Positions 1-64,000 of a stretch of DNA of 64,000 nucleotides are shown one piece after another. Both the position numbers and the translations under genes were made by a program. The DNA lies in NCBI GenBank assembly GCA_021018995.1, contig CM037587.1, positions 86,363,251 through 86,427,250 of the forward strand. The letters run 5' to 3'. The notes beneath the pieces were generated by a model that saw only the letters and a list, made by a program, of their open reading frames with translations, was not told the origin of the DNA and did no database searches. Position 1 is the first letter of the stretch; the number at the start of each line of letters is the position of its first letter. This DNA is from Chloranthus sessilifolius. Lineage: Eukaryota > Streptophyta > Magnoliopsida > Chloranthales > Chloranthaceae.

Positions 1-507
1 TTAAAATTAGTAATCCTACACAACAACATCATCCATGATAGACCGCAACAAATCAACTTTTGTTAATTATGATTTCAAAGGTGTTTATGTGCAACAAATT
101 TATCGATACAGACACGACTCACATATTATCTCCAACTACTCTATCCCGGCATCATTCACAACTAAATCTTCAATCATCGATAATGATTGAGCAAATCCAT
201 CCACCCTGCAAAAGGTAGAGCACTTCCATAGCAAGTAGCAATTCCACTTTTTGTAACCAATGCTAAGTATAAATTTATAGCTAACTTAAAAGAAGCCACA
301 ATTTGCTGAATAAGGACACTTGCAAGCAATATACCTACAATCATTTGAGCAAAAATTAGATATCCACAAACTTATAAACACATTCGCAAGACTTGAATCG
401 ATCATCATTACAAAGTGTACACAACCTACAAATCCTGACGATTTGCTAAAAAGGCAATGCCCACTAAAATGCTAAAACCATTAACTAACAAAGTTAACCA
501 AGGGCTG
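1..507. other. AT-rich stretch without recognisable gene
   Basis: No reading frame here resembles a known family on either strand. It lies directly downstream (minus strand) of the zinc-knuckle fragment at 508-651, so it may be diverged internal sequence of the same retroelement, but no protease motif was found. Treated as unassigned. Confidence 0.4.
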
Positions 508-651
508 CTAAATAGCAGCCGAAGTCATTCTTTTATTTCCTTTTTCAGGGCATCCTTTGAGCCGATATCCTTTCTGACCACAACCAAAACATGCACCAGA
601 TGCTCTCCTACACTCCTCATCCTTATGATGCTTTTCGCATCTGACACAATA
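508..651 (-). pseudogene. gag zinc-knuckle remnant (Ty3/gypsy)
   Basis: A 47-codon minus-strand frame ending in TAG contains two Cys-rich knuckles in tandem: a first CVRCEKHH unit, then ACFGCGQKGY followed by KGC. This is the arrangement at the C-terminus of gag in Ty3/gypsy retrotransposons, where the knuckle binds the element RNA. In the second knuckle the usual His of C-x2-C-x4-H-x4-C is replaced by Tyr. The frame starts abruptly at about 651, where LTR-like sequence begins on the right, so the rest of gag has been lost by deletion or recombination. Element lineage is inferred to be Tekay-like from the similar double knuckle in the element at 5853-13044. Confidence 0.72.
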
Positions 652-728
652 TAAGAATCATGTCAATTGGAGTTCGGCACAAAATGTTATAGCCAAAACA
701 CTGAAGCAGTATTGGCACGCACAGTCAA

Positions 729-988
729 TTCGATCAATCAAATTCTAATTTCGATTGATCATATTTGAAACTCGATCGATCGAAATCCATTTCGATAGAT
801 CAAATTTCAACAGAAATCCAGAACACTTCCTGTTCTATACTTTTCGATCGATCGAGTTTTTAATTCGATCGATCGAAACACATTTCGATCGATTGAATTT
901 AATTTTGATTGATCAAAATCCTTTAGAAATTGAATTTTAACATTCTCAAGTCAAATGCGATCGATCGAATCCATTTCGATCGATCGAA
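729..988. repeat. Cluster of TCGATCGATCGA palindromes in LTR
   Basis: About ten copies of a self-complementary motif with core TCGATCGATCGA (some degenerate, e.g. TCGATTGATC) spaced irregularly by 10-45 bp. It sits in the same LTR neighbourhood as the TCGATTAATCGA cluster at 28857-29100. Each copy could form a short hairpin or bind a dimeric protein; which, if either, cannot be told from sequence. Confidence 0.85.
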
Positions 989-1789
989 AATCATAGATTT
1001 CACACAATCCTTGGTTTTCTCATTCCAAATCTAATTTTTCTTCCTCAAATCTAACCCAAATCTCACATACAATTATACAAGCATAAAATAAAGTATTTAA
1101 AACTCATCTAGTATGGATTTCTCACCCTAAATCGACCGATTAACCCATAGATCGGATCATCTTCCCCGCTTCACAAAAAGGGTTTTCAAACCCACATCGA
1201 TTTCTTCCAAGCTACACGATCACGACCAAGCCTTCGTGATCATCGGTAACCCTTCCACACACACCTCACACCAACCCACGCTACGATTAGCGGCTCAAAT
1301 CACACGATCTCTTCGCTCAAAGAAGTGGATTTCCAAAATCCCCCAAACGTCTCAAAATGCACAAAGCAACGCACAACGTCGAAACCAATTATGATCCTTC
1401 CCTTCCACGAGTCCACAAACCTTTTCCTCACAAAACCTAAGCTCGACGCACATGGATCCGGCACATTTTCCCTTCTTCTTCCTCTTTCTCTCTCTAGAAG
1501 GTCAAGAACCCCTTGTTGAGAACTGGAAAATACCATTTTTCACCCCTTAATCTGGGCCTTGATAGACCCTTGAGAGAACTAAATAAGTGTTTTTAAGTGC
1601 CTATGTTGCAGCTAACAATAAAGACAGGCTTAACCTTGAAAGTAGCTTAAAAGTGCCAAAACGATGACAATCCATGTCAGTCCAAAGAAAGGAAGTGAAG
1701 AAACAACCTCATCAGCTGTTGAAAGGTCTAAAGTAAAGAGGCAAAGACCTGTAAGCGAAGCAGGGAACAATTCGAACAGAGAAATGCAC

Positions 1790-2065
1790 TACAGAGTTCT
1801 TTTCGCAAAGAACCTGCACTTTTTGTAAAGAACCTTGAACTATGCGAAAAGGACTAAAACTCCAGGCGTAGCTTTCGAAGAGCATCTGAACTCCTCGAAG
1901 AGAAGATTGAACTTTACGAAAAGGAGAAAACAGACTTCGAAGAGAAGATTGAACTTTGCGAAAAGGAGAAAACACAATTCGAAGAGAGATTGAACATTGC
2001 GAAAAGAGCTTCAGAAGTCACAGCACTCTGCGAAAAGGCCCTTAAGCTCTGCGAAAAGGTATTCT
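1790..2065. repeat. Imperfect tandem repeats (about 40 bp) in U3 of the solo LTR
   Basis: Units of the type CTTCGAAGAGAAGATTGAAC followed by TTTGCGAAAAGGAGAAAACA recur about three times, with shortened relatives on both sides (GCGAAAAGG, TTCGCAAAGAACC). Each unit holds the small palindrome CTTCGAAG. They lie 350-600 bp upstream of the TATA box, where U3 enhancer repeats of LTRs are usually found. Confidence 0.8.
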
Positions 2066-2413
2066 GGAGATTCGTAGCTTTAATAAGGGCAATTCAGTAA
2101 TCTATTGCACGCGTCCCAATGCATTTTAAAACCCAAGGACATTCCGAAAGATTCTGTGCACGAACCAAAGGCATATTCCACCCCATGTGAATAACCAAAG
2201 ATGAAATTACTTGGCGGGAACTTCTAGAAGTTCCAACAGATTTTTGAATTTCCTAACAGAATTGATGCCTCTGTTTCCTGATTGGCTGAACGGATCAAGC
2301 GATTACGATTGGCTAGAACAGATCTGGATCCTGGTGCTCGACTCCTATTGGCTGATATGGATTTAACCAATTCTGATTGGTTGATGCACATCTGAGATGG
2401 ACTTGGGGAAAAT

Positions 2414-2422
2414 TATAAATAG
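2414..2422 (+). promoter_or_regulatory. TATA box of solo LTR
   Basis: TATAAATAG, a strong plant TATA match, in the middle of the solo LTR and downstream of its U3 repeats. Promoter activity is inferred. Confidence 0.6.
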
Positions 2423-3474
2423 ATGAATTATTTGCCCAATTTGGATATCCAGATTTTGAGTTTCATTTCTAATCCCCCATTTCCCAGCCAGACAGTTTGT
2501 CTGAAATCCCTGTAATAGCTTCACTTTGATTTGCAATTGAGAGCTGTGAGACATTTCTGTAATTCAAAAGAGAGTTGTATTCAAGACTACAAATCTGAGA
2601 GTTGTTTAAGCTGTGCTTTGTAATTGTAACGGTGGATTTGAAAAGGTTGCTGTAAACCGTATTTTCTCAATTGGACTCATGTTAAGGGTTCCCTCTGATC
2701 TCCTTATTGCATTAGACTCCTTTAGATTTACTGTTTTTTATGCAATTTCCCTTGATTCATTAATCCTGTAAGAATTAGTGTTGGTAACCTAGTCTCTTAC
2801 AGCATTTGTAGTGATGTTTCTGCTCAATTGAGGATTTGGATTAAAAACTATTGGATGGTTTGTGGCCATTAAAGTGGACAGACCATAGCCATAAGTGTAA
2901 GCCTAATCCTTGAATTAGATTTATCTCTCTTACATCTGTGCTTGTAGCCAGATGAAGATTGGATCACCTCTGCTGAACCGCAGTTATTCTCATTAGATTT
3001 CAAAGACCAAATCAGAGTTAGATATTACTTCTCCATCTTTGTTTCAATCACTCCCTCAACTCGGATCTGGATCTTTTAGTTTAAATTTTCCTTTGTTTTT
3101 AGTTTGTTAAACGTGACAAATTCAAACCTCTCATCTTATCAGCTTTCTAGATAGGATAAGAAGCCAGATCTGGTAGCTCAGATCTGGAGGTTTATCTTAC
3201 ATTTTAAACAAATTCTCTGTGGACGATCTTTCACTCACTTACTTTTAAAACTTGCTACAATTGGCCCTGATCTTGCAGGCTAATTCTCTTCTAACTGTGC
3301 TGATATTTCTTTAATTTCTTATATAGTCTAGAGCCACTGTAATTTGGCAACTTTAAAACTGTTTTCAAAACACACATAAATCAAGCACACTAAGAAGATA
3401 CAACACCCCCAAAATTGCAACGTTGAAGGCTTCTCAAAGAAGCTTGTTTTTTTTCTTTATACGTTAAAGGGGCT

Positions 3475-3995
3475 AGTTTCCATACTAAACACATACACCC
3501 ATTTTGGGTGTTAGTCTTAGCAAAGGAACTGGACTCCATGTGAAGCAAATACACCTAAGCGAGGTTTTAGATATTATAGAATTAATCTTTTGGTTCAGTG
3601 TGGGGCCTGTACACCCAAACCACATATCAATCGAACTCGGTGTTGAGCTAATACACAACCACGGTGTATGAACTTGGTCCTAAAAATCTCACATGAGCTC
3701 AAATGAACCCAAAATGATCCCGTTTGAAAAATCTGAACGGTGACGTATTTCTTAACAGACATGCACCCAATCAGGACTTATAGTCGGCTCGATCAGTTGG
3801 CCCAACTAGTCAGCCAAATACAGTTGGCCCAATTAGTCAAATAAGTTATTTAATCATTAATAAACTTTCATTCTCTCTCTAGAACCCAAAAATCATAAGA
3901 GATATAAATTCTCTTAGGCTTCATACACTTTTGTTTAGTCTCTGGTTTCGATGTTAAGCACATACACCGCAACTAGGTGTATTAAAACTTATTCA
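3475..3995. repeat. Spaced TACACC/GGTGTA motifs in U3 of Tekay-type LTR
   Basis: Five relatives of an inverted motif (for example TACACCCATTTTGGGTGTTA near 3492 and TACACCGCAACTAGGTGTAT near 3963) recur, each preceded by a variant of GTTAAGCACA. The same motif type appears near 12850-12880 and 28345-28420 in the two other Tekay-type LTRs, also close to the LTR start. Shared position suggests a U3 regulatory element; function is not shown. Confidence 0.6.
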
Positions 3996-4182
3996 AAGTT
4001 TCACGCATAACTTTAATCCTTCTGATTTTCACTTAACACATTGCCTAATATGACTTATCAATTATTTTCGTAGGGTCGAGTATGTGACCAGTGGGGCACG
4101 CACACCGAGGGGCACTGTTCAAAGGTCAAAATTTTTGGGATGTTACAGTACCTTTAGGATCCTTTAACAATTTGTTATAGGT

Positions 4183-5050
4183 TCATCCCCAATCGACCAA
4201 TTTATATGTCTTGAGAGTAGCCGTGGACTTAGGCTCAATAGGAGGAATCTCATAAGCTGGTCCGGCTCGATAATCCTCAATCATTAATGAGATCAATCTA
4301 GCATAAGGGATGCCCTTGGCCAGGGTCTTTATCCTTTTACTCATTTTTTTGCGAGCCTTAATGATACCAGTAAAGGTAACTGCTGGGGCATTAAACCAAC
4401 GTTCTTTAAATGCCAAAAATAAAATTTGGTGGATGGAGCCCTTCGCTCCAATCGATGCCCAAAAGGATATAGGGTTGCTTTGAAGATCACATCAAGCATC
4501 CACATCGTATCCGGCATTTGAGAATGGGCAATAGCTTTGCCGGATCCATGTCGACCTTGGGTCATTTGGGCTCTCACCTCTTGGGGTGGTATGAGTTTAG
4601 TGAGTGGTGGAGCTAGACCCATTGTGGTTGAATGCTTGGTTGGGCACCCCATTGCCGCGGCAATGTTGTCAACATCAACGGCGTAGTCATGCCCATCAAT
4701 GGTGGTATATACTTTCTTCCCATCCTCCTGTCGCATGCGATGGTAAAATAGGCGCACTAACCAAGGATAGAAATGGGTGTGACAGGGCTACAACAGTGGT
4801 GTTAATTGAGCTTTTTCCAAATAATCCGTAGCCCATTGTGTAGAGGCCTGCTGATCGAAGAGTTCGGGATCGAAGATCCACTCGTCAGTGACCCCTTTAG
4901 CACTCCAATATTCATTGGGTTGCTCATGAATTTGTGAGGCTGGGACAGGTTGTGGAACTGGCTATGGTGGTGGTTGTAGGGGTTGGCTTGAAGACCCAGC
5001 TTTAGAAGCTGGCCTCTTAGATGTAGGAACTCGAATGGGGGTCTATTTCT
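4183..5050 (-). pseudogene. Broken ORF resembling plant-transposon (Transposase_32-like) protein
   Basis: Minus-strand frames at 5050-4755, 4757-4341 and 4416-4183 join into one protein-like stretch broken by stops near 4965 and 4793 and one frameshift near 4400. It has a Pro/Gln-rich N-terminus, then a segment with DEWIFDPELFDQQ, LVRLFYHRMRQ, GHDYAVDVDNIAAAMGCP and ATLYPFGHRLERRAPSTKF. This pattern (a Tyr/Phe-rich 'reach' region, a short strand-rich segment naming a threshold residue set, then a helical half) matches plant proteins annotated as putative plant transposon protein (Transposase_32), usually found inside LTR elements. The name is a family label; no enzymatic activity is established. 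The ORF ends only 36 bp before the LTR start at 4146, as the last gene of a minus-strand LTR element would. Confidence 0.55.
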
Positions 5051-5852
5051 TAGGCCCCGTTAAAATAAAACAAATAGGGAACCTAAAAGCATAAGAAGAA
5101 TCGACCAAAAACTCAAAATGAAGGGGGTTTTACCTCTTTTGAATGCGCACAAGGTTTTTCTTGTCCAAGAAACCAAGCCCCCAAGCAAAACCGAGTTGAA
5201 TCCTTCTTGAATGTGGCCAAAAATGCAAGAGAACGCAAGAAAACCGAAAAACCCCAAGAACCCTAGGTTGCCTCTATTTCCCAAATATGCGCAATGACAA
5301 AACCCTGAAATAGAGCCCACTTAAAACCTGTAGAGTTCAACCCTCAAATTTAAATTCGAGCATCGAATTTCAATTCGATGGCTGAATTTAAATTCGACCC
5401 TCGAATTTGCCAAAAACCTGTTAGGCTTATATTTTTTACCCAAAAAGCCTATGCACTATTCATGAAAATTCGACCCTCGAATTGGAAGTTCGAGGTTCGA
5501 ATTTGGCAAAAACTGCTGCCATGTAATATCTCACAAATTTGACCCTTTTAGAATTGTTCTTCGCTCCTTAGTGACCTCCTCAAAGCCCATATAAGTTCCA
5601 TATGCATTCCAGGCTATAGCATAAGTGCACATCTTTACTTTTCTAAGGCAATTACCAACACAAAATTAAGACATGGTCCGATTGATCGCACATGACATAG
5701 CCAAGGTAAACACAAATAAAATATAAAAGCAACTCCACACAAAATAAAATATCTTTCGATTATGTTACATAACGCAGTCCAAAAATAACAGTTTCATATA
5801 CAATCGGCACACAACCCCAAAGTTTCAAAAGAGAACATAAAATCACTCGAAC
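5051..5852. other. Gene-free stretch with LTR-like palindromes
   Basis: Between the broken ORF and the chromovirus there is no supported gene. A possible splice donor (AAAGAGGTAAAAC on the minus strand) lies near 5130-5140. A palindrome cluster sits at 5340-5510. The rest (5520-5852) resembles distal LTR sequence of the Tekay type but its orientation could not be fixed. The expected PPT and 3' LTR start next to the pol stop at 5853 are not visible, so a deletion has probably joined pol to LTR interior. Confidence 0.45.
5340..5510. repeat. AATTCGA-NNN-TCGAATT palindrome cluster (copy 1)
   Basis: Four to five hairpin-type motifs with 7-bp arms AATTCGA and TCGAATT and a variable 3-nt centre (GCA, CCC, CCC). 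The order and the spacer (TGCC-AAAAA-TTAGGC) match the cluster at 12125-12290, so both derive from the same LTR family. Confidence 0.8.
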
Positions 5853-7190
5853 AGGCGCGAAAACTGTTCTCGGATCTCAGCCTCATGCTCCCAAGTGGCT
5901 TCCTCTACTATATGATTCCTCCATCGTACGAGAACCAAAGGAATCCTCTTAGTGCGTAGGATCTACTCCTTACGATCCAAAATTTGTACCGGGTCCTCGA
6001 TCACCGTCAAGCCATCCTGAAGCTCGATGGGTTGGTAATCAAGTACGTGAGAGGGGTCGCGAATGTATCTCTGCAGCATGGACACATGGAAGACGTTGTG
6101 CATGCTGGATAATTGGGGCGGTACTGCCACTCAGTATGCGACCTCTCCGACTTGACCTAATATCTCAAAGGGCCCTACGTACCTAGGACTCAGCTTCCCT
6201 CATTTGTCGAATTGCATAACGAGTTTCGTAGGTGAGATTCGAACAAATACATTGTTGCCGATATGAAATACAAGTGTTAGCAAAAATTTTATCACGTAAA
6301 GACGTATGAATTGATAAATGTAGGTGAGCTCGCACAAGCTGACTTGAAAATCCACATGTCTCCACTTGAGATCGGTGTAGCTCTTTTGACGACTCTAAGC
6401 TACACGTAGTCACTCGTGAATCAACCAAACTGTCTCGGTCGTACGCTCCACAATCCCAGGTCTGATAATAAGCTTCTCACCCACTTCTTCCCAATTCAGC
6501 GGAGACTTGCACCGCCGTCCATATAATGCCTCAAACGGTGCCATATCGATGCTAGCTTGGAAGCTATTGTTTTAAGCGAACTCGATCAGAGGTAAGTGTT
6601 GGTCCCATGACCCGTGGAAGTCCAATATGCAAGCTCGTAGCATGTCCTCAATGATCCGATTCACTCACTCAGTCTGGCCATCAGTCTGTGGGTGAAATGC
6701 TGAGCTGAAGTCAAGACGAGAACCATTCCTTCTTGCAACCGCTGCCAATACTGTGAAGTAAACAACGGATCTGTCTAATACAATACCGGTAGGTATACCG
6801 TCCAGTCTAATGATCTCTTTGAGGTACAACTTTGCGAGTTTGCTGGCGGTATACGTCGTATTATAAGGTAGGAATGAGCGAACTTTGTTAGCCGATCTAC
6901 AATGACCCATATGGCATTGTTCTTCCTCAGTGTTTTCGGTAATCCCAGAATAAAATCTATCGAAACGGCTTCCCATTTCCACTCAGGTACAGGTAGAGGT
7001 TGCAACAACCCTACTGGATTCTGATGGTCAACCTTAACCTGCTGACAAATCAAGCATCGTGATATGTACTCAGCGACGTCGCATTTCAAATCTCACCAGC
7101 AGAAGCTCTTCATCAAATCTTGATACATCTTAGTACTACCTGAATGTATAGCATACATCGATTTGTGAGCCTCTTTCGGAATAGTATCCC
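5853..7190 (-). pseudogene. Integrase and chromodomain of Tekay-type element (broken)
   Basis: Integrase inserts element cDNA into host DNA; the chromodomain directs it to marked chromatin. The minus strand shows the zinc-binding part (CLICQQVKVDHQ near 7050), the catalytic core with Asp in SIDFILGLP, Asp in IVLDRS and Glu in PQTDGQTE, the GPY-type module KLSPRYVGPFEIL near 6170, and a terminal chromodomain (VLVRWRNHIVEEATWEHE, 5950-5880). The usual second motif residues around IVLDRS are altered (Val-Val-Tyr after Ser). Stops or shifts occur at about 7095, 6800, 6663, 6570, 6410, 6180 and 5970. The protein would normally be the C-terminal third of a pol polyprotein. Confidence 0.88.
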
Positions 7191-7224
7191 GAAGTTCGAT
7201 ACTTGTCGGTACACATACTCAGTC

Positions 7225-8945
7225 TCAAAATAGCAAAGTCCCATTTGCCTGAATGGAGAAATCCTTCTTGCTTCCACTATCCACATCTCGCCTAATAGCT
7301 TTAAGTTTATCATCCGTCATCTGTAGCTTCCTGATATTCTTGAAGAGTGTAGGACAAAGCACAAGAGTAGCCATTAGTGCTCCAGAGCCTTTTACATCAA
7401 ACCGTGAGCTGCCCAAAGCCATTCTTCCAGTAGCTTCCATCTCTGTATCCTACTAATAAGATGAGATAATAGTGCTAAAGACTTCCTACTGAGAGCATCG
7501 ACAATGATGTTCACCTTTCTCAGATGGTACTGGATAGAGCAATCATAGTCTTTTAAGAACTCCATCCATCGTCGTTGCCTCATGTTCAAGTCCTTTTGAG
7601 TGAATAGGTACTTGAGAATCTTGTGATCGGTGAAGATATCGAATATCTCACCGTAGAGGTAATGTCTCCAGATCTTTAAGGCGAAGATAACTGTTGCTAA
7701 CTCGAGATCATGCATCAGATAGTTTCTCTTATGGTCCTTTAACTGCCTAGAACCATATGCAATGACCCGCTCGTGTTGATTAAGCATGCAGCCTAATCCA
7801 CCATAAGAAGCATCACTGTACATTGCGAAGCCTCCACTGCCTGAAGGTATAGCAACTATCGGTGCTGTAGTCAGTCGCCACTTCAGTTCCTGAAAGCTCT
7901 GATCACACTACTTTATCCAATCAAACTTCACATTCTTCCTCGTAAGCTGTGTAAGCAGACCAGATATCTTTAAGAAGCCCTCGACAAATCTTCGATAGTA
8001 CCCTGCCAGACCAAGGAAACTATGGACCTTTATAACTATTGTCGATAGTCCCCAGTTCACCACAGAGTCAATCTTTGTAGGATCAATAGATATACCAGAC
8101 TCAGAGACAACGTGGCCAAAGAAACTGACCTGGTCTAACCAAAACTCACACTTACTGATTTTGGCATAAAGCTGATGGTCCCTGAGTGTTTGAAGAGCCA
8201 CTCGTAGGTGTTGTATGTGCTCCTCTCTGATTTTTGAATAGATGAGGATGTCATCTACGAAAACTACCATAGATTTATCAAGATGTGGCTTGAACATGTG
8301 GCTCATCAAGTCCATAAATGATGCAGGCATATTCGTCAACACAAACGGCATCACTAAGAACTCATAGTGACCATATTGCGTGCGAAATGCCATCTTGGAC
8401 ACATCTTTCGCCTTGATCTTGAGCTGATGATAGCCTGACCTCATATCAATCTTCGAAAAGAACTTTGCACCCTATAGTTGATCAAATAAGTCATCTATCC
8501 GCGGTAGTGGATAACGATTCTTAATCATCATCTTGTTGAGATGGAGATAATTGATGCATAGATGCATCGATCCGTCTTTCTTCTTCACAAAGAGTACCGG
8601 TGCTCCCCAAGGCGAAACACTCAATCAAATAAAGCCTTTATCCAATAGCTCCTGTAGTTGTTGCTTGAGCTCATTCAACTCTGCAGACACCATCTGATAT
8701 GGTGCCTTAGATAAAGGTTCGGTACTCGGCGCTAACTTGATCGCAAACTTGATCTCTTGATCAAGTGGCAACCCAGGTAAGTCTTCAGGGAAGACATCAG
8801 AAAACTCACAAGCAATCATGATAAGAGCAATGTCCATCTTCTCTTCTTTATGATCTTGCATGTAAGAAATATATCCACTACAACTATTCCTTATCATGCG
8901 CTCAGCCCGAATAACAAAAACAAGTGGCGCAACCTTCGATTTCAC
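7225..8945 (-). pseudogene. Reverse transcriptase and RNase H of Tekay-type element (broken)
   Basis: RT copies element RNA into DNA and RNase H removes the RNA strand. Seen on the minus strand: the pre-RT segment FSDVFPEDLPGLP (about 8790), [13 protein letters not shown] (8570), the palm Asp in [16 protein letters not shown] (8440), [12 protein letters not shown] with the catalytic Asp pair (8270-8235), then [11 protein letters not shown] (8000) and RNase H motifs [14 protein letters not shown] (7820), [12 protein letters not shown] and [11 protein letters not shown] (7640). Stops separate the blocks at about 8624, 8470 and 7905, and a frameshift occurs near 7440. Catalytic residues themselves are kept, so loss of function came from the breaks. 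Confidence 0.9.
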
Positions 8946-8966
8946 TCCACAAAATTGAAAGGATTT

Positions 8967-9300
8967 TCACTTTCGTGGTCGAAAGGTCACGATCTTTCGT
9001 AGACAGTTCACGCTCGCGTAATATGCAGACAGCCAATCCATCCCGAGAATCACGTCGAACCCTTCCATGCTCAGTATAATCATGTCGGTCATTGTCTCGT
9101 GGTCATCAACCATCACGATAACTGACTGACACACCGTATCCATGCTCACCGAGCTTCCCGTAGGAATTTTCACATCCAAAATAAAAGAAAGGGGTTTGGG
9201 AGCAATACCCAACTTCTATAAGAAAAGAGGAGTGACAAACGAGTGTGTAGACTTGGGGTCTATCAATACTCGTGCTTCAATTTTGCTTGAGTCGCCTTCA
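8967..9300 (-). pseudogene. Aspartic protease of Tekay-type element (broken)
   Basis: The protease processes the gag-pol polyprotein. The minus strand reads VLIDPKSTHSFVTP near 9270, the position of the retropepsin active site, then FDVILGMDWLSAY near 9060, the conserved hydrophobic-Gly-Met-Asp-Trp flap-side motif. Known active sites in this lineage read Asp-(Ser/Pro)-Gly-(Ala/Ser)-Thr; here Gly is Lys, which would disable the loop. A stop lies between the two parts near 9215. Confidence 0.82.
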
Positions 9301-9439
9301 TGACTCATCATAAGGGTACCTTTTCTCATAAATTATTATAAATTTTCATGCAATGAATGGTAGTTTTCAAATTTTTATCTTTAACAAATTTATAAGTGAA
9401 AATAACATAAATTAATACATGAATTAACATCTAAACTTT

Positions 9440-10794
9440 GATGATACCTTGGATCATGTCATTTGACGTTTGGGCATCATGTGCAGTCACTGCATAGGCT
9501 CGACCTTGAATTGTAGGTCATGACGATTTCTGCGTAAAGACCGATGTAGTCATTCCCTTGTCCTCCTCTGGACAATCTCTAATCATGTGACTAACTTTCT
9601 TACACCGAAAGCATACTCCAGTGTTCCTTCAGCAATCCTCCGTCGTATGTGGTTTTCCACATCGTGTACATGTTGAAGTAGGAACAAGAGTAACAGATGG
9701 TCCATAAGATGATCCCTAAGCCATAGAAGCCCTAATCGCAGTAGTGCTCGCAGATCTAAAAGGTTGTGCTGGTGAAGAATTCTGCGGTCGCTGATAAGAG
9801 GAAGACACTGGTCCAGAAGTAGCAGCCGGCTTGGAATATGATGGCTGAGTAGGATACTGAGGAGGTCTCGAGAACCTCAACTTTTTGTTCACCTGCTCAG
9901 ATGCACTTGACTGTCCCTGGCCGAACCAATTTCTATTTCTCAGATACTGTTTCTGGTTCTCCTCTTCAGCAATGAGGGCCTTTGACATAATGCCCCCAAA
10001 TGTCTCCATCTCCCACATCGCAACCTTCTCTTGTATGTTTAGCCTCAAGCCCCGTTGAAATTTTTGGGCTCTCATTAGTTTAATGGCTACATGCAAAGGT
10101 GCAAAACATGCAAGCCTATCAAACTCTGTGCCGTACTCGCGCACAGACATCTTGTTCTATTCTAGTTTAATGAACTGGACTTCCCACTGATTACGCACAA
10201 TCTTTGGAAAATACTGATCATTGAACGTATCCACAAACTCCGCCCATGTTCATGGAGTGTTAGGGTAGTCCTACTCCCGTGTCCTGGACACAGATTTCCA
10301 CCAAGACTGGCCTCGCCCAAAAACTTGAAGGTTGTCTAGCGCACCTTCCCTACATCGATACACTGCAACACCTCAAGGATTTTCTCCATCTCATCGATCC
10401 ATCCCTCAGCCTCTATTGGATCTGTCTGATCCGAGAAAGTAGGAGGCCTCATCCGTCTAAACTCTGTAAAACCTCCTGGCTGATGTCGGGCTGCCAACAG
10501 CTCGGTCTGCTGGGTAATAGCTGCAGTCTGCTGAGCCATATTGGTGGACAAAGTTGCCAATACTTGGTCACCATTTCCTCCTCCGCCTCTACCCAAAGGG
10601 TCTGCATTAGGGCCAGACACAAATCTCTCTCTGATCTGTGAAGTACCTACGTCCCCATGAAACCTCGTGTATATGAACCGTTCTAGGTCCGTCTCGGCCT
10701 CTTCTGCCTCTACCTCTGAACCATGGAGCCATGCTGATCTGTCATTGTTGAAGAACAATAACAATTGATCAATATTGATTGTAAAGACAATCAT
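9440..10794 (-). pseudogene. gag of Tekay-type element (broken)
   Basis: Gag forms the virus-like particle. The first open block (10794-10336) starts 35 bp after the PBS and contains FTEFRRMRPPTFSD and AEGWIDEMEKILEVL, the entry to the retrotransposon gag domain. The middle (WAEFVDTFNDQYFP near 10240) is in another frame with stops. The block 10150-9716 has MSVREYGTEFDRLACFAP, then a Ser/Pro/Gln-rich tail. The zinc knuckle follows at about 9665-9580 (TCTRCGKPH and GVCFRCKKVSHMIRDC, the latter a complete C-x2-C-x4-H-x4-C). A stop splits the two knuckles. Start ATG at 10794 is the first in frame but is not proven. Confidence 0.85.
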
Positions 10795-10828
10795 GCCCTT
10801 AGTCCTAAGACTCTGAACCTAGAGCCAG

Positions 10829-10840
10829 GCTCTTATACCA
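10829..10840 (-). promoter_or_regulatory. Primer binding site (initiator Met tRNA type)
   Basis: Minus strand TGGTATAAGAGC, two bases inside the 5' LTR end. It differs at two positions from TGGTATCAGAGC, the usual complement of plant initiator tRNA-Met, which primes minus-strand cDNA. Confidence 0.8.
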
Positions 10841-12124
10841 ACTGTAACGACCTAACTTTTCCAATCCTTAAGGTATAGGAAAGGCCGGCTCATCAACTTA
10901 TTAATTTCTCAATAAGCCATACATCAAACAAAAGCTGACAGCATAACATAGTTCTAAACAGAAGTAAAACTAAATAAACAAGGACAAAAGATCATATCAA
11001 AATATATCACCAAAAGGAACCAGGAAGAACCATCAGTGATGGCAAATCCAACACCTAAAATAGTGATTCCTAATGATGGTTTCTCAAGTGATATCAAAAA
11101 TGACAAAACAATGGCCTAGGGACCAATATTCAAAAGATCAAATAATCCAAAAGTATCAAAAGGACAAATCTAGATCAAGGAAAGAACTCCTCTGCTGGGG
11201 TCTCTAGTTCCTCCTCAGGAATGTAATCAGAGTCCTCTAGATCAAGATCGTCCGAACCTATGCCACTCTCAACACCTGTGACATATAGTCGGGGTGAGCT
11301 AACATCAAAGCTCAATAGAGGAAACTTTTCTGAATTACATTTTATCATAAGTAAAGGTTTCCATAGATGAGAATCGAATCAAATATGGTTTTCAAAAGAT
11401 GCATCGTAGACTAAATTCCAATTCTAAATAGTAAGCCAGAAGAGAAGTTAATAAGTCTGATGTTCAGATGTTTCAAATCTTGATTTGCATGCGTCGTTTC
11501 TTAAACTTATAACTTAATTATATCTCCCAAATTACTTATAGCATGAGAGCACGAGTATTACCGATGGGAAACCCTACTAACCATCGTCGTTCAATGAACC
11601 CTTTTTCGGAAAGAGCAACAAGCCCCTACATAATGAGAGAAACTTGCGCCAGGCTGAAAATACCGCCAGCACGGTTGGCAAAATATAGGGTTTCATTCGT
11701 ATTAACCTCAAATTGAATGCAAATGCTAAACATATCAGATTTTATGTATATAATACATTTCGGGTTTTCAGAGTTCTAATACAAAATTCACATTCGTAAA
11801 TGAGGTTCTGAAGTTCCAAATTTATGAGTTCTTATTTGTGTCACAATTCAAAGTTCTTATTTATGTTGTATTCCAACAAAATTCCAGAATTTATGCTTAA
11901 ACAAAAAAAAATAATACTTAGAATAAAATGCCAATTAGGCTTAGGGTTCCCCTACCTCGACTCGAACTGATCTAAAAACACACCAAGAGATCCTCACAAT
12001 GGACTCTTTATCACAAGACCTACAATGATTAACACCGCATGTGTTAATAGAGGTCCAAAAGTCCACACAGAAAATAGCCACAACAATTTCTACACAATTT
12101 CTGAAGATAAGAAAATAGGGCAAA

Positions 12125-12290
12125 ATTCGATCATCGAATTCCAAATTCGATGGTCAAATTTGAATTCGATGGTCAAATTTGAATTCGATGGTCGAATTTA
12201 AATTCGACCCTCGAATTGCCCCAAAAGAGCATTAGGCATAACAGCCCAAATTCGACCCTCGAATTTCAATTCGATGGTCAAATTTTTCTA
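12125..12290. repeat. AATTCGA-NNN-TCGAATT palindrome cluster (copy 2)
   Basis: About seven hairpin-type motifs with AATTCGA/TCGAATT arms and centres TCA, TGG and CCC, several degenerate (TCAAATT arm). Located about 480 bp downstream of the LTR TATA box on the minus strand, so probably in the transcribed leader. Confidence 0.85.
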
Positions 12291-12765
12291 GGTCATTGCT
12301 ATTCGAAAACTTGTCTTCTTTCATCCAAACATCAAAGCTTGTTTGTCTATTCTATACAAACCCCTTATCAAATTTATACTAAGCATAAACTTAACCTAAT
12401 CAAAGGAGTTTAAAGGTCTACCTTTTGAAGATAAATCCTTCCTCTCGTTGATCCAAATCCGAGCACCGGATCAAACCGCAAGCTTCAGTTAGTTAAACTC
12501 CAAAATTTAGTTCATCCCAACCTTGCTACTAGAGTAAAGGTCTAGCCCAAAACTCACACTAAAACTGTCCACTCTCCCCTAGCCTTCCATCTAAATATAT
12601 CTAAAAATCAGAAGCAACACACAAAGCTTATCAATGGCTAAGATGGGGAGAGGGACATTAAATCTCCAACGATCTAGGATCTAAGCAAGGAAGCAAAAGG
12701 TTCAAAGGCTTCAATTCAGGTTCACACGAGAGAGAGAAGAGTGAAGCTTCTCCTCTACACTTGTA

Positions 12766-12773
12766 TATTTATA
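12766..12773 (-). promoter_or_regulatory. TATA box of Tekay 5' LTR
   Basis: TATAAATA on the minus strand, about 270 bp from the LTR start, the expected U3/R border region. Confidence 0.55.
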
Positions 12774-13044
12774 AAACTAATAAGCAAAACAAAAATAGCA
12801 AGATTTTTAGTTTTACAATTCTATCCACTTAACTTGCAATTATTTCTAGTGTTAAGCGCATACACACGACTTAGATTATACGTTGCTAAACATATAGCTT
12901 CCGCAAGTCCAAAACAAAAAACCTTTGACCCAATATCTCATCATACCCTATCCTACCTAAATAAACCTGATTCGTCCCGTAAAGTTTTTCGGGCACGCTT
13001 ACCGAGGTAATCAAAAATAGGTCCAAAATATCAGGGATATTACA

Positions 13045-15335
13045 GAAAAGAATTAGTTCGACTTTTGTTCCTTCTTTTGTTCTTTTCTTTTTTCAGTTTA
13101 CCAAATTCAAACAGGAAAATACCGATTCAGTTAAGTCTCAGTCTCCTTTTTTTTTATGTTTTCCAATTTGCTTCTATTTTATAATGCTAGCTAATCAATT
13201 TTCAATTTGTGCCATCCAAAACCAAAACTGAAGCGATAATGGTTTGGTTCAATTCAGTTTTGAATCGGTTTGGTTTTGAATCAGTTCAGTTTATGAGGAA
13301 ATACTTTCCTCACTAGAATCGACATCAGGCATGCTTGTTTACCTATCTGGGCCGTCCAATTCACGGTGACATACAGAATAGCCTATAGTCCAAAACTCTC
13401 ATTTAGTATAGTCGGAGCACATTGGGTATAATGTACATGTCTGTTATTAAGAGCTGTAATTGATATTCTCTACTACAGATCTCTAATAGTATGGTCTCTC
13501 AATGACTGATAATAGGTCTTTGCCCGCTTCTCTTTGATTAGGCATCAATAAGGTCTCTATAAGAGCTTGGAATAATAATTTCATTGTGCAATTTACTGTG
13601 ATGAATCTGTTCATCAAGTTATTGTTCATCAGGAATAACTTGAAAATTTTACTGCTTCCCTCTAGGTCTTCAGCAGTGTCTTCATCTTCTCTTGATATGT
13701 GAATTGCAAATTAACCAATACTTAAATTGACTAATATGAGAATTGGCCAATGTGCCTGTTTAGTTAATGGCCTTTTTTCCAAATGAGATGGCTTTGTGGA
13801 TACTATTCATGTTACTACTTTGAATTGGTTGATTAATGACTTAGTTAGATATCCAGATAGGAAACTGAAAAAGTAATAGAAAAAAGAAAAGGTTAATTGG
13901 TTATCTTTCTTCCTCTTTAACTTTCCTTCTCAAAGTTGATAGAGGATTTCAAGCTCAGGACCTCCTTGTGTAACTTCCTTTTCTTTTTCTTCTTCCCTTT
14001 GACAGTCCTTTGTTTTTTACCTTCCCTATAATCCACTAACATAAGCAGTTCATCGAGTTCTTCAACCCCTCCTGCACGCGTTATACCAAAACTTGCATAA
14101 CTCGACCAGTTTAATCTTCTATGTCTATTTTCTTAGTATAGTTCTTCCCCAACCCCTTCATTCCTCGTGCACATAGAAGATTCTGGTGACCCCATGGTAT
14201 CAGAAATAGTGCTTTCACGCTTACAATTTGCTTCCACTTTTCTTCCACATCAATGGGAATAAAACCGATAGGCAAGACAACATGCGGTGTATCTTGCTCA
14301 CCTTGTTCTGCCTCTTAAAAATTTTCCTTCCTGAGATCAGCAGGAGCAGCCACTCTGTTTCCTCATTCTGCTTTTGTTCTGTGCAGTAGTTTCATAATAG
14401 ACATCCAAATCGGTAACCTCCCCATTCATATAATTCCTTTCACCTTTTGTACCTTAGTGTTAGTCATTCCAGGACCCACAGCATGATCAATGAACTCTTC
14501 ACACGTCAGGCCAATAAGATCCACCTCTCCCAGTTCTTCAAGCTGGAGGCGATGCACTATCAAATATTTTTGCTTGACAATTAGATATTGTTACCTTGCC
14601 ATTTTCATTGCTGGGAATGACAGATCATTTAAAATTCTTGCCAAGGCCATCATGTTCCTTGCTATTACCATTTTACCATCAACTTTCTCAGCAAAAGATC
14701 TTTGAGGTCTGAACGCTGCATCGATTGTATTGAACCCTCTTCTTCTTGATGTTCCATATTTATGCTTTATGGGTTTGCTCACCATTTACCACTCGAGGCA
14801 TGTTATCCACTTCCTTACCTGAATCTTCTTGAGCATATCATGTCTCACTCGTTGTCCTTATGGCTGTTTTGCATATGAAAAACTAACACTTGGCCTACAT
14901 ATTCCACTCCTTTTCAAGCCCTCCATTTCGAATGTCTTAAAAAATATCCCTACGATTCATCTTTAAAACATGGTTCTCCTTGCTATCGATAAAAGAAATA
15001 GAGAAAGAAAGAAACATGGACCTCCTGGTCCTCGACATTGCATCTTTTATTATCAACATCAGTGTGATCAGGAAATTCACAGCTCTTGTTAGCAACATCA
15101 TCTCCTACCTCCAAAACCTTAGCATCATCATCACTATGGCAGCACTGCTGCAACTTGTTTTCATAACTGAAGGTTCACTTTTGTCATGCTTAGGGCCAGG
15201 CCATTTATTTTCCATATCAACCATCTGTTCTCAAACCCTAGAGTTCATGTCTGGATCATATGATGAATAAACTCAAAATTTTAGGCCTTGAACGAGTGAC
15301 AGAAGTCCCAGGAATTTCCTCCTCATTGTACCTGC
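13045..15335. other. Unassigned region with coding-like minus-strand remnants
   Basis: Right of the LTR lies Thr/Ser-poor AT-rich DNA with no recognised element. From about 15330 down to 14200 the minus strand has several medium frames (for example 14785-14591 and 15270-14980) that can be read together with 26703-27320 once the CACTA insertion is removed. They match no family I recognise and contain stops, so this is called a degenerate unknown coding-like sequence at most. Confidence 0.3.
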
Positions 15336-15338
15336 TCC

Positions 15339-15790
15339 CACTACGTGAAAATCGATAAAAAACAACGGCCCAAAACCGTTGTAAATGTCATAAGCAATGG
15401 TTTTGAGACATTGCAAGGGCCGTTGTTTATAGAGTAGTAGTTTTTATAAACAACGGTCCGAAACCGTTGTTTATTTACCAGATAAACCACGGTCCATGTC
15501 CGTTGAAAAATAACAACGTTTTAAAGCCGTTGTTTTAACGAAAAAAAAAGTTGTTATTTTCTTTCGAAACCACGGTCTAAATCAGTGGTATATATAAACA
15601 ACGGTGACAAATCATTGTTAATTTCCTCCAAGAAACAATGGTTATGGACTGTTGTTTGTGGTTGTTGCAAAATAACAACAATGTTGAGCCGTTGTTCTTA
15701 ATAGGAAAAGGGTTGTTATTTTTATTCCGAAACCACGACCTAAATCAATGGTATATGAAAACAACTGATATGGACTGTTATTTTTTATTT
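15339..15790. repeat. CACTA left terminal and subterminal repeats
   Basis: After the CACTACGTG tip come at least ten copies of short inverted-type motifs built on ACAACGG and CCGTTGT, for example CAACGGCCCAAAACCGTTG and ACAACGGTCCGAAACCGTTG, in both orientations. Such arrays bind TNPA-like protein in known CACTA elements. Confidence 0.88.
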
Positions 15791-18685
15791 TTTATTTTTT
15801 TTAAATGCACAAATTCCATTTTTTTTACTGTAAATATTGTATCAACCATATATAACTCTACAGGGAAAAAAATTCATAATCCATTCAACTAAATGAAAAA
15901 ATAATAAGCCAAAAATAAAATCAACATCGTATTAATACATTCAATACCATCTCGTTAAAATATTCAAAGAATATTTAAAGATATTATATTAATATATTCA
16001 ACAAATCCTATAAATACATTCAACAGAGCCCTATTCGAGCATGACTCGGGTTGCCAATAAACTCAATGACATAGAATTGTAATGTCTCATTGCTTGACAC
16101 CTTTGATTGAGCACATTTCAACTCGTTGTTGAGATGACTTTTCTTTTATAATTTTTCCGCCCACTTCTTGTGTGTTTTTAGCTTGCGCTTAGCTCCCATA
16201 CCACAAGTTTTCCTGTCATAAAAATAAACTCAGTCACATTAACAAATTTTATAATAAAATGATACTCAAAGTTTGCATGTGTATTCAAGAAAAAACAAAG
16301 TGTGCATAAGAGCGACTTGCATAAGAATTTTTATGTAATTACATTAGGAACTTAAAATTGGAAAAGGAATATGTAAAAATTGATCTACGGCAAAAAATGA
16401 TCCATAGTGAAAAATAAAACCAAGGAGATTTATTTCCTTCATACATTGTAGAGAAAAAAGACACCAATATAAAAACTAAATATGCATGCAAAATAAGCTA
16501 TTACCCAAGGATGAGTCTTTGGATGAATGGTAAATAGGGGGATTTTACCTGGGTATATATATATATATATATATAAGGTAAATAGGGGGATTTTGCCTAG
16601 GTCAAGCATTTGGTCAGGTTAGCTTTTCAAGTCCGGCCGGGCATCTACCCTTGACCCGTCGGATCGTGGGGAGCATATGCCTATTTCCCATAGGGCACCC
16701 AAAACTTTGGTTTGATCCAACCCGCCCCATTTAGTAGAAAGGTTTTGTGGCTAATCGCATGAAAAATTAATAGAATGAGTAACAATAGAGATACCCTACC
16801 CGTAGGCAAGCCTGACTTGTTCAAAGCCCTACCCATATGGGAAAATATCCCATTCATTTCAACCATGCTGAAAACCCTACACACTTCCTATGAAAATATT
16901 CCGTACATGCGACATTTAAAACCATCATCGTTATCATCATAGCCTTTTCTCATCTATTGGGTCGACATTTAAAACTATGAACTAAAAAAATAAATAAATA
17001 AACAAAACAAAATCCCACAAACTAAATCTTTGAACAAATTTAGTTTTCATCAGTTTCTCTACAACCAATTATTTTATATTTTATATTTATAAAATATAAA
17101 AGAGTTTTATCTTTTATAAATATTTATATTTTATATTTAATAAAAACAGAGGGGATTAGAGAACATGAAAGAGTTTATGAAATGGGTTTTGGGGTTTATT
17201 ATTTCTATTAGCCTCGAACAGAAATGAGTGGAGAAATTAGGTTGCAAACGAAGGAAATGAAAAGAAATAATACGATCCGAGTTCTAACTTCACTTGGTAC
17301 AGAAATAAGGTCAAGAAAGAGGCACCATTTTTTACTTGGGTATCTATTTTTATATTTTTTAACTAACTAGTAAAAATGGACGTGCAAATGCACGTGTGGT
17401 ACACTGTAAATAAATTTGATTTTGTTAATTTTTATTTATTTGTTATAACTTTATTAGATATCTTCTATTTTCTTAATACTATTATTTTATTATAAAAAAA
17501 TTAATATACTCATAAAAAAGTAATGATCGACTATCATATTTAAATGTTTTGACACTAAAATAAAATAAATAAATAGGCTAATGATCGTCCTACTCGAGAC
17601 CCGGTGTAACATGACAACAAAATGGAAGTTGATATTAAAATAAAATAAAATAAATATATAATAATCAATAAATATCTAATAATATTTAAATTTACATATT
17701 ATATATATATATATTTAATAATATAAATAATATTATAAAATTATTAGTGGCACTCTCACCAAACCACGTCACTTTTATGAGATTTATGTCATGTAAAAAA
17801 TAAATGTTACAGTCTGATGGGTTAATCATGTTTCTAAGATCCATCAATAAAAAAATTAAAGGAAAAATTATCTCGGGTCTGATCCGAGTAGGTCAAAGTA
17901 GGGGGTCGTTTGTGCTTTTATACAGTAGTAAAATTAGGACTCTTGGGGCAATTAGGCTAGGGCGGGTGGAGGGGCAATTTAGGCTAGTAAAAACCTGTGC
18001 AATGCATTGTGTGTGTGTGTGTGTGTTGGGGTGAGGGGGAGGGGGTGCATGGATGATTTAAATTGACTCAAGTCCTAGTATCCCCTCTCGGTCTCAAGAA
18101 AACCTTTCATCAATTTAAAGCATCACCAAAACACGTGTTTGCTTTAAGTTGAACAAACCATAAATCTTGTTTTTTTTGAGGATGAGAGTAATGGTCTACA
18201 AAAAAACAGTTGGTTGGACAATGAAAATGCTATAAATTTTGCACTTTTTGGGCAATGGCTTACATGTTCGAAACCTATAATAAAAACAAACCTAATCTCC
18301 TGAAAGCCTACAAATTAGAAAGAAACAAAAAGTTTATTAATACAGTAGGTCAAAATGTAACATTCCTACGACATAGTAGCTATAGAAATCTTTACAATAA
18401 TGACAATATACACACTTAACCACACTATAGGTCGAAAACACTAATTTTCAAGAGATGCTTTATGGAAAAGAGTTAAGTAACATGACTTAGGATCTATAGG
18501 TACAATGCTCCCCCAAAAAAACTAAGTGGCCAACAAAGAAGGGGTAAAATATAGTAGATTCTGAACTTGTAGCAATTATACCCAACCTTCAAATTGTGGT
18601 GTGTTATCTATAGTTGTATAGTGTCTACTGTGTGTGGTGGGTAAGTGTTACTTGGTTGTGTATGTATTTCTTCTCCACTTAATAT

Positions 18686-18960
18686 AAAATCTAGTGGGGC
18701 CTCCTTGCACCCAACATTGATTTTGTTGTGAATTCTCCTACTACTACTGCTCCCAAACCTGCTGACACATTTGATCTTGACTTGCCCATTGCTTTTCGCA
18801 AGGGGGACCATTCATGTGTTACTCCCTATGCATGTGCTTCGTGATCCTCACCTTGTTGCAGTCCATCGTATTCTTCAGTATATCAAGTTTAGCCCCGGTC
18901 GTGGACTGGTATATCAACCACATGTTCACTTGTGCATTTTTGAATATTGCTATGTCAAAT
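18686..18960 (+). pseudogene. Ty1/copia pol fragment
   Basis: Plus-strand frames show DLDLPIAFRKG, the conserved stretch at the start of the copia RT domain, fused by an internal deletion to DPHLVAVHRILQYIKFSPGRGLVY, the conserved junction before copia RNase H (aligned in two pieces with a frame change near 18800). The intervening RT core with its catalytic Asp residues is missing. It is a nested relic within the CACTA element. Confidence 0.72.
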
Positions 18961-19849
18961 TACAGTCAACAACCCTTTTAGCTCTGGTAAAAGACTGTAA
19001 ATATCAGCGAGAACAGTCACCGATCTGCCAAGAATTCTGTGTGACAAAATAGTTCAATACCACGGGATATTATAGTAATTTTCTGAAAATAGCTGCTACT
19101 TTACTCCTACTAAAAAAATAATTAAATATGCTAAGAATAAAATTCATGTTTAACATTATTGTGATTAACTTTTTTTGACAAATCTGAACCATGACTGATA
19201 AGATGGGATCAACTGATTGACCAGATTGCAGCAATGGTAGATGATTAACCCTCAACAGGGACCAAAAATAACAGATTATGTATTTCAAATCTACAGCACT
19301 TATGACAACCCAATATGAACAGAAAAATAGGGTCTCAAAAGACCTTCAATTTAAGCAAACTTTGGAGGACCCTCTGATCTGGCAGATGGGGTGACTAAAA
19401 AGTCATGGTAGCAGGGACAACAAAAGCCCAGAGTAAGAACTCTTGAAGATAGTCAAATTATTTTCTCAAAAGAAGTCATATAACAATAACAATCTTGAAT
19501 CCAAAAATCTCATTGTTCTCCTTTTTTTCTGTAGCAATTTACAGTTCATAAAACAAGTAAAATCTCCATGTTCTCCTTTTTCTAAGGAACCTTGAGATTA
19601 ATTTAAGATCTTAATTTTATGGAGATTCTCAAGACCAAATCAGGTGATCACGTGATCCATAATGCGCGAGATTATTAATTCGTTTTGTGGGTCAAGTGGG
19701 GGCTCTTTCCAGGCCACTCTTAAAGCCCATTTGGGCCACTGCATGAAGGCCCAATGGGTCTTTATTTTAGAATCATGTTTCTCCTTATTTACCGGCCTAG
19801 TAAAACCTAGTTTTCTGGCTAATTCCCAGCCCCATTTCTCCTTGATCTT

Positions 19850-20077
19850 TGCTCCTAAACCAGCCCGTACCTGCCCTGCCTCAAGTTATCCTATCAATGA
19901 CCCCATCGGACTTCAGTCTGATAATGAAGCTGCAGAGAAGATTGCATTTGATTCAGTGCTACATGAGAGAACCAAGCATATCGAAGTTGATGTTCTCTTT
20001 GTTTGTGAAAACTGTGGGATGGCTCGCTTGATCTTATTGATGTCTCCTCATATCAACAACTTGTCGAGTTCTTACTA
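19850..20077 (+). pseudogene. Ty1/copia RNase H fragment
   Basis: The frame ending at 20077 contains LQSDNEAAEKIAFD and HERTKHIEVDVLFV, the distal copia RNase H signature (Asp of the D-N block, and the HxRxKHI block). The motif sequence then decays and ends before the usual PADIxTK block. Probably part of the same inserted copia relic as 18686-18960, separated by about 900 bp of unassigned DNA. Confidence 0.82.
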
Positions 20078-20114
20078 AGGTTGTTGGGCCAAGTCCTCTT
20101 CATGATATTTCTGT

Positions 20115-20340
20115 CTAGTTGGTTTATCTACTATCAGTTTTGCCGGTGCTTAAATATATCGTTGAAGAAATGGAGAGGTGTTTCGCGAGATTCGTTTGGG
20201 GGTTGGTAGAAGACAAAGCGATAGACCATTGGGTTATTTGCAAACCAAAAATTGAGGGAGGTCTTGGAATAAGTAGGCTTGACGATATCCAAAAAGTTGG
20301 CATGGAAGCTGATGACCGAAAATTCTTTATGGTCCAAGTT
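20115..20340 (+). pseudogene. LINE reverse-transcriptase C-terminal fragment
   Basis: The plus-strand frame reads VEEMERCFARFVWG, then DHWVICKPKIEGGLGISRLDD. This is the post-palm region of plant LINE (RT_nLTR-like) proteins, where a Trp-Gly and a Cys-xPK-xxGGLGI motif are conserved. Nothing else of the LINE ORF2 is recognisable, and the frame stops at 20367. It lies immediately after the copia fragment and could be a second insertion or a co-captured piece. Confidence 0.72.
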
Positions 20341-22573
20341 CTGCCACAACAAATACCTCCATACTGAGTGTGCTTATAATTCCCTTTAGTCTATACAAAT
20401 TCTATCAAAAAAGAATCCTGAAAATTATAACCACTTTAAAACAGCATTAGATGCTGTTATGAGAATTCTGGATATTAATTAATTGTGCTGCCATGCCCCA
20501 TTATATAATAACTTAGATAATGAACCAGTTCAAATATCTACGTTATGAACCAGTAGGACAGTTTGCAAAGAAAACAAATTAGAGAATAATGAGGATGAGA
20601 ATTGTAAAGAAAACAAAGAGGAGAATCACCAAAGGAAAATATTTTTTTATTAGCATTAAAGGTATGTACTCTAAAAATTAGAGCACCTAGGAGCACAAAA
20701 TGACCGCTCCCCATTTGGGGACGCTTTTCAGGTCCTAGAATCCTTTGTGGGGCCTAAAGGGAAAATTTCAGATCTATGCTTTTGGTAGTAATCTGCTTCT
20801 TGCCCAATTGACTCCTAAAAGACCATTACCTAGTGCTGATCCCTTATGTATAGGGTGCTGAGAGGGTTGGCGGGATATAGACCTAACCTGTCGCTTTTAC
20901 ACACAAAGTGGCTGCTCTCTAGACTCAACCTGTGTTTTCACGCTTCACAGCCTAAACCTTTTACCATCGCACCAAGGCAATGGCCCAACTGACTCAAACA
21001 AAAGCTAAAAAACTTAAACTTGGGCAAGAATCCAGAAGCCGCTCCAAGCATCTTACGTGTTCTTGCTTTTGCGGGAATCCTATTGCAAAAGCGACACTGA
21101 TCCAAACAAGGCCGACATTGAGTGAGACGCTGAACTAAGAGACCTGAGCTCCTTTAGATATAAAGGAGCAACCAAGTACATAACTAATTCGCAACCAATG
21201 TGAACTAGGCCTGCAACATAATGATGAATTTGTATTCTAACCATGGTTTCAAGTACCAAAATTTTATTTTATCTTATCTAATGGTGACAACAAAATCAAA
21301 GGAAAAAAAATACATATTCTGACTGGTCAATCATCACACAGAACTGGCAGATCCTAATGGTTCAGTGACTCATGGGCATATCTAGATGGTCAAGTTACAC
21401 TGATCATAAAAGGTATTCAAATTTTTCAAACATATGTGAAAATTTATGGTTCATCCAAAATCACCCAAGTAGCTAAATTTCAGCATTGCATAGAAACTGA
21501 TGAAACTTTTCATTGAAGGCATATAGGATAGGAAGTCCTAATAGAATATCAAAGAATTTTGTTATGATATTATCTATTTTCATGAAAAACAAACAAAAAT
21601 CAATCAAGCGATCATTAATAAGCATACCAGATGATAGAGATGCAAATAGATCAGAAAAAACTCATGGGTTTTCTACATTCGACCTGCCAATGATGGGATT
21701 CGGGTTTAGAAATCTTGGCCTGTTGGGTCTGGTCAGGTCAAAAATCTCGACCTAGTAAATAAATTGGTCCCTGGCCCACCCATTTGAACCCTACCAGAAG
21801 ATGATAGATGTGATACAATGGGCATTGCCTTATGTGTAAATTTTTTCAACTTCTCATTTCATCAAGATAATTAGGTAAACATATCAGTTTCGTTAATAAG
21901 ACAGAAAAGAAAGGAAGAACGAAAGAAAAGAATGACTTGCAAATTTCAAATATATAATCAAAATAAAATAAAAAATTATAAGAACCATAGAAATTTTGAA
22001 AAATTAAAAAGATTTAGTTTGTTGGATATATTTGAAAATCAATGGCAGTTCAAATTTGACCTTTTCACTGATTCGGTGCTCAAAAATATCAGTGGATATA
22101 TGAAAGTTTGCAGTTTGAAATTACCTAAGCACCACCATTGGTATTCGAGTTGGGTACCTTATACTAAGTCAGCAGAAAAAAAAATGTGGCCTTTAAAAAT
22201 AAACAATAGATACAGCCAATAACAGAAGGCTTGAATAAGCACCAAAGTAATCTATTACATACCTATGCTCCAAAAACAATCATCCACTTTGACAGATTCA
22301 AATAGCTCCCCCTGGAAGTATCAGAAGATCCAAAGCAGGTGAATAAAAAGATAAGGTTCAAAGAGAAGAATGAACATGTAAACCAACAGGTCCACTTGAA
22401 ACCAATGTCTCAGAAATAGAGCAGAAATTGAATCGGCAAGGAAACAGTTCAGGAGGACGGATCCAACCATGATGGACTGGATTGATTTACCAAAAAATTA
22501 GCTACTTGAAATAACAAGACTATTACATGCTCCTTTAATAATATATTAGTTATGAACCTCTATAATAAAAATA

Positions 22574-22987
22574 GGATCCGACTCTCTTGGCCGTCATTTA
22601 AACACCAAATACGCCATTAATGATTTAAGATGTGGGTCATCCACAAAGTCAAAGTAATAGATCATGGATTGAAGGAAAATGGGTCCAAAAGGTCACATTT
22701 TGTGGGACACTAGAACCATCCAATCTGTGCAGTGTAATACCAACCATTGTTCTTAGTTTTAACAGATGATGTTAAAGTTCACCAATCGGATGGTTCACAT
22801 CCACTAATGGGCATGATTCTTTGGCTAGAACTGTCACTTGGATAATTTAGACTTATCAAAATGTGTGTCACATGGCATAATAGAAAAACACAATTCAATT
22901 ATATAAGATAATAAAGTCTAATTTAATGGTGTTAGATCATTTAAATACCATTTCGGTGTTTAAATGTCGGCCAGGAGCCATTATCCC
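22574..22987. mobile_element. MITE, 414 bp, 8-bp target duplication
   Basis: Inverted ends of about 35 bp: left contains TTGGCCGTCATTTAAACACC, right (reverse strand) CTGGCCGACATTTAAACACC. Both sides carry TAAAAATA (22566-22573 and 22988-22995). No coding potential. An 8-bp duplication fits hAT and a 9-bp one Mutator; with A/T flanks one extra base cannot be excluded, so the superfamily is undecided. Confidence 0.8.
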
Positions 22988-25831
22988 TAAAAATAATGTT
23001 GGTTCATAAAGACCACAAGTATATGGAGACTTGTTGGTTAGGAGGAGTAGGTGCTATACTTTACAATAAAGGTTGGGGTTGGAGAAGACAATATACACAA
23101 CAATATATAGCCAACTTACATCTAGGATAGGAGGCTAACCCTTCAGTCCAACCTTCAGATGGTTCTTCTTTAATAAGTGCATCTGATTTAATATATATGA
23201 TTATATATCAAGATTCCTACAAACAAGTAAGTTTTCATTGAAACCGTTGCAATATATGCTAGAAAAAGGGTCCTTCCTATGAGTGTGGAATGGTACCGAG
23301 AATAGGTCCTCTGCCCAAGCGGCACACATCCACAACAGTCTAGTCTTTCTACTTCATCTTTGTAACACAAGTTAAAAATTATAATAGCAAGTACACCATT
23401 AGAAAGTTCAATTCATATCCTGGAAATAAGTATAATTTATAAGCAATATGAGATATTTAATGAGCTGGCCTCTGGTCACAGAGGATCTATCCATTCCTCA
23501 ATTCCGTCGTGAACACAATGGCTAGCTGATCTTGCTCCTTTTAGAAGTGTGTTTGAACTGCTGCTATATTAGCATTTCTAGTGCAAAGTGACCAACTAGA
23601 TTAATGAGTTTTGTGGAATCATGAAAACAGGGTTATGGGCAATCTAAATTGTGCCCTCATTATCATATAGTCACCAAGTCAGGTTCGACAATAAATCAAC
23701 AAGGTTAAAATTTGACGAGTTGGGAAAATTTGAAGATGGGTGCTCACATCCATACAGGGTATGTGTGATACATACCTAAGCCCATAATTGGACAATATTG
23801 TGGCATGTGGGTCTTGGTCGCCACATTTCCAGACTGCAAATGAGAGTGTTTTTGTAGAGGGAAGCTATCTATATAACGTTGAGTCTATAGAATTGGTGCT
23901 CTAAGTTCTAACTTCTAGAGCTTGGCTGACAATTAACACTATGAATTTCTCATTAATATTGTGATTTCATAATATAACTTCACCATGGGAATTAAAAAAC
24001 TCTAATGACATTTTGTTGAAAGTAAATAATGGACTACACACATCATTACCATACACCATCGACATCACAAAGTTTTCAATATTATCAATGGTATATGATT
24101 CAAAATCCGTCTTTTACATTTATCAGGAGTTGTGAGGTTTGTGGATGTCACTTTTTGCCAGAATTAATGAGGTTAAAGTCTTTTCATAAGCATGACTGCA
24201 ACCACCCATTAATCCTTCAAATTTTAGATCACTTGTGCTAAAAAAGTTGAGTGATCTATTATAGGTGTTCTCATTGCCCAAATTGCTTCCCCAATCATCG
24301 CCCCAAGGGTCTAAGAAGCGCACAGAGTTAACTTAGTTTAATGCAATGATCTATATTCCTCATTCAAAATTCAAATCTTAGTATTACTTGTCTTAAGATT
24401 CAACTAAGCTTATTTCAAATTCAACCCCATCGGTCCTTATTTTAAGATTCATCTTCTTACTTGTTCCTATGCTCTGTTGTGTATCAATTTATTTCTTAGG
24501 ATTTTGATAATGAGCAAATACAGCGGGGAGGTGAAATAAATATACGGTAAGAACTAGTAAATAATTATATTATTCCCAATAAAAGAAGCTCCTGATCTTT
24601 AGCCTAGAGCAATTAATTATATCCAGCACTTTCATTGGTTATTAAAGAACTAAAAAACATATTTCTCTACTTTTAAACAGGCTTGCATCTATCTGACACA
24701 TCAGCCGCACCTATGGACTCTGTATCTTCTTGTTTAGGTTAACTCAGTACATAAGGAGACATCTAAAAACAGTCTGCTCCATTTCATCCACTAGCCCCTA
24801 ATTGTGTGAACCATTTGTACAACATGGAGGATCATAACCTAAGACATAATGAATCTCAGTGAAAACTACAATAATGATAATGAGTTTAGGTTTCCATGAC
24901 CTATCTGCAAATCGTCTTTACCAGTGCTTATCCTACCCCGTCCCAAAAGTTAAGGCTATCATGTCATTCATTTCTCAATGTAATGATTATAATAATAATT
25001 AAAATACATACATACATATATATATATATATCTCAATGATGAAAGGGGTTTTCTTAATTCAAAGTTCAAACTGAGATTTTCAAATGAAGGACAATGGACA
25101 AAAGCAAAAACTAACCTGACACTATTTAGAATATCGTAACAAAGAAGTATCGGTCAAAGGCCATCTAAGGCATAGTCACAAAGTCAAGGGTCGGCAATAA
25201 ATCAGCAAGGGTCAAGGGTCTAAGTCGAAGAAATCGGCAATATCTTTGCATTTGCATTACACCAGAATTTGTGGCTATGAACATCAACAAAATTATATGC
25301 TTTAAATGAACTCGCGCTGCGTTTAACAAATACCAATGGTCAAATATCTTAAATTTTATACAGAAAAAGTTGTAAGAGAGCTAAAAAGTAAATGCACGAA
25401 GCAAAAGACTACCTAGCAATCAACATTATATCACCAAAATCCAATACTCATGTACCAATACTTTGAATGACTGCAAAAACTCAACTTTTTTCAAGAAAAA
25501 TCCACTCCGAGAAAACACTGTAGCAACACAAAACCCTTAAAATCTCCCTCCCTCTCTTCCTACCTACCTAAAAAGATTAATCTATGCTCATTTCATCTAC
25601 TTTACATATGAAATCTAAAAGAAATGCTTTATGTTTCTCAACACAAACCCTTTCTTTCTTCAATGAATGTAATTAGTTTATCTACACCTATGGTTATGAT
25701 CAGTATCAAAAATAATAAAAAAATAAATAAAAGCACAAAAAAAGTAAGGCTATCAATCTAATCTTATCAATATAGAACCCAAATAGCAAACTAAATAAAG
25801 AAAAATGAAAAGAAAAATCGACTTTGCAAAC

Positions 25832-26075
25832 CTCAACAAAGTTCGTGAACTTGGGATCCCTATTAACCACCAACCGATGGACCTGCAAAATGGAAACCCT
25901 AGACAATTTCAAAATACTTTGCATCAAAGAAAACTCAATAAAAATTACAAGTCAAGAACAGAGATCTGACCTCATATTCCACCTTATGCTTCTCAGATTC
26001 CTCGAGCGGAACGTAGTACTTTGCAAGACAGGTATTCCTTGACTGTTTTGGAGAAATATGAATTGGATAAGCCAT
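25832..26075 (-). pseudogene. AP17: AP-2 complex sigma subunit exons 1 and 2, captured fragment
   Basis: AP-2 sigma is the small subunit of the plasma-membrane clathrin adaptor used in endocytosis. Minus-strand exon 1 (26075-25971) holds LAKYYVPLEESEKHKVEYE. After an intron with GT and TTGCAG borders, exon 2 (25882-25832) reads VHRLVVNRDPKFTNFVE and ends at a GT donor. These are the distinctive residues of the sigma N-terminal region. The first about 16 codons of exon 1 are out of frame: a small insertion after the ATG is offset by a one-base loss about 30 bp later. Later exons were not found in the following 1.8 kb. A CT-rich 5' leader up to about 26470 seems to be included. Inferred to be a gene fragment picked up by the CACTA element. 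Confidence 0.85.
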
Positions 26076-26569
26076 TATTGAAAAGATTCAACTTCGTCTT
26101 CGAATTCAATTTCTTCTGTGAACTTCAAAAATGAAATAGGAATAGAGATCAGAGATCATTACCATGGTGATTGAAAAATTAAAAAATAGATAAAGAATTC
26201 AAAAAGATCAGATCTGCCTTGTGGCAGAAAACTAGAAATGGTGATAAATTTCTGCAGAGAAGCAAATGTTCGTCTGTCGTGCTAGACTTTTGTATCGTCA
26301 TTTTGCTGGGACGACCGGAGGAGCAGTAGCGATCGCCATCACTCGTAGTTGTTCACCTCGCAAAATGGAGAGAGAGAGAGAGAGGCTCCGGTGTCATGCT
26401 GGAGGTGAGATTGAGAGAGGGAGAGAGGGAGGCTCTAGCTCTTATTTTTGGTGGGAAGAAGAAGAGGAATAGGGATCCTGCTGTTTCGTTTAAAAATAGA
26501 TATTTGGGCACCCAATGTCATTAGAAACCTAAGGTCACAGGTTCGAAACCCCGTATATGCAAAGAGGGG

Positions 26570-26699
26570 ATTTAAGTGGCCGTTGTATTGCACAAGCCTC
26601 AGTTTTGGGCCGTTGTATTGGATAATTTATTTTCAACGGCTAGAGACCATTGTTATTTTTAAGCAACTGGTGTTGTTTATTTCCCATTTTCACGTAGTG
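26570..26699. repeat. CACTA right subterminal and terminal repeats
   Basis: Copies of GGCCGTTGTATTG and TTCAACGGCTAGAGACC mirror the left array, ending in the inverted tip CACGTAGTG. Fewer motifs are kept than on the left. Confidence 0.85.
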
Positions 26700-26702
26700 T
26701 CC

Positions 26703-28228
26703 CATGGTGTTGAGTCTGCTGACATCCATTAGTGGCCAAGGATTTTTTTCGCTGTCTGCCCAAGAACATCTCATAAGATTGATAAATGTCAGTCTCTCAC
26801 ACACTCAACTTCAATGACCACCTGGTATCTCCAACCCCCAGCAATCCCTTCAATAGCTCTAGGAATCATATCCCACCTCTCGGGCTTCTGCATTATTCTT
26901 GTGATGGAGAGGTTCTCTATATTTTTGCGAGCAGTGCTTCATATAGGCCAGAACTCCATAGAGTTTTCCAAACAGCTTCAGGGTCCTCTCTTTGCTTGAA
27001 ATGGGAGCCCATAAATTTGTACCCAGTAACCACTTTCAACTCTGGAACCTACACTTCAGTAAAATGGTGCCTCCAATGTTCAATATTTCTCTTCGCAACC
27101 ATCTTCAGGCCATTCAGTGTACCGACTACTGGACCTCAACACAAATTTTTTGTTTCCCTAAAATTCCCACCTGTCTTAGATATCTACTCGCATCAACTCA
27201 TCAAATCATATTTCACCCCGAGGTCCCTCAAGAAAGGGCCTTGCCCTGTTTGGCTAGACATTTTAACATGTGATAGTTCTTCTGCACACAAGTTGAGGTT
27301 TCTACAAGCATAACAGATCCAAGCTCAGGCTATTCATCATCACCATGGTATTCTTTGTTCTTTGTCGCACCTGATGTATACCACCATGATTATGAAATTT
27401 GGTCAGGCCAGCAAAAGTGCCAAATAATCTGACTAGTTGTAGAGCGTCCATTGAGTGCTCAGGCACCAGTAGGGTACAGTCGAGGGATCTGGATGAGGAC
27501 CTTATGGCTCCTTAATTTGGGAGCTTTAAGCAACACAGAAGACTCAATCCATAAGTTGGAGAAAGAAGGTAAGATGCATGATTAAGAGTAGAGCCATGTT
27601 CCTCATCAAAAAATCTCTTCCACATTTGGCATCCCCAATCCTCACGTAGCTTATGAGTTTACTAGTGGCTAGGTTTGTAAGGAAAAATCAACTATCATTT
27701 GATTAATCTCAATTGCTTTGGTCCATGCCGGCTTTCTATAGAAATGTCCAACCATTAGTGCAAGTATTCTTCATCATTCCCAACTTGTACGTTGATAATG
27801 TCCAACCTTGAGGTGGCAAGTTCAACTCACTCCAACCACAACAATCCCACCTATCAAATCGTAACTCATTAAAGAGTTAGTTTTATGTATCACTTTGTTG
27901 GGATGTGTGCCATGTGAAACCATAATGTGTTTTGTATGATTTGATGTCTACAGTCTCAAGATTTATAGTATAAAAAATGATATCTATCATTTGAATCAAT
28001 GCTGTCGAACACTATCTAAAATTATTAAAATGTTAGATCTACATAGTATTTGTTAATTTTAGATGCATTTTGACTGATTTAAATGAAATGATGAAAAAAA
28101 ATTTCTTCCCAAAAGGTATATTATATCATTGTACACCTATAGGATGATGGTACACATGTTGATTTCACATGACAAACTTCCCAAAAGTTGATCGGACTAT
28201 TGTCACCTAGCACTCACGCCACTTGCTC
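26703..28228. other. Unassigned flank of the CACTA insertion
   Basis: Minus-strand frames near 26780-27310 appear to continue into 15335 leftward across the CACTA excision point, but match no recognised family. The plus-strand frame at 26786-27313 (175 codons) is not favoured because its composition is unremarkable and it has no conserved motif. From 27320 to 28228 nothing is identifiable. Confidence 0.3.
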
Positions 28229-28233
28229 AGTGT

Positions 28234-30664
28234 TGTAACATCCTAAAAATTTTAACTTTAAAGAGTATACCTTGGGATGCATGCCTGCCTAGTCACTTAT
28301 GCGATCAAGTGAAAGTCAACTTGATGACCAAGATTAGATTAGGTTTAAAGTGAAAATACACCTAGGTGTGTGGTGTGGATATTTTGATAAGGTCGTATAC
28401 ACCTGTTATGGGTGTATATGTTTTAAACCAAAATATGAATTGGGATAAATAGGTTAAAGGCTAAGAGAAACTTACTTCTCTTTGATTTTGGTTGGTGGTT
28501 AGAAATTTAAGAAGGGAGAGAGAGAGGTTAGAGAGAAAGAAGAGGATATTCTTGGGAGTAAATACAAAAGATTTGTGTGTGAGATTGTGGATTGAAGATC
28601 ATACAGGAGCTTTAAATTCCGTCGAAATCGCACATGGGATCTCGTGGAGTTGAAGCTAGGAGCCCTAACTCTAGATCCAAGCCCTCGAATCACTCATACG
28701 TTGGATTTGAGGTAAGGTTTTATTAATTGATGATATGTGTGAAGTTTGAGCTTTAATTTAAGGTATAAATGTTGGATTAAAAGAAATAAAAGAAGAAAAT
28801 TTTGAGAGAAACCCAAGCAAGATGAACTGCCCAAAAAGGGCTGGTTTTCTGTCAAAATCGATTAATTGATTTTGAAATCGATTAATCGATTTTTGATAGA
28901 AAGAAAATCTGAGAACTGCAGCACGAAACCGATAAATCGAAGTTTATTTCGATTAATCGATTTTTGGGTTCGATTAATCGATTTTAAATCGATTAATTGA
29001 CAGGGCACTGCTAGTGGTTGAAAAAACTTATTTTTTTGGAACACTGATTAATCAATTTTGGAATTTTGATTAATCGATTTTGGGGTCGATTAATCGATTT
29101 TAACTGTGCTTGCCAACACTACTTTGGTATTTCAGCTATAACAGTTTACTCCGAATTTTGATTGACATAATTCTTAAGGCATTGGAAAGAGGATAACGAA
29201 CTCTATAACTTTTATGTTTTGACCAACTCATGAATCTAACGTTTTAAAGGTCAAAATTTAGAAAGAAAGTTGCGTCAAACTCTATATTAGCATGAACTTG
29301 CCCATTTCCACCTCGTTTTTTGAGAAACACTTAAATAAGCTTAAATTTTTAGTGAGTAGAGTTAATTCTTGATGCATCATGGTGTGTTTGTAATGTAGAT
29401 TGGGGGCGGGAAGCCGTTGATAAGGACTGTGGTGTCGCTTTGAACGGCTCCATGCGTGAGGTAGGGAATGCCTTAAACATGGGGAATCTTAAGTGTGTGT
29501 GTGTGTGAAAACAAAGTAAAGTAAATAAGTATGTGACGTCACCTGGGGATGTGAATGTGATAAGAGCATCAGTGTGATGCATTGAGTTGGACATCCCAGG
29601 GATGTATGTAAAAATGTAAAGCAAAGTGAATGAGATTGATAAGGCCTAATCTACTATAATTAGCATAATCACACGGTGAATAATTATATGTAGTGTAATT
29701 TTTATATTTAATGTTTGAAGAATATCCCACTGACGTGGCTGGATACCCACGACTGACTCGCCAAAATATCCGTGATCGGTACGACGGCCAATCCGTACCC
29801 CAGTTGCACATTCCAGGGATGTATGTATGAGACTTAAACCCCGTTGCCTATGAGAAAGGGACCTGAGTAGTATTGAATGAATGAAAAAGGATGTGAAAAT
29901 GGTCTGATTAGACGACGATAGAGGGTATTTCATCAAGGGTCCGATGCTATAGTAAATCAGGGAATATTTAAGTTATGATTTAAGTCTTTAGGCCAAATCA
30001 TTATCTTATATAAGCAAGTTGAGAACAAATGAATACATGTAAAGTAACAGTAACATCTAGTGCATCTTTTCAGTCATTTAAATTATTTTCCAGTTAATTC
30101 ATTGATACATCATGCTGCTAAATATCATGGAATATATGTGAGAGATTAACTTAGTTGTTTCCCTATTGAGCTAGGATGTCGCTCTTCCCTCGACTATACA
30201 TCACAGGTACAGGTGTAGATCGGGATCCAGCTACGGAGAAAGGCTTGGGATCTCCCGTTTGGAGAATTTTACCTTAGGTAAGGTTTGGACGTGGGTATGT
30301 TTTGGGTTTGTTTAATGGAGTTTTTGAGGTCTTTTGGATTATGGACTAGGTATGTCCAAGGATTTATTACTGTATTAAGATTTATTTTATAAGTATGTTG
30401 GTAGGCCACTATTTAGGTGATGGTCGGCCATCACCGGTGGTTTTCTTGTGGGCCTGTTTTTATTCAGTTTTTATGTATAGAAGAACCTTTATTGTTGTTA
30501 TATTTTACTTTGACTCTATTTTTGTTGGCATACCAAGTAATTTCTGTATTCGAATGGTGATAAGTGCGACCCGACGGTCCAATTTTCCCTGATTTTATGA
30601 TGTAAGGAAGAAAAAAAAAATATTGTGCAGGTTTTATGGAATCGGGGAAAATCGGGCTATATCA
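28234..30664 (+). mobile_element. Solo Tekay-type LTR, 2.4 kb
   Basis: Starts TGTAACATCC and ends CTATATCA, flanked by AGTGT (28229-28233) and AGTGC (30665-30669), one mismatch in the 5-bp duplication. The start is homologous to the LTR starts at 4146 and 13044. No PBS, PPT or coding sequence adjoins it, so it is what remains after LTR-LTR recombination. A GATAAATAG near 28444 is a weak TATA candidate, and a possible donor GAGGTAAG occurs at about 28710. A (TG)n run lies at 29492-29508. Confidence 0.82.
28857..29100. repeat. TCGATTAATCGA palindrome cluster in LTR
   Basis: Nine or ten copies of a motif centred on TCGATTAATCGA (some with one mismatch, e.g. TTAATTGA), followed directly by the conserved LTR block with GCTATAACAG. 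It differs from the cluster at 729-988 mainly in the central dinucleotide (TA instead of CG). Confidence 0.88.
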
Positions 30665-30669
30665 AGTGC

Positions 30670-31194
30670 TAACTCATTTTCTGAGTCGACTGTGCTTTAA
30701 CTGCAGAGTCGACAGGACAGGTACTGGGTAATGGCCTTTGCTATGCCATTTTTATCCAAGGGAAATGCATCTCTTTTTGTTGAAGTATTGCATAGATTTG
30801 TAGTAGACTACAAAAGGGCTATCAACCAAAAGCTAATATATGATTGCATTGTATCATTTTGAGTAGTCATACCAATTTCCTTCTACACAGATGGAATGTG
30901 TGATTTCAAAATTTTCAATTTCCCTCTCTTATAGGCATCAATAAGGTCTCTATACGAGTAAATGTTAATATATGATACTAAATATTTACCATTTTTGCCA
31001 ATCTCTTGTTGAGTAATGGACACTTGAGTGCATGAAAAACCTTGTGATTGTTAATCTTTTTATTGTCAATCTCATGAAAAACCTTTTTGGTAAAGGTCCA
31101 CAAAAATCCTGGGTTAAGGGCCATATAGTTTATTATCTACCCAAAATGACTGATTCAAATTAGTACATAGAAAGAGTCAAATATTTCCCTTACC
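30670..31194. other. Unassigned intergenic stretch
   Basis: No gene. The phrase AGGCATCAATAAGGTCTCTA near 30932 also occurs near 13539 with matching flanks, which shows that a piece of the same repeat or of an ancestral locus is present at both sites. Confidence 0.3.
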
Positions 31195-31588
31195 GAGCCT
31201 ATAGACACTAAAATTTGGCCCAAGGCCCGATCGAAACACATTTCGAGAGAGGCGTATTTTCGAGCTTTTGATGGCATGTATGGAACCCTTAGGAATCACC
31301 CAAAACCCTTAGGAATAACCCTAGATACCTTACGAACCTATCCCAAACCTTTAGAAACCAGCCCCGACCCTTAGAACCCATTCCAAACCCTAAACCTAAC
31401 CTTCCCGAGCAATCGATAAAGAGTGGTATACCAAGACTAGCTGAGATATTTTACTAATATCAAATCATATACCATTGGAAAGACGACTTCTCCAGATTTC
31501 CAACAAGCCAAGAATTGCCTCAATCGGAGTTGTATATCAAACGTTATGACCATTTGAAAATCTGGCTTTTTTGGAGGGATTTTTTCCC

Positions 31589-31807
31589 TGGCGCAACTAA
31601 TAGTTGCGCCAAGCCATTTTCCCCCTGGATTTGCCTGGCGCAACTAATAGTTGCACCAGGCTTCTTTTCCCTCAGAAATGGCCTGGTGCAACTAATAGTT
31701 GCGCCAAGTATAAATGGGTCCCCCCACCCCTCGCGAAGCCAACTTCTAGGCTACTGTTCGTTACTGTTTTACTATACATTTGCCTGGTGCAACTATTAGT
31801 TGTGCCA
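31589..31807. repeat. GGCGCAACTA palindrome cluster 1 (four units)
   Basis: Units at 31589, 31636, 31684 and 31785, each 23 bp, with arms TGGCGCAACTA and TAGTTGCGCCA around one central base and up to three mismatches. Steps are 47, 48 and 101 bp. Lies 285-500 bp upstream of the TATA box, in U3. Confidence 0.95.
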
Positions 31808-32089
31808 CGTATATGAATAGTGACTATTAGATTTTGCTCCGAATTTCATGATTGGGGTTTGACTTGTTGACCACCTCAACCTTTAGGGTGTATTTTGATA
31901 GTTCTGTTGCACCCATTCACTACCTATTTGCAACCCCTTAAGTGGCTTAAGGCCTCACCCCATCATCCACCATTGGAGGTTCCTTCACACCTTTCCAAGC
32001 TCTTAAAATCCTAGGAAACCTTAGATGGCCCATTTCCTAATTCCTAATCTTTCTTAGCCTCTAAGTAGCTTCCTAATCCACCCATTTTC

Positions 32090-32098
32090 TATAAATAG
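32090..32098 (+). promoter_or_regulatory. TATA box of Tat-type solo LTR
   Basis: TATAAATAG, conserved in the other two LTR copies on the minus strand (38064-38072 and 57466-57474). Marks the U3 to R transition by inference. Confidence 0.68.
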
Positions 32099-32824
32099 AG
32101 CCCCCCTCCCCTTGGTTTAAGGGTTGAGAAATTTGCTTAAGACAGAAAGAGCTCAAAGTGAGAAGTTCTTTCTCCCTTTTGTGCACTATTTTCACCCAAA
32201 TTCTAGAACCTCCCAACCTCATTTCAAGCTTGTTCTTACATCCAAAACCCTTAGCCTAGGTGTGTGTGATCCCCTAGCCTCCCTTCCCTACCTCTTAGCT
32301 TCAATTCCTAGGAGTTAGAACCTCATTTTCCACCATACAAGGCCTTCAAGGGCTCATCAAAGCAAGCCACACAAGGCTCCTCTACAGTGCTACAAGGGCC
32401 CGAGGGCTCCGGCTCTCTCCTTTCTTCTCCTATCTCTTTCTAGCTCCCTCTATCCTCCCATTTGTGTCGTTACGCCGCCGATTTTTCGGTAGGAACGAAG
32501 GGGCACAAATAGGATTCTAAGCCCTTTTGGGCAAGAGGAAGCTATTTTCTTTTCTTTCACTTCATTTTATTTTTGGCCATTAGTAGAGATCGCATTAAGC
32601 GGGTTGATCGGGTGCCTAATACCTTCCCAATCGATAACCGAAGCCCCTACACGAGCCTTTGGTGTAGACCGGATTCAGAGTCATATTTTTAGCACTTCGG
32701 TGCTCATAAAAATGAACTAGGTATCCCGGGACACCAAAAGCTCTGGGTGGTGACTCTATATTTTTTCGTTAGAGAGCGCATCGTCGCGATGGGATCGTCT
32801 TGATTCCCACGGTTGCACAGAGCC

Positions 32825-34423
32825 CCTATAAATTAAACTCTGTTTTCTGTCATAACAGATCCCTGATCGGAACGTGGGCTATAAATATTGGTACACTTAC
32901 AATTTGACTAAGTAAAATGAAGGAAGACTATAGAGGACTCCCAAATCTTTCCATATATATATATATTTATTTATATTAAAGGTATTCTGATCTAGGATCA
33001 CAAGCAAGGTGAAGTCTACTACCAGATTTTTTGACAATGGATTTCCCATTTTGCAGAGAACAGAACATCCTACTTTCAGCTCTGTAGCACATGAGCCCAC
33101 TTGGGATGGATGGTGGGGTCAGTCGACCATCCAACTCAAGCGGTGGCTTACCAATTGCAGCTCACTACTAATTTTTATTGTAAGACTACACTGTGCAGGA
33201 TATTCAGAAACTGAGAGTCTGAATACCCTAACTAAGCTAAGACCAAATATGAAAGATTTGGTATTTTCTAAGTATCGTAAAGTGTATAAATAATCAAGAA
33301 AATAAATATCAAGGGTAAGATCAAGTATTCTTAGGAGTAAGGATCATTCCCTAATTTAGGTTGAATAGCTCTATGGCACACAAATAAACTTAGCTATGAC
33401 TCTAGATTTGGTAACAAGAGCATAGTGAATAAGTGTGTGTGTGTGTGTACAAGTATGTGTGACCTATTTTGTAAGACATAACCCAAGACCTGAACCTTAC
33501 ACTTCTAAAGGTTGAAAATCCTTAGCATGAAATTATTAGTAGATCAAGCTTTAGCTATGACTCTTGGCAACTGAGTGATTTTATTCTATGACTCTTGGCA
33601 GCTTTTTAGGGATAAATTTTATTCTATTTTAATGAGTGATTTTATTTTCATAAGTATTTTTAACTTCCATCTAGCCTACTCACATCATTGTTTGTAATGG
33701 TTCTTATTCAGGTTCCCCAATTCAATGAAGGAGGATCACATATCCGGAGATAATTAAGGCAAAAGATCGATAATGTGCCATTTGATCCACAGGTTTTTAC
33801 CATCTCTTTCTCTTGTGATCTTTTTTTTTTTTTTAGTAGGATAAAGCATGACCATCATGTGCCATGTAGTGCGTGTAGAGTGTAGACAATAGGAATAACA
33901 TAGATGCCAATTCATTTGCGTTGTTTAATTCCTTTGCCTTCCCTGTTGATATGCCAATTTAAAAGCATGCATTTGTATCTGTGTGATGTGAGCTCATGGA
34001 AAGAGTTGCTTATAGTCCTTATGCTCTTGTTGCTATGGTGTTAAGACTTAGCCATGGTATTCAACCTTCTTAAGATAGCCACATGAAACCATTTTAATTA
34101 CATGTGAGGCATAAGCTATAATTTCTATGACAGCTTCTCGCTTCTAAGAAATTTTAGGATAGGATTTCAGTACATTGTTAACCTGAATTCTTCTCGAATG
34201 CCTTAACTAGGAAATACAATGAGTAGCTTTACAGAACTTCCCTAAATAATTATACAAGCTCCTTTTCCTAAATGAATGCCATAGTCCTGAAATCCAAACA
34301 TGTGCATCAGATTTCTCAAGAATTCTATATGCGGCAACACTCCGTAATTTTCTCCGCTTGATTTGCACTGTTCACAGCCTAGGGAATCTTCTGATCAAGA
34401 CACTTTCATATCTGCTCCTATCC
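32825..34423. other. Unassigned stretch between solo LTR and element D
   Basis: Contains (TA)n at 32954-32972, (GT)n at 33433-33448 and ORFs without family resemblance (for example 33009-33293). An exon-like segment at 33712-33791 (VPQFNEGGSHIRR then a stop, ending in an AG-GT junction) might be a gene fragment but is not recognised. Confidence 0.3.
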
Positions 34424-34428
34424 ACTCC

Positions 34429-35251
34429 TGATGCGAGAACTTACTAAATGCAATGTTAGGCCTGAGATTAGGATTAAAATTAATTTAATCAATTAAAAAT
34501 AATAATTTCTCATAACAAATTACCACAAAAAATTCTAGAAATTCAATAAGGGGATTTAATTTCGGCCCAAAATAGTACTACTTTTGTGTACGTTCCCTAT
34601 CGTAGATCTAGAAGACTAGGATTCTTATGAACGACTAGATCTCCGATAGTTTTAGGGCATCGAACGAACTCGCAAGCGAGTTCTCTCGATACCAAACGAA
34701 AATAAAAGGCTAATAAAATTAATGATGAACAAAATATTGATTTTGGGCTTTTATGAGATCAATAAAATAATTAGGATTACGCTACTTACACAAACTGTAG
34801 ATCTAAAGAAGATAGAGATGGAAGAAGAGTTGGCCTCACACCAAACCGCAAGCAGGAATCAAAGAATCACTTTCCATTTTGAGAGAGTCACACCCTCACG
34901 AAAGTTTAGAACTCTCAATTTTGCATAAGCAATTTTCATTAACAAAAAACTACTTCAATACTTGTCGGAATTGCTCAAATTTTAGCTCGTTGGAAAGCTA
35001 CTTCGATAAGCTTTCAAATATGACAAATTTTGTATTAATCCGACTTCGTTTGACACTTCAAAATAGGCCAAACATAAAAGTGACGGGATTAAAAGTTGAA
35101 AACCCTAATAAATTTTGAATTTTCTTCTTTCTGATCAAACAAGTCTTTAACGGGCCTTTTTTAAAAACCCATTCATGGGTCCACTTTCTCTTTTGACGTC
35201 TCGTCTTTATCCGACCACGATTCAAACAGGTGGATCTAAAATACACATCAA
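34429..35251 (-). mobile_element. 3' LTR of element D
   Basis: 823 bp, TGATGCGAG to ACACATCA. It aligns along its length with the LTR at 58883-59703, with scattered substitutions. Its inner edge is adjacent to a purine tract. Confidence 0.9.
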
Positions 35252-35266
35252 TCCCCTCTACTTTGA
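35252..35266 (-). promoter_or_regulatory. Polypurine tract of element D
   Basis: The minus strand reads CAAAGTAGAGGGGAT directly before the LTR start, the priming site for plus-strand DNA synthesis. Confidence 0.75.
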
Positions 35267-35329
35267 AAAAGTTCAACCTCGAACTTTGGTTGGCATGAAT
35301 TTTCACGGTCACGATCACGATCACAAATA

Positions 35330-36003
35330 ATATATAGGGAACCTCGATCGGAAGCGACTTGAATCGGACGTCCCCATCAACTCTCTCCAAGTTAGAAGGA
35401 TGCATTCCCAATGAATACTGATTGTGATAGAGCTCCATGAGATCTAGGTCAATCTGCTGAAACTCTTGTGTAAACCATGTGTTCTCTGAGTCACTCTTAT
35501 TCTTCCACTTGACCAAATACTTCTGAAGTCCCCAAGGTTGGTGGACACAATCTGATCTTCCAGTACATCTTCGATGATCTCATGGATTTTTCGAGTAGGT
35601 GGGGATAACAGTGTGGGAAGGGAAATAATTAGGTCATCGAATGTAGAAAGCTCAAAGGGGTTGGCAGGGATGGTTGAAGGGCCATGAAATGGAATAAGGT
35701 CCTCAACATTAAAAGTCATGCTAATCCCCAATTCCGGCGAAAGATCTAAGATGTAAGCATTAGAACCATCACGCTTTAGGATCTAATAGGGTCCAGCACT
35801 GCGATCTTGTAACTTCTTTGCAACTCCTTGCGGGAATTGCTCGGGTCTATTCTGAACCATCACAAAATCACCCTCTTGAAATTCTTTGAACCATCTATGA
35901 GAATCTGCAGAAAACTTATATTTTTCATTGTTTGCATTAATTCTTTTCTTAATCTCTTCATGCAACTCATGAATGTAATATGTAAAAGTGGATGCAGACT
36001 CTG
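35330..36003 (-). pseudogene. Integrase C-terminus and chromodomain of element D (broken)
   Basis: Minus strand: HEEIKKRINANNEKYKF, then EGDFVMVQNRPEQFPQGV, KKLQDRSAGPY, a stop, and NAYILDL followed by ISMTFNVEDLIPF, which is the GPF/Y module at the end of chromovirus integrase. After a linker, a frameshift near 35530 precedes the chromodomain KYLVKWKNKSDSENTWF (aromatic and acidic residues in the usual places). The DDE core is missing. The chromodomain frame then runs on into the 3' LTR. Confidence 0.8.
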
Positions 36004-36004
36004 A

Positions 36005-36271
36005 TTACCTTTGATGAATGGACATTGGGAGAAAATCTATGTGTGTTCTAGTATTCGGCTTAACCTTCCACTGGATGAGATATGTTTGATGTTTCTCAGA
36101 TTGCTTTCTCCTTGGAGTCCAAGTGTTGTTAATTTTTTGTTTACCTTTCCACTTGAGAAGATACTCTTGATATGCTTGATGTGTCTTTACCGTAGTAACA
36201 AAATATGGATCTCCCAAAACTTTTCCATCTAACCTCTTCACATATTGTTCAGGCAGGTATTTGGAAATCAA
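36005..36271 (-). pseudogene. Chromodomain-like segments between gag and integrase remnant
   Basis: The frame contains EYLLKWKGKQKINNTW and, 20 residues on, TYLIQWKVKPNTRTHIDF. Both follow the chromodomain pattern (Tyr-Leu-hydrophobic-Lys-Trp-Lys, then an Asn/Thr-Trp or similar turn). Two such units next to gag, far from the chromodomain proper, suggest local duplication or rearrangement when the pol core was lost. Identity rests on these short motifs only. Confidence 0.5.
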
Positions 36272-36316
36272 TGAGTAGATAGAATTGGGTTCAGGTGGAT
36301 GGGCATCAAGGAATGA

Positions 36317-37342
36317 CTATGATGGTTTTGTTGTTGGACCTAAGAAAGGTGTACGTGCATCTATACTCAACTTGATTAACTCGTGTGTACTTGCTTCAAC
36401 CAAAACCAAATAATCTGGGGTACTCGATTCAATGGACCCTAATGGTTCTTGTGTACCCAATTCGTTGGGCTCATGTGTACTTGATTCAATTGACCCTAAT
36501 GGTTCTTGTGTACCCAATTCGATGGACTCACGTGTACTCGATTCAAGGGGTAGCAACAAGTCATGTGTACCCAACTCTATGAATACCAATGACTCATAAG
36601 CAAGTGACTCGATGGGTTCATGTGTGGGTGACTTAACATCACTACTTACAAGAGAAATAGAAGTCTCTTTTACACAAACTAGACTTTCTTTAGCTTCTTC
36701 TATCTCCTCTTCACTCAGCATGATACTAGGGTCGTACACTACTTCCACTTCCCTATTTTTCGGCTCCTTAGGACTCTCTCTTTTAGACAATAAATTTGAA
36801 GTGAGAAATTTCATGGGGCATTGGTATGCAAAATGTCCAAACCCTTGACACTTAAGGCAATTAGGATACTTATTCGTCTTTGTTTTCAAACTCCGAAGAA
36901 GGTGACGGTGTGTTAAAGGAACATACTTTTCAATAAGTCTCACCATTATATCCTCCCATGCGGAGATGTGTTTATTTCGAAGAGATTCAGTACGACGTTC
37001 TACGCGAGTCCAAAATTTTTTGGCATTATCCTCCAACTTTATTTTTGCTAGACTAATTTTGTACTCATTTGGCATGCCATATCAATCAAAATATTCCTCT
37101 ATACTAGACAACCATTCCATGAAGGTTTTGGGTTTTAACCATCCCTCAAAACTTAGAACCTCATTCCGAATGGATTTGAGAAACTTCTAGGCAGGGTCGT
37201 ACTCGGGTTCACGATGATGAGGGTATCCCCTAACTCTAGTCTCATCACAATTTTTGGGACTTTGCCAAGAATTTGGAGTGTAGCGGTTTCCTTATTCATC
37301 TAGTACCCTTTCATGATGGGTAAGGAATTCACGATGACATGT
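36317..37342 (-). pseudogene. gag of element D, interrupted by element C
   Basis: Minus-strand gag: FEGWLKPKTFMEWL near 37120 (two TAG/TGA-type stops around it), KIKLEDNAKKFWTRVERR and SAWEDIMVRLIEKYVP, the core retrotransposon gag domain, then a zinc knuckle CLKCQGFGHFAYQC (36870-36830, complete C-x2-C-x4-H-x4-C). An acidic tail follows with a repeated unit of about 19 residues (GTQEPLGSIESS, 36430-36560). The N-terminus is cut off by the Tat insertion exactly at CATGT (37338-37342); the reading frame could be followed on the far side at 58383. Gag would form the particle in an intact element. Confidence 0.85.
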
Positions 37343-38959
37343 TGTGCAACCGCGGGATCCGTGACTGTCCCGTCACGACGATGCGCTCTCTAATAAAAAT
37401 ATAGAGTCGCCACCCGGAGCTTTCAGTGTCCCGGGAAACATAGTTCATTTTTATGAGCACCGAAGTGCTAAAAATATGACTCTGAATTCAGTCCACACCA
37501 AAGGCTCTTGGGTAGGGGCTTCAGTTATCGATCGGGAAGGTGTTAGGCACTCGATCAACCCGCTTAACGCGGTCTCTACTAATGGCTAAAAATAAAATAG
37601 AATGAAAGAAAATGAAATGGTTCCCTCTTGCCCAAATGGGCTTCCAATGCTATTTGTGCCCCTCTGTTCCTACTGAAAATTCGGCGCCGTAACGGCACAA
37701 ATGAGAGGGAAGGGAATGCCAAAAAGAGATAAGAGAGGAAAGGGGAGGGCCGGAGCCCTCGGGCCCTTGTAACACCGTAGGAGAGCCTTGCATGGCTTGC
37801 TTGGAGGAGCTTTTGAAGGCTTGGATGGTAGAAAAACGGGTTCTAACCACTAAGGCTTACTAGCTAAGAGAGGGAGAAGGGAGGCTAGGGGATCACACAC
37901 ACCTAGGCTATGGGTTTTTGATGTAAGAACAAGCTTGGAAGAGGTTTTGGAATTCTAGAATTTTGAGGGAAAATAGTGCACCGAAGGGAGGAAGAACTTC
38001 TCACTTAGAGCTCTTTCTCTCTTAAGCAAAATTCTCAACCCTTAAACCAAGGGGTGGGGGGCTCTATTTATACGAAAGGAGTGGATTAGGAGGCTACTTA
38101 GATGCTAATTGGGGTTAGCAATTAGGGAATCTCAAATCTAAGGTTTCCTAGGATTTTGAGAGCTTGGAAAGGTGTGAAAGTGGTTCTAATGGTGGATGAA
38201 GGGGTGAGGGTTTAAGCCACTTGGAAGGTTGCAAATAGGTAAGGAATGGGTGCAACAAAACTATCAAAACACATCCCAAAGATCAAGATGGTCAACAAGT
38301 CAAACCCTAATCTTGAAATTCGAGGCAAAACCCAACAGTTACTGTTCATATGCCTGGCGCAACTATTAGTTGCGCCAAGCAAATGTACAGTAAAACAGTA
38401 GTGTACAGTAGCCTGGAAGTTGGCCTCGCTAGGGGTGGGGGACCCATTTATATCTAGCGCAACTAATAGGTGTGCCAGGCCATTTCTGGGGGAAAAAGAC
38501 CTGGCATAACTATTAGTTGCGCCAGGCAAATCCAGGGGGAAAATGGCCTGGCGCAACTATTAGTTGCGCCAGGTAAAAATCCCTCCGAAAAAGCCTAATT
38601 TTTAAATGGTCATAACTTTTGATATACAATTCCGATTGAGGCGAATCTTAGTTTGTTGGAAAGATGGAGAATTCCTCTTTCCAATGGTATATGATTTGAT
38701 ATCAGTAAAAGAACTTATATAGTCCTAGTGTACCACTCTTCATCCATTGCCCGAGAAGGTTAGGTTTAGGGTTCAAAATGGGTTCTAAGGGTCGGGATTG
38801 GTTTCTAAAGGTTTGGGATAGGTTCCTAAGGGATCTAAGGTGATTCTTAAGGGTTTGGGGTGATTCCTAAGGGTTCCATTCATGCCATCAAAAGCTCAAA
38901 AATATGCCTCTCTCGAAATGCATTTCGATCGGGCCTTGGGCCAAATTTGGGTGTCTACA
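37343..38959 (-). mobile_element. 3' LTR of Tat element C
   Basis: 1617 bp, minus-strand start TGTAGACACCC and end GGTTGCACA. Full length relative to the solo LTR at 31200-32819. Contains a minus-strand TATA box at 38064-38072 and four palindrome units. Confidence 0.95.
38355..38571. repeat. GGCGCAACTA palindrome cluster 2 (four units)
   Basis: Units at 38355, 38455, 38502 and 38549, steps 100, 47 and 47 bp, a mirror image of the step pattern in the inverted solo LTR at 31589. Located in U3. Confidence 0.95.
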
Positions 38960-38974
38960 GATGCCCCTCTTTGG
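38960..38974 (-). promoter_or_regulatory. Polypurine tract of Tat element C
   Basis: Minus strand CCAAAGAGGGGCATC immediately before the 3' LTR start TGTAGACACCC, matching the PPT style of Tat elements. It fixes the element's orientation. Confidence 0.88.
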
Positions 38975-40768
38975 TATCTGATCACTAGTGATCGTATGCC
39001 AAAGAAAAGAGACATCCGAAGAGGCCCAAGGCATTACTGATGGGTCCGCTACATTCAGAACAAACTTCAAACATTAGGTGAGTAACACGGTGAGAAAACG
39101 AAAGCCCTGGAGTGCGAGGCTAATCATTCGTTTCTCAAGGTCATCAGTTCCCAAGTGCTTAGCGACATTACTGGGCATAACCGAGGTGGCATGAGTTGCG
39201 AACTCCCTATAGTCGGGAAAGACGTTCACTTCATGGGATGATTTGGAAGGTATTTGATGTTTAAGATTTATTCTGAATTCAAAGATAGGTGCGGAGTAAA
39301 CATACGCAAGGCTCCACAACTTGCGTCCAATCCTATGAGGCATTTGATGACCTCATTGGATTATTCGCGGGTGCCCTTACAGAAAGCATGGTTCTTAATC
39401 TTTGGGCGAGCCCATCGATCCCAAAGTTTATTTTGCATGACCACCTGAGCGAAGTGAATAGATGTCAGAACTCTTTTTAGGAGTGTGTGCCATTTTTCTG
39501 AAAGCAAGTCTCGGCTCGGCATGGTCTAGAGCATCCAACTCCTAACCTCCTTGAACAGATCTAACCAAACATTAGGCATCTCCTAAGAAAAGAGGCATCC
39601 AATCCTGGTCTCTGTTGACAATGATCATAATCATCAATTAACTATGCATAATCATGCACCCATCAGGGGCAATAAGCAATAACAAAGGCGATGGAAGCCC
39701 GACCCGGACCCGCCCGGGTACAATTTACGGGGACAAACGACCATCATATGGATACCCAGACGCCAGGCGTACAGTTTACAGGGATAGCGCTGCCTATACA
39801 GGTTTTAAGCCTATAGAAAATAAAAGGAAAATGAACCCTTCCGAATGCATGGTTGCACATAGTTTGATTGATGGGTAATCTCATTCTTAACAGGTTGGTT
39901 TCAACCAACGATTGACCTTTTTCAACGAGGAATTTGAAGTTTAAGACACTTAAGTTCATATGAGTCCAAAACAAAGCGCTCATCATAAAGATTTAGCAGT
40001 GGAGTTGACCTAATCGAAACATTGACTTTTTGACCGCGACCAACACCGTTGCTCCCACCTTGAAGTAGGATCCAGAATCCAAGGGATGCCTTAGACTTAG
40101 GACGTTAATGTTGCACAACTGCATTGCTGATAAAATATCAATATTTTACCGCTTTATGCTTGTGCGCACTGTGGGGAATGTAAATCCATTTTTTTTTTTG
40201 GTTTTCTATATGTGATTTTTCTTTGAATTTTCTGATTGCTATTTTGTATATTTTTCGGGATTTTTTGAAGTTTATTATTTTATGTGAATTTTTTTGGAAT
40301 TAAAAAGCTATTATTTTATGTGAATTTTTTGAAGTTTAAAAGCTACCATTTTATGTGACTTTTTGAAATTTAAAAGCTATCATTTCATGTGAATTTTTTG
40401 AAATTTTGAAGTTTATTTTTCTGAACTTTTTCAGAATTTTGAAGTTTATTTCCTTGAACTTTTCGGAATTTTGAAGTTTATTATTTTTTTTGAATTTTGC
40501 AGTTTATTGTGTTACCCCCCTTTTTGTGAGGTCTTTTGTGAATGCTTCTGGCTTCTCTGCTGGGGATTTTTATATGACTGAGGTACTTGCTGACCCTGGC
40601 CCATTTTTATTTTAGCACGGCTTCCATAGCAAGTCGAAGGATAATCGAAATGTCGTCTTGGGGGCGCGTGCATCGGACGGGAGCAGCGGAATGAATCATC
40701 CAAGGGGGAACGGGGGACCCGTTCTTCTCATCTGGCCCAGACCCGACCCAAGACCTGGCTTAACTGGC
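38975..40768. other. Element C 3' untranslated spacer
   Basis: No gene on either strand. Contains an imperfect tandem repeat at 40215-40505 of about 38-40 bp units (ATTTTATGTGAATTTTTTGA, then AGTTTAAAAGCTA) and otherwise mixed-composition DNA seen in Tat 3' regions. Confidence 0.6.
40215..40505. repeat. Tandem repeat of about 38-40 bp
   Basis: Six or seven diverged units around TTTTGAAGTTTATTATTTTA and TGTGAATTTTTTGGAATT. Its position between the 3' LTR and the antisense promoter region suggests a spacer role only. Confidence 0.75.
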
Positions 40769-40886
40769 TGGCGCAACTATTAGTTGCGCCAGGCCACTAG
40801 GGGCCTCAAAATAGCCTGGCACAACTATTAGTTGCGCGAAGCAGATGGGGGAAAAAGTTTACCTGGCGCAACTATTAGTTGCGCTA
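40769..40886. repeat. GGCGCAACTA palindrome cluster 3, upstream of antisense gene 1
   Basis: Three units at 40769, 40817 and 40864 (steps 48 and 47), followed by AGGTTTAACTGGGGG, the same tail as cluster 4. It lies about 210 bp before the predicted first (untranslated) exon end of the plant-mobile-domain gene. Confidence 0.95.
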
Positions 40887-41099
40887 GGTTTAACTGGGGG
40901 TTTTTTAAAACAGCCCGTACACGGGCTGTGGGGCTTTTAATTGGAAATTTTCCCCCTCCCCTCCACTTCTTTGAAACCGAAAACTGCCCCATGCCTAGGG
41001 TTCCTTTATATTGCCTCTCCACGTGCCCATTGCCGTTTGTTTTACTCGTGGATTGATCGCGGGCCCACGCTAGATCAAAGACCCCATTCTTCTTCACAT

Positions 41100-42134
41100 G
41101 GTAACCATTAAAACTTATTTTTCTTGATTTTTCTTGCTTCTTTATGTAAATATGATCGTATTCTTAGATGATAAATGGTTTATTTCTATGCTATTGATGA
41201 TGTGTTGATGATTTCTTATGAACAATGCCCTATTTTTGTTGTTTTATGGATTTATTGGTGCCTAATATACATATATTTTTTTATTTGTGTATATAGAAGG
41301 GATTTTTATTTTTGTTGTTTTTTGTTTGTTTGTTTTTTTTGTTTTTATGTCACATATAAAGCAATGGATTTTTGATCTTTTATTTTGATATATATATTTA
41401 TTATTTATTTATTTATTATTATTATTTTTTTTGAACCCTAATTTAGGGAAAAGGGATTTTTGGTTTTTTTTTTTTTTTTTTTAATGTTTTTATAGAAGAA
41501 AGGCCCTTCTATTTTTGGTTTTTGATTTCAGGAGCATAAAAGGAGGGATTCTTGAACATAAGAGAAAGAGATTTGTTTTTGCTTGTTTTTTTTTTTAATT
41601 TTTAGGAGCATAAGAAAGTGATTCCCTCTTTTTTTTTTTTTTTTTCGAAACATACAAGGACCCTAAAAGATGAGCCTTCTCTTTTTGGTTTATGTTTTTA
41701 GGAATATAAAGCAAGGATTTTTATTATTATTATTCTTTTTTTGATAAAAGAAAGACTTTTTCTTTGGTTTTGATTTTTAGAAGCATAAAGAAATGATGAT
41801 TTTTTGTTTTTGTTTTTCTAAACACAAAAGGACTTTTTCCTTGATTTTGATTTTTAGAAGCATAAAGAAATGATGATGATTTTTTTTTTGTTTTAAGTCG
41901 CTTTATTTTTACATACAGAAAAGGAACGTTTGTTTTGTTTTATTATTTTTTTAAAAAAAGGGGAAGGATTTTTTTTCATTTTTTTCATTTTTATTCTATT
42001 TAAAGGAGAGATTTTTTTGTATGTGTGTATCTTTATTCCTGAAAAATAGAAAAAGGGGTGAGCATACTTACCTTCTCTTGGCGTTAGCACAAAAATGGTT
42101 CTTTATCACTGATCTATTTTTTTTGTTGCCCCAG
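41100..42134 (+). other. Probable 5' leader intron of antisense gene 1
   Basis: An extremely T-rich 1-kb stretch bounded by CACATG|GTAACC on the left and TTGCCCCAG|CATG on the right, a typical plant intron composition. Within it the phrase TTTTAGAAGCATAAAGAAATG recurs (41776 and 41849), so part of it grew by duplication. The upstream exon is unproven. Confidence 0.5.
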
Positions 42135-42135
42135 C

Positions 42136-44585
42136 ATGTCGGGCAGTGAAGAGCACATCCCTGAGGAGGGTCAGGAGTAGGGGCCTGAGATAGTGTATGG
42201 CCCACGGGGAGAGCAGTTTCTCTGGGTGGAACGGAGAGCAGGCCTGTGGCTTGAGATGTAGGGTGAGGCTGCCCGGGTTGGCCTCTTACATCAGCAGTAC
42301 ACCCATATCTCGAACTTCGGAATAGCGGGCAAGGTAAAAGATAGGTTCAATTTCTTTCTTTTACATAGTTTTACTTTACTTCTGCAATCTGATGTGCATT
42401 TCTTTGGGTGTAGGAGCTTCCTACCATTGTATTCCATGGGGGGTGGCTCGACTTCCATGAGTTTTACCTCTATGTCCCTCCAGTGGTGAAGGTCCTGTTG
42501 GAGCAGGTGGGCTTTGGGGAGTTCCTGTCTTGTCTTGCCATGAGGGTTGACGCGGCCTACTTGATAGCCTTGATCGAGAGATTCCGTCCCGAGACCATGA
42601 CGTTCCACATGCCCTATGCCGAGATGACATTGACACCGGTTGACTGAGCCATGATTACTGGCATCAGGGTTGGGGGAGTGTCGATCTCCACCTAGCAGTA
42701 CCAAGTCAGGAAGACATTATTCGGTTGATCGGGGCCTATCCTCCTCGTGGGCAAACCCATGACACAGAGGTTAAGATGTCCTGGCTGACCTCCCTCTTTT
42801 CTGTTGATGAGATGGTGGACCTGGGTCAGCCGGATCAGGAGCTCTATATTACGCCGGAGCGGGCGATTGTTTTCGCTCACATTACCCTCCTACCCCTGCT
42901 AGGCAAGACCCTCTTTACAAATGCCAGCGGGGGACGAGTTAGCCTGGCCTTGCTAGGCATGATGGATAATTAGGGCGACGTCCCTAGGTATGACTGGGGA
43001 GGGGCGGGATATGCCTGGCTGATGTACAACTTATCCCGGGTTACGACTGCGGATTCGAAGTCTATCGTGGGATTCTGGGCTGCCCTGGAGGTAATTCCTC
43101 ATTCCTTTGCTTTTATCCCCATTTATTTTCATCATCATTTTTTTTTTGTTTTCTTTTTTATATGTGCTACTGACTTGCTTTTGCGTCATGCCCCTTTTTT
43201 AGGTGTGGGGATATCATCACTTCCACCCTGGTCATCCGCTTATATTCTCGAAGGTGCTAACTTATCCCCTCCTCAGCAACTGGAGCCAGTCTCGACGTCG
43301 TGACATGGGCCTAAAGCACCTGGAAATGGGCCTAAGGTCTCAGCTTGATTTGATGGCCCCCGAGCAGGTGATGACTTTTCAACCTTTGTTCACTTTTGGC
43401 TTGGACATTTCTTTTTACTGAGGTGTTGCCTGCTTGGTTTCTCTTCTTTGGTTGCAGATCCTCCCTGACCCGTACCTGACATCTCCCTTCTGAGACCGAG
43501 CAGCTGTGGGTTCCTCCCGCCTATTTAACAATCGCCGCGTCATCTTCTTTTATGGAGCATGGGCCAGGTGCTACTATATGGGGGAGAGGGTGGTGCACCA
43601 GTCCAGGGCTACTACGCCATACCTGTAGACCCTCCGGCAGATGTTTGGAGTCCTGCTGGTAGTATTGAGGAGCTGACGGCAGCCTTCTTCAACAATGGGT
43701 TCCCGATCCATGCCCTTCATGTGCCTGGGGACTATCATTTCTGGTATGAGTGCCTGCCTCATCGATTCATCCTATCGCGCTTTGTCCCTAGTGCTAATTT
43801 TCTCGCATTTGGCGGCCCGATCGGTCAGGTAACCTCCTCTCATCTTAGATTAGTTTCCTTCTCATTTTGACTCAGTTTTTACCTAAGTGGGTATTTCTTC
43901 TGTTCACAGTTTGCTCCGGAAGATGATTCGGATGGTGAAGGGGGGCCTAGTACTGCTGACATGTCTAGAGTAGATCCCTCAGGTGCTGGTCCTTCCGGTG
44001 CAGGTCCCTCGGGTGAGGGTTCCTCGGGTGCTGGTCCATCGGGCACCTCTCAGGCGGGTATCCCTGGTGGTGGATCGTCTATAGTTTATGGGACCTTTCG
44101 GCGCCTTGATGATAGCTTCCTCTCGGGCCTCTGTGCTGATGTAGATCAACAGGCACGACTTTCTGCTGTGGCGGCCAGCGTTCCCCCTCTTGAGGTGGTT
44201 CCAAGGGTAAGTCTTTTGCTGAGCCAATCCTCCTCTATTTTGGTTTCCATCTGTACGTGCTTCCTGAGTTGTCCTGATAATTGAATGTTTGTATCGCTAG
44301 ACTTCAACTCGGCCATGGAATATGCGAATTACCATCGTCATCTGGTAGAGCTTAGGGAGGTGGAGAAGGTGGGTACCTGGCAGCTTAACTCCTCTCATTC
44401 ATTTCTTGGTTATTGGCCCCTTAACTAATCTTGATCTTGATTCTGCTTTGCAGCGTGCCCGGGCTAAGGAGTCGCTCTCCCTGCTGAGTAGGATCTCGCA
44501 GGCATGGTCCAGGGTGGGGGACATGCGGACCTACCAGAGCTCCTCCCGTCGTCGTAAGAAGTCAAAGGGCGCAAGCCAGGAATAG
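42136..44585 (+). pseudogene. Antisense gene 1: plant mobile domain (PMD) protein, seven exons, broken
   Basis: The plus strand, antisense to pol, gives exons 42136-42333, 42414-43090, 43203-43367, 43458-43828, 43910-44206, 44301-44368 and 44454-44585, all with GT/AG borders and compatible phases. Exon 2 holds YLIALIERFRPETMTFHMP and YAEMTLTP, the signature of the plant mobile domain, known from MAIL/MAIN-type host proteins and Tat antisense ORFs. Exon 5 has a Ser-Gly-Ala-Gly-Pro repeat (43979-44060), exon 7 ends in a basic tail KKSKGASQE. At least seven in-frame stops (near 42168, 42225, 42645, 42693, 42728, 42972, 43491) and a shift near 43600 disable it. PMD function in retrotransposons is unknown. 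Confidence 0.78.
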
Positions 44586-44963
44586 GCCTTAGTTCTTTTG
44601 CTTTTAACATTCAGCACTTTTTTTGGGGATTGGATTTGGATTTGTAACACATTTTATGGGATGGATGATGTGATGATTTTTTTTTTTTTTTTTGGACGTA
44701 TATATTTTGACAATGTTCTTAGCGCCTTGGTTTTAAATTTGTTCCATGGTTTCCTTGCTCTCTATGTTCATCTCTCTGCAGGATGTGTTTGCCCATCGCT
44801 TCTTTGAAAGCGGCTTTTAATGCCCCAATGTAGGATCGGTCCTGCACATAACAAAGTGATTCTTAAACTGTTAATGATCGTAAAGGCAGGTATAAACAAC
44901 AAAGAGGGTGAGAGTCCCCCCTCAAATAGGTCTGGAGATGGCTGTGGAGGGGGGGATTTGTGC
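44586..44963. other. Spacer between the two antisense genes
   Basis: T-rich DNA after the first antisense stop codon, probably its 3' UTR and the distal promoter of the second. No gene on either strand. Confidence 0.5.
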
Positions 44964-45081
44964 TGGCGCAACTAATAGTTGTGCCAAGCTAATCTGGGAG
45001 GAAAATACACTGGCGCAAGTAATAGTTGCGCCAGGAAAAACTGGGGACAAAAATGTACTGGTGCAACTATTAGTTGTGCCA
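44964..45081. repeat. GGCGCAACTA palindrome cluster 4, upstream of antisense gene 2
   Basis: Three units at 44964, 45011 and 45059 (steps 47 and 48), tail AGGTTTAACCTGGGGG. It ends 171 bp before the ATG at 45253, a promoter-proximal position. Confidence 0.95.
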
Positions 45082-45252
45082 GGTTTAACCTGGGGGCAGT
45101 GGGGCCTTATATGCTCGAGTTGGCCCAGAAATCTTTTCTCCTCTTTTTTGTTTGACTTGGCTCGTTTGACCGGCCCTTTTTGTTTTTTGCAAGGCGGGTC
45201 CATCACCATACACTGATTTTCTTTAATCTTCCCAAAAGATCCTTGTACGTTC

Positions 45253-46750
45253 ATGGACCCGCTTTCTAACCCTCCTTTACGTGGAGGGTCGGGAGCCAGT
45301 TTATCCCCTTTGTTGGGCGTGGGGCCCAAATTTTTAGTGGCCTGGTTTGGGAGCCTGAATGAGAGCGAGCTCGCAGTTTTGGAACGCCTTGGGCTATCTC
45401 GCCTTCCCTCCTTAAAGATTCCTCTTCGATGGGAATTTCTTCATGCTACTGCTTCATTTTGGGATGTGAATTCCCATGTATTCCGTTTTGGGAAGCAGGA
45501 GCTGACCCCAACCCTTGAAGAGCTATCCAATCTGTATTGCCTGAAGCTTCACAGGGGCCTTGCAAGAGTTTTGCCTCGGTCGGGATATTCTAAATCCGTT
45601 CACCTTAGTCTCGGTTTGAAGAAATCCGAGTATGAGAAAAGTCTCGTCGGGGGGCCCACAAGGTGTTCGCTGAAATTCCTCAAAGAACTTTTCGGCGATG
45701 AAAGTCTTCGAAAATTGCCGGTTATGAATGCCTTCAATGTGAAAGCTCTAGTACTCGGCCTCATCTCTGAAATCCTTTTCTACACTGGGGGAGAGAGCTT
45801 CTCATTGGCTGTCTGTGATATTTTGATGGAGCTGGAGGCGGGCCGGTCTATGATGCATTTGGTGCTGGCCGAGCTATACCGATGCCTTGATTCCTTTGCC
45901 CTGGATAAGGTGGAGGGCCTTCGGGGATGCCCCTTATTGCTTCAGGTTTGGTTGGGTGAGCATCTTACTATTTTCGGGTCCGTGCCTCGCTTTTATATCG
46001 CCCGAGGTGAGGTGGCTCAATGTTTTCTGGGTAGATGCCATTTGCTTCCCCAGGGCGAAGTGTTCCACTCTGAAGCTTTGGTTGGTCGACGCTGAGCTGA
46101 CATGGAGGCATCCTTGGTTGGACCGGACCTTCCCAGTGATTCGTTCTAGAGGTCATGAGGGCATCACTCTCCTAGGTCTGACTGGCAGCACCTTTTACTT
46201 CCCATTTCGGGTCTTGCGCCAATTTGGCTGCCCTCAACAGGTGCCCTGTGAGGCCAGGCTTCCTTTATGCGACGTGATCTTTTCTAGGGGATCCTCTGGG
46301 GACATAGATCAGATTGCTGCCCTTTAGGAGACGCATCAGTCGAGCCTGATGTGTGATATTGAGCAGGGAGACACGGTTAGGACTTCTCCTGACTACGAGG
46401 CCTGGCTGTTGACTAAGCGGCCCGCTATTGATGGCCCAGACTCGTCAGAGATCACTGATACTGGGGCCCCCTGGCCAAAGAAAGAGGCGGCACTCCGAGC
46501 TCTGATAGAGTTGCTGGTGGACGAGAAGAGAGCCTTGCAAGAGCTTTTGGCATGTGAACAGTTTAGAGCAGATTCAGCAGAGAACGAGGTTCTCCGTTTG
46601 AAAGAATCTTTGAACGTTGCTTTTGGGGCCGCGGACTCTTCTCGGAAGAGGTTCAAGAGCTTGCACGGACATTGGCTAACGGAGAGGGACATTCGAGAGG
46701 ATGACCTTAATGCTGAGATTAGCGCCTTAAAGCGTGAGCTAGGCCGCTGA
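45253..46750 (+). pseudogene. Antisense gene 2: DUF7745-like protein with coiled-coil tail, broken
   Basis: The ATG at 45253 opens 280 codons to 46095. A frameshift near 46075 then moves the frame to 46327, and a TAG separates a last block (46349-46750). Conserved points are FGSLNESELAVLERLG, FLHATASFWDVNSHVFRFG, LTPTLEELSNLY, LVLAELYRCLD, LLLQVWLGEH, and GITLLGLTGSTFYF with FRVLRQFGCPQQVP, an arrangement I associate with the plant DUF7745 family found near PMD genes and in Tat elements. The tail EAALRALIELLVDEKRALQE is heptad-like and suggests a coiled coil. No introns are visible. Role unknown; family call rests on memory of motif order. Confidence 0.65.
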
Positions 46751-48156
46751 CTCCTTCCTGCACATGGAACTTTTCACACAAATCAAATACACAGGAAAGG
46801 GGCATAAGAAACCCCTCTACAGATATACACACATTTTTTGGTATACATATTTTCTTTATGTTTTTGTTGTTTTTGTTTACTTGTAAAAAGGGAAAGCACG
46901 CTAGTCACCACACCGACTATTTTTTTGGGATGTGGTGTAAGTGGTGCACAAGGTGGTTTAGTATATACATCTACACAGGCCTTTTGGTTTTTTTATTTAT
47001 CGTTTTCTCCCCTCTTTTTTGGGTTTTGTTTTGTGCATTTTTTTTGGGTGCCTTAATCAGTGAGGTGAAACCACGGGTCCTATTTTGAGCATGACCGAAT
47101 CATTTCGTGCAATCGGACCGAAGTGAATTTTTGGATTTTACCAAGGCTGGAACACTGATCCCGTTGGGCTGAGTCAAACCTTTCTCCTTGCCTCGGGTCA
47201 TGCATTTGACGGTGCAATTTCACAAAGACAATTCTGGTAGGGACTCGATTCAAACTTAGCACGAGCGGCCCAATCGGCTAATGAGTAACAGGGAGGGTGA
47301 AAAAAGGGTTCCTCAAACAACAATCAATCATTTCAAACCTTTCTTCTTTTCTTTTCTTTATTTATTTTTTTTATTTTTTATCTCCCCCTTTTTTTACCCG
47401 TGGCACCCTATCAGGTTTTCACCACGTCCATGGGTTTAGCTTTCTTACCCCAAGCGCCCTTTCGAGTTTTCACCTGGTCCGCACAAGCCAACTTTTTTAC
47501 CCATAGCGCCCTTTCGGGTTTTTACTACGTCCATCTTGCTTTGAGCTTGTATTTTCATTTTGTTTCTTTTTCAAAAGCCACGACATAGACGTTGATTCCA
47601 TCATAGCCGGCTGGATGGGGTCCTAGTGTAGTCTTACGACTCGGTTCATGTTGACTTAACAGATACTATGACTGCTTGCAAACCTACAAAGAGGGCTTCC
47701 TTCAGGGTGTAGCTTGGCCATGGGTTAGGTTAGGATTTGAAGGTATGCTGGGCTAAAAGGGGTTTTCTTGATGTGCCTTCAGTTTTCTCAGCATACTTTC
47801 TTCCTTGGGGGTTTTGCTGTACATGCCCCCTGAATCTTCTATTTTTTTCTATTCCTTCTTCTCTCTCTTTTTTTTAAAAAATTTCAGGCAATCTCTTTTT
47901 GAGGTTTTGCTTTTCCAATTTTTTTTGGTTTTTTGATAGCAACTTTTTTTTTTTTTTTGGGTATATGTACACACGCCTTTTTTTTTTTAGGGGAGGGGTT
48001 TATTGAAAAAAAGGCCCGGGCTCATATGGGATAGCAAAGGATATCCTCATTTTTAGGGACACTTTCTGGCTACGGTGTTTGGAATGCTGGCCTCTTTTAA
48101 GTGGTTCTTAAGCAGTCATGCATCTGTTTCACCAATATTTACCTTATTGCAATAGA
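46751..48156. other. Convergent spacer between antisense gene 2 and pol
   Basis: No gene. Two transcription units converge here, so it should hold both 3' ends. A tandem repeat at 47397-47540 has about 60-bp units with AGCGCCCTTTCGGGTTTTCAC and CACGTCCATGGGTTTAGC. Long T runs occur at 47947-47959 and 47980-47990. Confidence 0.6.
47397..47540. repeat. Tandem repeat, about 60 bp, 2.5 units
   Basis: Units share GCGCCCTTTCGGGTTTTCAC followed by (A/C)ACGTCC and a T-rich half ending TTACCC. Lies just past the last codon of pol in element C. Confidence 0.75.
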
Positions 48157-49335
48157 CTAAGAGTAGAACTGTCGAACATATCCAGCGTTGATGGGCTCAG
48201 GAAGATGATCTCCGTCCATGATGGCGAGGCGGATGGCATATCCCGACAGCACTTCTCGAATGACGTATGGTCCTTCCCAGTTCGGCTTGAATTTTCCCCT
48301 TGGATCGGCGTGGAGGGATGGGAAGATCTTCTTTGGCACAGTGTCTCCTACCTTCAGATCTCGACTGCGAACACGTTTATTGTAAGCGCGTGCGAATCGC
48401 CCCTGGTAAACCTAAGTGTGGCATAAGGCTAGGAGTCTCTTTTCATCAAGTAAGTTTAGCTGGTCAAAGCGGGATCTCTCTCTCTCTGCTTCGGGTAAGC
48501 CTGATTCTATGAGGATTCGGAGTGAGGGAACTTCAACCTCTACCGGGAGGATGGCCTTGGTTCCATACACAAGGGAGAATGGTGTTGCCCCTGTAGCGGT
48601 ACGGATCGACGTTCGGTAGGCCCACAAAGCAAATGGCAGCATTTCGCTCCAATCTCGATAAGTGACGACCATTTTCTCAAGGATGCGGATGACTGTCTTG
48701 TTCGCGGCTTCCACGACTCCATTGGTTTGAGGCCGATAAGGGGATGAGCAATGGTGCTTGATCTTGTATTGCTCACAGAAGTCTCGGATGCGCTTATTCG
48801 CAAAGTTTGTGCCATTGTCTGTGATGATATCTTTGGGTACTCCGAATCGGCACACAATATTGTTTTTGAGAAACTTCTCGACGTGACTGGCCGTGATGTT
48901 GGCATATGACGCCGCTTCTACCCACTTGGTGAAGTACTCAATGGCGACGAGGATGAACCGATGTCCATTTGATGGTTTTGAGTTAATCATTCCGACAACG
49001 TCAAGGCCCCAGGTAGCAAATGGCCAAGGAGTGGTCATGCAGTGAAGATCAATGGCAGGAGCGTGTATCAGACTGGAGTGTTCTTGACACTTGTAGCATT
49101 TTTGAACATGTTTGCAGCAATCTGATTCCATAGTGGTCCAAAAGTGTCCCTGCTATAAAATTTTCTTAGCGGGCATGTGACCGCTAACGTGGGCTCCGCA
49201 TACTCCTTCATGGATTTCTTTCATAATATTGACCGCTTCACTTTCAGTAAGGCACCTGAGTAAGATGTTATTGTATGATCGCTTGTAGAGGCATTCCCCG
49301 TAAATAACGTAACCTGCCGCTAAACGTTGAATGGT
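48157..49335 (-). pseudogene. Integrase of Tat element C (nearly intact core)
   Basis: Integrase joins cDNA to the chromosome. Minus strand: HMPAKKIL, a TAG (about 49156), then CCKHVQKCYKCQEHS completing the HHCC zinc-binding domain; catalytic core with Asp in TWGLDVVGMI, Asp in ITDNGTNF and Glu in NGVVEAANKT; open from 49131 to 48412. A frameshift near 48400 leads to the C-terminal block DPRGKFKPNWEGPYVIREVL, ending at 48157. There is no chromodomain, as expected in Tat. The whole DDE triad is kept. Confidence 0.92.
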
Positions 49336-50841
49336 TCGTCAGTCTGTCTTGGGCGTACCCTCTGGGAAAGTTAGGGTCTCGAGGAAATTCTTGATATCTG
49401 AGAACCAAGGTGGCTCACCATCAGGCTTTGTAGGATCCTCAATCTGGAGGCAGAAGGCCAGCTCATTCCTCTGCTCGATCATGATCGGCTTCATTTCAGC
49501 ACCATACGGGATTTCAATCATTGACGCCAGAGTGGCTAATGCGTCAGCAAACCGATTCCTTATCCAGGGGACATACGAGAAAGTCACATCTTGGAAGCAA
49601 CCTATCAGGTCCTCGAGGTGTTCATGATAAGGGATCAACTTCTCGTCTTTCATCTTCCAATCACCATTCGTCTGGCATATAATTAACTATGAATCTCCAA
49701 ATACTCAAAGGTGAGTTATATTTAGATCAAGAGCTGCTTGCAGACTAGCGGCACAAGCTTCGTACTCAACCATGTTGTTAGTGCAAGGAAAGCTGAGCTT
49801 GATAGAGACGGGTACGTGGGATCCTTTCGGTGAAATCAGAATGGTGCCAACTCCTTGACCCTCGGCATTGGCAGCCCCGTCAAAGTGTATTACCCATGAT
49901 TCTTCTGCTTCTTCAGTATCGTCCTCCGTCATGAACAAGTTATCTTCATCTGGGAACTCGATCCTTAATGGCTCATAGTCGGGTAAAGGATTGTCAGCGA
50001 GATGATCAACAAGCGCCTGCCCCTTGATCGACTTTTGAGTGACATACGTGATGTCAAACTCAGATAATAACAACTGCCATCGTGCAGTCCGCCCAGTGAG
50101 AGCCTGTTTTTCGAACAAGTATTTTAACGGATCCATTCGAGCTAAAAGTAGAACAGCTTGAGACAGCAAGTAGTGGTGGAGTCTCTGGGTAGCCCATACA
50201 AGGGCTAGGCATGCTTTCTCCATATGAGAATAGTGCATCTCGTAATCAATGAATTTCTTGCTCAGATAGTAGATGGCCTGCTCTCTTCTTCCCGTCTCGT
50301 CATGCTGACCTAAGACACATCCCATCGAAACTTCCATTGTGGAGAGATACATTAAGAGTGGTCTTCCCGACTCAGGTGGTACCAAAACAGGTGGATTCAG
50401 GAGGTAGCTTTTGATTTTATCGAACGCTGCCTGACAATCATCATAACATTCAACGGGCGAATTCTTCCTTAGCAGCTTGAAGATCGGCGTGTAGATAGGT
50501 GTTAGCTGTGTAATGAACTGACTGATATACTGTATTCTGCCCAAAAATCCTCTAACCTCTTTCTCGATAGACGGCGGTGGCATTTCAGTGATGGCTTTAA
50601 CTTTGATTGGGTCAACCTCGATCCCTCTCCTACTGATGATGAACCCTAGCAGTTTCCCTGACATAGCCCCGAACGCGCACTTCTGTGGGTTCAGACGTAG
50701 TCGATACTTCCTCAGCCTTTCAAACAGCTTCTGAAGGTTTACCAGATGGTCGCTTCGCTCTGGTGACTTGGCTATCATGTCATCGACATACACCTCAATC
50801 TCTCGATGCATCATGTCATGAAATAGTGCAGTCATAGCTCT
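49336..50841 (-). pseudogene. RT palm, RNase H and second RNase H of Tat element C (broken)
   Basis: Minus-strand frame 50835-49705 begins after a TAG and contains YVDDMIAKS (catalytic Asp pair), FLGRIQYISQFI, RNase H motifs AIYYLSKKF and DITYVTQKS, then a second RNase H with WVIHFDGAANAEGQGVG and TNNMVEYEACAASLQ (catalytic Asp and Glu present), a Tat hallmark. Just past this, two in-frame stops (about 49705 and 49690) flank the VFGDS motif carrying the next catalytic Asp. The last part, RNRFADALATLASM, is open at 49653-49339. It copies and trims element RNA in an intact copy. Confidence 0.92.
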
Positions 50842-51363
50842 CTAGTATGTTGCACCGGCATTCTTCAGCCCGAATGGCATGACTAGATAGCAAAAGGTTC
50901 CCCAGGGGGTAATGAACATTATCTTCTCGCGATCAACCTTTGCCATTTTGATCTGATTGTATCCTAAAAATCCATCCATGAAAGAGAGCATCCCGTGCTT
51001 AGTTGTGTTATCGACCAAAATGTCGATGTGTGGCAATGGGAAATCGTCCTTTGGGCTCGCCTTGTTCAAATTATGGAAATTGATACACATGCGGACCTTT
51101 CCATCCTTCTTTGGCACAGGTACGATATTGGCTAGCCATTGTGGGTATTTGGATATCATGAGAAACCCCTCATCGTATTGCTGGATGACCTCATCTTTGA
51201 CTCTCAGCATCCATTTGGGTCGGAGACGTCTCAGCTTCTGCTTGACTAGCTTCATATCAGGGTAGAGGGGCAACTCATGCTCGACCAAATCGATATCTAG
51301 ACCGGGCATGTCCTCGTACGACCAGGCAAAAATGTTTTGGTATGACCGAAGGAAGTCGATCAT
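50842..51363 (-). pseudogene. RT fingers and palm start of Tat element C
   Basis: Minus-strand 173-codon frame: FAWSYEDMPGLD (pre-RT), LANIVPVPKKDGKVRMC, NKASPKDDFPLPHID, FMDGFLGYNQIKM with the first palm Asp, and VMPFGLKNAGATY. It stops at TAG immediately before the block with YVDD. That stop sits where related proteins keep Gln, a single C-to-T change on the coding strand. Confidence 0.92.
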
Positions 51364-52194
51364 GCTTTTTCTTTCCTCAGGAAATAGTGACGTTCCGATC
51401 TTGGTTTTCTGGGATCCTCCTCAGTTCCTAGATTGACATCCTTGGTTTCCTCAACAATGGGGGTAGGGCCATGCTCAAAGTCAAAAAATTCATCAAGGAG
51501 CTCATTGGGGAGCTCCTCGAAGGGGATATCCTCGTCCAGACTCATGATCCCTACCTCTTCTTGTATTTTTACAGGGAAGGGGTCGATTTCACGTGGGTCG
51601 GGCATTTTGATTAAGGCATCCTTTTGTGGGGCATTTTCTAGAATTTTAAATGACAATATTTTTGAACCTTAGACTTTTTCAATGTTTTTGGGATTTTGTA
51701 TTTTATCCATGTTTTTGAGTTTTTATATTTTTTCCATGTTTTTGAGATTTTTGCTTTCTTCGGAGATGGACCCTTGGCAAGGCGGGTTGCTATATACACA
51801 AGGTATTGCCTGCCAAGGGCTTATCTCACTTTTTCTAGGTTATTTTTTTTAGGAAACAGGCGTCAAACTTTAGGCCACTTCCTGCTTCCAGAGTTTGGGG
51901 TAAAGATGCCCAGTTGCGTACCTGAAGGGCCGCTTCTTTACCTATTGGGATGGAGGGTGCTGACTGATATGGCTCATTGGAGTCAACCTCTATCATATTG
52001 ATCCCCATTTCGTCTGAGATGATATCCTCAAACGTTAACACGGCTTTGTGATGATTCACCACAGTGGGAGTTTGTTCAGGTTCTGACCGTCGCTCCTCAA
52101 AAAGGGACAATGCGGCCAAATCTATCTGCAAGCTTGGAAGGGAGATCTGGGGATTGGTGGGATGGACTGGGGCTATGGGTTTGTGTGGGGTCAA
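51364..52194 (-). pseudogene. Linker between protease and RT of Tat element C
   Basis: Minus-strand frames 52194-51835 (VLTFEDIISDEMGINMIE) and 51656-51360 (acidic, DEDIPFEELPNELLDEF) are typical of the low-conservation connector before RT in Tat pol. Two stops and a T-rich stretch at 51660-51760 separate them. No catalytic motif is expected here. Confidence 0.65.
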
Positions 52195-52386
52195 ATGGGT
52201 TGCCCCATTTTGATTGATCTTTACGACCCCTACGCTGAGAAAGGAATCCCTTATGTGTGGCCTAGGGCGAGGTTTCTCCTCTATGTTGATTCCTCGAGCT
52301 CTTACAGCCGCGGCAACCCTGGCTTTCTCTTTGGCCTCTCAGACCTCTTGCTCTGTGGGCTTATAACCTAGCCCGAATCTTACTTT

Positions 52387-53286
52387 TTATCCTTTAGCCA
52401 CAACTGGCTCTCTTCTGCCTTGCAATCTGGGCCCAAGTCCTCGGCCTTTCTGATAACCCCACTTTTGGAGCATTGCCACGGCCGCTACCATACCGCCTCC
52501 TGTCTTAGGCATGATGCCCTCAATAGGCTCTGGGAGTATTGCCGATACCTCATACTCGAAACTGTGGAGGTCGACATCCTCGGCAGTGTGTGGTATATCT
52601 AACATGTTGGGTTTCTCCACGCTGTTGGCAGCTTTTTCTTTCTCACTATGCCCTTCCCCAATGATTGTAACAATTTTATGCCCAGACACGAATTTGAGCT
52701 TCAAGTGTAAAGTGGAAGATATGGCTCCGACCTCGTCCAGCCATGGGCGCCCTAATAATAAGTTAAAGGAAGATTTAATATCCATGACTTGAAACAATAT
52801 GGAAAAGGTCATTGGCCCTATCAATAGCTCAAGATCAACTTCTCTCATTATTTCTCTCCTGGTATTGTCAAACCCTCTAGCGGTGGTTCTGGTGGGCCTT
52901 AACATGCACGGATCAACCCCGATCTTGGTGGCGGTTCTCAATGGGCATATATTCAATGCAGACTCATTAGCAATTAGTACTAAGGGAATAACCATGTTTC
53001 TAAATTCAACGGCTATATTTAAAGACTTGGAATGGCTACACCCTTCCTCTGGCAAATCAACATAAAAAAATGAAATGGCATTCGGGGTCATTACTTGCCC
53101 AATTATCTGCCCAACCTCATCTGGGCTGACTTGTAGTGATACATGTGCATTTTTCAACACCCCCATTAATGCTTGGAAATGTAGTGGGGACGCCATCAAC
53201 AGATCCCATACGGTGATATGGGCAGGCATCCTTCTCAGCTGAGTCTCCAGTATATGTTCTCGACTCATCTTCTCGAAGGGGTTCAC
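52387..53286 (-). pseudogene. Protease with G-patch of Tat element C
   Basis: Minus-strand 299 codons. Contains PLVLIANESALNICPL, the active-site region, then FNLLLGRPWLDEVGAI, and ends in KWGYQKGRGLGPRLQG, a G-patch (RNA-binding Gly-rich motif) as seen behind Tat proteases. In active relatives the site has Asp and Gly (DNGS type); here the catalytic Asp is Ala and the Gly is Glu, so the enzyme should be dead although the frame is open. This is the longest open frame of the sense strand apart from RT/RNase H and gag. Confidence 0.88.
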
Positions 53287-56200
53287 CGCGCTGTCTTTCT
53301 TTCTTTCCTTCGGGTTGAGCCTGTGCTACTGCTGGTGCTTCTGGCTGCTTCAATATTCTCCCCGACCTGGTAACAAAATCTACTACCCCTTCTTTGCTGC
53401 TGTTGCTGGCATTGGCATCTGTTTGTTCATAGCTCAGTGGGACCTGATGAGGATCATAGGTTGGTCCCGAGAGCTGAAAAGGTATGACTGCTGGTACTTG
53501 AGGCACTTGTACTATCCGCTCGGGAGGTGGGGGCAATACTTGATTCTCCTCGGTGGTAGTGGGTCTGGTGGAAAGATTGGGCCAAATGGGGGTGGTGAAG
53601 CTTGAGTATGGTGGCACCAGAGGGAAGGAGGTAAAGGTAGGCCATTGAATTGTAGATGGGGGTTTGATGGGTATTGGATTGGGGGCTGGTGGTTGAAGGG
53701 TATGGAGTCGATGGGGGGTTGTGGTATATGGAATTGGTAGGGAATGGGTTGTGGCTGGATGGGTAGTTGGAATGGGAGTGCGGGCCATAGGATGGGGGGG
53801 GCCTGTTGGCTCATTGGGTAATTGATGGGGGTTGTGGTGTATGATTGGTATGCATTAATATTCACATAATTGACGGGTGTGGTGGATGGAAAATATGCCC
53901 TGAGATCCAATGGTTCAACTTGCGGAGTCGGGTTGGGGAAATAATCTGACAAATTCAGGGGTTCAATAACCCCGACATTCCTTTCTTTAATGTTTCTTAA
54001 CACTGGTGCTATATAGCTCTCCCAATCGCTGATATAATCGGACGGGTCAAATTCAAACTCCTCATCTTCTATCATTTCGACGGTGGATCTGGGACCTGCT
54101 CCTTCGATGGGATGTGGGGGTAGTGGCACTTGATGAATACTAGCATGCTGAGAAGGTGCGGGGGGAATGATTTTCCCGACATCGATCAAATCTTGGATTG
54201 CGTGCTTCAAGGGGAAGCAGCGATCAGTAGGGTGACCCAAACCCTGATGAAAATTGTAGTGGGTATTCGGGTCATAGTTCTTCGGGATTGGGTGAGGAGG
54301 AGGTTGTGGTTGACGGATAGCAACTAATCCCTTTTCCACCAATAGGGGCAACAGTACACTCAAGGATTGCCCCAGAGGCGTAAAAACTCGATCGTAGTGG
54401 GCTCTCCTCTGCTCAGGGGTCATTTGCATTCCTGGCCCATTCCCCATTCTTTGTGCCTCGTGCCTAATCGGTGCTAGTGGGCTCACCAAACGAAAGCAGA
54501 TATTATTATTGGGCCTGGTGTTGGCTACGTTCTGGACATCGCCCCCTGTTCTCTTCTCATTCCTCTGCTCAGAAAATCTTCTAACCCCACTGGGTCCGCT
54601 CGGTATGTTCTTACTTAGACGCCCCTCCCTGATGGCATCCTCGCATCGGTTAGCATTTCTTACCAGATCAACAAAGCTGGACTGCTGCTAGTATACCAAG
54701 AAGTCTGAAATTACTGGCAGAGTGCTCTTCAAAATCATCTCTACCTGTTCTTCGTCAGGTATTCTATTCCTGATCTGAGCTGCTAGCGCTCTCCATCGCC
54801 CCAAGTAGTCGCTGAAGGTCTCGTTCTGATTATGCTTTAAATGGGCTAAGTCGGACTTACGCAGCTCAATGTCTATGTTGTAGACATACTATTCTTGGAA
54901 GAGGTGCGTTAAGTCCCTCCATGTTTTCATCATAGATGGTTCTAAAGATGTGAACCATCTCAAAGCCGGCCCAATCAAACTCTTCTGAAAGACTTTTATT
55001 AGTAGTCTTTCGTCCTCCCCGTACTGGCACATGTCCCCATAATAGGACTTGAGGTGCGCAATAGGATTGCCCGTGCCATTATATTTGTCGAAGGCGGGCA
55101 TTTTGAATTTGGGGGGCAAGGGGACCTCAGCGAACAGGCATAGGTCTGTGAAGTCTGTGGCGTGGATCTCAGCACTACCCATTTTCATTAGCTGCTTCTA
55201 TATTTTATCTAACTGCTCTTTCAGCTGTTCTGACTCCTTTGATATAGGGGCTGCCTTCTCCACCGTAGGTTGGACTTCGCTCTAGGCTATTAGGGGATGG
55301 GCACTTATGGGAGGAGGGTGAAGGCTGGTCAATGCCCCAGCATAGGCCCCGCTATTTCTAATCTCGTCCTCTTCATACTGCTAGTGGGCATAATGTGTAG
55401 CGAGGGCGGGATTCTCCTGTTGTTGTTGCATGGGATGGATGGGAATGATATGAGTAGGGGTTGGGTGAGCCCATTAGGGGTGAGGAAAGGTCTGTTGGGT
55501 GATGGGGATTTGGTTTTGAGGTGAGGCCTGATGGGACCATTGGGTATGGGGGAAGGTTTGGAAATGGCCTTGGGGTGTAGGGCCATGGGAAAATTGGGCT
55601 TGGGGTATGATATGGGCTTTACTCGGTTGTGAGGGTTGGGTTAAATGTTGGGAGTATTGTGGAAAGTATGGGGTTTGGGTTTAGGTTTGGGCCATGAACC
55701 CTTGATCATTTTGGGTCATGGGCCACTGATGGGTTTGGGCCATGGACCCTTGGTAGGTTTGGGCCATGGGCCTTGGGTATGCTTGGACCAATGGGCCTTG
55801 GTAGGTCTAGGCCATGGGCCCTTGATGGGTGTGGCCCAATGGGCCTTGAGGGGGTATGGGTCGTGGGCCCTTGATGGGTCTGGCCTAATGGACCTTGACA
55901 GGTCTGGGCCATGGGCTCTTGATGGGTCTGGCCCAATGGGCCTTGATGATTTTGGGCCATGGGCCCTTTGTAGGCCTGGGTCATGGGCCCTTGGTTGCCC
56001 ATGGCCCAATGGGCCTTGATGGATTTGGGCCATGGGCCCTTAGTGGGTATGGGCCATGGCCCTTGGTGGGTCTAGCCGATTGGGTTTTGAGGGGTATGGG
56101 CCATGGGCCATTGGTGGGTTTGGGCCATGGGCCCTTTGTGGGTTTGAATTTGATGGTTTTGGCCCAATGGGCCTTGGGTAATGGGGTTTTGGGCCAATGG

Positions 56201-56933
56201 GCCTTGATGAGTGTGGGTGATAGGGTATTGGGCCATTGGGCCTTGGAGATCATGGGTGGTGGGGAATTGGATGGTGTGGATTATGGGAGGTTGGTGGGGG
56301 TCATGGGGGAGTGAGGCATGGAGATTGGCTAGAGTGTGGGAGGGGTTCATGAATGTGGGGTGTGGAGGAGAGGTGACTTGGGAAGCCTTCCATGAGGAGT
56401 AGGCTTGGAACATTTCCTCCATCATGGCCATGGAAGGGGGATCGGATATGGATGGTGGGTTTAATGGATGATTGGGTCTAGATGGGGTGGATGTAGAGGG
56501 AAAATTGGGTATGGCCATGGTAGATGATGGATTAAAGGAATGGGGTGGATTAGAGAGTTGAGGTGAGGTAAAGGATGAGGAAGAATTAGGGATGCTTATG
56601 GGTGATGGTTGGTGGGGTGTGGATGTTTGGAAAAAAACGGGCATGGCCCCAGTAAAAATGGGCATGACCCGGGTAGATGGGGGGATTTCTGGGGGATTGG
56701 TTAAGGTGGAGGTGACATAGGTGAATGAGGGCGGATCGAGTCTATAGGGGGATGATGGGAATTGGGGCATGGACGTGGATTGGGAGAATGGGTTAGGGTT
56801 TTGCATGGGCATGGTTTGGGCCAAAGATAGAGAATGGGGGGTTGGATTTTGGATATTTTGGGGGGTAGTGGTTGGGAAGATGGGGGCGCCGAATGAGCCG
56901 ATAACGGTAAAGGGAGATTGGGTGAGGGGGACT
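53117..56933 (-). pseudogene. gag of Tat element C with expanded repeat tract
   Basis: Gag makes the particle. The minus strand reads through from the truncated LTR at 56934: Pro/Thr/Gln-rich N-terminus (56824-56072), a minisatellite-encoded tract (56250-55640), a core with KMPAFDKYNGTGNPIAHLK, SLIGPALRWFTSLEP, HNQNETFSDYLGRWRALAAQ (55130-54780), and NFHQGLGHPTDRCFPLKHAI (54250), a knuckle-like stretch whose first Cys is not kept. A Pro-rich tail follows with DFVTRSGRILKQP (53380). Stops or shifts occur near 56070, 55325, 54888, 54690 and 53510. The normal start codon and leader were lost with the LTR 3' end. Confidence 0.85.
55640..56250. repeat. GC-rich minisatellite inside gag (about 30-bp units)
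   Basis: Around 19 units built on GGGCCATGGGCCCTTGATGG with a TTTGGG or CTGGCC linker. On the minus strand it encodes a roughly ten-residue unit, HQGPMAQT / HQGPLGQT, repeated; several units are shifted by one base, so the reading frame changes along the array. The embedded GGGCCCATGGCCC is itself palindromic. Confidence 0.9.
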
Positions 56934-58377
56934 TGGGTAGGGGCTTCGGTTATTTATCGGGAAGGTGTTAGGCACCCGATCAACCCGCTTAACGCGGTCT
57001 CTACTAATGGCCAAAAATAAAATTGAATAAAAGAAAAGGAAATGGTTCCCTCTTGCCCAAATGGGCCTCCAATGCTATTTGTGCCCCTCCGTTCCTATCG
57101 AAAATTCGGCGGCATAACGGCACAAATGAGAGGGTAGGGAATGCCGAAAAGAGATAAGAGAGGAAAGGGGAGAGCCGGAGCCCTCAGGCCCTTGTAGCAC
57201 CGTAGGAGAGCCTTGCGTGGCTTGCTTGGAGTAGCTTTTGAAGGCTTGGACGGTAGAAAAACGGGTTCTAACCACTAAGGCTTACTAGCTAAGGGAGGGA
57301 GAAGGGAGGCTAGGGATTTTTAATGTAAGAACAAGCTTGGAAGAGGTTTTGGAATACTATAATTTTGAGGGAAAATAGTGCACCGAAGGGAGGAAGAACT
57401 TCTCACTTAGTGCTCTTTCTCTCTTAAGCAAAATTCTCAACCCTTAAACCAAGGGGTGGGGGGCTCTATTTATAGGAAAGGAGTGGATTAGGAGGCTACT
57501 TAGATGCTAATTGGGGCTAGCAATTAGGTAATCTCAAACCTAAGGTTTCCTAGGATTTTGAGAGCTTGGAAAGGTGTGAAGGTGGTTCTAATGGTGGATG
57601 ATGGGGTGAGGCTTTAAGCCACTTGGAGGGTTGCAAATAGGTAAGGAATGGGTGCAACAGAACTATTAAAACATACCCCAAAGATCAAGATGGTCAACAT
57701 GTCAAACTCCAATCTTAAAACTTGAGGCAAAACCCAGCAGTTACTATTCAAATGCCTGGCGCAACTATTAGTTGCGCCATGCAAATGTACAGTAAAACAA
57801 TAGTGTACAGTAGCCTGAAAGTTGGCCTCGCGAGGGGTGGGGGGACCCATTTATGTCTAGCGCAACTAATAGTCACGCCAGGCCATTTCTGGGCGAAAAA
57901 GACCTGGCGCAACTATTAGTTGTGCCAGGCAAATCCAGGGGGAAAATGTCTCCAAAAAAACCCTCCAAAAAATCCAGGGGGAAAATGTCTCCAAAAATCC
58001 CTCCAAAAAAGCCTGATTTTTCAAGGGTCATAACTTTTGATATACAACTCCGATTGAGGCGATTCTTGACTCGTTAGAAATCTAGAGAAGTCCTCTTTCT
58101 AATGATATATGATTTGATATTTGTAAAAGACCTTAGATAGTCCTAGTATACCACTCTTCATCCATTGCCCGGGAAGGTTAGGTTTAGGGTTCGGAATGGG
58201 TTCTAAGGGTCGGGATTGGTTTCTAAAGGTTTGGGATAGGTTCCTAAGGGATCTAGGGTGATTCATAAGGGTTTGGGGTGATTCCTAAGGGTTCCATACA
58301 TGCCATCAAAAGCTCGAGAATACGCCTCTCTCGAAATGCATTTCGATGGGGCCTTGGGCCAAATTTGGGTGTCTACA
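56934..58377 (-). mobile_element. 5' LTR of Tat element C, 3'-truncated
   Basis: 1444 bp. It begins TGTAGACACCC (58377, minus) but homology to the 3' LTR stops at about 56934, so the end GGTTGCACA, the PBS and the leader are missing. Relative to the 3' LTR it also lacks about 30 bp near 57315 and the fourth palindrome unit, whose place is taken by a short duplication with CTCCAAAAA. TATA box on the minus strand at 57466-57474. Confidence 0.92.
57757..57927. repeat. GGCGCAACTA palindrome cluster 5 (three units)
   Basis: Units at 57757, 57858 and 57905 (steps 101 and 47) in U3 of the 5' LTR. The unit expected near 57952 is absent. Confidence 0.95.
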
Positions 58378-58382
58378 CATGT

Positions 58383-58867
58383 AAGTGACTCATATATTAT
58401 GCTTGACACAAACACAGCTCAGACACAATACTAGAAAAGACAAATACTATGAACCAACAATGGATGAGGACTTTTGTCAAACATTAGACGTGAACACTAA
58501 TGAAATAAAATATAATAAGATTGAAATGACATGCAATTATGAAAGTAAATGATGCAAGACAAAAGTAAGACAAAAAAAAAATTAGATTTAAAAAAAAGTC
58601 AAACAAAGCTAAAAAAAAAAAAAATAGATAAAAAATTTCAGACAAAAGACTAGACGAAAAAACCCAGAAAAAAGCTAGATAAAACTTTTAAGACAAAAGT
58701 CAGACAAAAATTTTCAGACAAAAGCCAGAAAAAATTACAAAAGAAAAATTTTCAGACAAAGGCCAGACGAATGGAAATAATGATTTTTTTTTTAACTTAA
58801 AAAAAAAAAATTTCTAAAAAAAACCCTAAAACCTATATGATCACTAAAACGCTAAAACTAAACTGAT
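58383..58867 (-). other. Element D leader with CAGACAAAAG repeats
   Basis: Sequence between PBS and gag of element D, right of the Tat insertion. An A-rich series of the phrase TTTTCAGACAAAAGCCAGAC (58555-58790) recurs five or six times imperfectly. No coding sequence except the start of the gag frame at the left edge. Confidence 0.65.
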
Positions 58868-58879
58868 GCTCTGATACCA
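58868..58879 (-). promoter_or_regulatory. Primer binding site of element D
   Basis: Minus strand TGGTATCAGAGC, a perfect match to the usual complement of plant initiator tRNA-Met, three bases from the LTR end. Confidence 0.9.
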
Positions 58880-58882
58880 ATT

Positions 58883-59703
58883 TGATGCGAGAACTTACTA
58901 AATGCAATGTTAGGCCTGAGATTAGGATTAAAATTAATTTAATCAATTAAAAATAATAATTTCTCATAACAAATTATCATGAAAAATTCTAGAAATTCAA
59001 TTAGGAAATTTAATTTCGGCCTAAAATAGTATTACTTTGGTGTACGTTCCCTATCGCGGATCTAAAAGACTAGGGTTCTTATGAACAGCTAGATCTCCGA
59101 TAGTTTTAGGGCGTCGAATGAACTCACCAGCGAGTTCTCTCGATACCAAATGAAAATAAAAGGCTAATAAAATTAATGATGAATAAAATATTGATTTTGA
59201 ACTTTTATGAGATCAATAAAATAATTAAGATTACGGTACTTATGTAAACTGTAGATCTAAAGAAGATAGAGATGGAAGAGGAGTTGGCCTCGCACCAGAC
59301 CGCAAGTGGGAATCGAAGAATCGCTCTCCGTTTTAAGAGAATCACACCCTCACGAAAGTTTAGAACTCTTAATTTCGCATAAGCAATTTTCATTAACCAA
59401 AAACTTCTTCAATACTTGTCGAAATTGCTCTAATTTTGGCTCATTGGAAAGCTACTTCGATAAGCTTTCAAATATGACAAATTTTGCATCAATCTAACTT
59501 CGTTTAAAACTTTAAAATAGGCCAAACATAAAAGTGACGGGATTAAAAGTTAAAGACCTTAATAAATTTTGGATTTCTTCTTTCTGATCAAACGAGTCTT
59601 TAACAGGCCTTTTTTAAAAACACATTCATGGGTCCACTGTCTCTTTTGACGTCTTCTCTTTATCTGACCACAATTCAAACAGGCGGATCTAAAATATGCA
59701 TCA
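58883..59703 (-). mobile_element. 5' LTR of element D (inner copy)
   Basis: 821 bp, TGATGCGAG to ATGCATCA, adjoining the PBS. Homologous along its length with the 3' LTR at 34429-35251. Confidence 0.9.
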
Positions 59704-59706
59704 GTT

Positions 59707-60390
59707 TGATGCGGGAACTTACTAAATGCAATGTTCGGACTGAGATTGGAATTAAAATTAATTTAATCAATTAAAAATAATAATTTCTCATAACAAATTA
59801 CCACAAAAAATTCTAAAAATTTAATTAGGTGATTTAATTTTGACCTAAAATAGAGTTACTTTCATGTATGTTCCTTATCGTAGATCTAGAAGACTAGGGT
59901 TCTTATGAACGGCTAGATCTCTGATAGTTTTAGGGCGTCGAACAAACTCGCAAGTGGGTTCTCTCGATACCAAATGAAAATAAAAGGCTAATAAATTTAA
60001 TGATGAACAAAATATTAATTTTGAGCTTTTATGACATCAATAAAATAATTAGGATTACGCTACTTACGCAAACTGTAAATCTAAAGAAGATAGAGATGGA
60101 AGAAGAGTTGGTCTCACACCAAACCGCAAGCGAGAATCGAAGAATCACTCTCCGTTTTGAGAGAATCACACCCTCACGAAAGTTTAGAACTCTCAATTTT
60201 ACATAAGCAATTTTCATTAATAAAAAACTTCGTCAATACTTATCGGAATTGCTCAAATTTTAGCTCGTTGGAAAGCTACTTCGATAAGCTTTCAAATATG
60301 ACCAATTTCGTATCAATCCGACTTCGTTTGACATTTCAAAATAGGCCAAACATAAAAGTGACGGGATTAAAAGTTAAAGACCCTAATAAA
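59707..60390 (-). mobile_element. Second LTR of the element D family, truncated
   Basis: Starts TGATGCGGGAAC three bases (GTT) after the end of the inner LTR and follows the LTR for about 680 bp, breaking off in the GACCCTAATAAA region before the last about 140 bp. Confidence 0.88.
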
Positions 60391-60905
60391 ATTAATGATC
60401 AACAAAATATTAATTTTGAGCTTTTATGCGATCAATAAAATAATTAGGATAATGCTACTTACTCAAATCGTAGATCTATAGAAGATAGAAATGGAAGAAG
60501 AGTTAGCCTCGCACCAAAACTATTAAGGTTTTTGGTTAATGAAAATTGTTTATGCAAATTGAGAGTTTTAAACTTTCGTGAGGGTGCGATTCTCTTAAAA
60601 CGGAGAGCAATTTTTTGATTCCCGCTTGCGATTTGGTATGAGGCCAACTCTTCTTCCATCTCTATCTTTTTTAAATCTACGGTTTGCATAAGTAGTGTAA
60701 TCCTAATTATTTTATTAATCTTATATAAGCTCCAAATCAATATTTTATTCATCATTAATTTTATTAGCCTTTTATTTTCATTTGGCATTAAGAGAACCCA
60801 CTTGAGAGTTCATTCGACGCCCTAAAACTATAGGAGATCTAGCCATTCATAAGAAGTCTAGTCTTCTAGATTCGCGATAGGGAACATACACGAAAGTAAC
60901 GCTAT
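60391..60905. mobile_element. Duplicated and inverted LTR pieces
   Basis: 60391-60518 repeats the middle of the LTR (ATTAATGATCAACAAAATA onward) in the same orientation. 60519-60905 is the reverse complement of the LTR middle and left part: reading backwards it gives ATTTCAGCCC, GTTCCCTATC and ACTCTCAATTTGC in the expected order. Together they form a large imperfect inverted repeat with the neighbouring LTRs. Confidence 0.8.
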
Positions 60906-61515
60906 TTTGGGCTGAAATTGGGTGTCGAACGAACTCGCAAGCGGGTTCTCTTGATACTAAATGAAAATAAAAGGCTAATAAACTTCATGATGAACAAAAT
61001 ATTGATTTAGAGTTTTTATGAGATCAATAAAATAATTAGGATTATGCTACATATGCAAACCGTAGATCTAAAGAAGATAGAGATGGGAGAAGAGTTGGCC
61101 TCGCACCAAACCACAAGCAGAAATCGAAGAATCACTCTCCGTTTTGAGAGAATTACACCCACACGAAATTTTAGAACTCTCAATTTTGCACAAGTAATTT
61201 TCATTAACCTAAAACTTCTTCAATACTTGTCGGAATTGCTCAAATTTTGGCTCGTTGGAAAGCTACTTCGATAAGCTTCCAAATATGACCAGTTTCGTAT
61301 CAATTCGACTTCATTTGACACTTCAAAATAGGCTAAATATAAAAGTGACGAGATTAAAAGTTGAAGACCGTAATAAATTTTAGATTTTCTTCTTTCTAAT
61401 CAAACGAGTCTTTAATGGGCCTTTTTTAAAAACCCATTCCTAGGTCCACTTTCTCTTTTGACGTCTCCTCTTTATCCGACCATGATTGAAACAGGTAGAT
61501 CTAAAATACGCATCA
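60906..61515 (-). mobile_element. Third LTR piece, outer end of element D
   Basis: Homologous to the right three-quarters of the LTR (from GTCGAACGAACTCGC to ACGCATCA). It carries the true outer terminus, since ACTCC at 61516-61520 matches the duplication left of 34429. Confidence 0.88.
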
Positions 61516-61520
61516 ACTCC

Positions 61521-63238
61521 TCTTTGTCCCAGAGTGCCATCACTTCGGGCATTGTTTAAAAATCTGTGGATCAACTTGGCCATCCAAGCAAATAAAGCAA
61601 AAGACGCCCAAAACAAATATTGAAACTTATGATTGGGTTTTTTTTTAAATCTTATTCAGTAACAACTATACAAAGGAAGCCAAATGAATCAGAAAACTAT
61701 GAAAAGATGTCCTGCTACAAGTTCCACTAGAGGAAAGTAAAAAATTCAATCTTAACCAGAGAGCAAATATCAGTAACACATAATAAGGAATGAGGTGTAA
61801 CAAACAACTAAGGAATGAGGTGTAACAAACAACTAACCTACTCTGTTGACCGGTTACTGTAGTTTTGATACATTTAAAATTGTTCAGTTTTTAAGAAAAT
61901 ATTTATGTCATATTAGATTTATAATTTGGGCAACTGATTTGGGCCTTCATTTTTCTCTTCGAGATCATTGCAGCTAAGCAAAGATGAAGAATTTTGTTGA
62001 CTTGAATTGGAAACCCCTGCTTCTTTTTCGAAATTCAAATTGCATTCAACATAATAGATGAGTTTTTCTTGTTCTTCCATGCTGTTGGAGGTCAATGATT
62101 ACAGTGTTTGAGATGGATTTTGTGATGCAGAAACTCTTGACTCAACACCACTGTGAAAGTTAATTAAAAGAAGCTCAATAAATTGATAATATTGGTATAG
62201 AAGACTTCGAATTGTTTCAGTTTCTTTATGATTTTTAATAAGTTAATAATATTGGTAGAAGCGTTATTGAATGTTTCATCTTTTTGTTTTTTGAGTTTAC
62301 TAGATAAAAGTTTGACAGAAAATATGGCATGATGGGCTGCAAAAGAACACATACACTAAATAGAATTTTCTCATTGATTCTAAAATTTATGATAAAATCC
62401 AATTTTGAATTAAGAGGTCAACAACCTATGCATCCTAAAAATGGGATTTAAATGATCAAAGAAGGTGACTAAGTTGATTATAATTGACTCATCACCCACT
62501 ATGATAGTTACCTATGCATTTAGCAGCATAGGTGTACGGGCTTTAAAATTCTTTATTTAATTTCTATTTAATTGATTGGGTGAAATTGTGCAGCGTTCAT
62601 AAATATGCCTTCTGCAATTTAATGCAGGGCAGCAATGCTAAGACCTCAAAGATTGAATCCTCGAGTTTTATCAACACTTTCCAACTGATAGCAATGTCTA
62701 TGGACCATGATTTATCAGGTCTTTTTGAAGAAAAGGTGCTCCCTAATCCACTTCTGAGTTCAATTTCAGTGCACCTATTCTACTCCAACTCTTTTAACAT
62801 CTTATAACAAAAGATGTAAACTATAAAAACCGTCCTATAGCCATTCCAAGGGTGACCATTTTATGAAAAAGCCACTTTGAGAGGTCTTTTTCTCCAAGCT
62901 CACCCTATTCACTGATTTAATATCATAATTAGGATTCAGATTGTGAAACCCTGGCCTGATTTAAATTCAAAATCATCTATTGTGACCTTCTCTTTTCCTC
63001 TAATCCTAGAATCTTAAAAACCTTGAGGTTGCAGGTACAATCCTAACTTCCCTACCCAAACAATATTATCTTCATTTGGAATTTAGGATTTTGGATGCTT
63101 TTTAATGGATTTGCGAGTATGTTTTAGTGGAAAGACTGGAGAGGTCTCTGGTTTTATTGGTTTTGATTCAAAAAGGTTTAAATTTGATTTTTTTTCCTTT
63201 AATTTTTTTTCTTTTATGGATTATTTTACTTGTTTATG
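61521..63238. other. Region without recognised repeats, holding a CIPK-like exon
   Basis: Apart from the exon at 62627-62735 no gene is supported. Two 23-bp direct copies of AAGGAATGAGGTGTAACAAA lie at 61789 and 61810. The sequence may be single-copy DNA that received element D. Confidence 0.4.
62627..62735 (+). pseudogene. Lone exon with NAF motif of a CBL-interacting protein kinase
   Basis: CIPKs are Ser/Thr kinases regulated by calcineurin-B-like calcium sensors through the NAF motif. The exon is bounded by TTTAATGCAG before and GTGCTC after. Its reading frame gives SSSFINTFQLIAMS and DHDLSGLFEEK, which fits the NAF motif (Asn-Ala-Phe) with Asn-Thr-Phe in place, and the following Asp-Leu-Ser-Gly-Leu-Phe. 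No kinase-domain exons precede it in the 1.1 kb back to element D, and no further exon is recognised, so it is either a fragment or an exon cut off from its gene by the insertion. Confidence 0.62.
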
Positions 63239-64000
63239 TGACAGCCCGGATTTCGGTGCCCCGAAACCCGTGCCGTCGGTGGGCTGGCACTAAGGCCGAT
63301 TCCGTGAATGGATCACATAACGTCACAACGAGCACCACGGAATCTAAGTAGAACCAATTCCAACTCGTAGCATAAGCAAAACAAGTATTTTTAGTATTCA
63401 CTCCAAAACTCAAAAAAATAAACGGTTCTAATTCGAAAAAAAAAAGCCTATGGGAAAAGAACCATTGAGAACCACCGGTAAGGGCTCCTCCTTACTGAAC
63501 ATGGTTCAACAAAATTAATCATTTACATCATATAGAAGTCATCTCTCTCTCCTTATCCAAAACAAGGCAAAATTTAATACACAACCTAGGGCCGGACCTA
63601 CCCAGGTCTAGCACAAAGAAAACAATCCTCGGGATGAGGCTCCTCAAGGTCCTCGTTGGGGGAGTAGTCCGAATCTTCCTTCTCCGGAATCTCCGCCTCA
63701 GCACCTTCACCTGAACCTGTGACATTTGTAAAGGAATGAGCTTCATCCAAGCTCAGTAGGGAATGACTCATAGCATGCTTATCATAACATCAAACATATA
63801 TCTTATGGCATAATGTAAACAAAATTACTCTGAACACATGCAAGGTGATGAATCTCATAATCTCGGCACTCACACATGTGATGCTAATGAAATCATGACG
63901 TGCTCACATCTCTACTCCGACACAAGAAAGAAGAAAACTTAAAGGTGTTTTACTTAAGGTACTAGAATGAGGAACTATAGCCTCTAGCCCCCGATGGAAT
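63239..64000 (-). mobile_element. Partial LTR of a Tekay-like element, runs off the window
   Basis: The plus-strand edge TGACAGCCCGGATTTC with GTGCCCCGAAACCC is typical of the 3' edge of gypsy LTRs read backwards. Near 63715-63770 the block CCTGTGACATTTGTAAAGG and GCTTCATCCAAGCTCAG matches 11268-11330 in the Tekay 5' LTR, which fixes the minus orientation. No PBS lies to its left, so 63239 is an outer border (3' LTR or solo LTR). The target flank would be TTATG. Confidence 0.72.

What the first reader, a model, noticed from the sequence alone, without database searches (positions are those of the whole stretch)
31589..57927. A 23-bp palindrome repeated 17 times in five periodic clusters, shared by LTR U3 and antisense gene promoters
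Seen: arms GGCGCAACTA and TAGTTGCGCC around one base occur at 31589, 31636, 31684, 31785; 38355, 38455, 38502, 38549; 40769, 40817, 40864; 44964, 45011, 45059; 57757, 57858, 57905. Steps are 47-48 bp, with one step of 100-101 bp in each LTR. The LTR clusters lie upstream of the TATA box. The two internal clusters are three-unit versions with the same tail (AGGTTTAAC then TGGGGG), one 171 bp before the DUF7745-like ORF and one before the PMD gene's leader. Inference: a movable operator-like module for a dimeric protein, possibly encoded by the element, that coordinates sense and antisense transcription. Many units keep both arms despite wide decay elsewhere. RNA hairpin or siRNA source functions are alternatives.
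Basis: partly seen in the sequence, partly recalled or inferred. Interest (0 to 1): 0.88.

Follow-up and report, generated by a model that had tools for sequence, protein, structure and literature searches.

The report
Palindrome arrays in an Ogre-like retrotransposon
A large plant jumping gene carries the same short mirror-image DNA word in evenly spaced rows in front of its own main promoter and in front of two genes that it encodes backwards, most likely as a docking array for a regulatory protein, possibly one that it makes itself.

Summary
Seventeen near-identical palindromes (consensus CCTGGCGCAACTA-A/T-TAGTTGCGCCAGG) lie in five clusters and nowhere else in the window: in a solo LTR (31200-32819), in both LTRs of one 21-kb Ogre/Tat-like element (37343-58377, minus strand, TSD CATGT), and upstream of its two antisense genes, which match the plant mobile domain (PMD; gene A weakly).

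The units are not protected from decay: between LTR copies they mutate about as fast as the rest. And the module is not turned to face each gene: the arrays keep one polarity in the element. The case for function lies between paralogous arrays: palindromes differ by 12%, spacers by 42% (one indel block allowed; with free gaps, substitutions alone show no significant contrast), and the 150-bp flanks of LTR and internal arrays are unrelated.

Best reading: a dyad-symmetric DNA operator array that ties LTR and antisense genes to one trans-factor, not identified. The element's own PMD proteins, acting like VANC anti-silencers on VANDAL motif arrays, are the most interesting candidate; a host MYB-type factor is the main rival. 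RNA-hairpin selection gets no support. No other genomic copies could be examined.

The parts
31200..32819 (+). Solo LTR (S31) of the same family, TSD GAGCC at 31195-31199 and 32820-32824
31587..31809 (.). LTR array S31: four palindrome units, 47/48/101-bp steps
37343..58377 (-). Ogre/Tat-like LTR retrotransposon, 21.0 kb, TSD CATGT at 37338-37342 and 58378-58382
37343..38959 (-). 3' LTR (T38)
38353..38573 (.). LTR array T38: four units
40767..40888 (.). Internal array A: three units (48/47 bp), upstream of antisense gene A
41006..41011 (+). TATA-like word downstream of array A (promoter inferred only)
42138..44585 (+). Antisense gene A, PMD-type (piece 42414-42644 matches PF10536, E 4.6e-7, 29.8 bits, below the 34.9-bit cut-off; 7 other pieces match nothing), in short frames separated by stops and probable introns; ends approximate
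44962..45083 (.). Internal array B: three units (47/48 bp), upstream of antisense gene B
45107..45112 (+). TATA-like word downstream of array B (promoter inferred only)
45253..46750 (+). Antisense gene B, PMD/DUF7745 protein; open for 280 codons from an ATG at 45253, then continues in pieces in another frame (this copy is broken)
48412..56953 (-). Sense coding region: gag-side frames (by position; the one tested, 53515-54687, matches no family), G-patch, RT, RH, additional RNase H, integrase core (broken in several places)
56932..58377 (-). 5' LTR (F57), its 3' end and the first palindrome unit lost; lower end approximate
57755..57929 (.). LTR array F57: three remaining units

Best explanation
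The palindromes are double-stranded DNA binding sites (operators) for one dyad-symmetric, probably dimeric, DNA-binding factor. The element carries them as spaced arrays in the LTR upstream region (U3) and in the upstream regions of its two antisense PMD-type genes, so one factor reaches both the LTR promoter and the antisense genes. Shown here: the arrays, symmetry, spacing, shared polarity, and lower divergence of palindromes than spacers between paralogous arrays. Inferred: protein binding, dimerisation, promoters and regulation. Identity of the factor is open. I put about one in three on the element's own PMD-type proteins, feeding back on their own genes and holding LTR and antisense promoters open against host silencing in the manner of VANC proteins on VANDAL motif arrays; about one in four on a host transcription factor.
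For: 17 sites, 0 in 100 shuffles, and no intermediate ones. A 27-bp consensus with perfectly complementary 13-bp arms; the centre base is A (12) or T (5), never G or C, and is exchanged A/T between S31 and T38 in two of four LTR units, against 23 A/T exchanges in 797 A/T sites in all (p about 0.004, post hoc), as expected if the site is read as a dyad. Between S31 or T38, A and B (first three units each; F57 and fourth units left out) palindromes differ by 12.4% (45 pairs) and spacers by 41.5% (20 pairs), with no overlap of ranges; between two copies of the same LTR array the two do not differ (8 of 63 against 4 of 52), so the contrast arose before insertion. Genes A and B share the 137-bp array with its tail (77%) and otherwise only low-complexity or insignificant matches (blastn best E 0.007, blastp best E 0.02); the 150-bp flanks of LTR and internal arrays score no better than shuffled ones, so passive co-duplication with a gene does not explain the sharing. 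Steps stay at 47-48 bp in all five clusters. TATA-like words lie 27-121 bp downstream of arrays A and B.
Against: No binding, transcription or methylation data. Only one full insertion and one solo LTR could be examined; the genome search did not complete (12 tries), and the searches of viral and prokaryote collections found no relative with the array, which says little because they are not plant genomes. Pairwise comparisons are not independent. When the spacers are aligned with free gaps, the palindrome-spacer contrast in substitutions alone is not significant (p 0.14-1.0 in the five inter-array comparisons); it rests on counting indels or allowing one indel block. LTR copies show no protection of the units. 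No structure supports DNA binding by the PMD domain (pLDDT 39; no solved relative).
Confidence: 0.6

Rival explanations
1. Host-factor enhancer: the inner CAACTA-N-TAGTTG is two inverted MYB-like half sites (and the outer TGGCGC is E2F-like); a host transcription factor, not an element protein, binds the array, as defence factors bind Tnt1 BII boxes and NtMYB2 acts on Tto1. This shares the operator-array core of the best explanation and differs in the factor.
For: Seven of the ten columns next to the centre (11-13, 15, 16, 18, 19) are invariant in 17 units, though so are outer columns 1, 3, 5, 23 and 25. Precedents: BII boxes bind defence-induced factors (PMC3316501, passages); Tto1 activated by the R2R3-MYB NtMYB2 and MYB sites in Rider LTRs (PMC6762207, passages). 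The MYB and E2F resemblance of this motif is recalled, not from a call.
Against: Conservation runs over 27 bp including the GGCGC arms, longer than a MYB site. Sharing with both PMD genes is not predicted by it. The inner columns also lack CpG, so their invariance may only reflect mutation.
Confidence: 0.25
2. RNA function: hairpins in the genomic RNA 3' region or in antisense transcripts, or small-RNA precursors.
For: The consensus unit folds to a 12-bp stem at -21.4 kcal/mol. Arrays A, B and that of the 3' LTR lie between pol and the RNA 3' end. PMD genes of tea give phasiRNAs (PMC10673657, passages).
Against: Wobble-type mismatches are equally common for either strand (12 and 12) and mean hairpin energies do not favour one strand (-14.4 and -14.7). 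No Rfam match in the window at gathering scores. The arrays lie upstream of, not inside, the inferred antisense transcripts.
Confidence: 0.07
3. Functionless tandem repeat spread by slippage, like the tandem arrays frequent in Tat elements.
For: About half of the recent Retand elements surveyed have tandem arrays, most often between pol and 3' LTR (PMC11963269, parts 1-3 of 5 read). Within copies there is no protection. Free-gap alignment gives no significant contrast in substitutions.
Against: A plain repeat should conserve spacer and palindrome alike; here they diverge by 41.5% and 12.4% with one indel block allowed. It does not explain perfect dyad symmetry or three upstream places.
Confidence: 0.1
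4. Structural DNA role: cruciform extrusion, nucleosome positioning or a recombination or packaging site.
For: 27-bp palindromes at about 47.5-bp steps (n+0.5 helical turns at 10.5 bp). Centre-base exchange could come from hairpin inversion.
Against: Short palindromes with no spacer seldom extrude (recalled). A purely structural site would tolerate compensatory arm changes, yet the same arm sequence is kept in 10 unit positions (LTR 1-4, A 1-3, B 1-3).
Confidence: 0.04

Closest known systems
VANC anti-silencing proteins and their tandem motif arrays in VANDAL transposons of Arabidopsis (PMC5735166 and PMC10398659, passages)
   Same: An element-encoded accessory gene and short motifs repeated in tandem in the element's own non-coding regions, including upstream of a gene; motifs evolve together. 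The VANC6 motif AGTTGTCC partly resembles the arm TAGTTGCGCC (may be chance).
   Different: VANDAL are DNA transposons (recalled); VANC motifs are 8-9 bp, arrayed in one orientation, and the word palindrome does not occur in either main text; here the accessory proteins are PMD-type and binding is unproven; steps are fixed at 47-48 bp.
Ogre lineage elements with PMD extra ORFs (PMC6317226, passages)
   Same: Additional RNase H between RH and INT, very large element, extra ORF with PF10536 (reported in 57% of Ogre elements).
   Different: Two PMD-type antisense genes, each with a palindrome array matching the LTR; no such array is mentioned in the passages seen.
Retand/Grande antisense accessory genes (PMC11963269, parts 1-3 of 5; PMC7264820, passages)
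   Same: Antisense ORF between pol and 3' LTR; tandem repeats; Grande gene23 has its own promoter; a regulatory role was proposed.
   Different: Most Retand clusters encode TRP28; no TRP28 match in the pieces scanned here; no shared LTR/antisense operator in what I read.
U3 enhancer sites of Tnt1 and Tto1 (PMC3316501 and PMC6762207, passages)
   Same: LTR promoter elements acted on by transcription factors.
   Different: Host factors; no antisense genes sharing the boxes are mentioned in the passages seen.
Host PMD proteins MAIN/MAIL1 and the promoter 'DOWN' motif (PMC7156037 and PMC9899485, passages)
   Same: PMD proteins tied genetically to a promoter motif and to transposon control.
   Different: The DOWN motif of the MORC1 promoter (CATGCAGTTT) has no exact match in the window; direct binding by PMD proteins was not known to the authors.

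Membership tests
Ogre/Tat Ty3-gypsy lineage | Additional RNase H (aRH), between RH and INT in Ogre and Retand | tested here: met
   RT_RNaseH in 49708-50841, RVT_3 piece 49372-49686 (E 1.7e-5, 25.2 bits against 21.6), integrase core 48415-49152
Ogre/Tat Ty3-gypsy lineage | RT phylogenetic placement with Ogre rather than Retand | not tested
   No named reference set was aligned; 2322 RT relatives were found, 120 listed, the top one 62% identical, none labelled by lineage
Ogre/Tat Ty3-gypsy lineage | PMD extra ORF (57% of Ogre) rather than TRP28 (typical of Retand) | tested here: met
   PF10536 E 1.4e-11 in gene B; no TRP28 match in the pieces scanned
Ogre/Tat Ty3-gypsy lineage | Primer binding site type | not testable with these tools
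   The 3' end of the 5' LTR and what follows are lost
VANC-like anti-silencing system | Element encodes an accessory protein of the VANC family | tested here: not met
   The accessory genes match PMD/DUF7745 only; no DUF1985 match in the pieces scanned. That VANC carries DUF1985 is recalled
VANC-like anti-silencing system | Motif in tandem arrays in the element's own non-coding regions | tested here: met
   Five arrays, in LTR or gene-upstream DNA
VANC-like anti-silencing system | The encoded protein binds the motif and removes DNA methylation in trans | not testable with these tools
   Needs binding and bisulfite data
Plant mobile domain protein | Match of gene B to PF10536 above the curated cut-off | tested here: met
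   44.7 bits against 34.9
Plant mobile domain protein | Same for gene A | tested here: inconclusive
   One 77-residue piece of 8 tested, 29.8 bits against 34.9
U3 enhancer bound by host R2R3-MYB (Tto1 type) | Host MYB binds and activates | not testable with these tools
   Only a recalled resemblance of CAACTA/TAGTTG

The most novel reading that the evidence does not exclude
Retrotransposon PMD proteins are sequence-specific DNA-binding anti-silencers/activators: the Ogre-type element encodes antisense PMD proteins that bind 27-bp palindrome arrays in its LTR and in front of their own genes, a self-feeding, family-specific switch that arose independently of VANC, and of which the host regulators MAIN/MAIL1 could be domesticated offshoots.
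Probability: 0.28. Interest if true: 0.85.

Novelty: new variant of a known kind. Interest (0 to 1): 0.6.

Why it matters
What antisense accessory genes of giant plant retrotransposons do, and whether PMD proteins touch DNA, are open questions in what I read: the MAIN/MAIL1 papers leave chromatin contact untested, and the Retand survey only proposes a regulatory role. This element offers a concrete candidate ligand, a 27-bp palindrome in fixed-step arrays in front of those genes and of the LTR promoter, so the question can be tested with one probe. If an element protein binds it, plants would have a second, retrotransposon-borne system of self-recognising anti-silencing.

Tried and rejected
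Protection of palindromes within copies: tested and rejected. RNA strand bias: tested, none. Co-duplication of a gene with its promoter: rejected, genes A and B share only the array with its short tail, plus low-complexity and insignificant matches. Recent capture of an LTR fragment: rejected, inter-array spacers differ by at least 31% and LTR and internal flanks are unrelated. Cassette turned to face each gene: rejected by spacer polarity. A first mask for CpG sites was one base off and corrected; the totals for whole palindromes are unaffected. Outside copies: viral contigs gave none; the 5 bacterial hits are about what chance gives for 18 fixed bases in 257 billion (my estimate, about 4) and were not read. 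Gene B protein: none of 3438 candidates scored E 10 or better in the protein set, no solved relative at E up to 1, structure model useless, so no fold search was run. Coiled coil at the C-terminus of gene B: simple heptad count inconclusive. MORC1-type DOWN motif in the window: no exact match. Paper search for the arm sequences: 62 papers hold at least one of three strings, 20 were listed, none of these with a title on a plant transposon; where the letters occur in them was not looked at. Searches for PMD with antisense and gypsy (2 of 2 listed), Ogre with palindromes (20 of 150 listed) and PMD with Ogre or DNA binding (20 of 26 listed) showed no paper that by title or start of abstract describes this array; subscription papers are mostly not held.

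Full report
WHAT IS THERE. Their consensus is a 27-bp perfect palindrome with 13-bp arms and a central A or T (17 of 17). They form five clusters with 47-48-bp steps and, in LTR copies only, one 100-101-bp step.

ANATOMY. The three LTR copies (S31, T38, F57) align over about 1.45 kb. S31 is a solo LTR, 31200-32819, flanked by GAGCC on both sides. T38 and F57 are the two LTRs of one insertion, 37343-58377 on the minus strand, flanked by CATGT on both sides. Their divergence, 84 of 1303 sites outside the palindromes (Jukes-Cantor 0.067), means some 2.6-5.2 million years at two rates that I recalled. The sense region carries RT, RNase H, an additional RNase H piece and an integrase core in the order described for Ogre and Retand. 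Between pol and the 3' LTR lie two antisense genes: gene B (from ATG 45253) matches PMD (E 1.4e-11) and DUF7745 (E 4.8e-6), both above cut-off; one piece of gene A, of 8 tested, matches PMD below the cut-off (E 4.6e-7). Both are broken in this copy. Neumann et al. report PMD in 57% of Ogre elements (PMC6317226, passages), so an Ogre-like element is likely; RT placement was not tested.

IS IT CONSTRAINED? Within copies, no: palindromes change about as fast as the rest (11 of 84 against 202 of 1344 for S31/T38; 7 of 63 against 84 of 1303 for T38/F57; 10 of 63 against 199 of 1303 for S31/F57), and 16 of 20 changes in the 21-bp core are C-to-T or G-to-A, 11 of them at CpG, which looks like methylation decay in dead copies. 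This does not speak against function, since dead copies are not selected. The informative comparison is between paralogous arrays, which diverged while the lineage was active. There (first three units of S31, T38, A and B; F57 and fourth units left out) palindromes differ by 12.4% on average (45 pairs), part of which is the later decay, and spacers by 41.5% (20 pairs), without overlap of ranges; array by array Fisher p is 3.7e-6 to 0.0038 for the five inter-array comparisons and 0.54 for S31/T38. Against this: the pairs are not independent, and with freely gapped spacer alignments the substitution-only contrast is not significant (p 0.14-1.0), since gaps absorb spacer differences (with gaps counted, p 0.00016-0.023).

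IS IT A COPIED BLOCK? Arrays A and B are 77% identical over 137 bp, including the shared AGGTTTAAC-GGGGG tail; beyond it genes A and B show only low-complexity or insignificant matches (best blastn E 0.007, best blastp E 0.02). In 150 bp on each side LTR and internal arrays have no homology above shuffled scores; A and B score 25 on the tail side against a shuffled maximum of 24. So neither gene duplication nor a recent LTR fragment explains the sharing.

POLARITY. Spacers of different arrays match in element orientation (0.703), and when flipped they match no better than shuffled ones (0.541 against 0.543). Seven of nine spacers hold a T-run followed by a C-run in that orientation. Hence each array has the same orientation within the element, while the LTR reads one way and the antisense genes the other. 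Either the array works in both orientations, as its symmetry would allow, or the LTR array also serves antisense transcription; the data do not separate these.

MECHANISM. A symmetric double-stranded DNA site read by a symmetric protein best fits the dyad, the A/T-only centre, the A/T exchanges between S31 and T38 in two of four units (p about 0.004, post hoc), the fixed step and the upstream places. TATA-like words follow arrays A and B at 121 and 27 bp, and the LTR TATA box at 284 bp; no start site is mapped. RNA hairpins are possible in principle (-21.4 kcal/mol for the consensus) but neither wobble counts (12 and 12) nor mean energies (-14.4 and -14.7) favour a strand, and no Rfam family matches at gathering scores.

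WHO BINDS? Unknown. For an element protein: the arrays stand in front of the two accessory genes and in the LTR, as VANC motif arrays stand in VANDAL non-coding DNA (PMC5735166, passages), and host PMD proteins are tied to a promoter motif, though not shown to bind it (PMC7156037, PMC9899485, passages). For a host factor: LTR sites of Tnt1 and Tto1 and a recalled likeness of CAACTA/TAGTTG to MYB sites. The structure model of the PMD protein was useless (pLDDT 39), so no fold evidence bears on DNA binding.

LIMITS. The host genome could not be searched, and the collections that could be searched are viral and prokaryotic and held no relative with the array. The protein set does hold plant relatives of the RT, but no DNA around them was reached. 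Everything rests on one full insertion and one solo LTR.

VERDICT. A real, unusual operator-type array that links LTR and antisense PMD-type genes of one element; a new variant of transposon self-regulation by motif arrays, with an attractive but unproven link to PMD proteins.

Noticed in passing
40910-40929: A second, different perfect inverted repeat, ACAGCCCGT/ACGGGCTGT with 2 bp between the arms, between array A and the TATA-like word of gene A; the same search does not list it for the array B region or the LTR stretch.
   Followed up: partly
31685-31806, 38356-38476, 57758-57879: The central base of units 3 and 4 is exchanged A/T between the solo LTR and the element's two LTRs, which might reflect inversion of the palindrome centre rather than point mutation.
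   Followed up: partly
55676-56174: A minisatellite with 24-bp steps on the gag side of the element, which there gives repeated proline- and glutamine-containing peptides.
   Followed up: no
34424-35250 and 58878-61515: Repeats of several hundred bases (85-95% identical), in direct and inverted copies on both sides of the element.
   Followed up: no
52390-53325 (-): A G-patch domain (PF01585, E 6.9e-7) in the frame between the gag-side frames and RT.
   Followed up: no
36317-37081 (-): A frame just outside the element with weak, below-cut-off matches to retrotransposon gag (E 0.0011) and zinc knuckles, perhaps a remnant of another retrotransposon.
   Followed up: no
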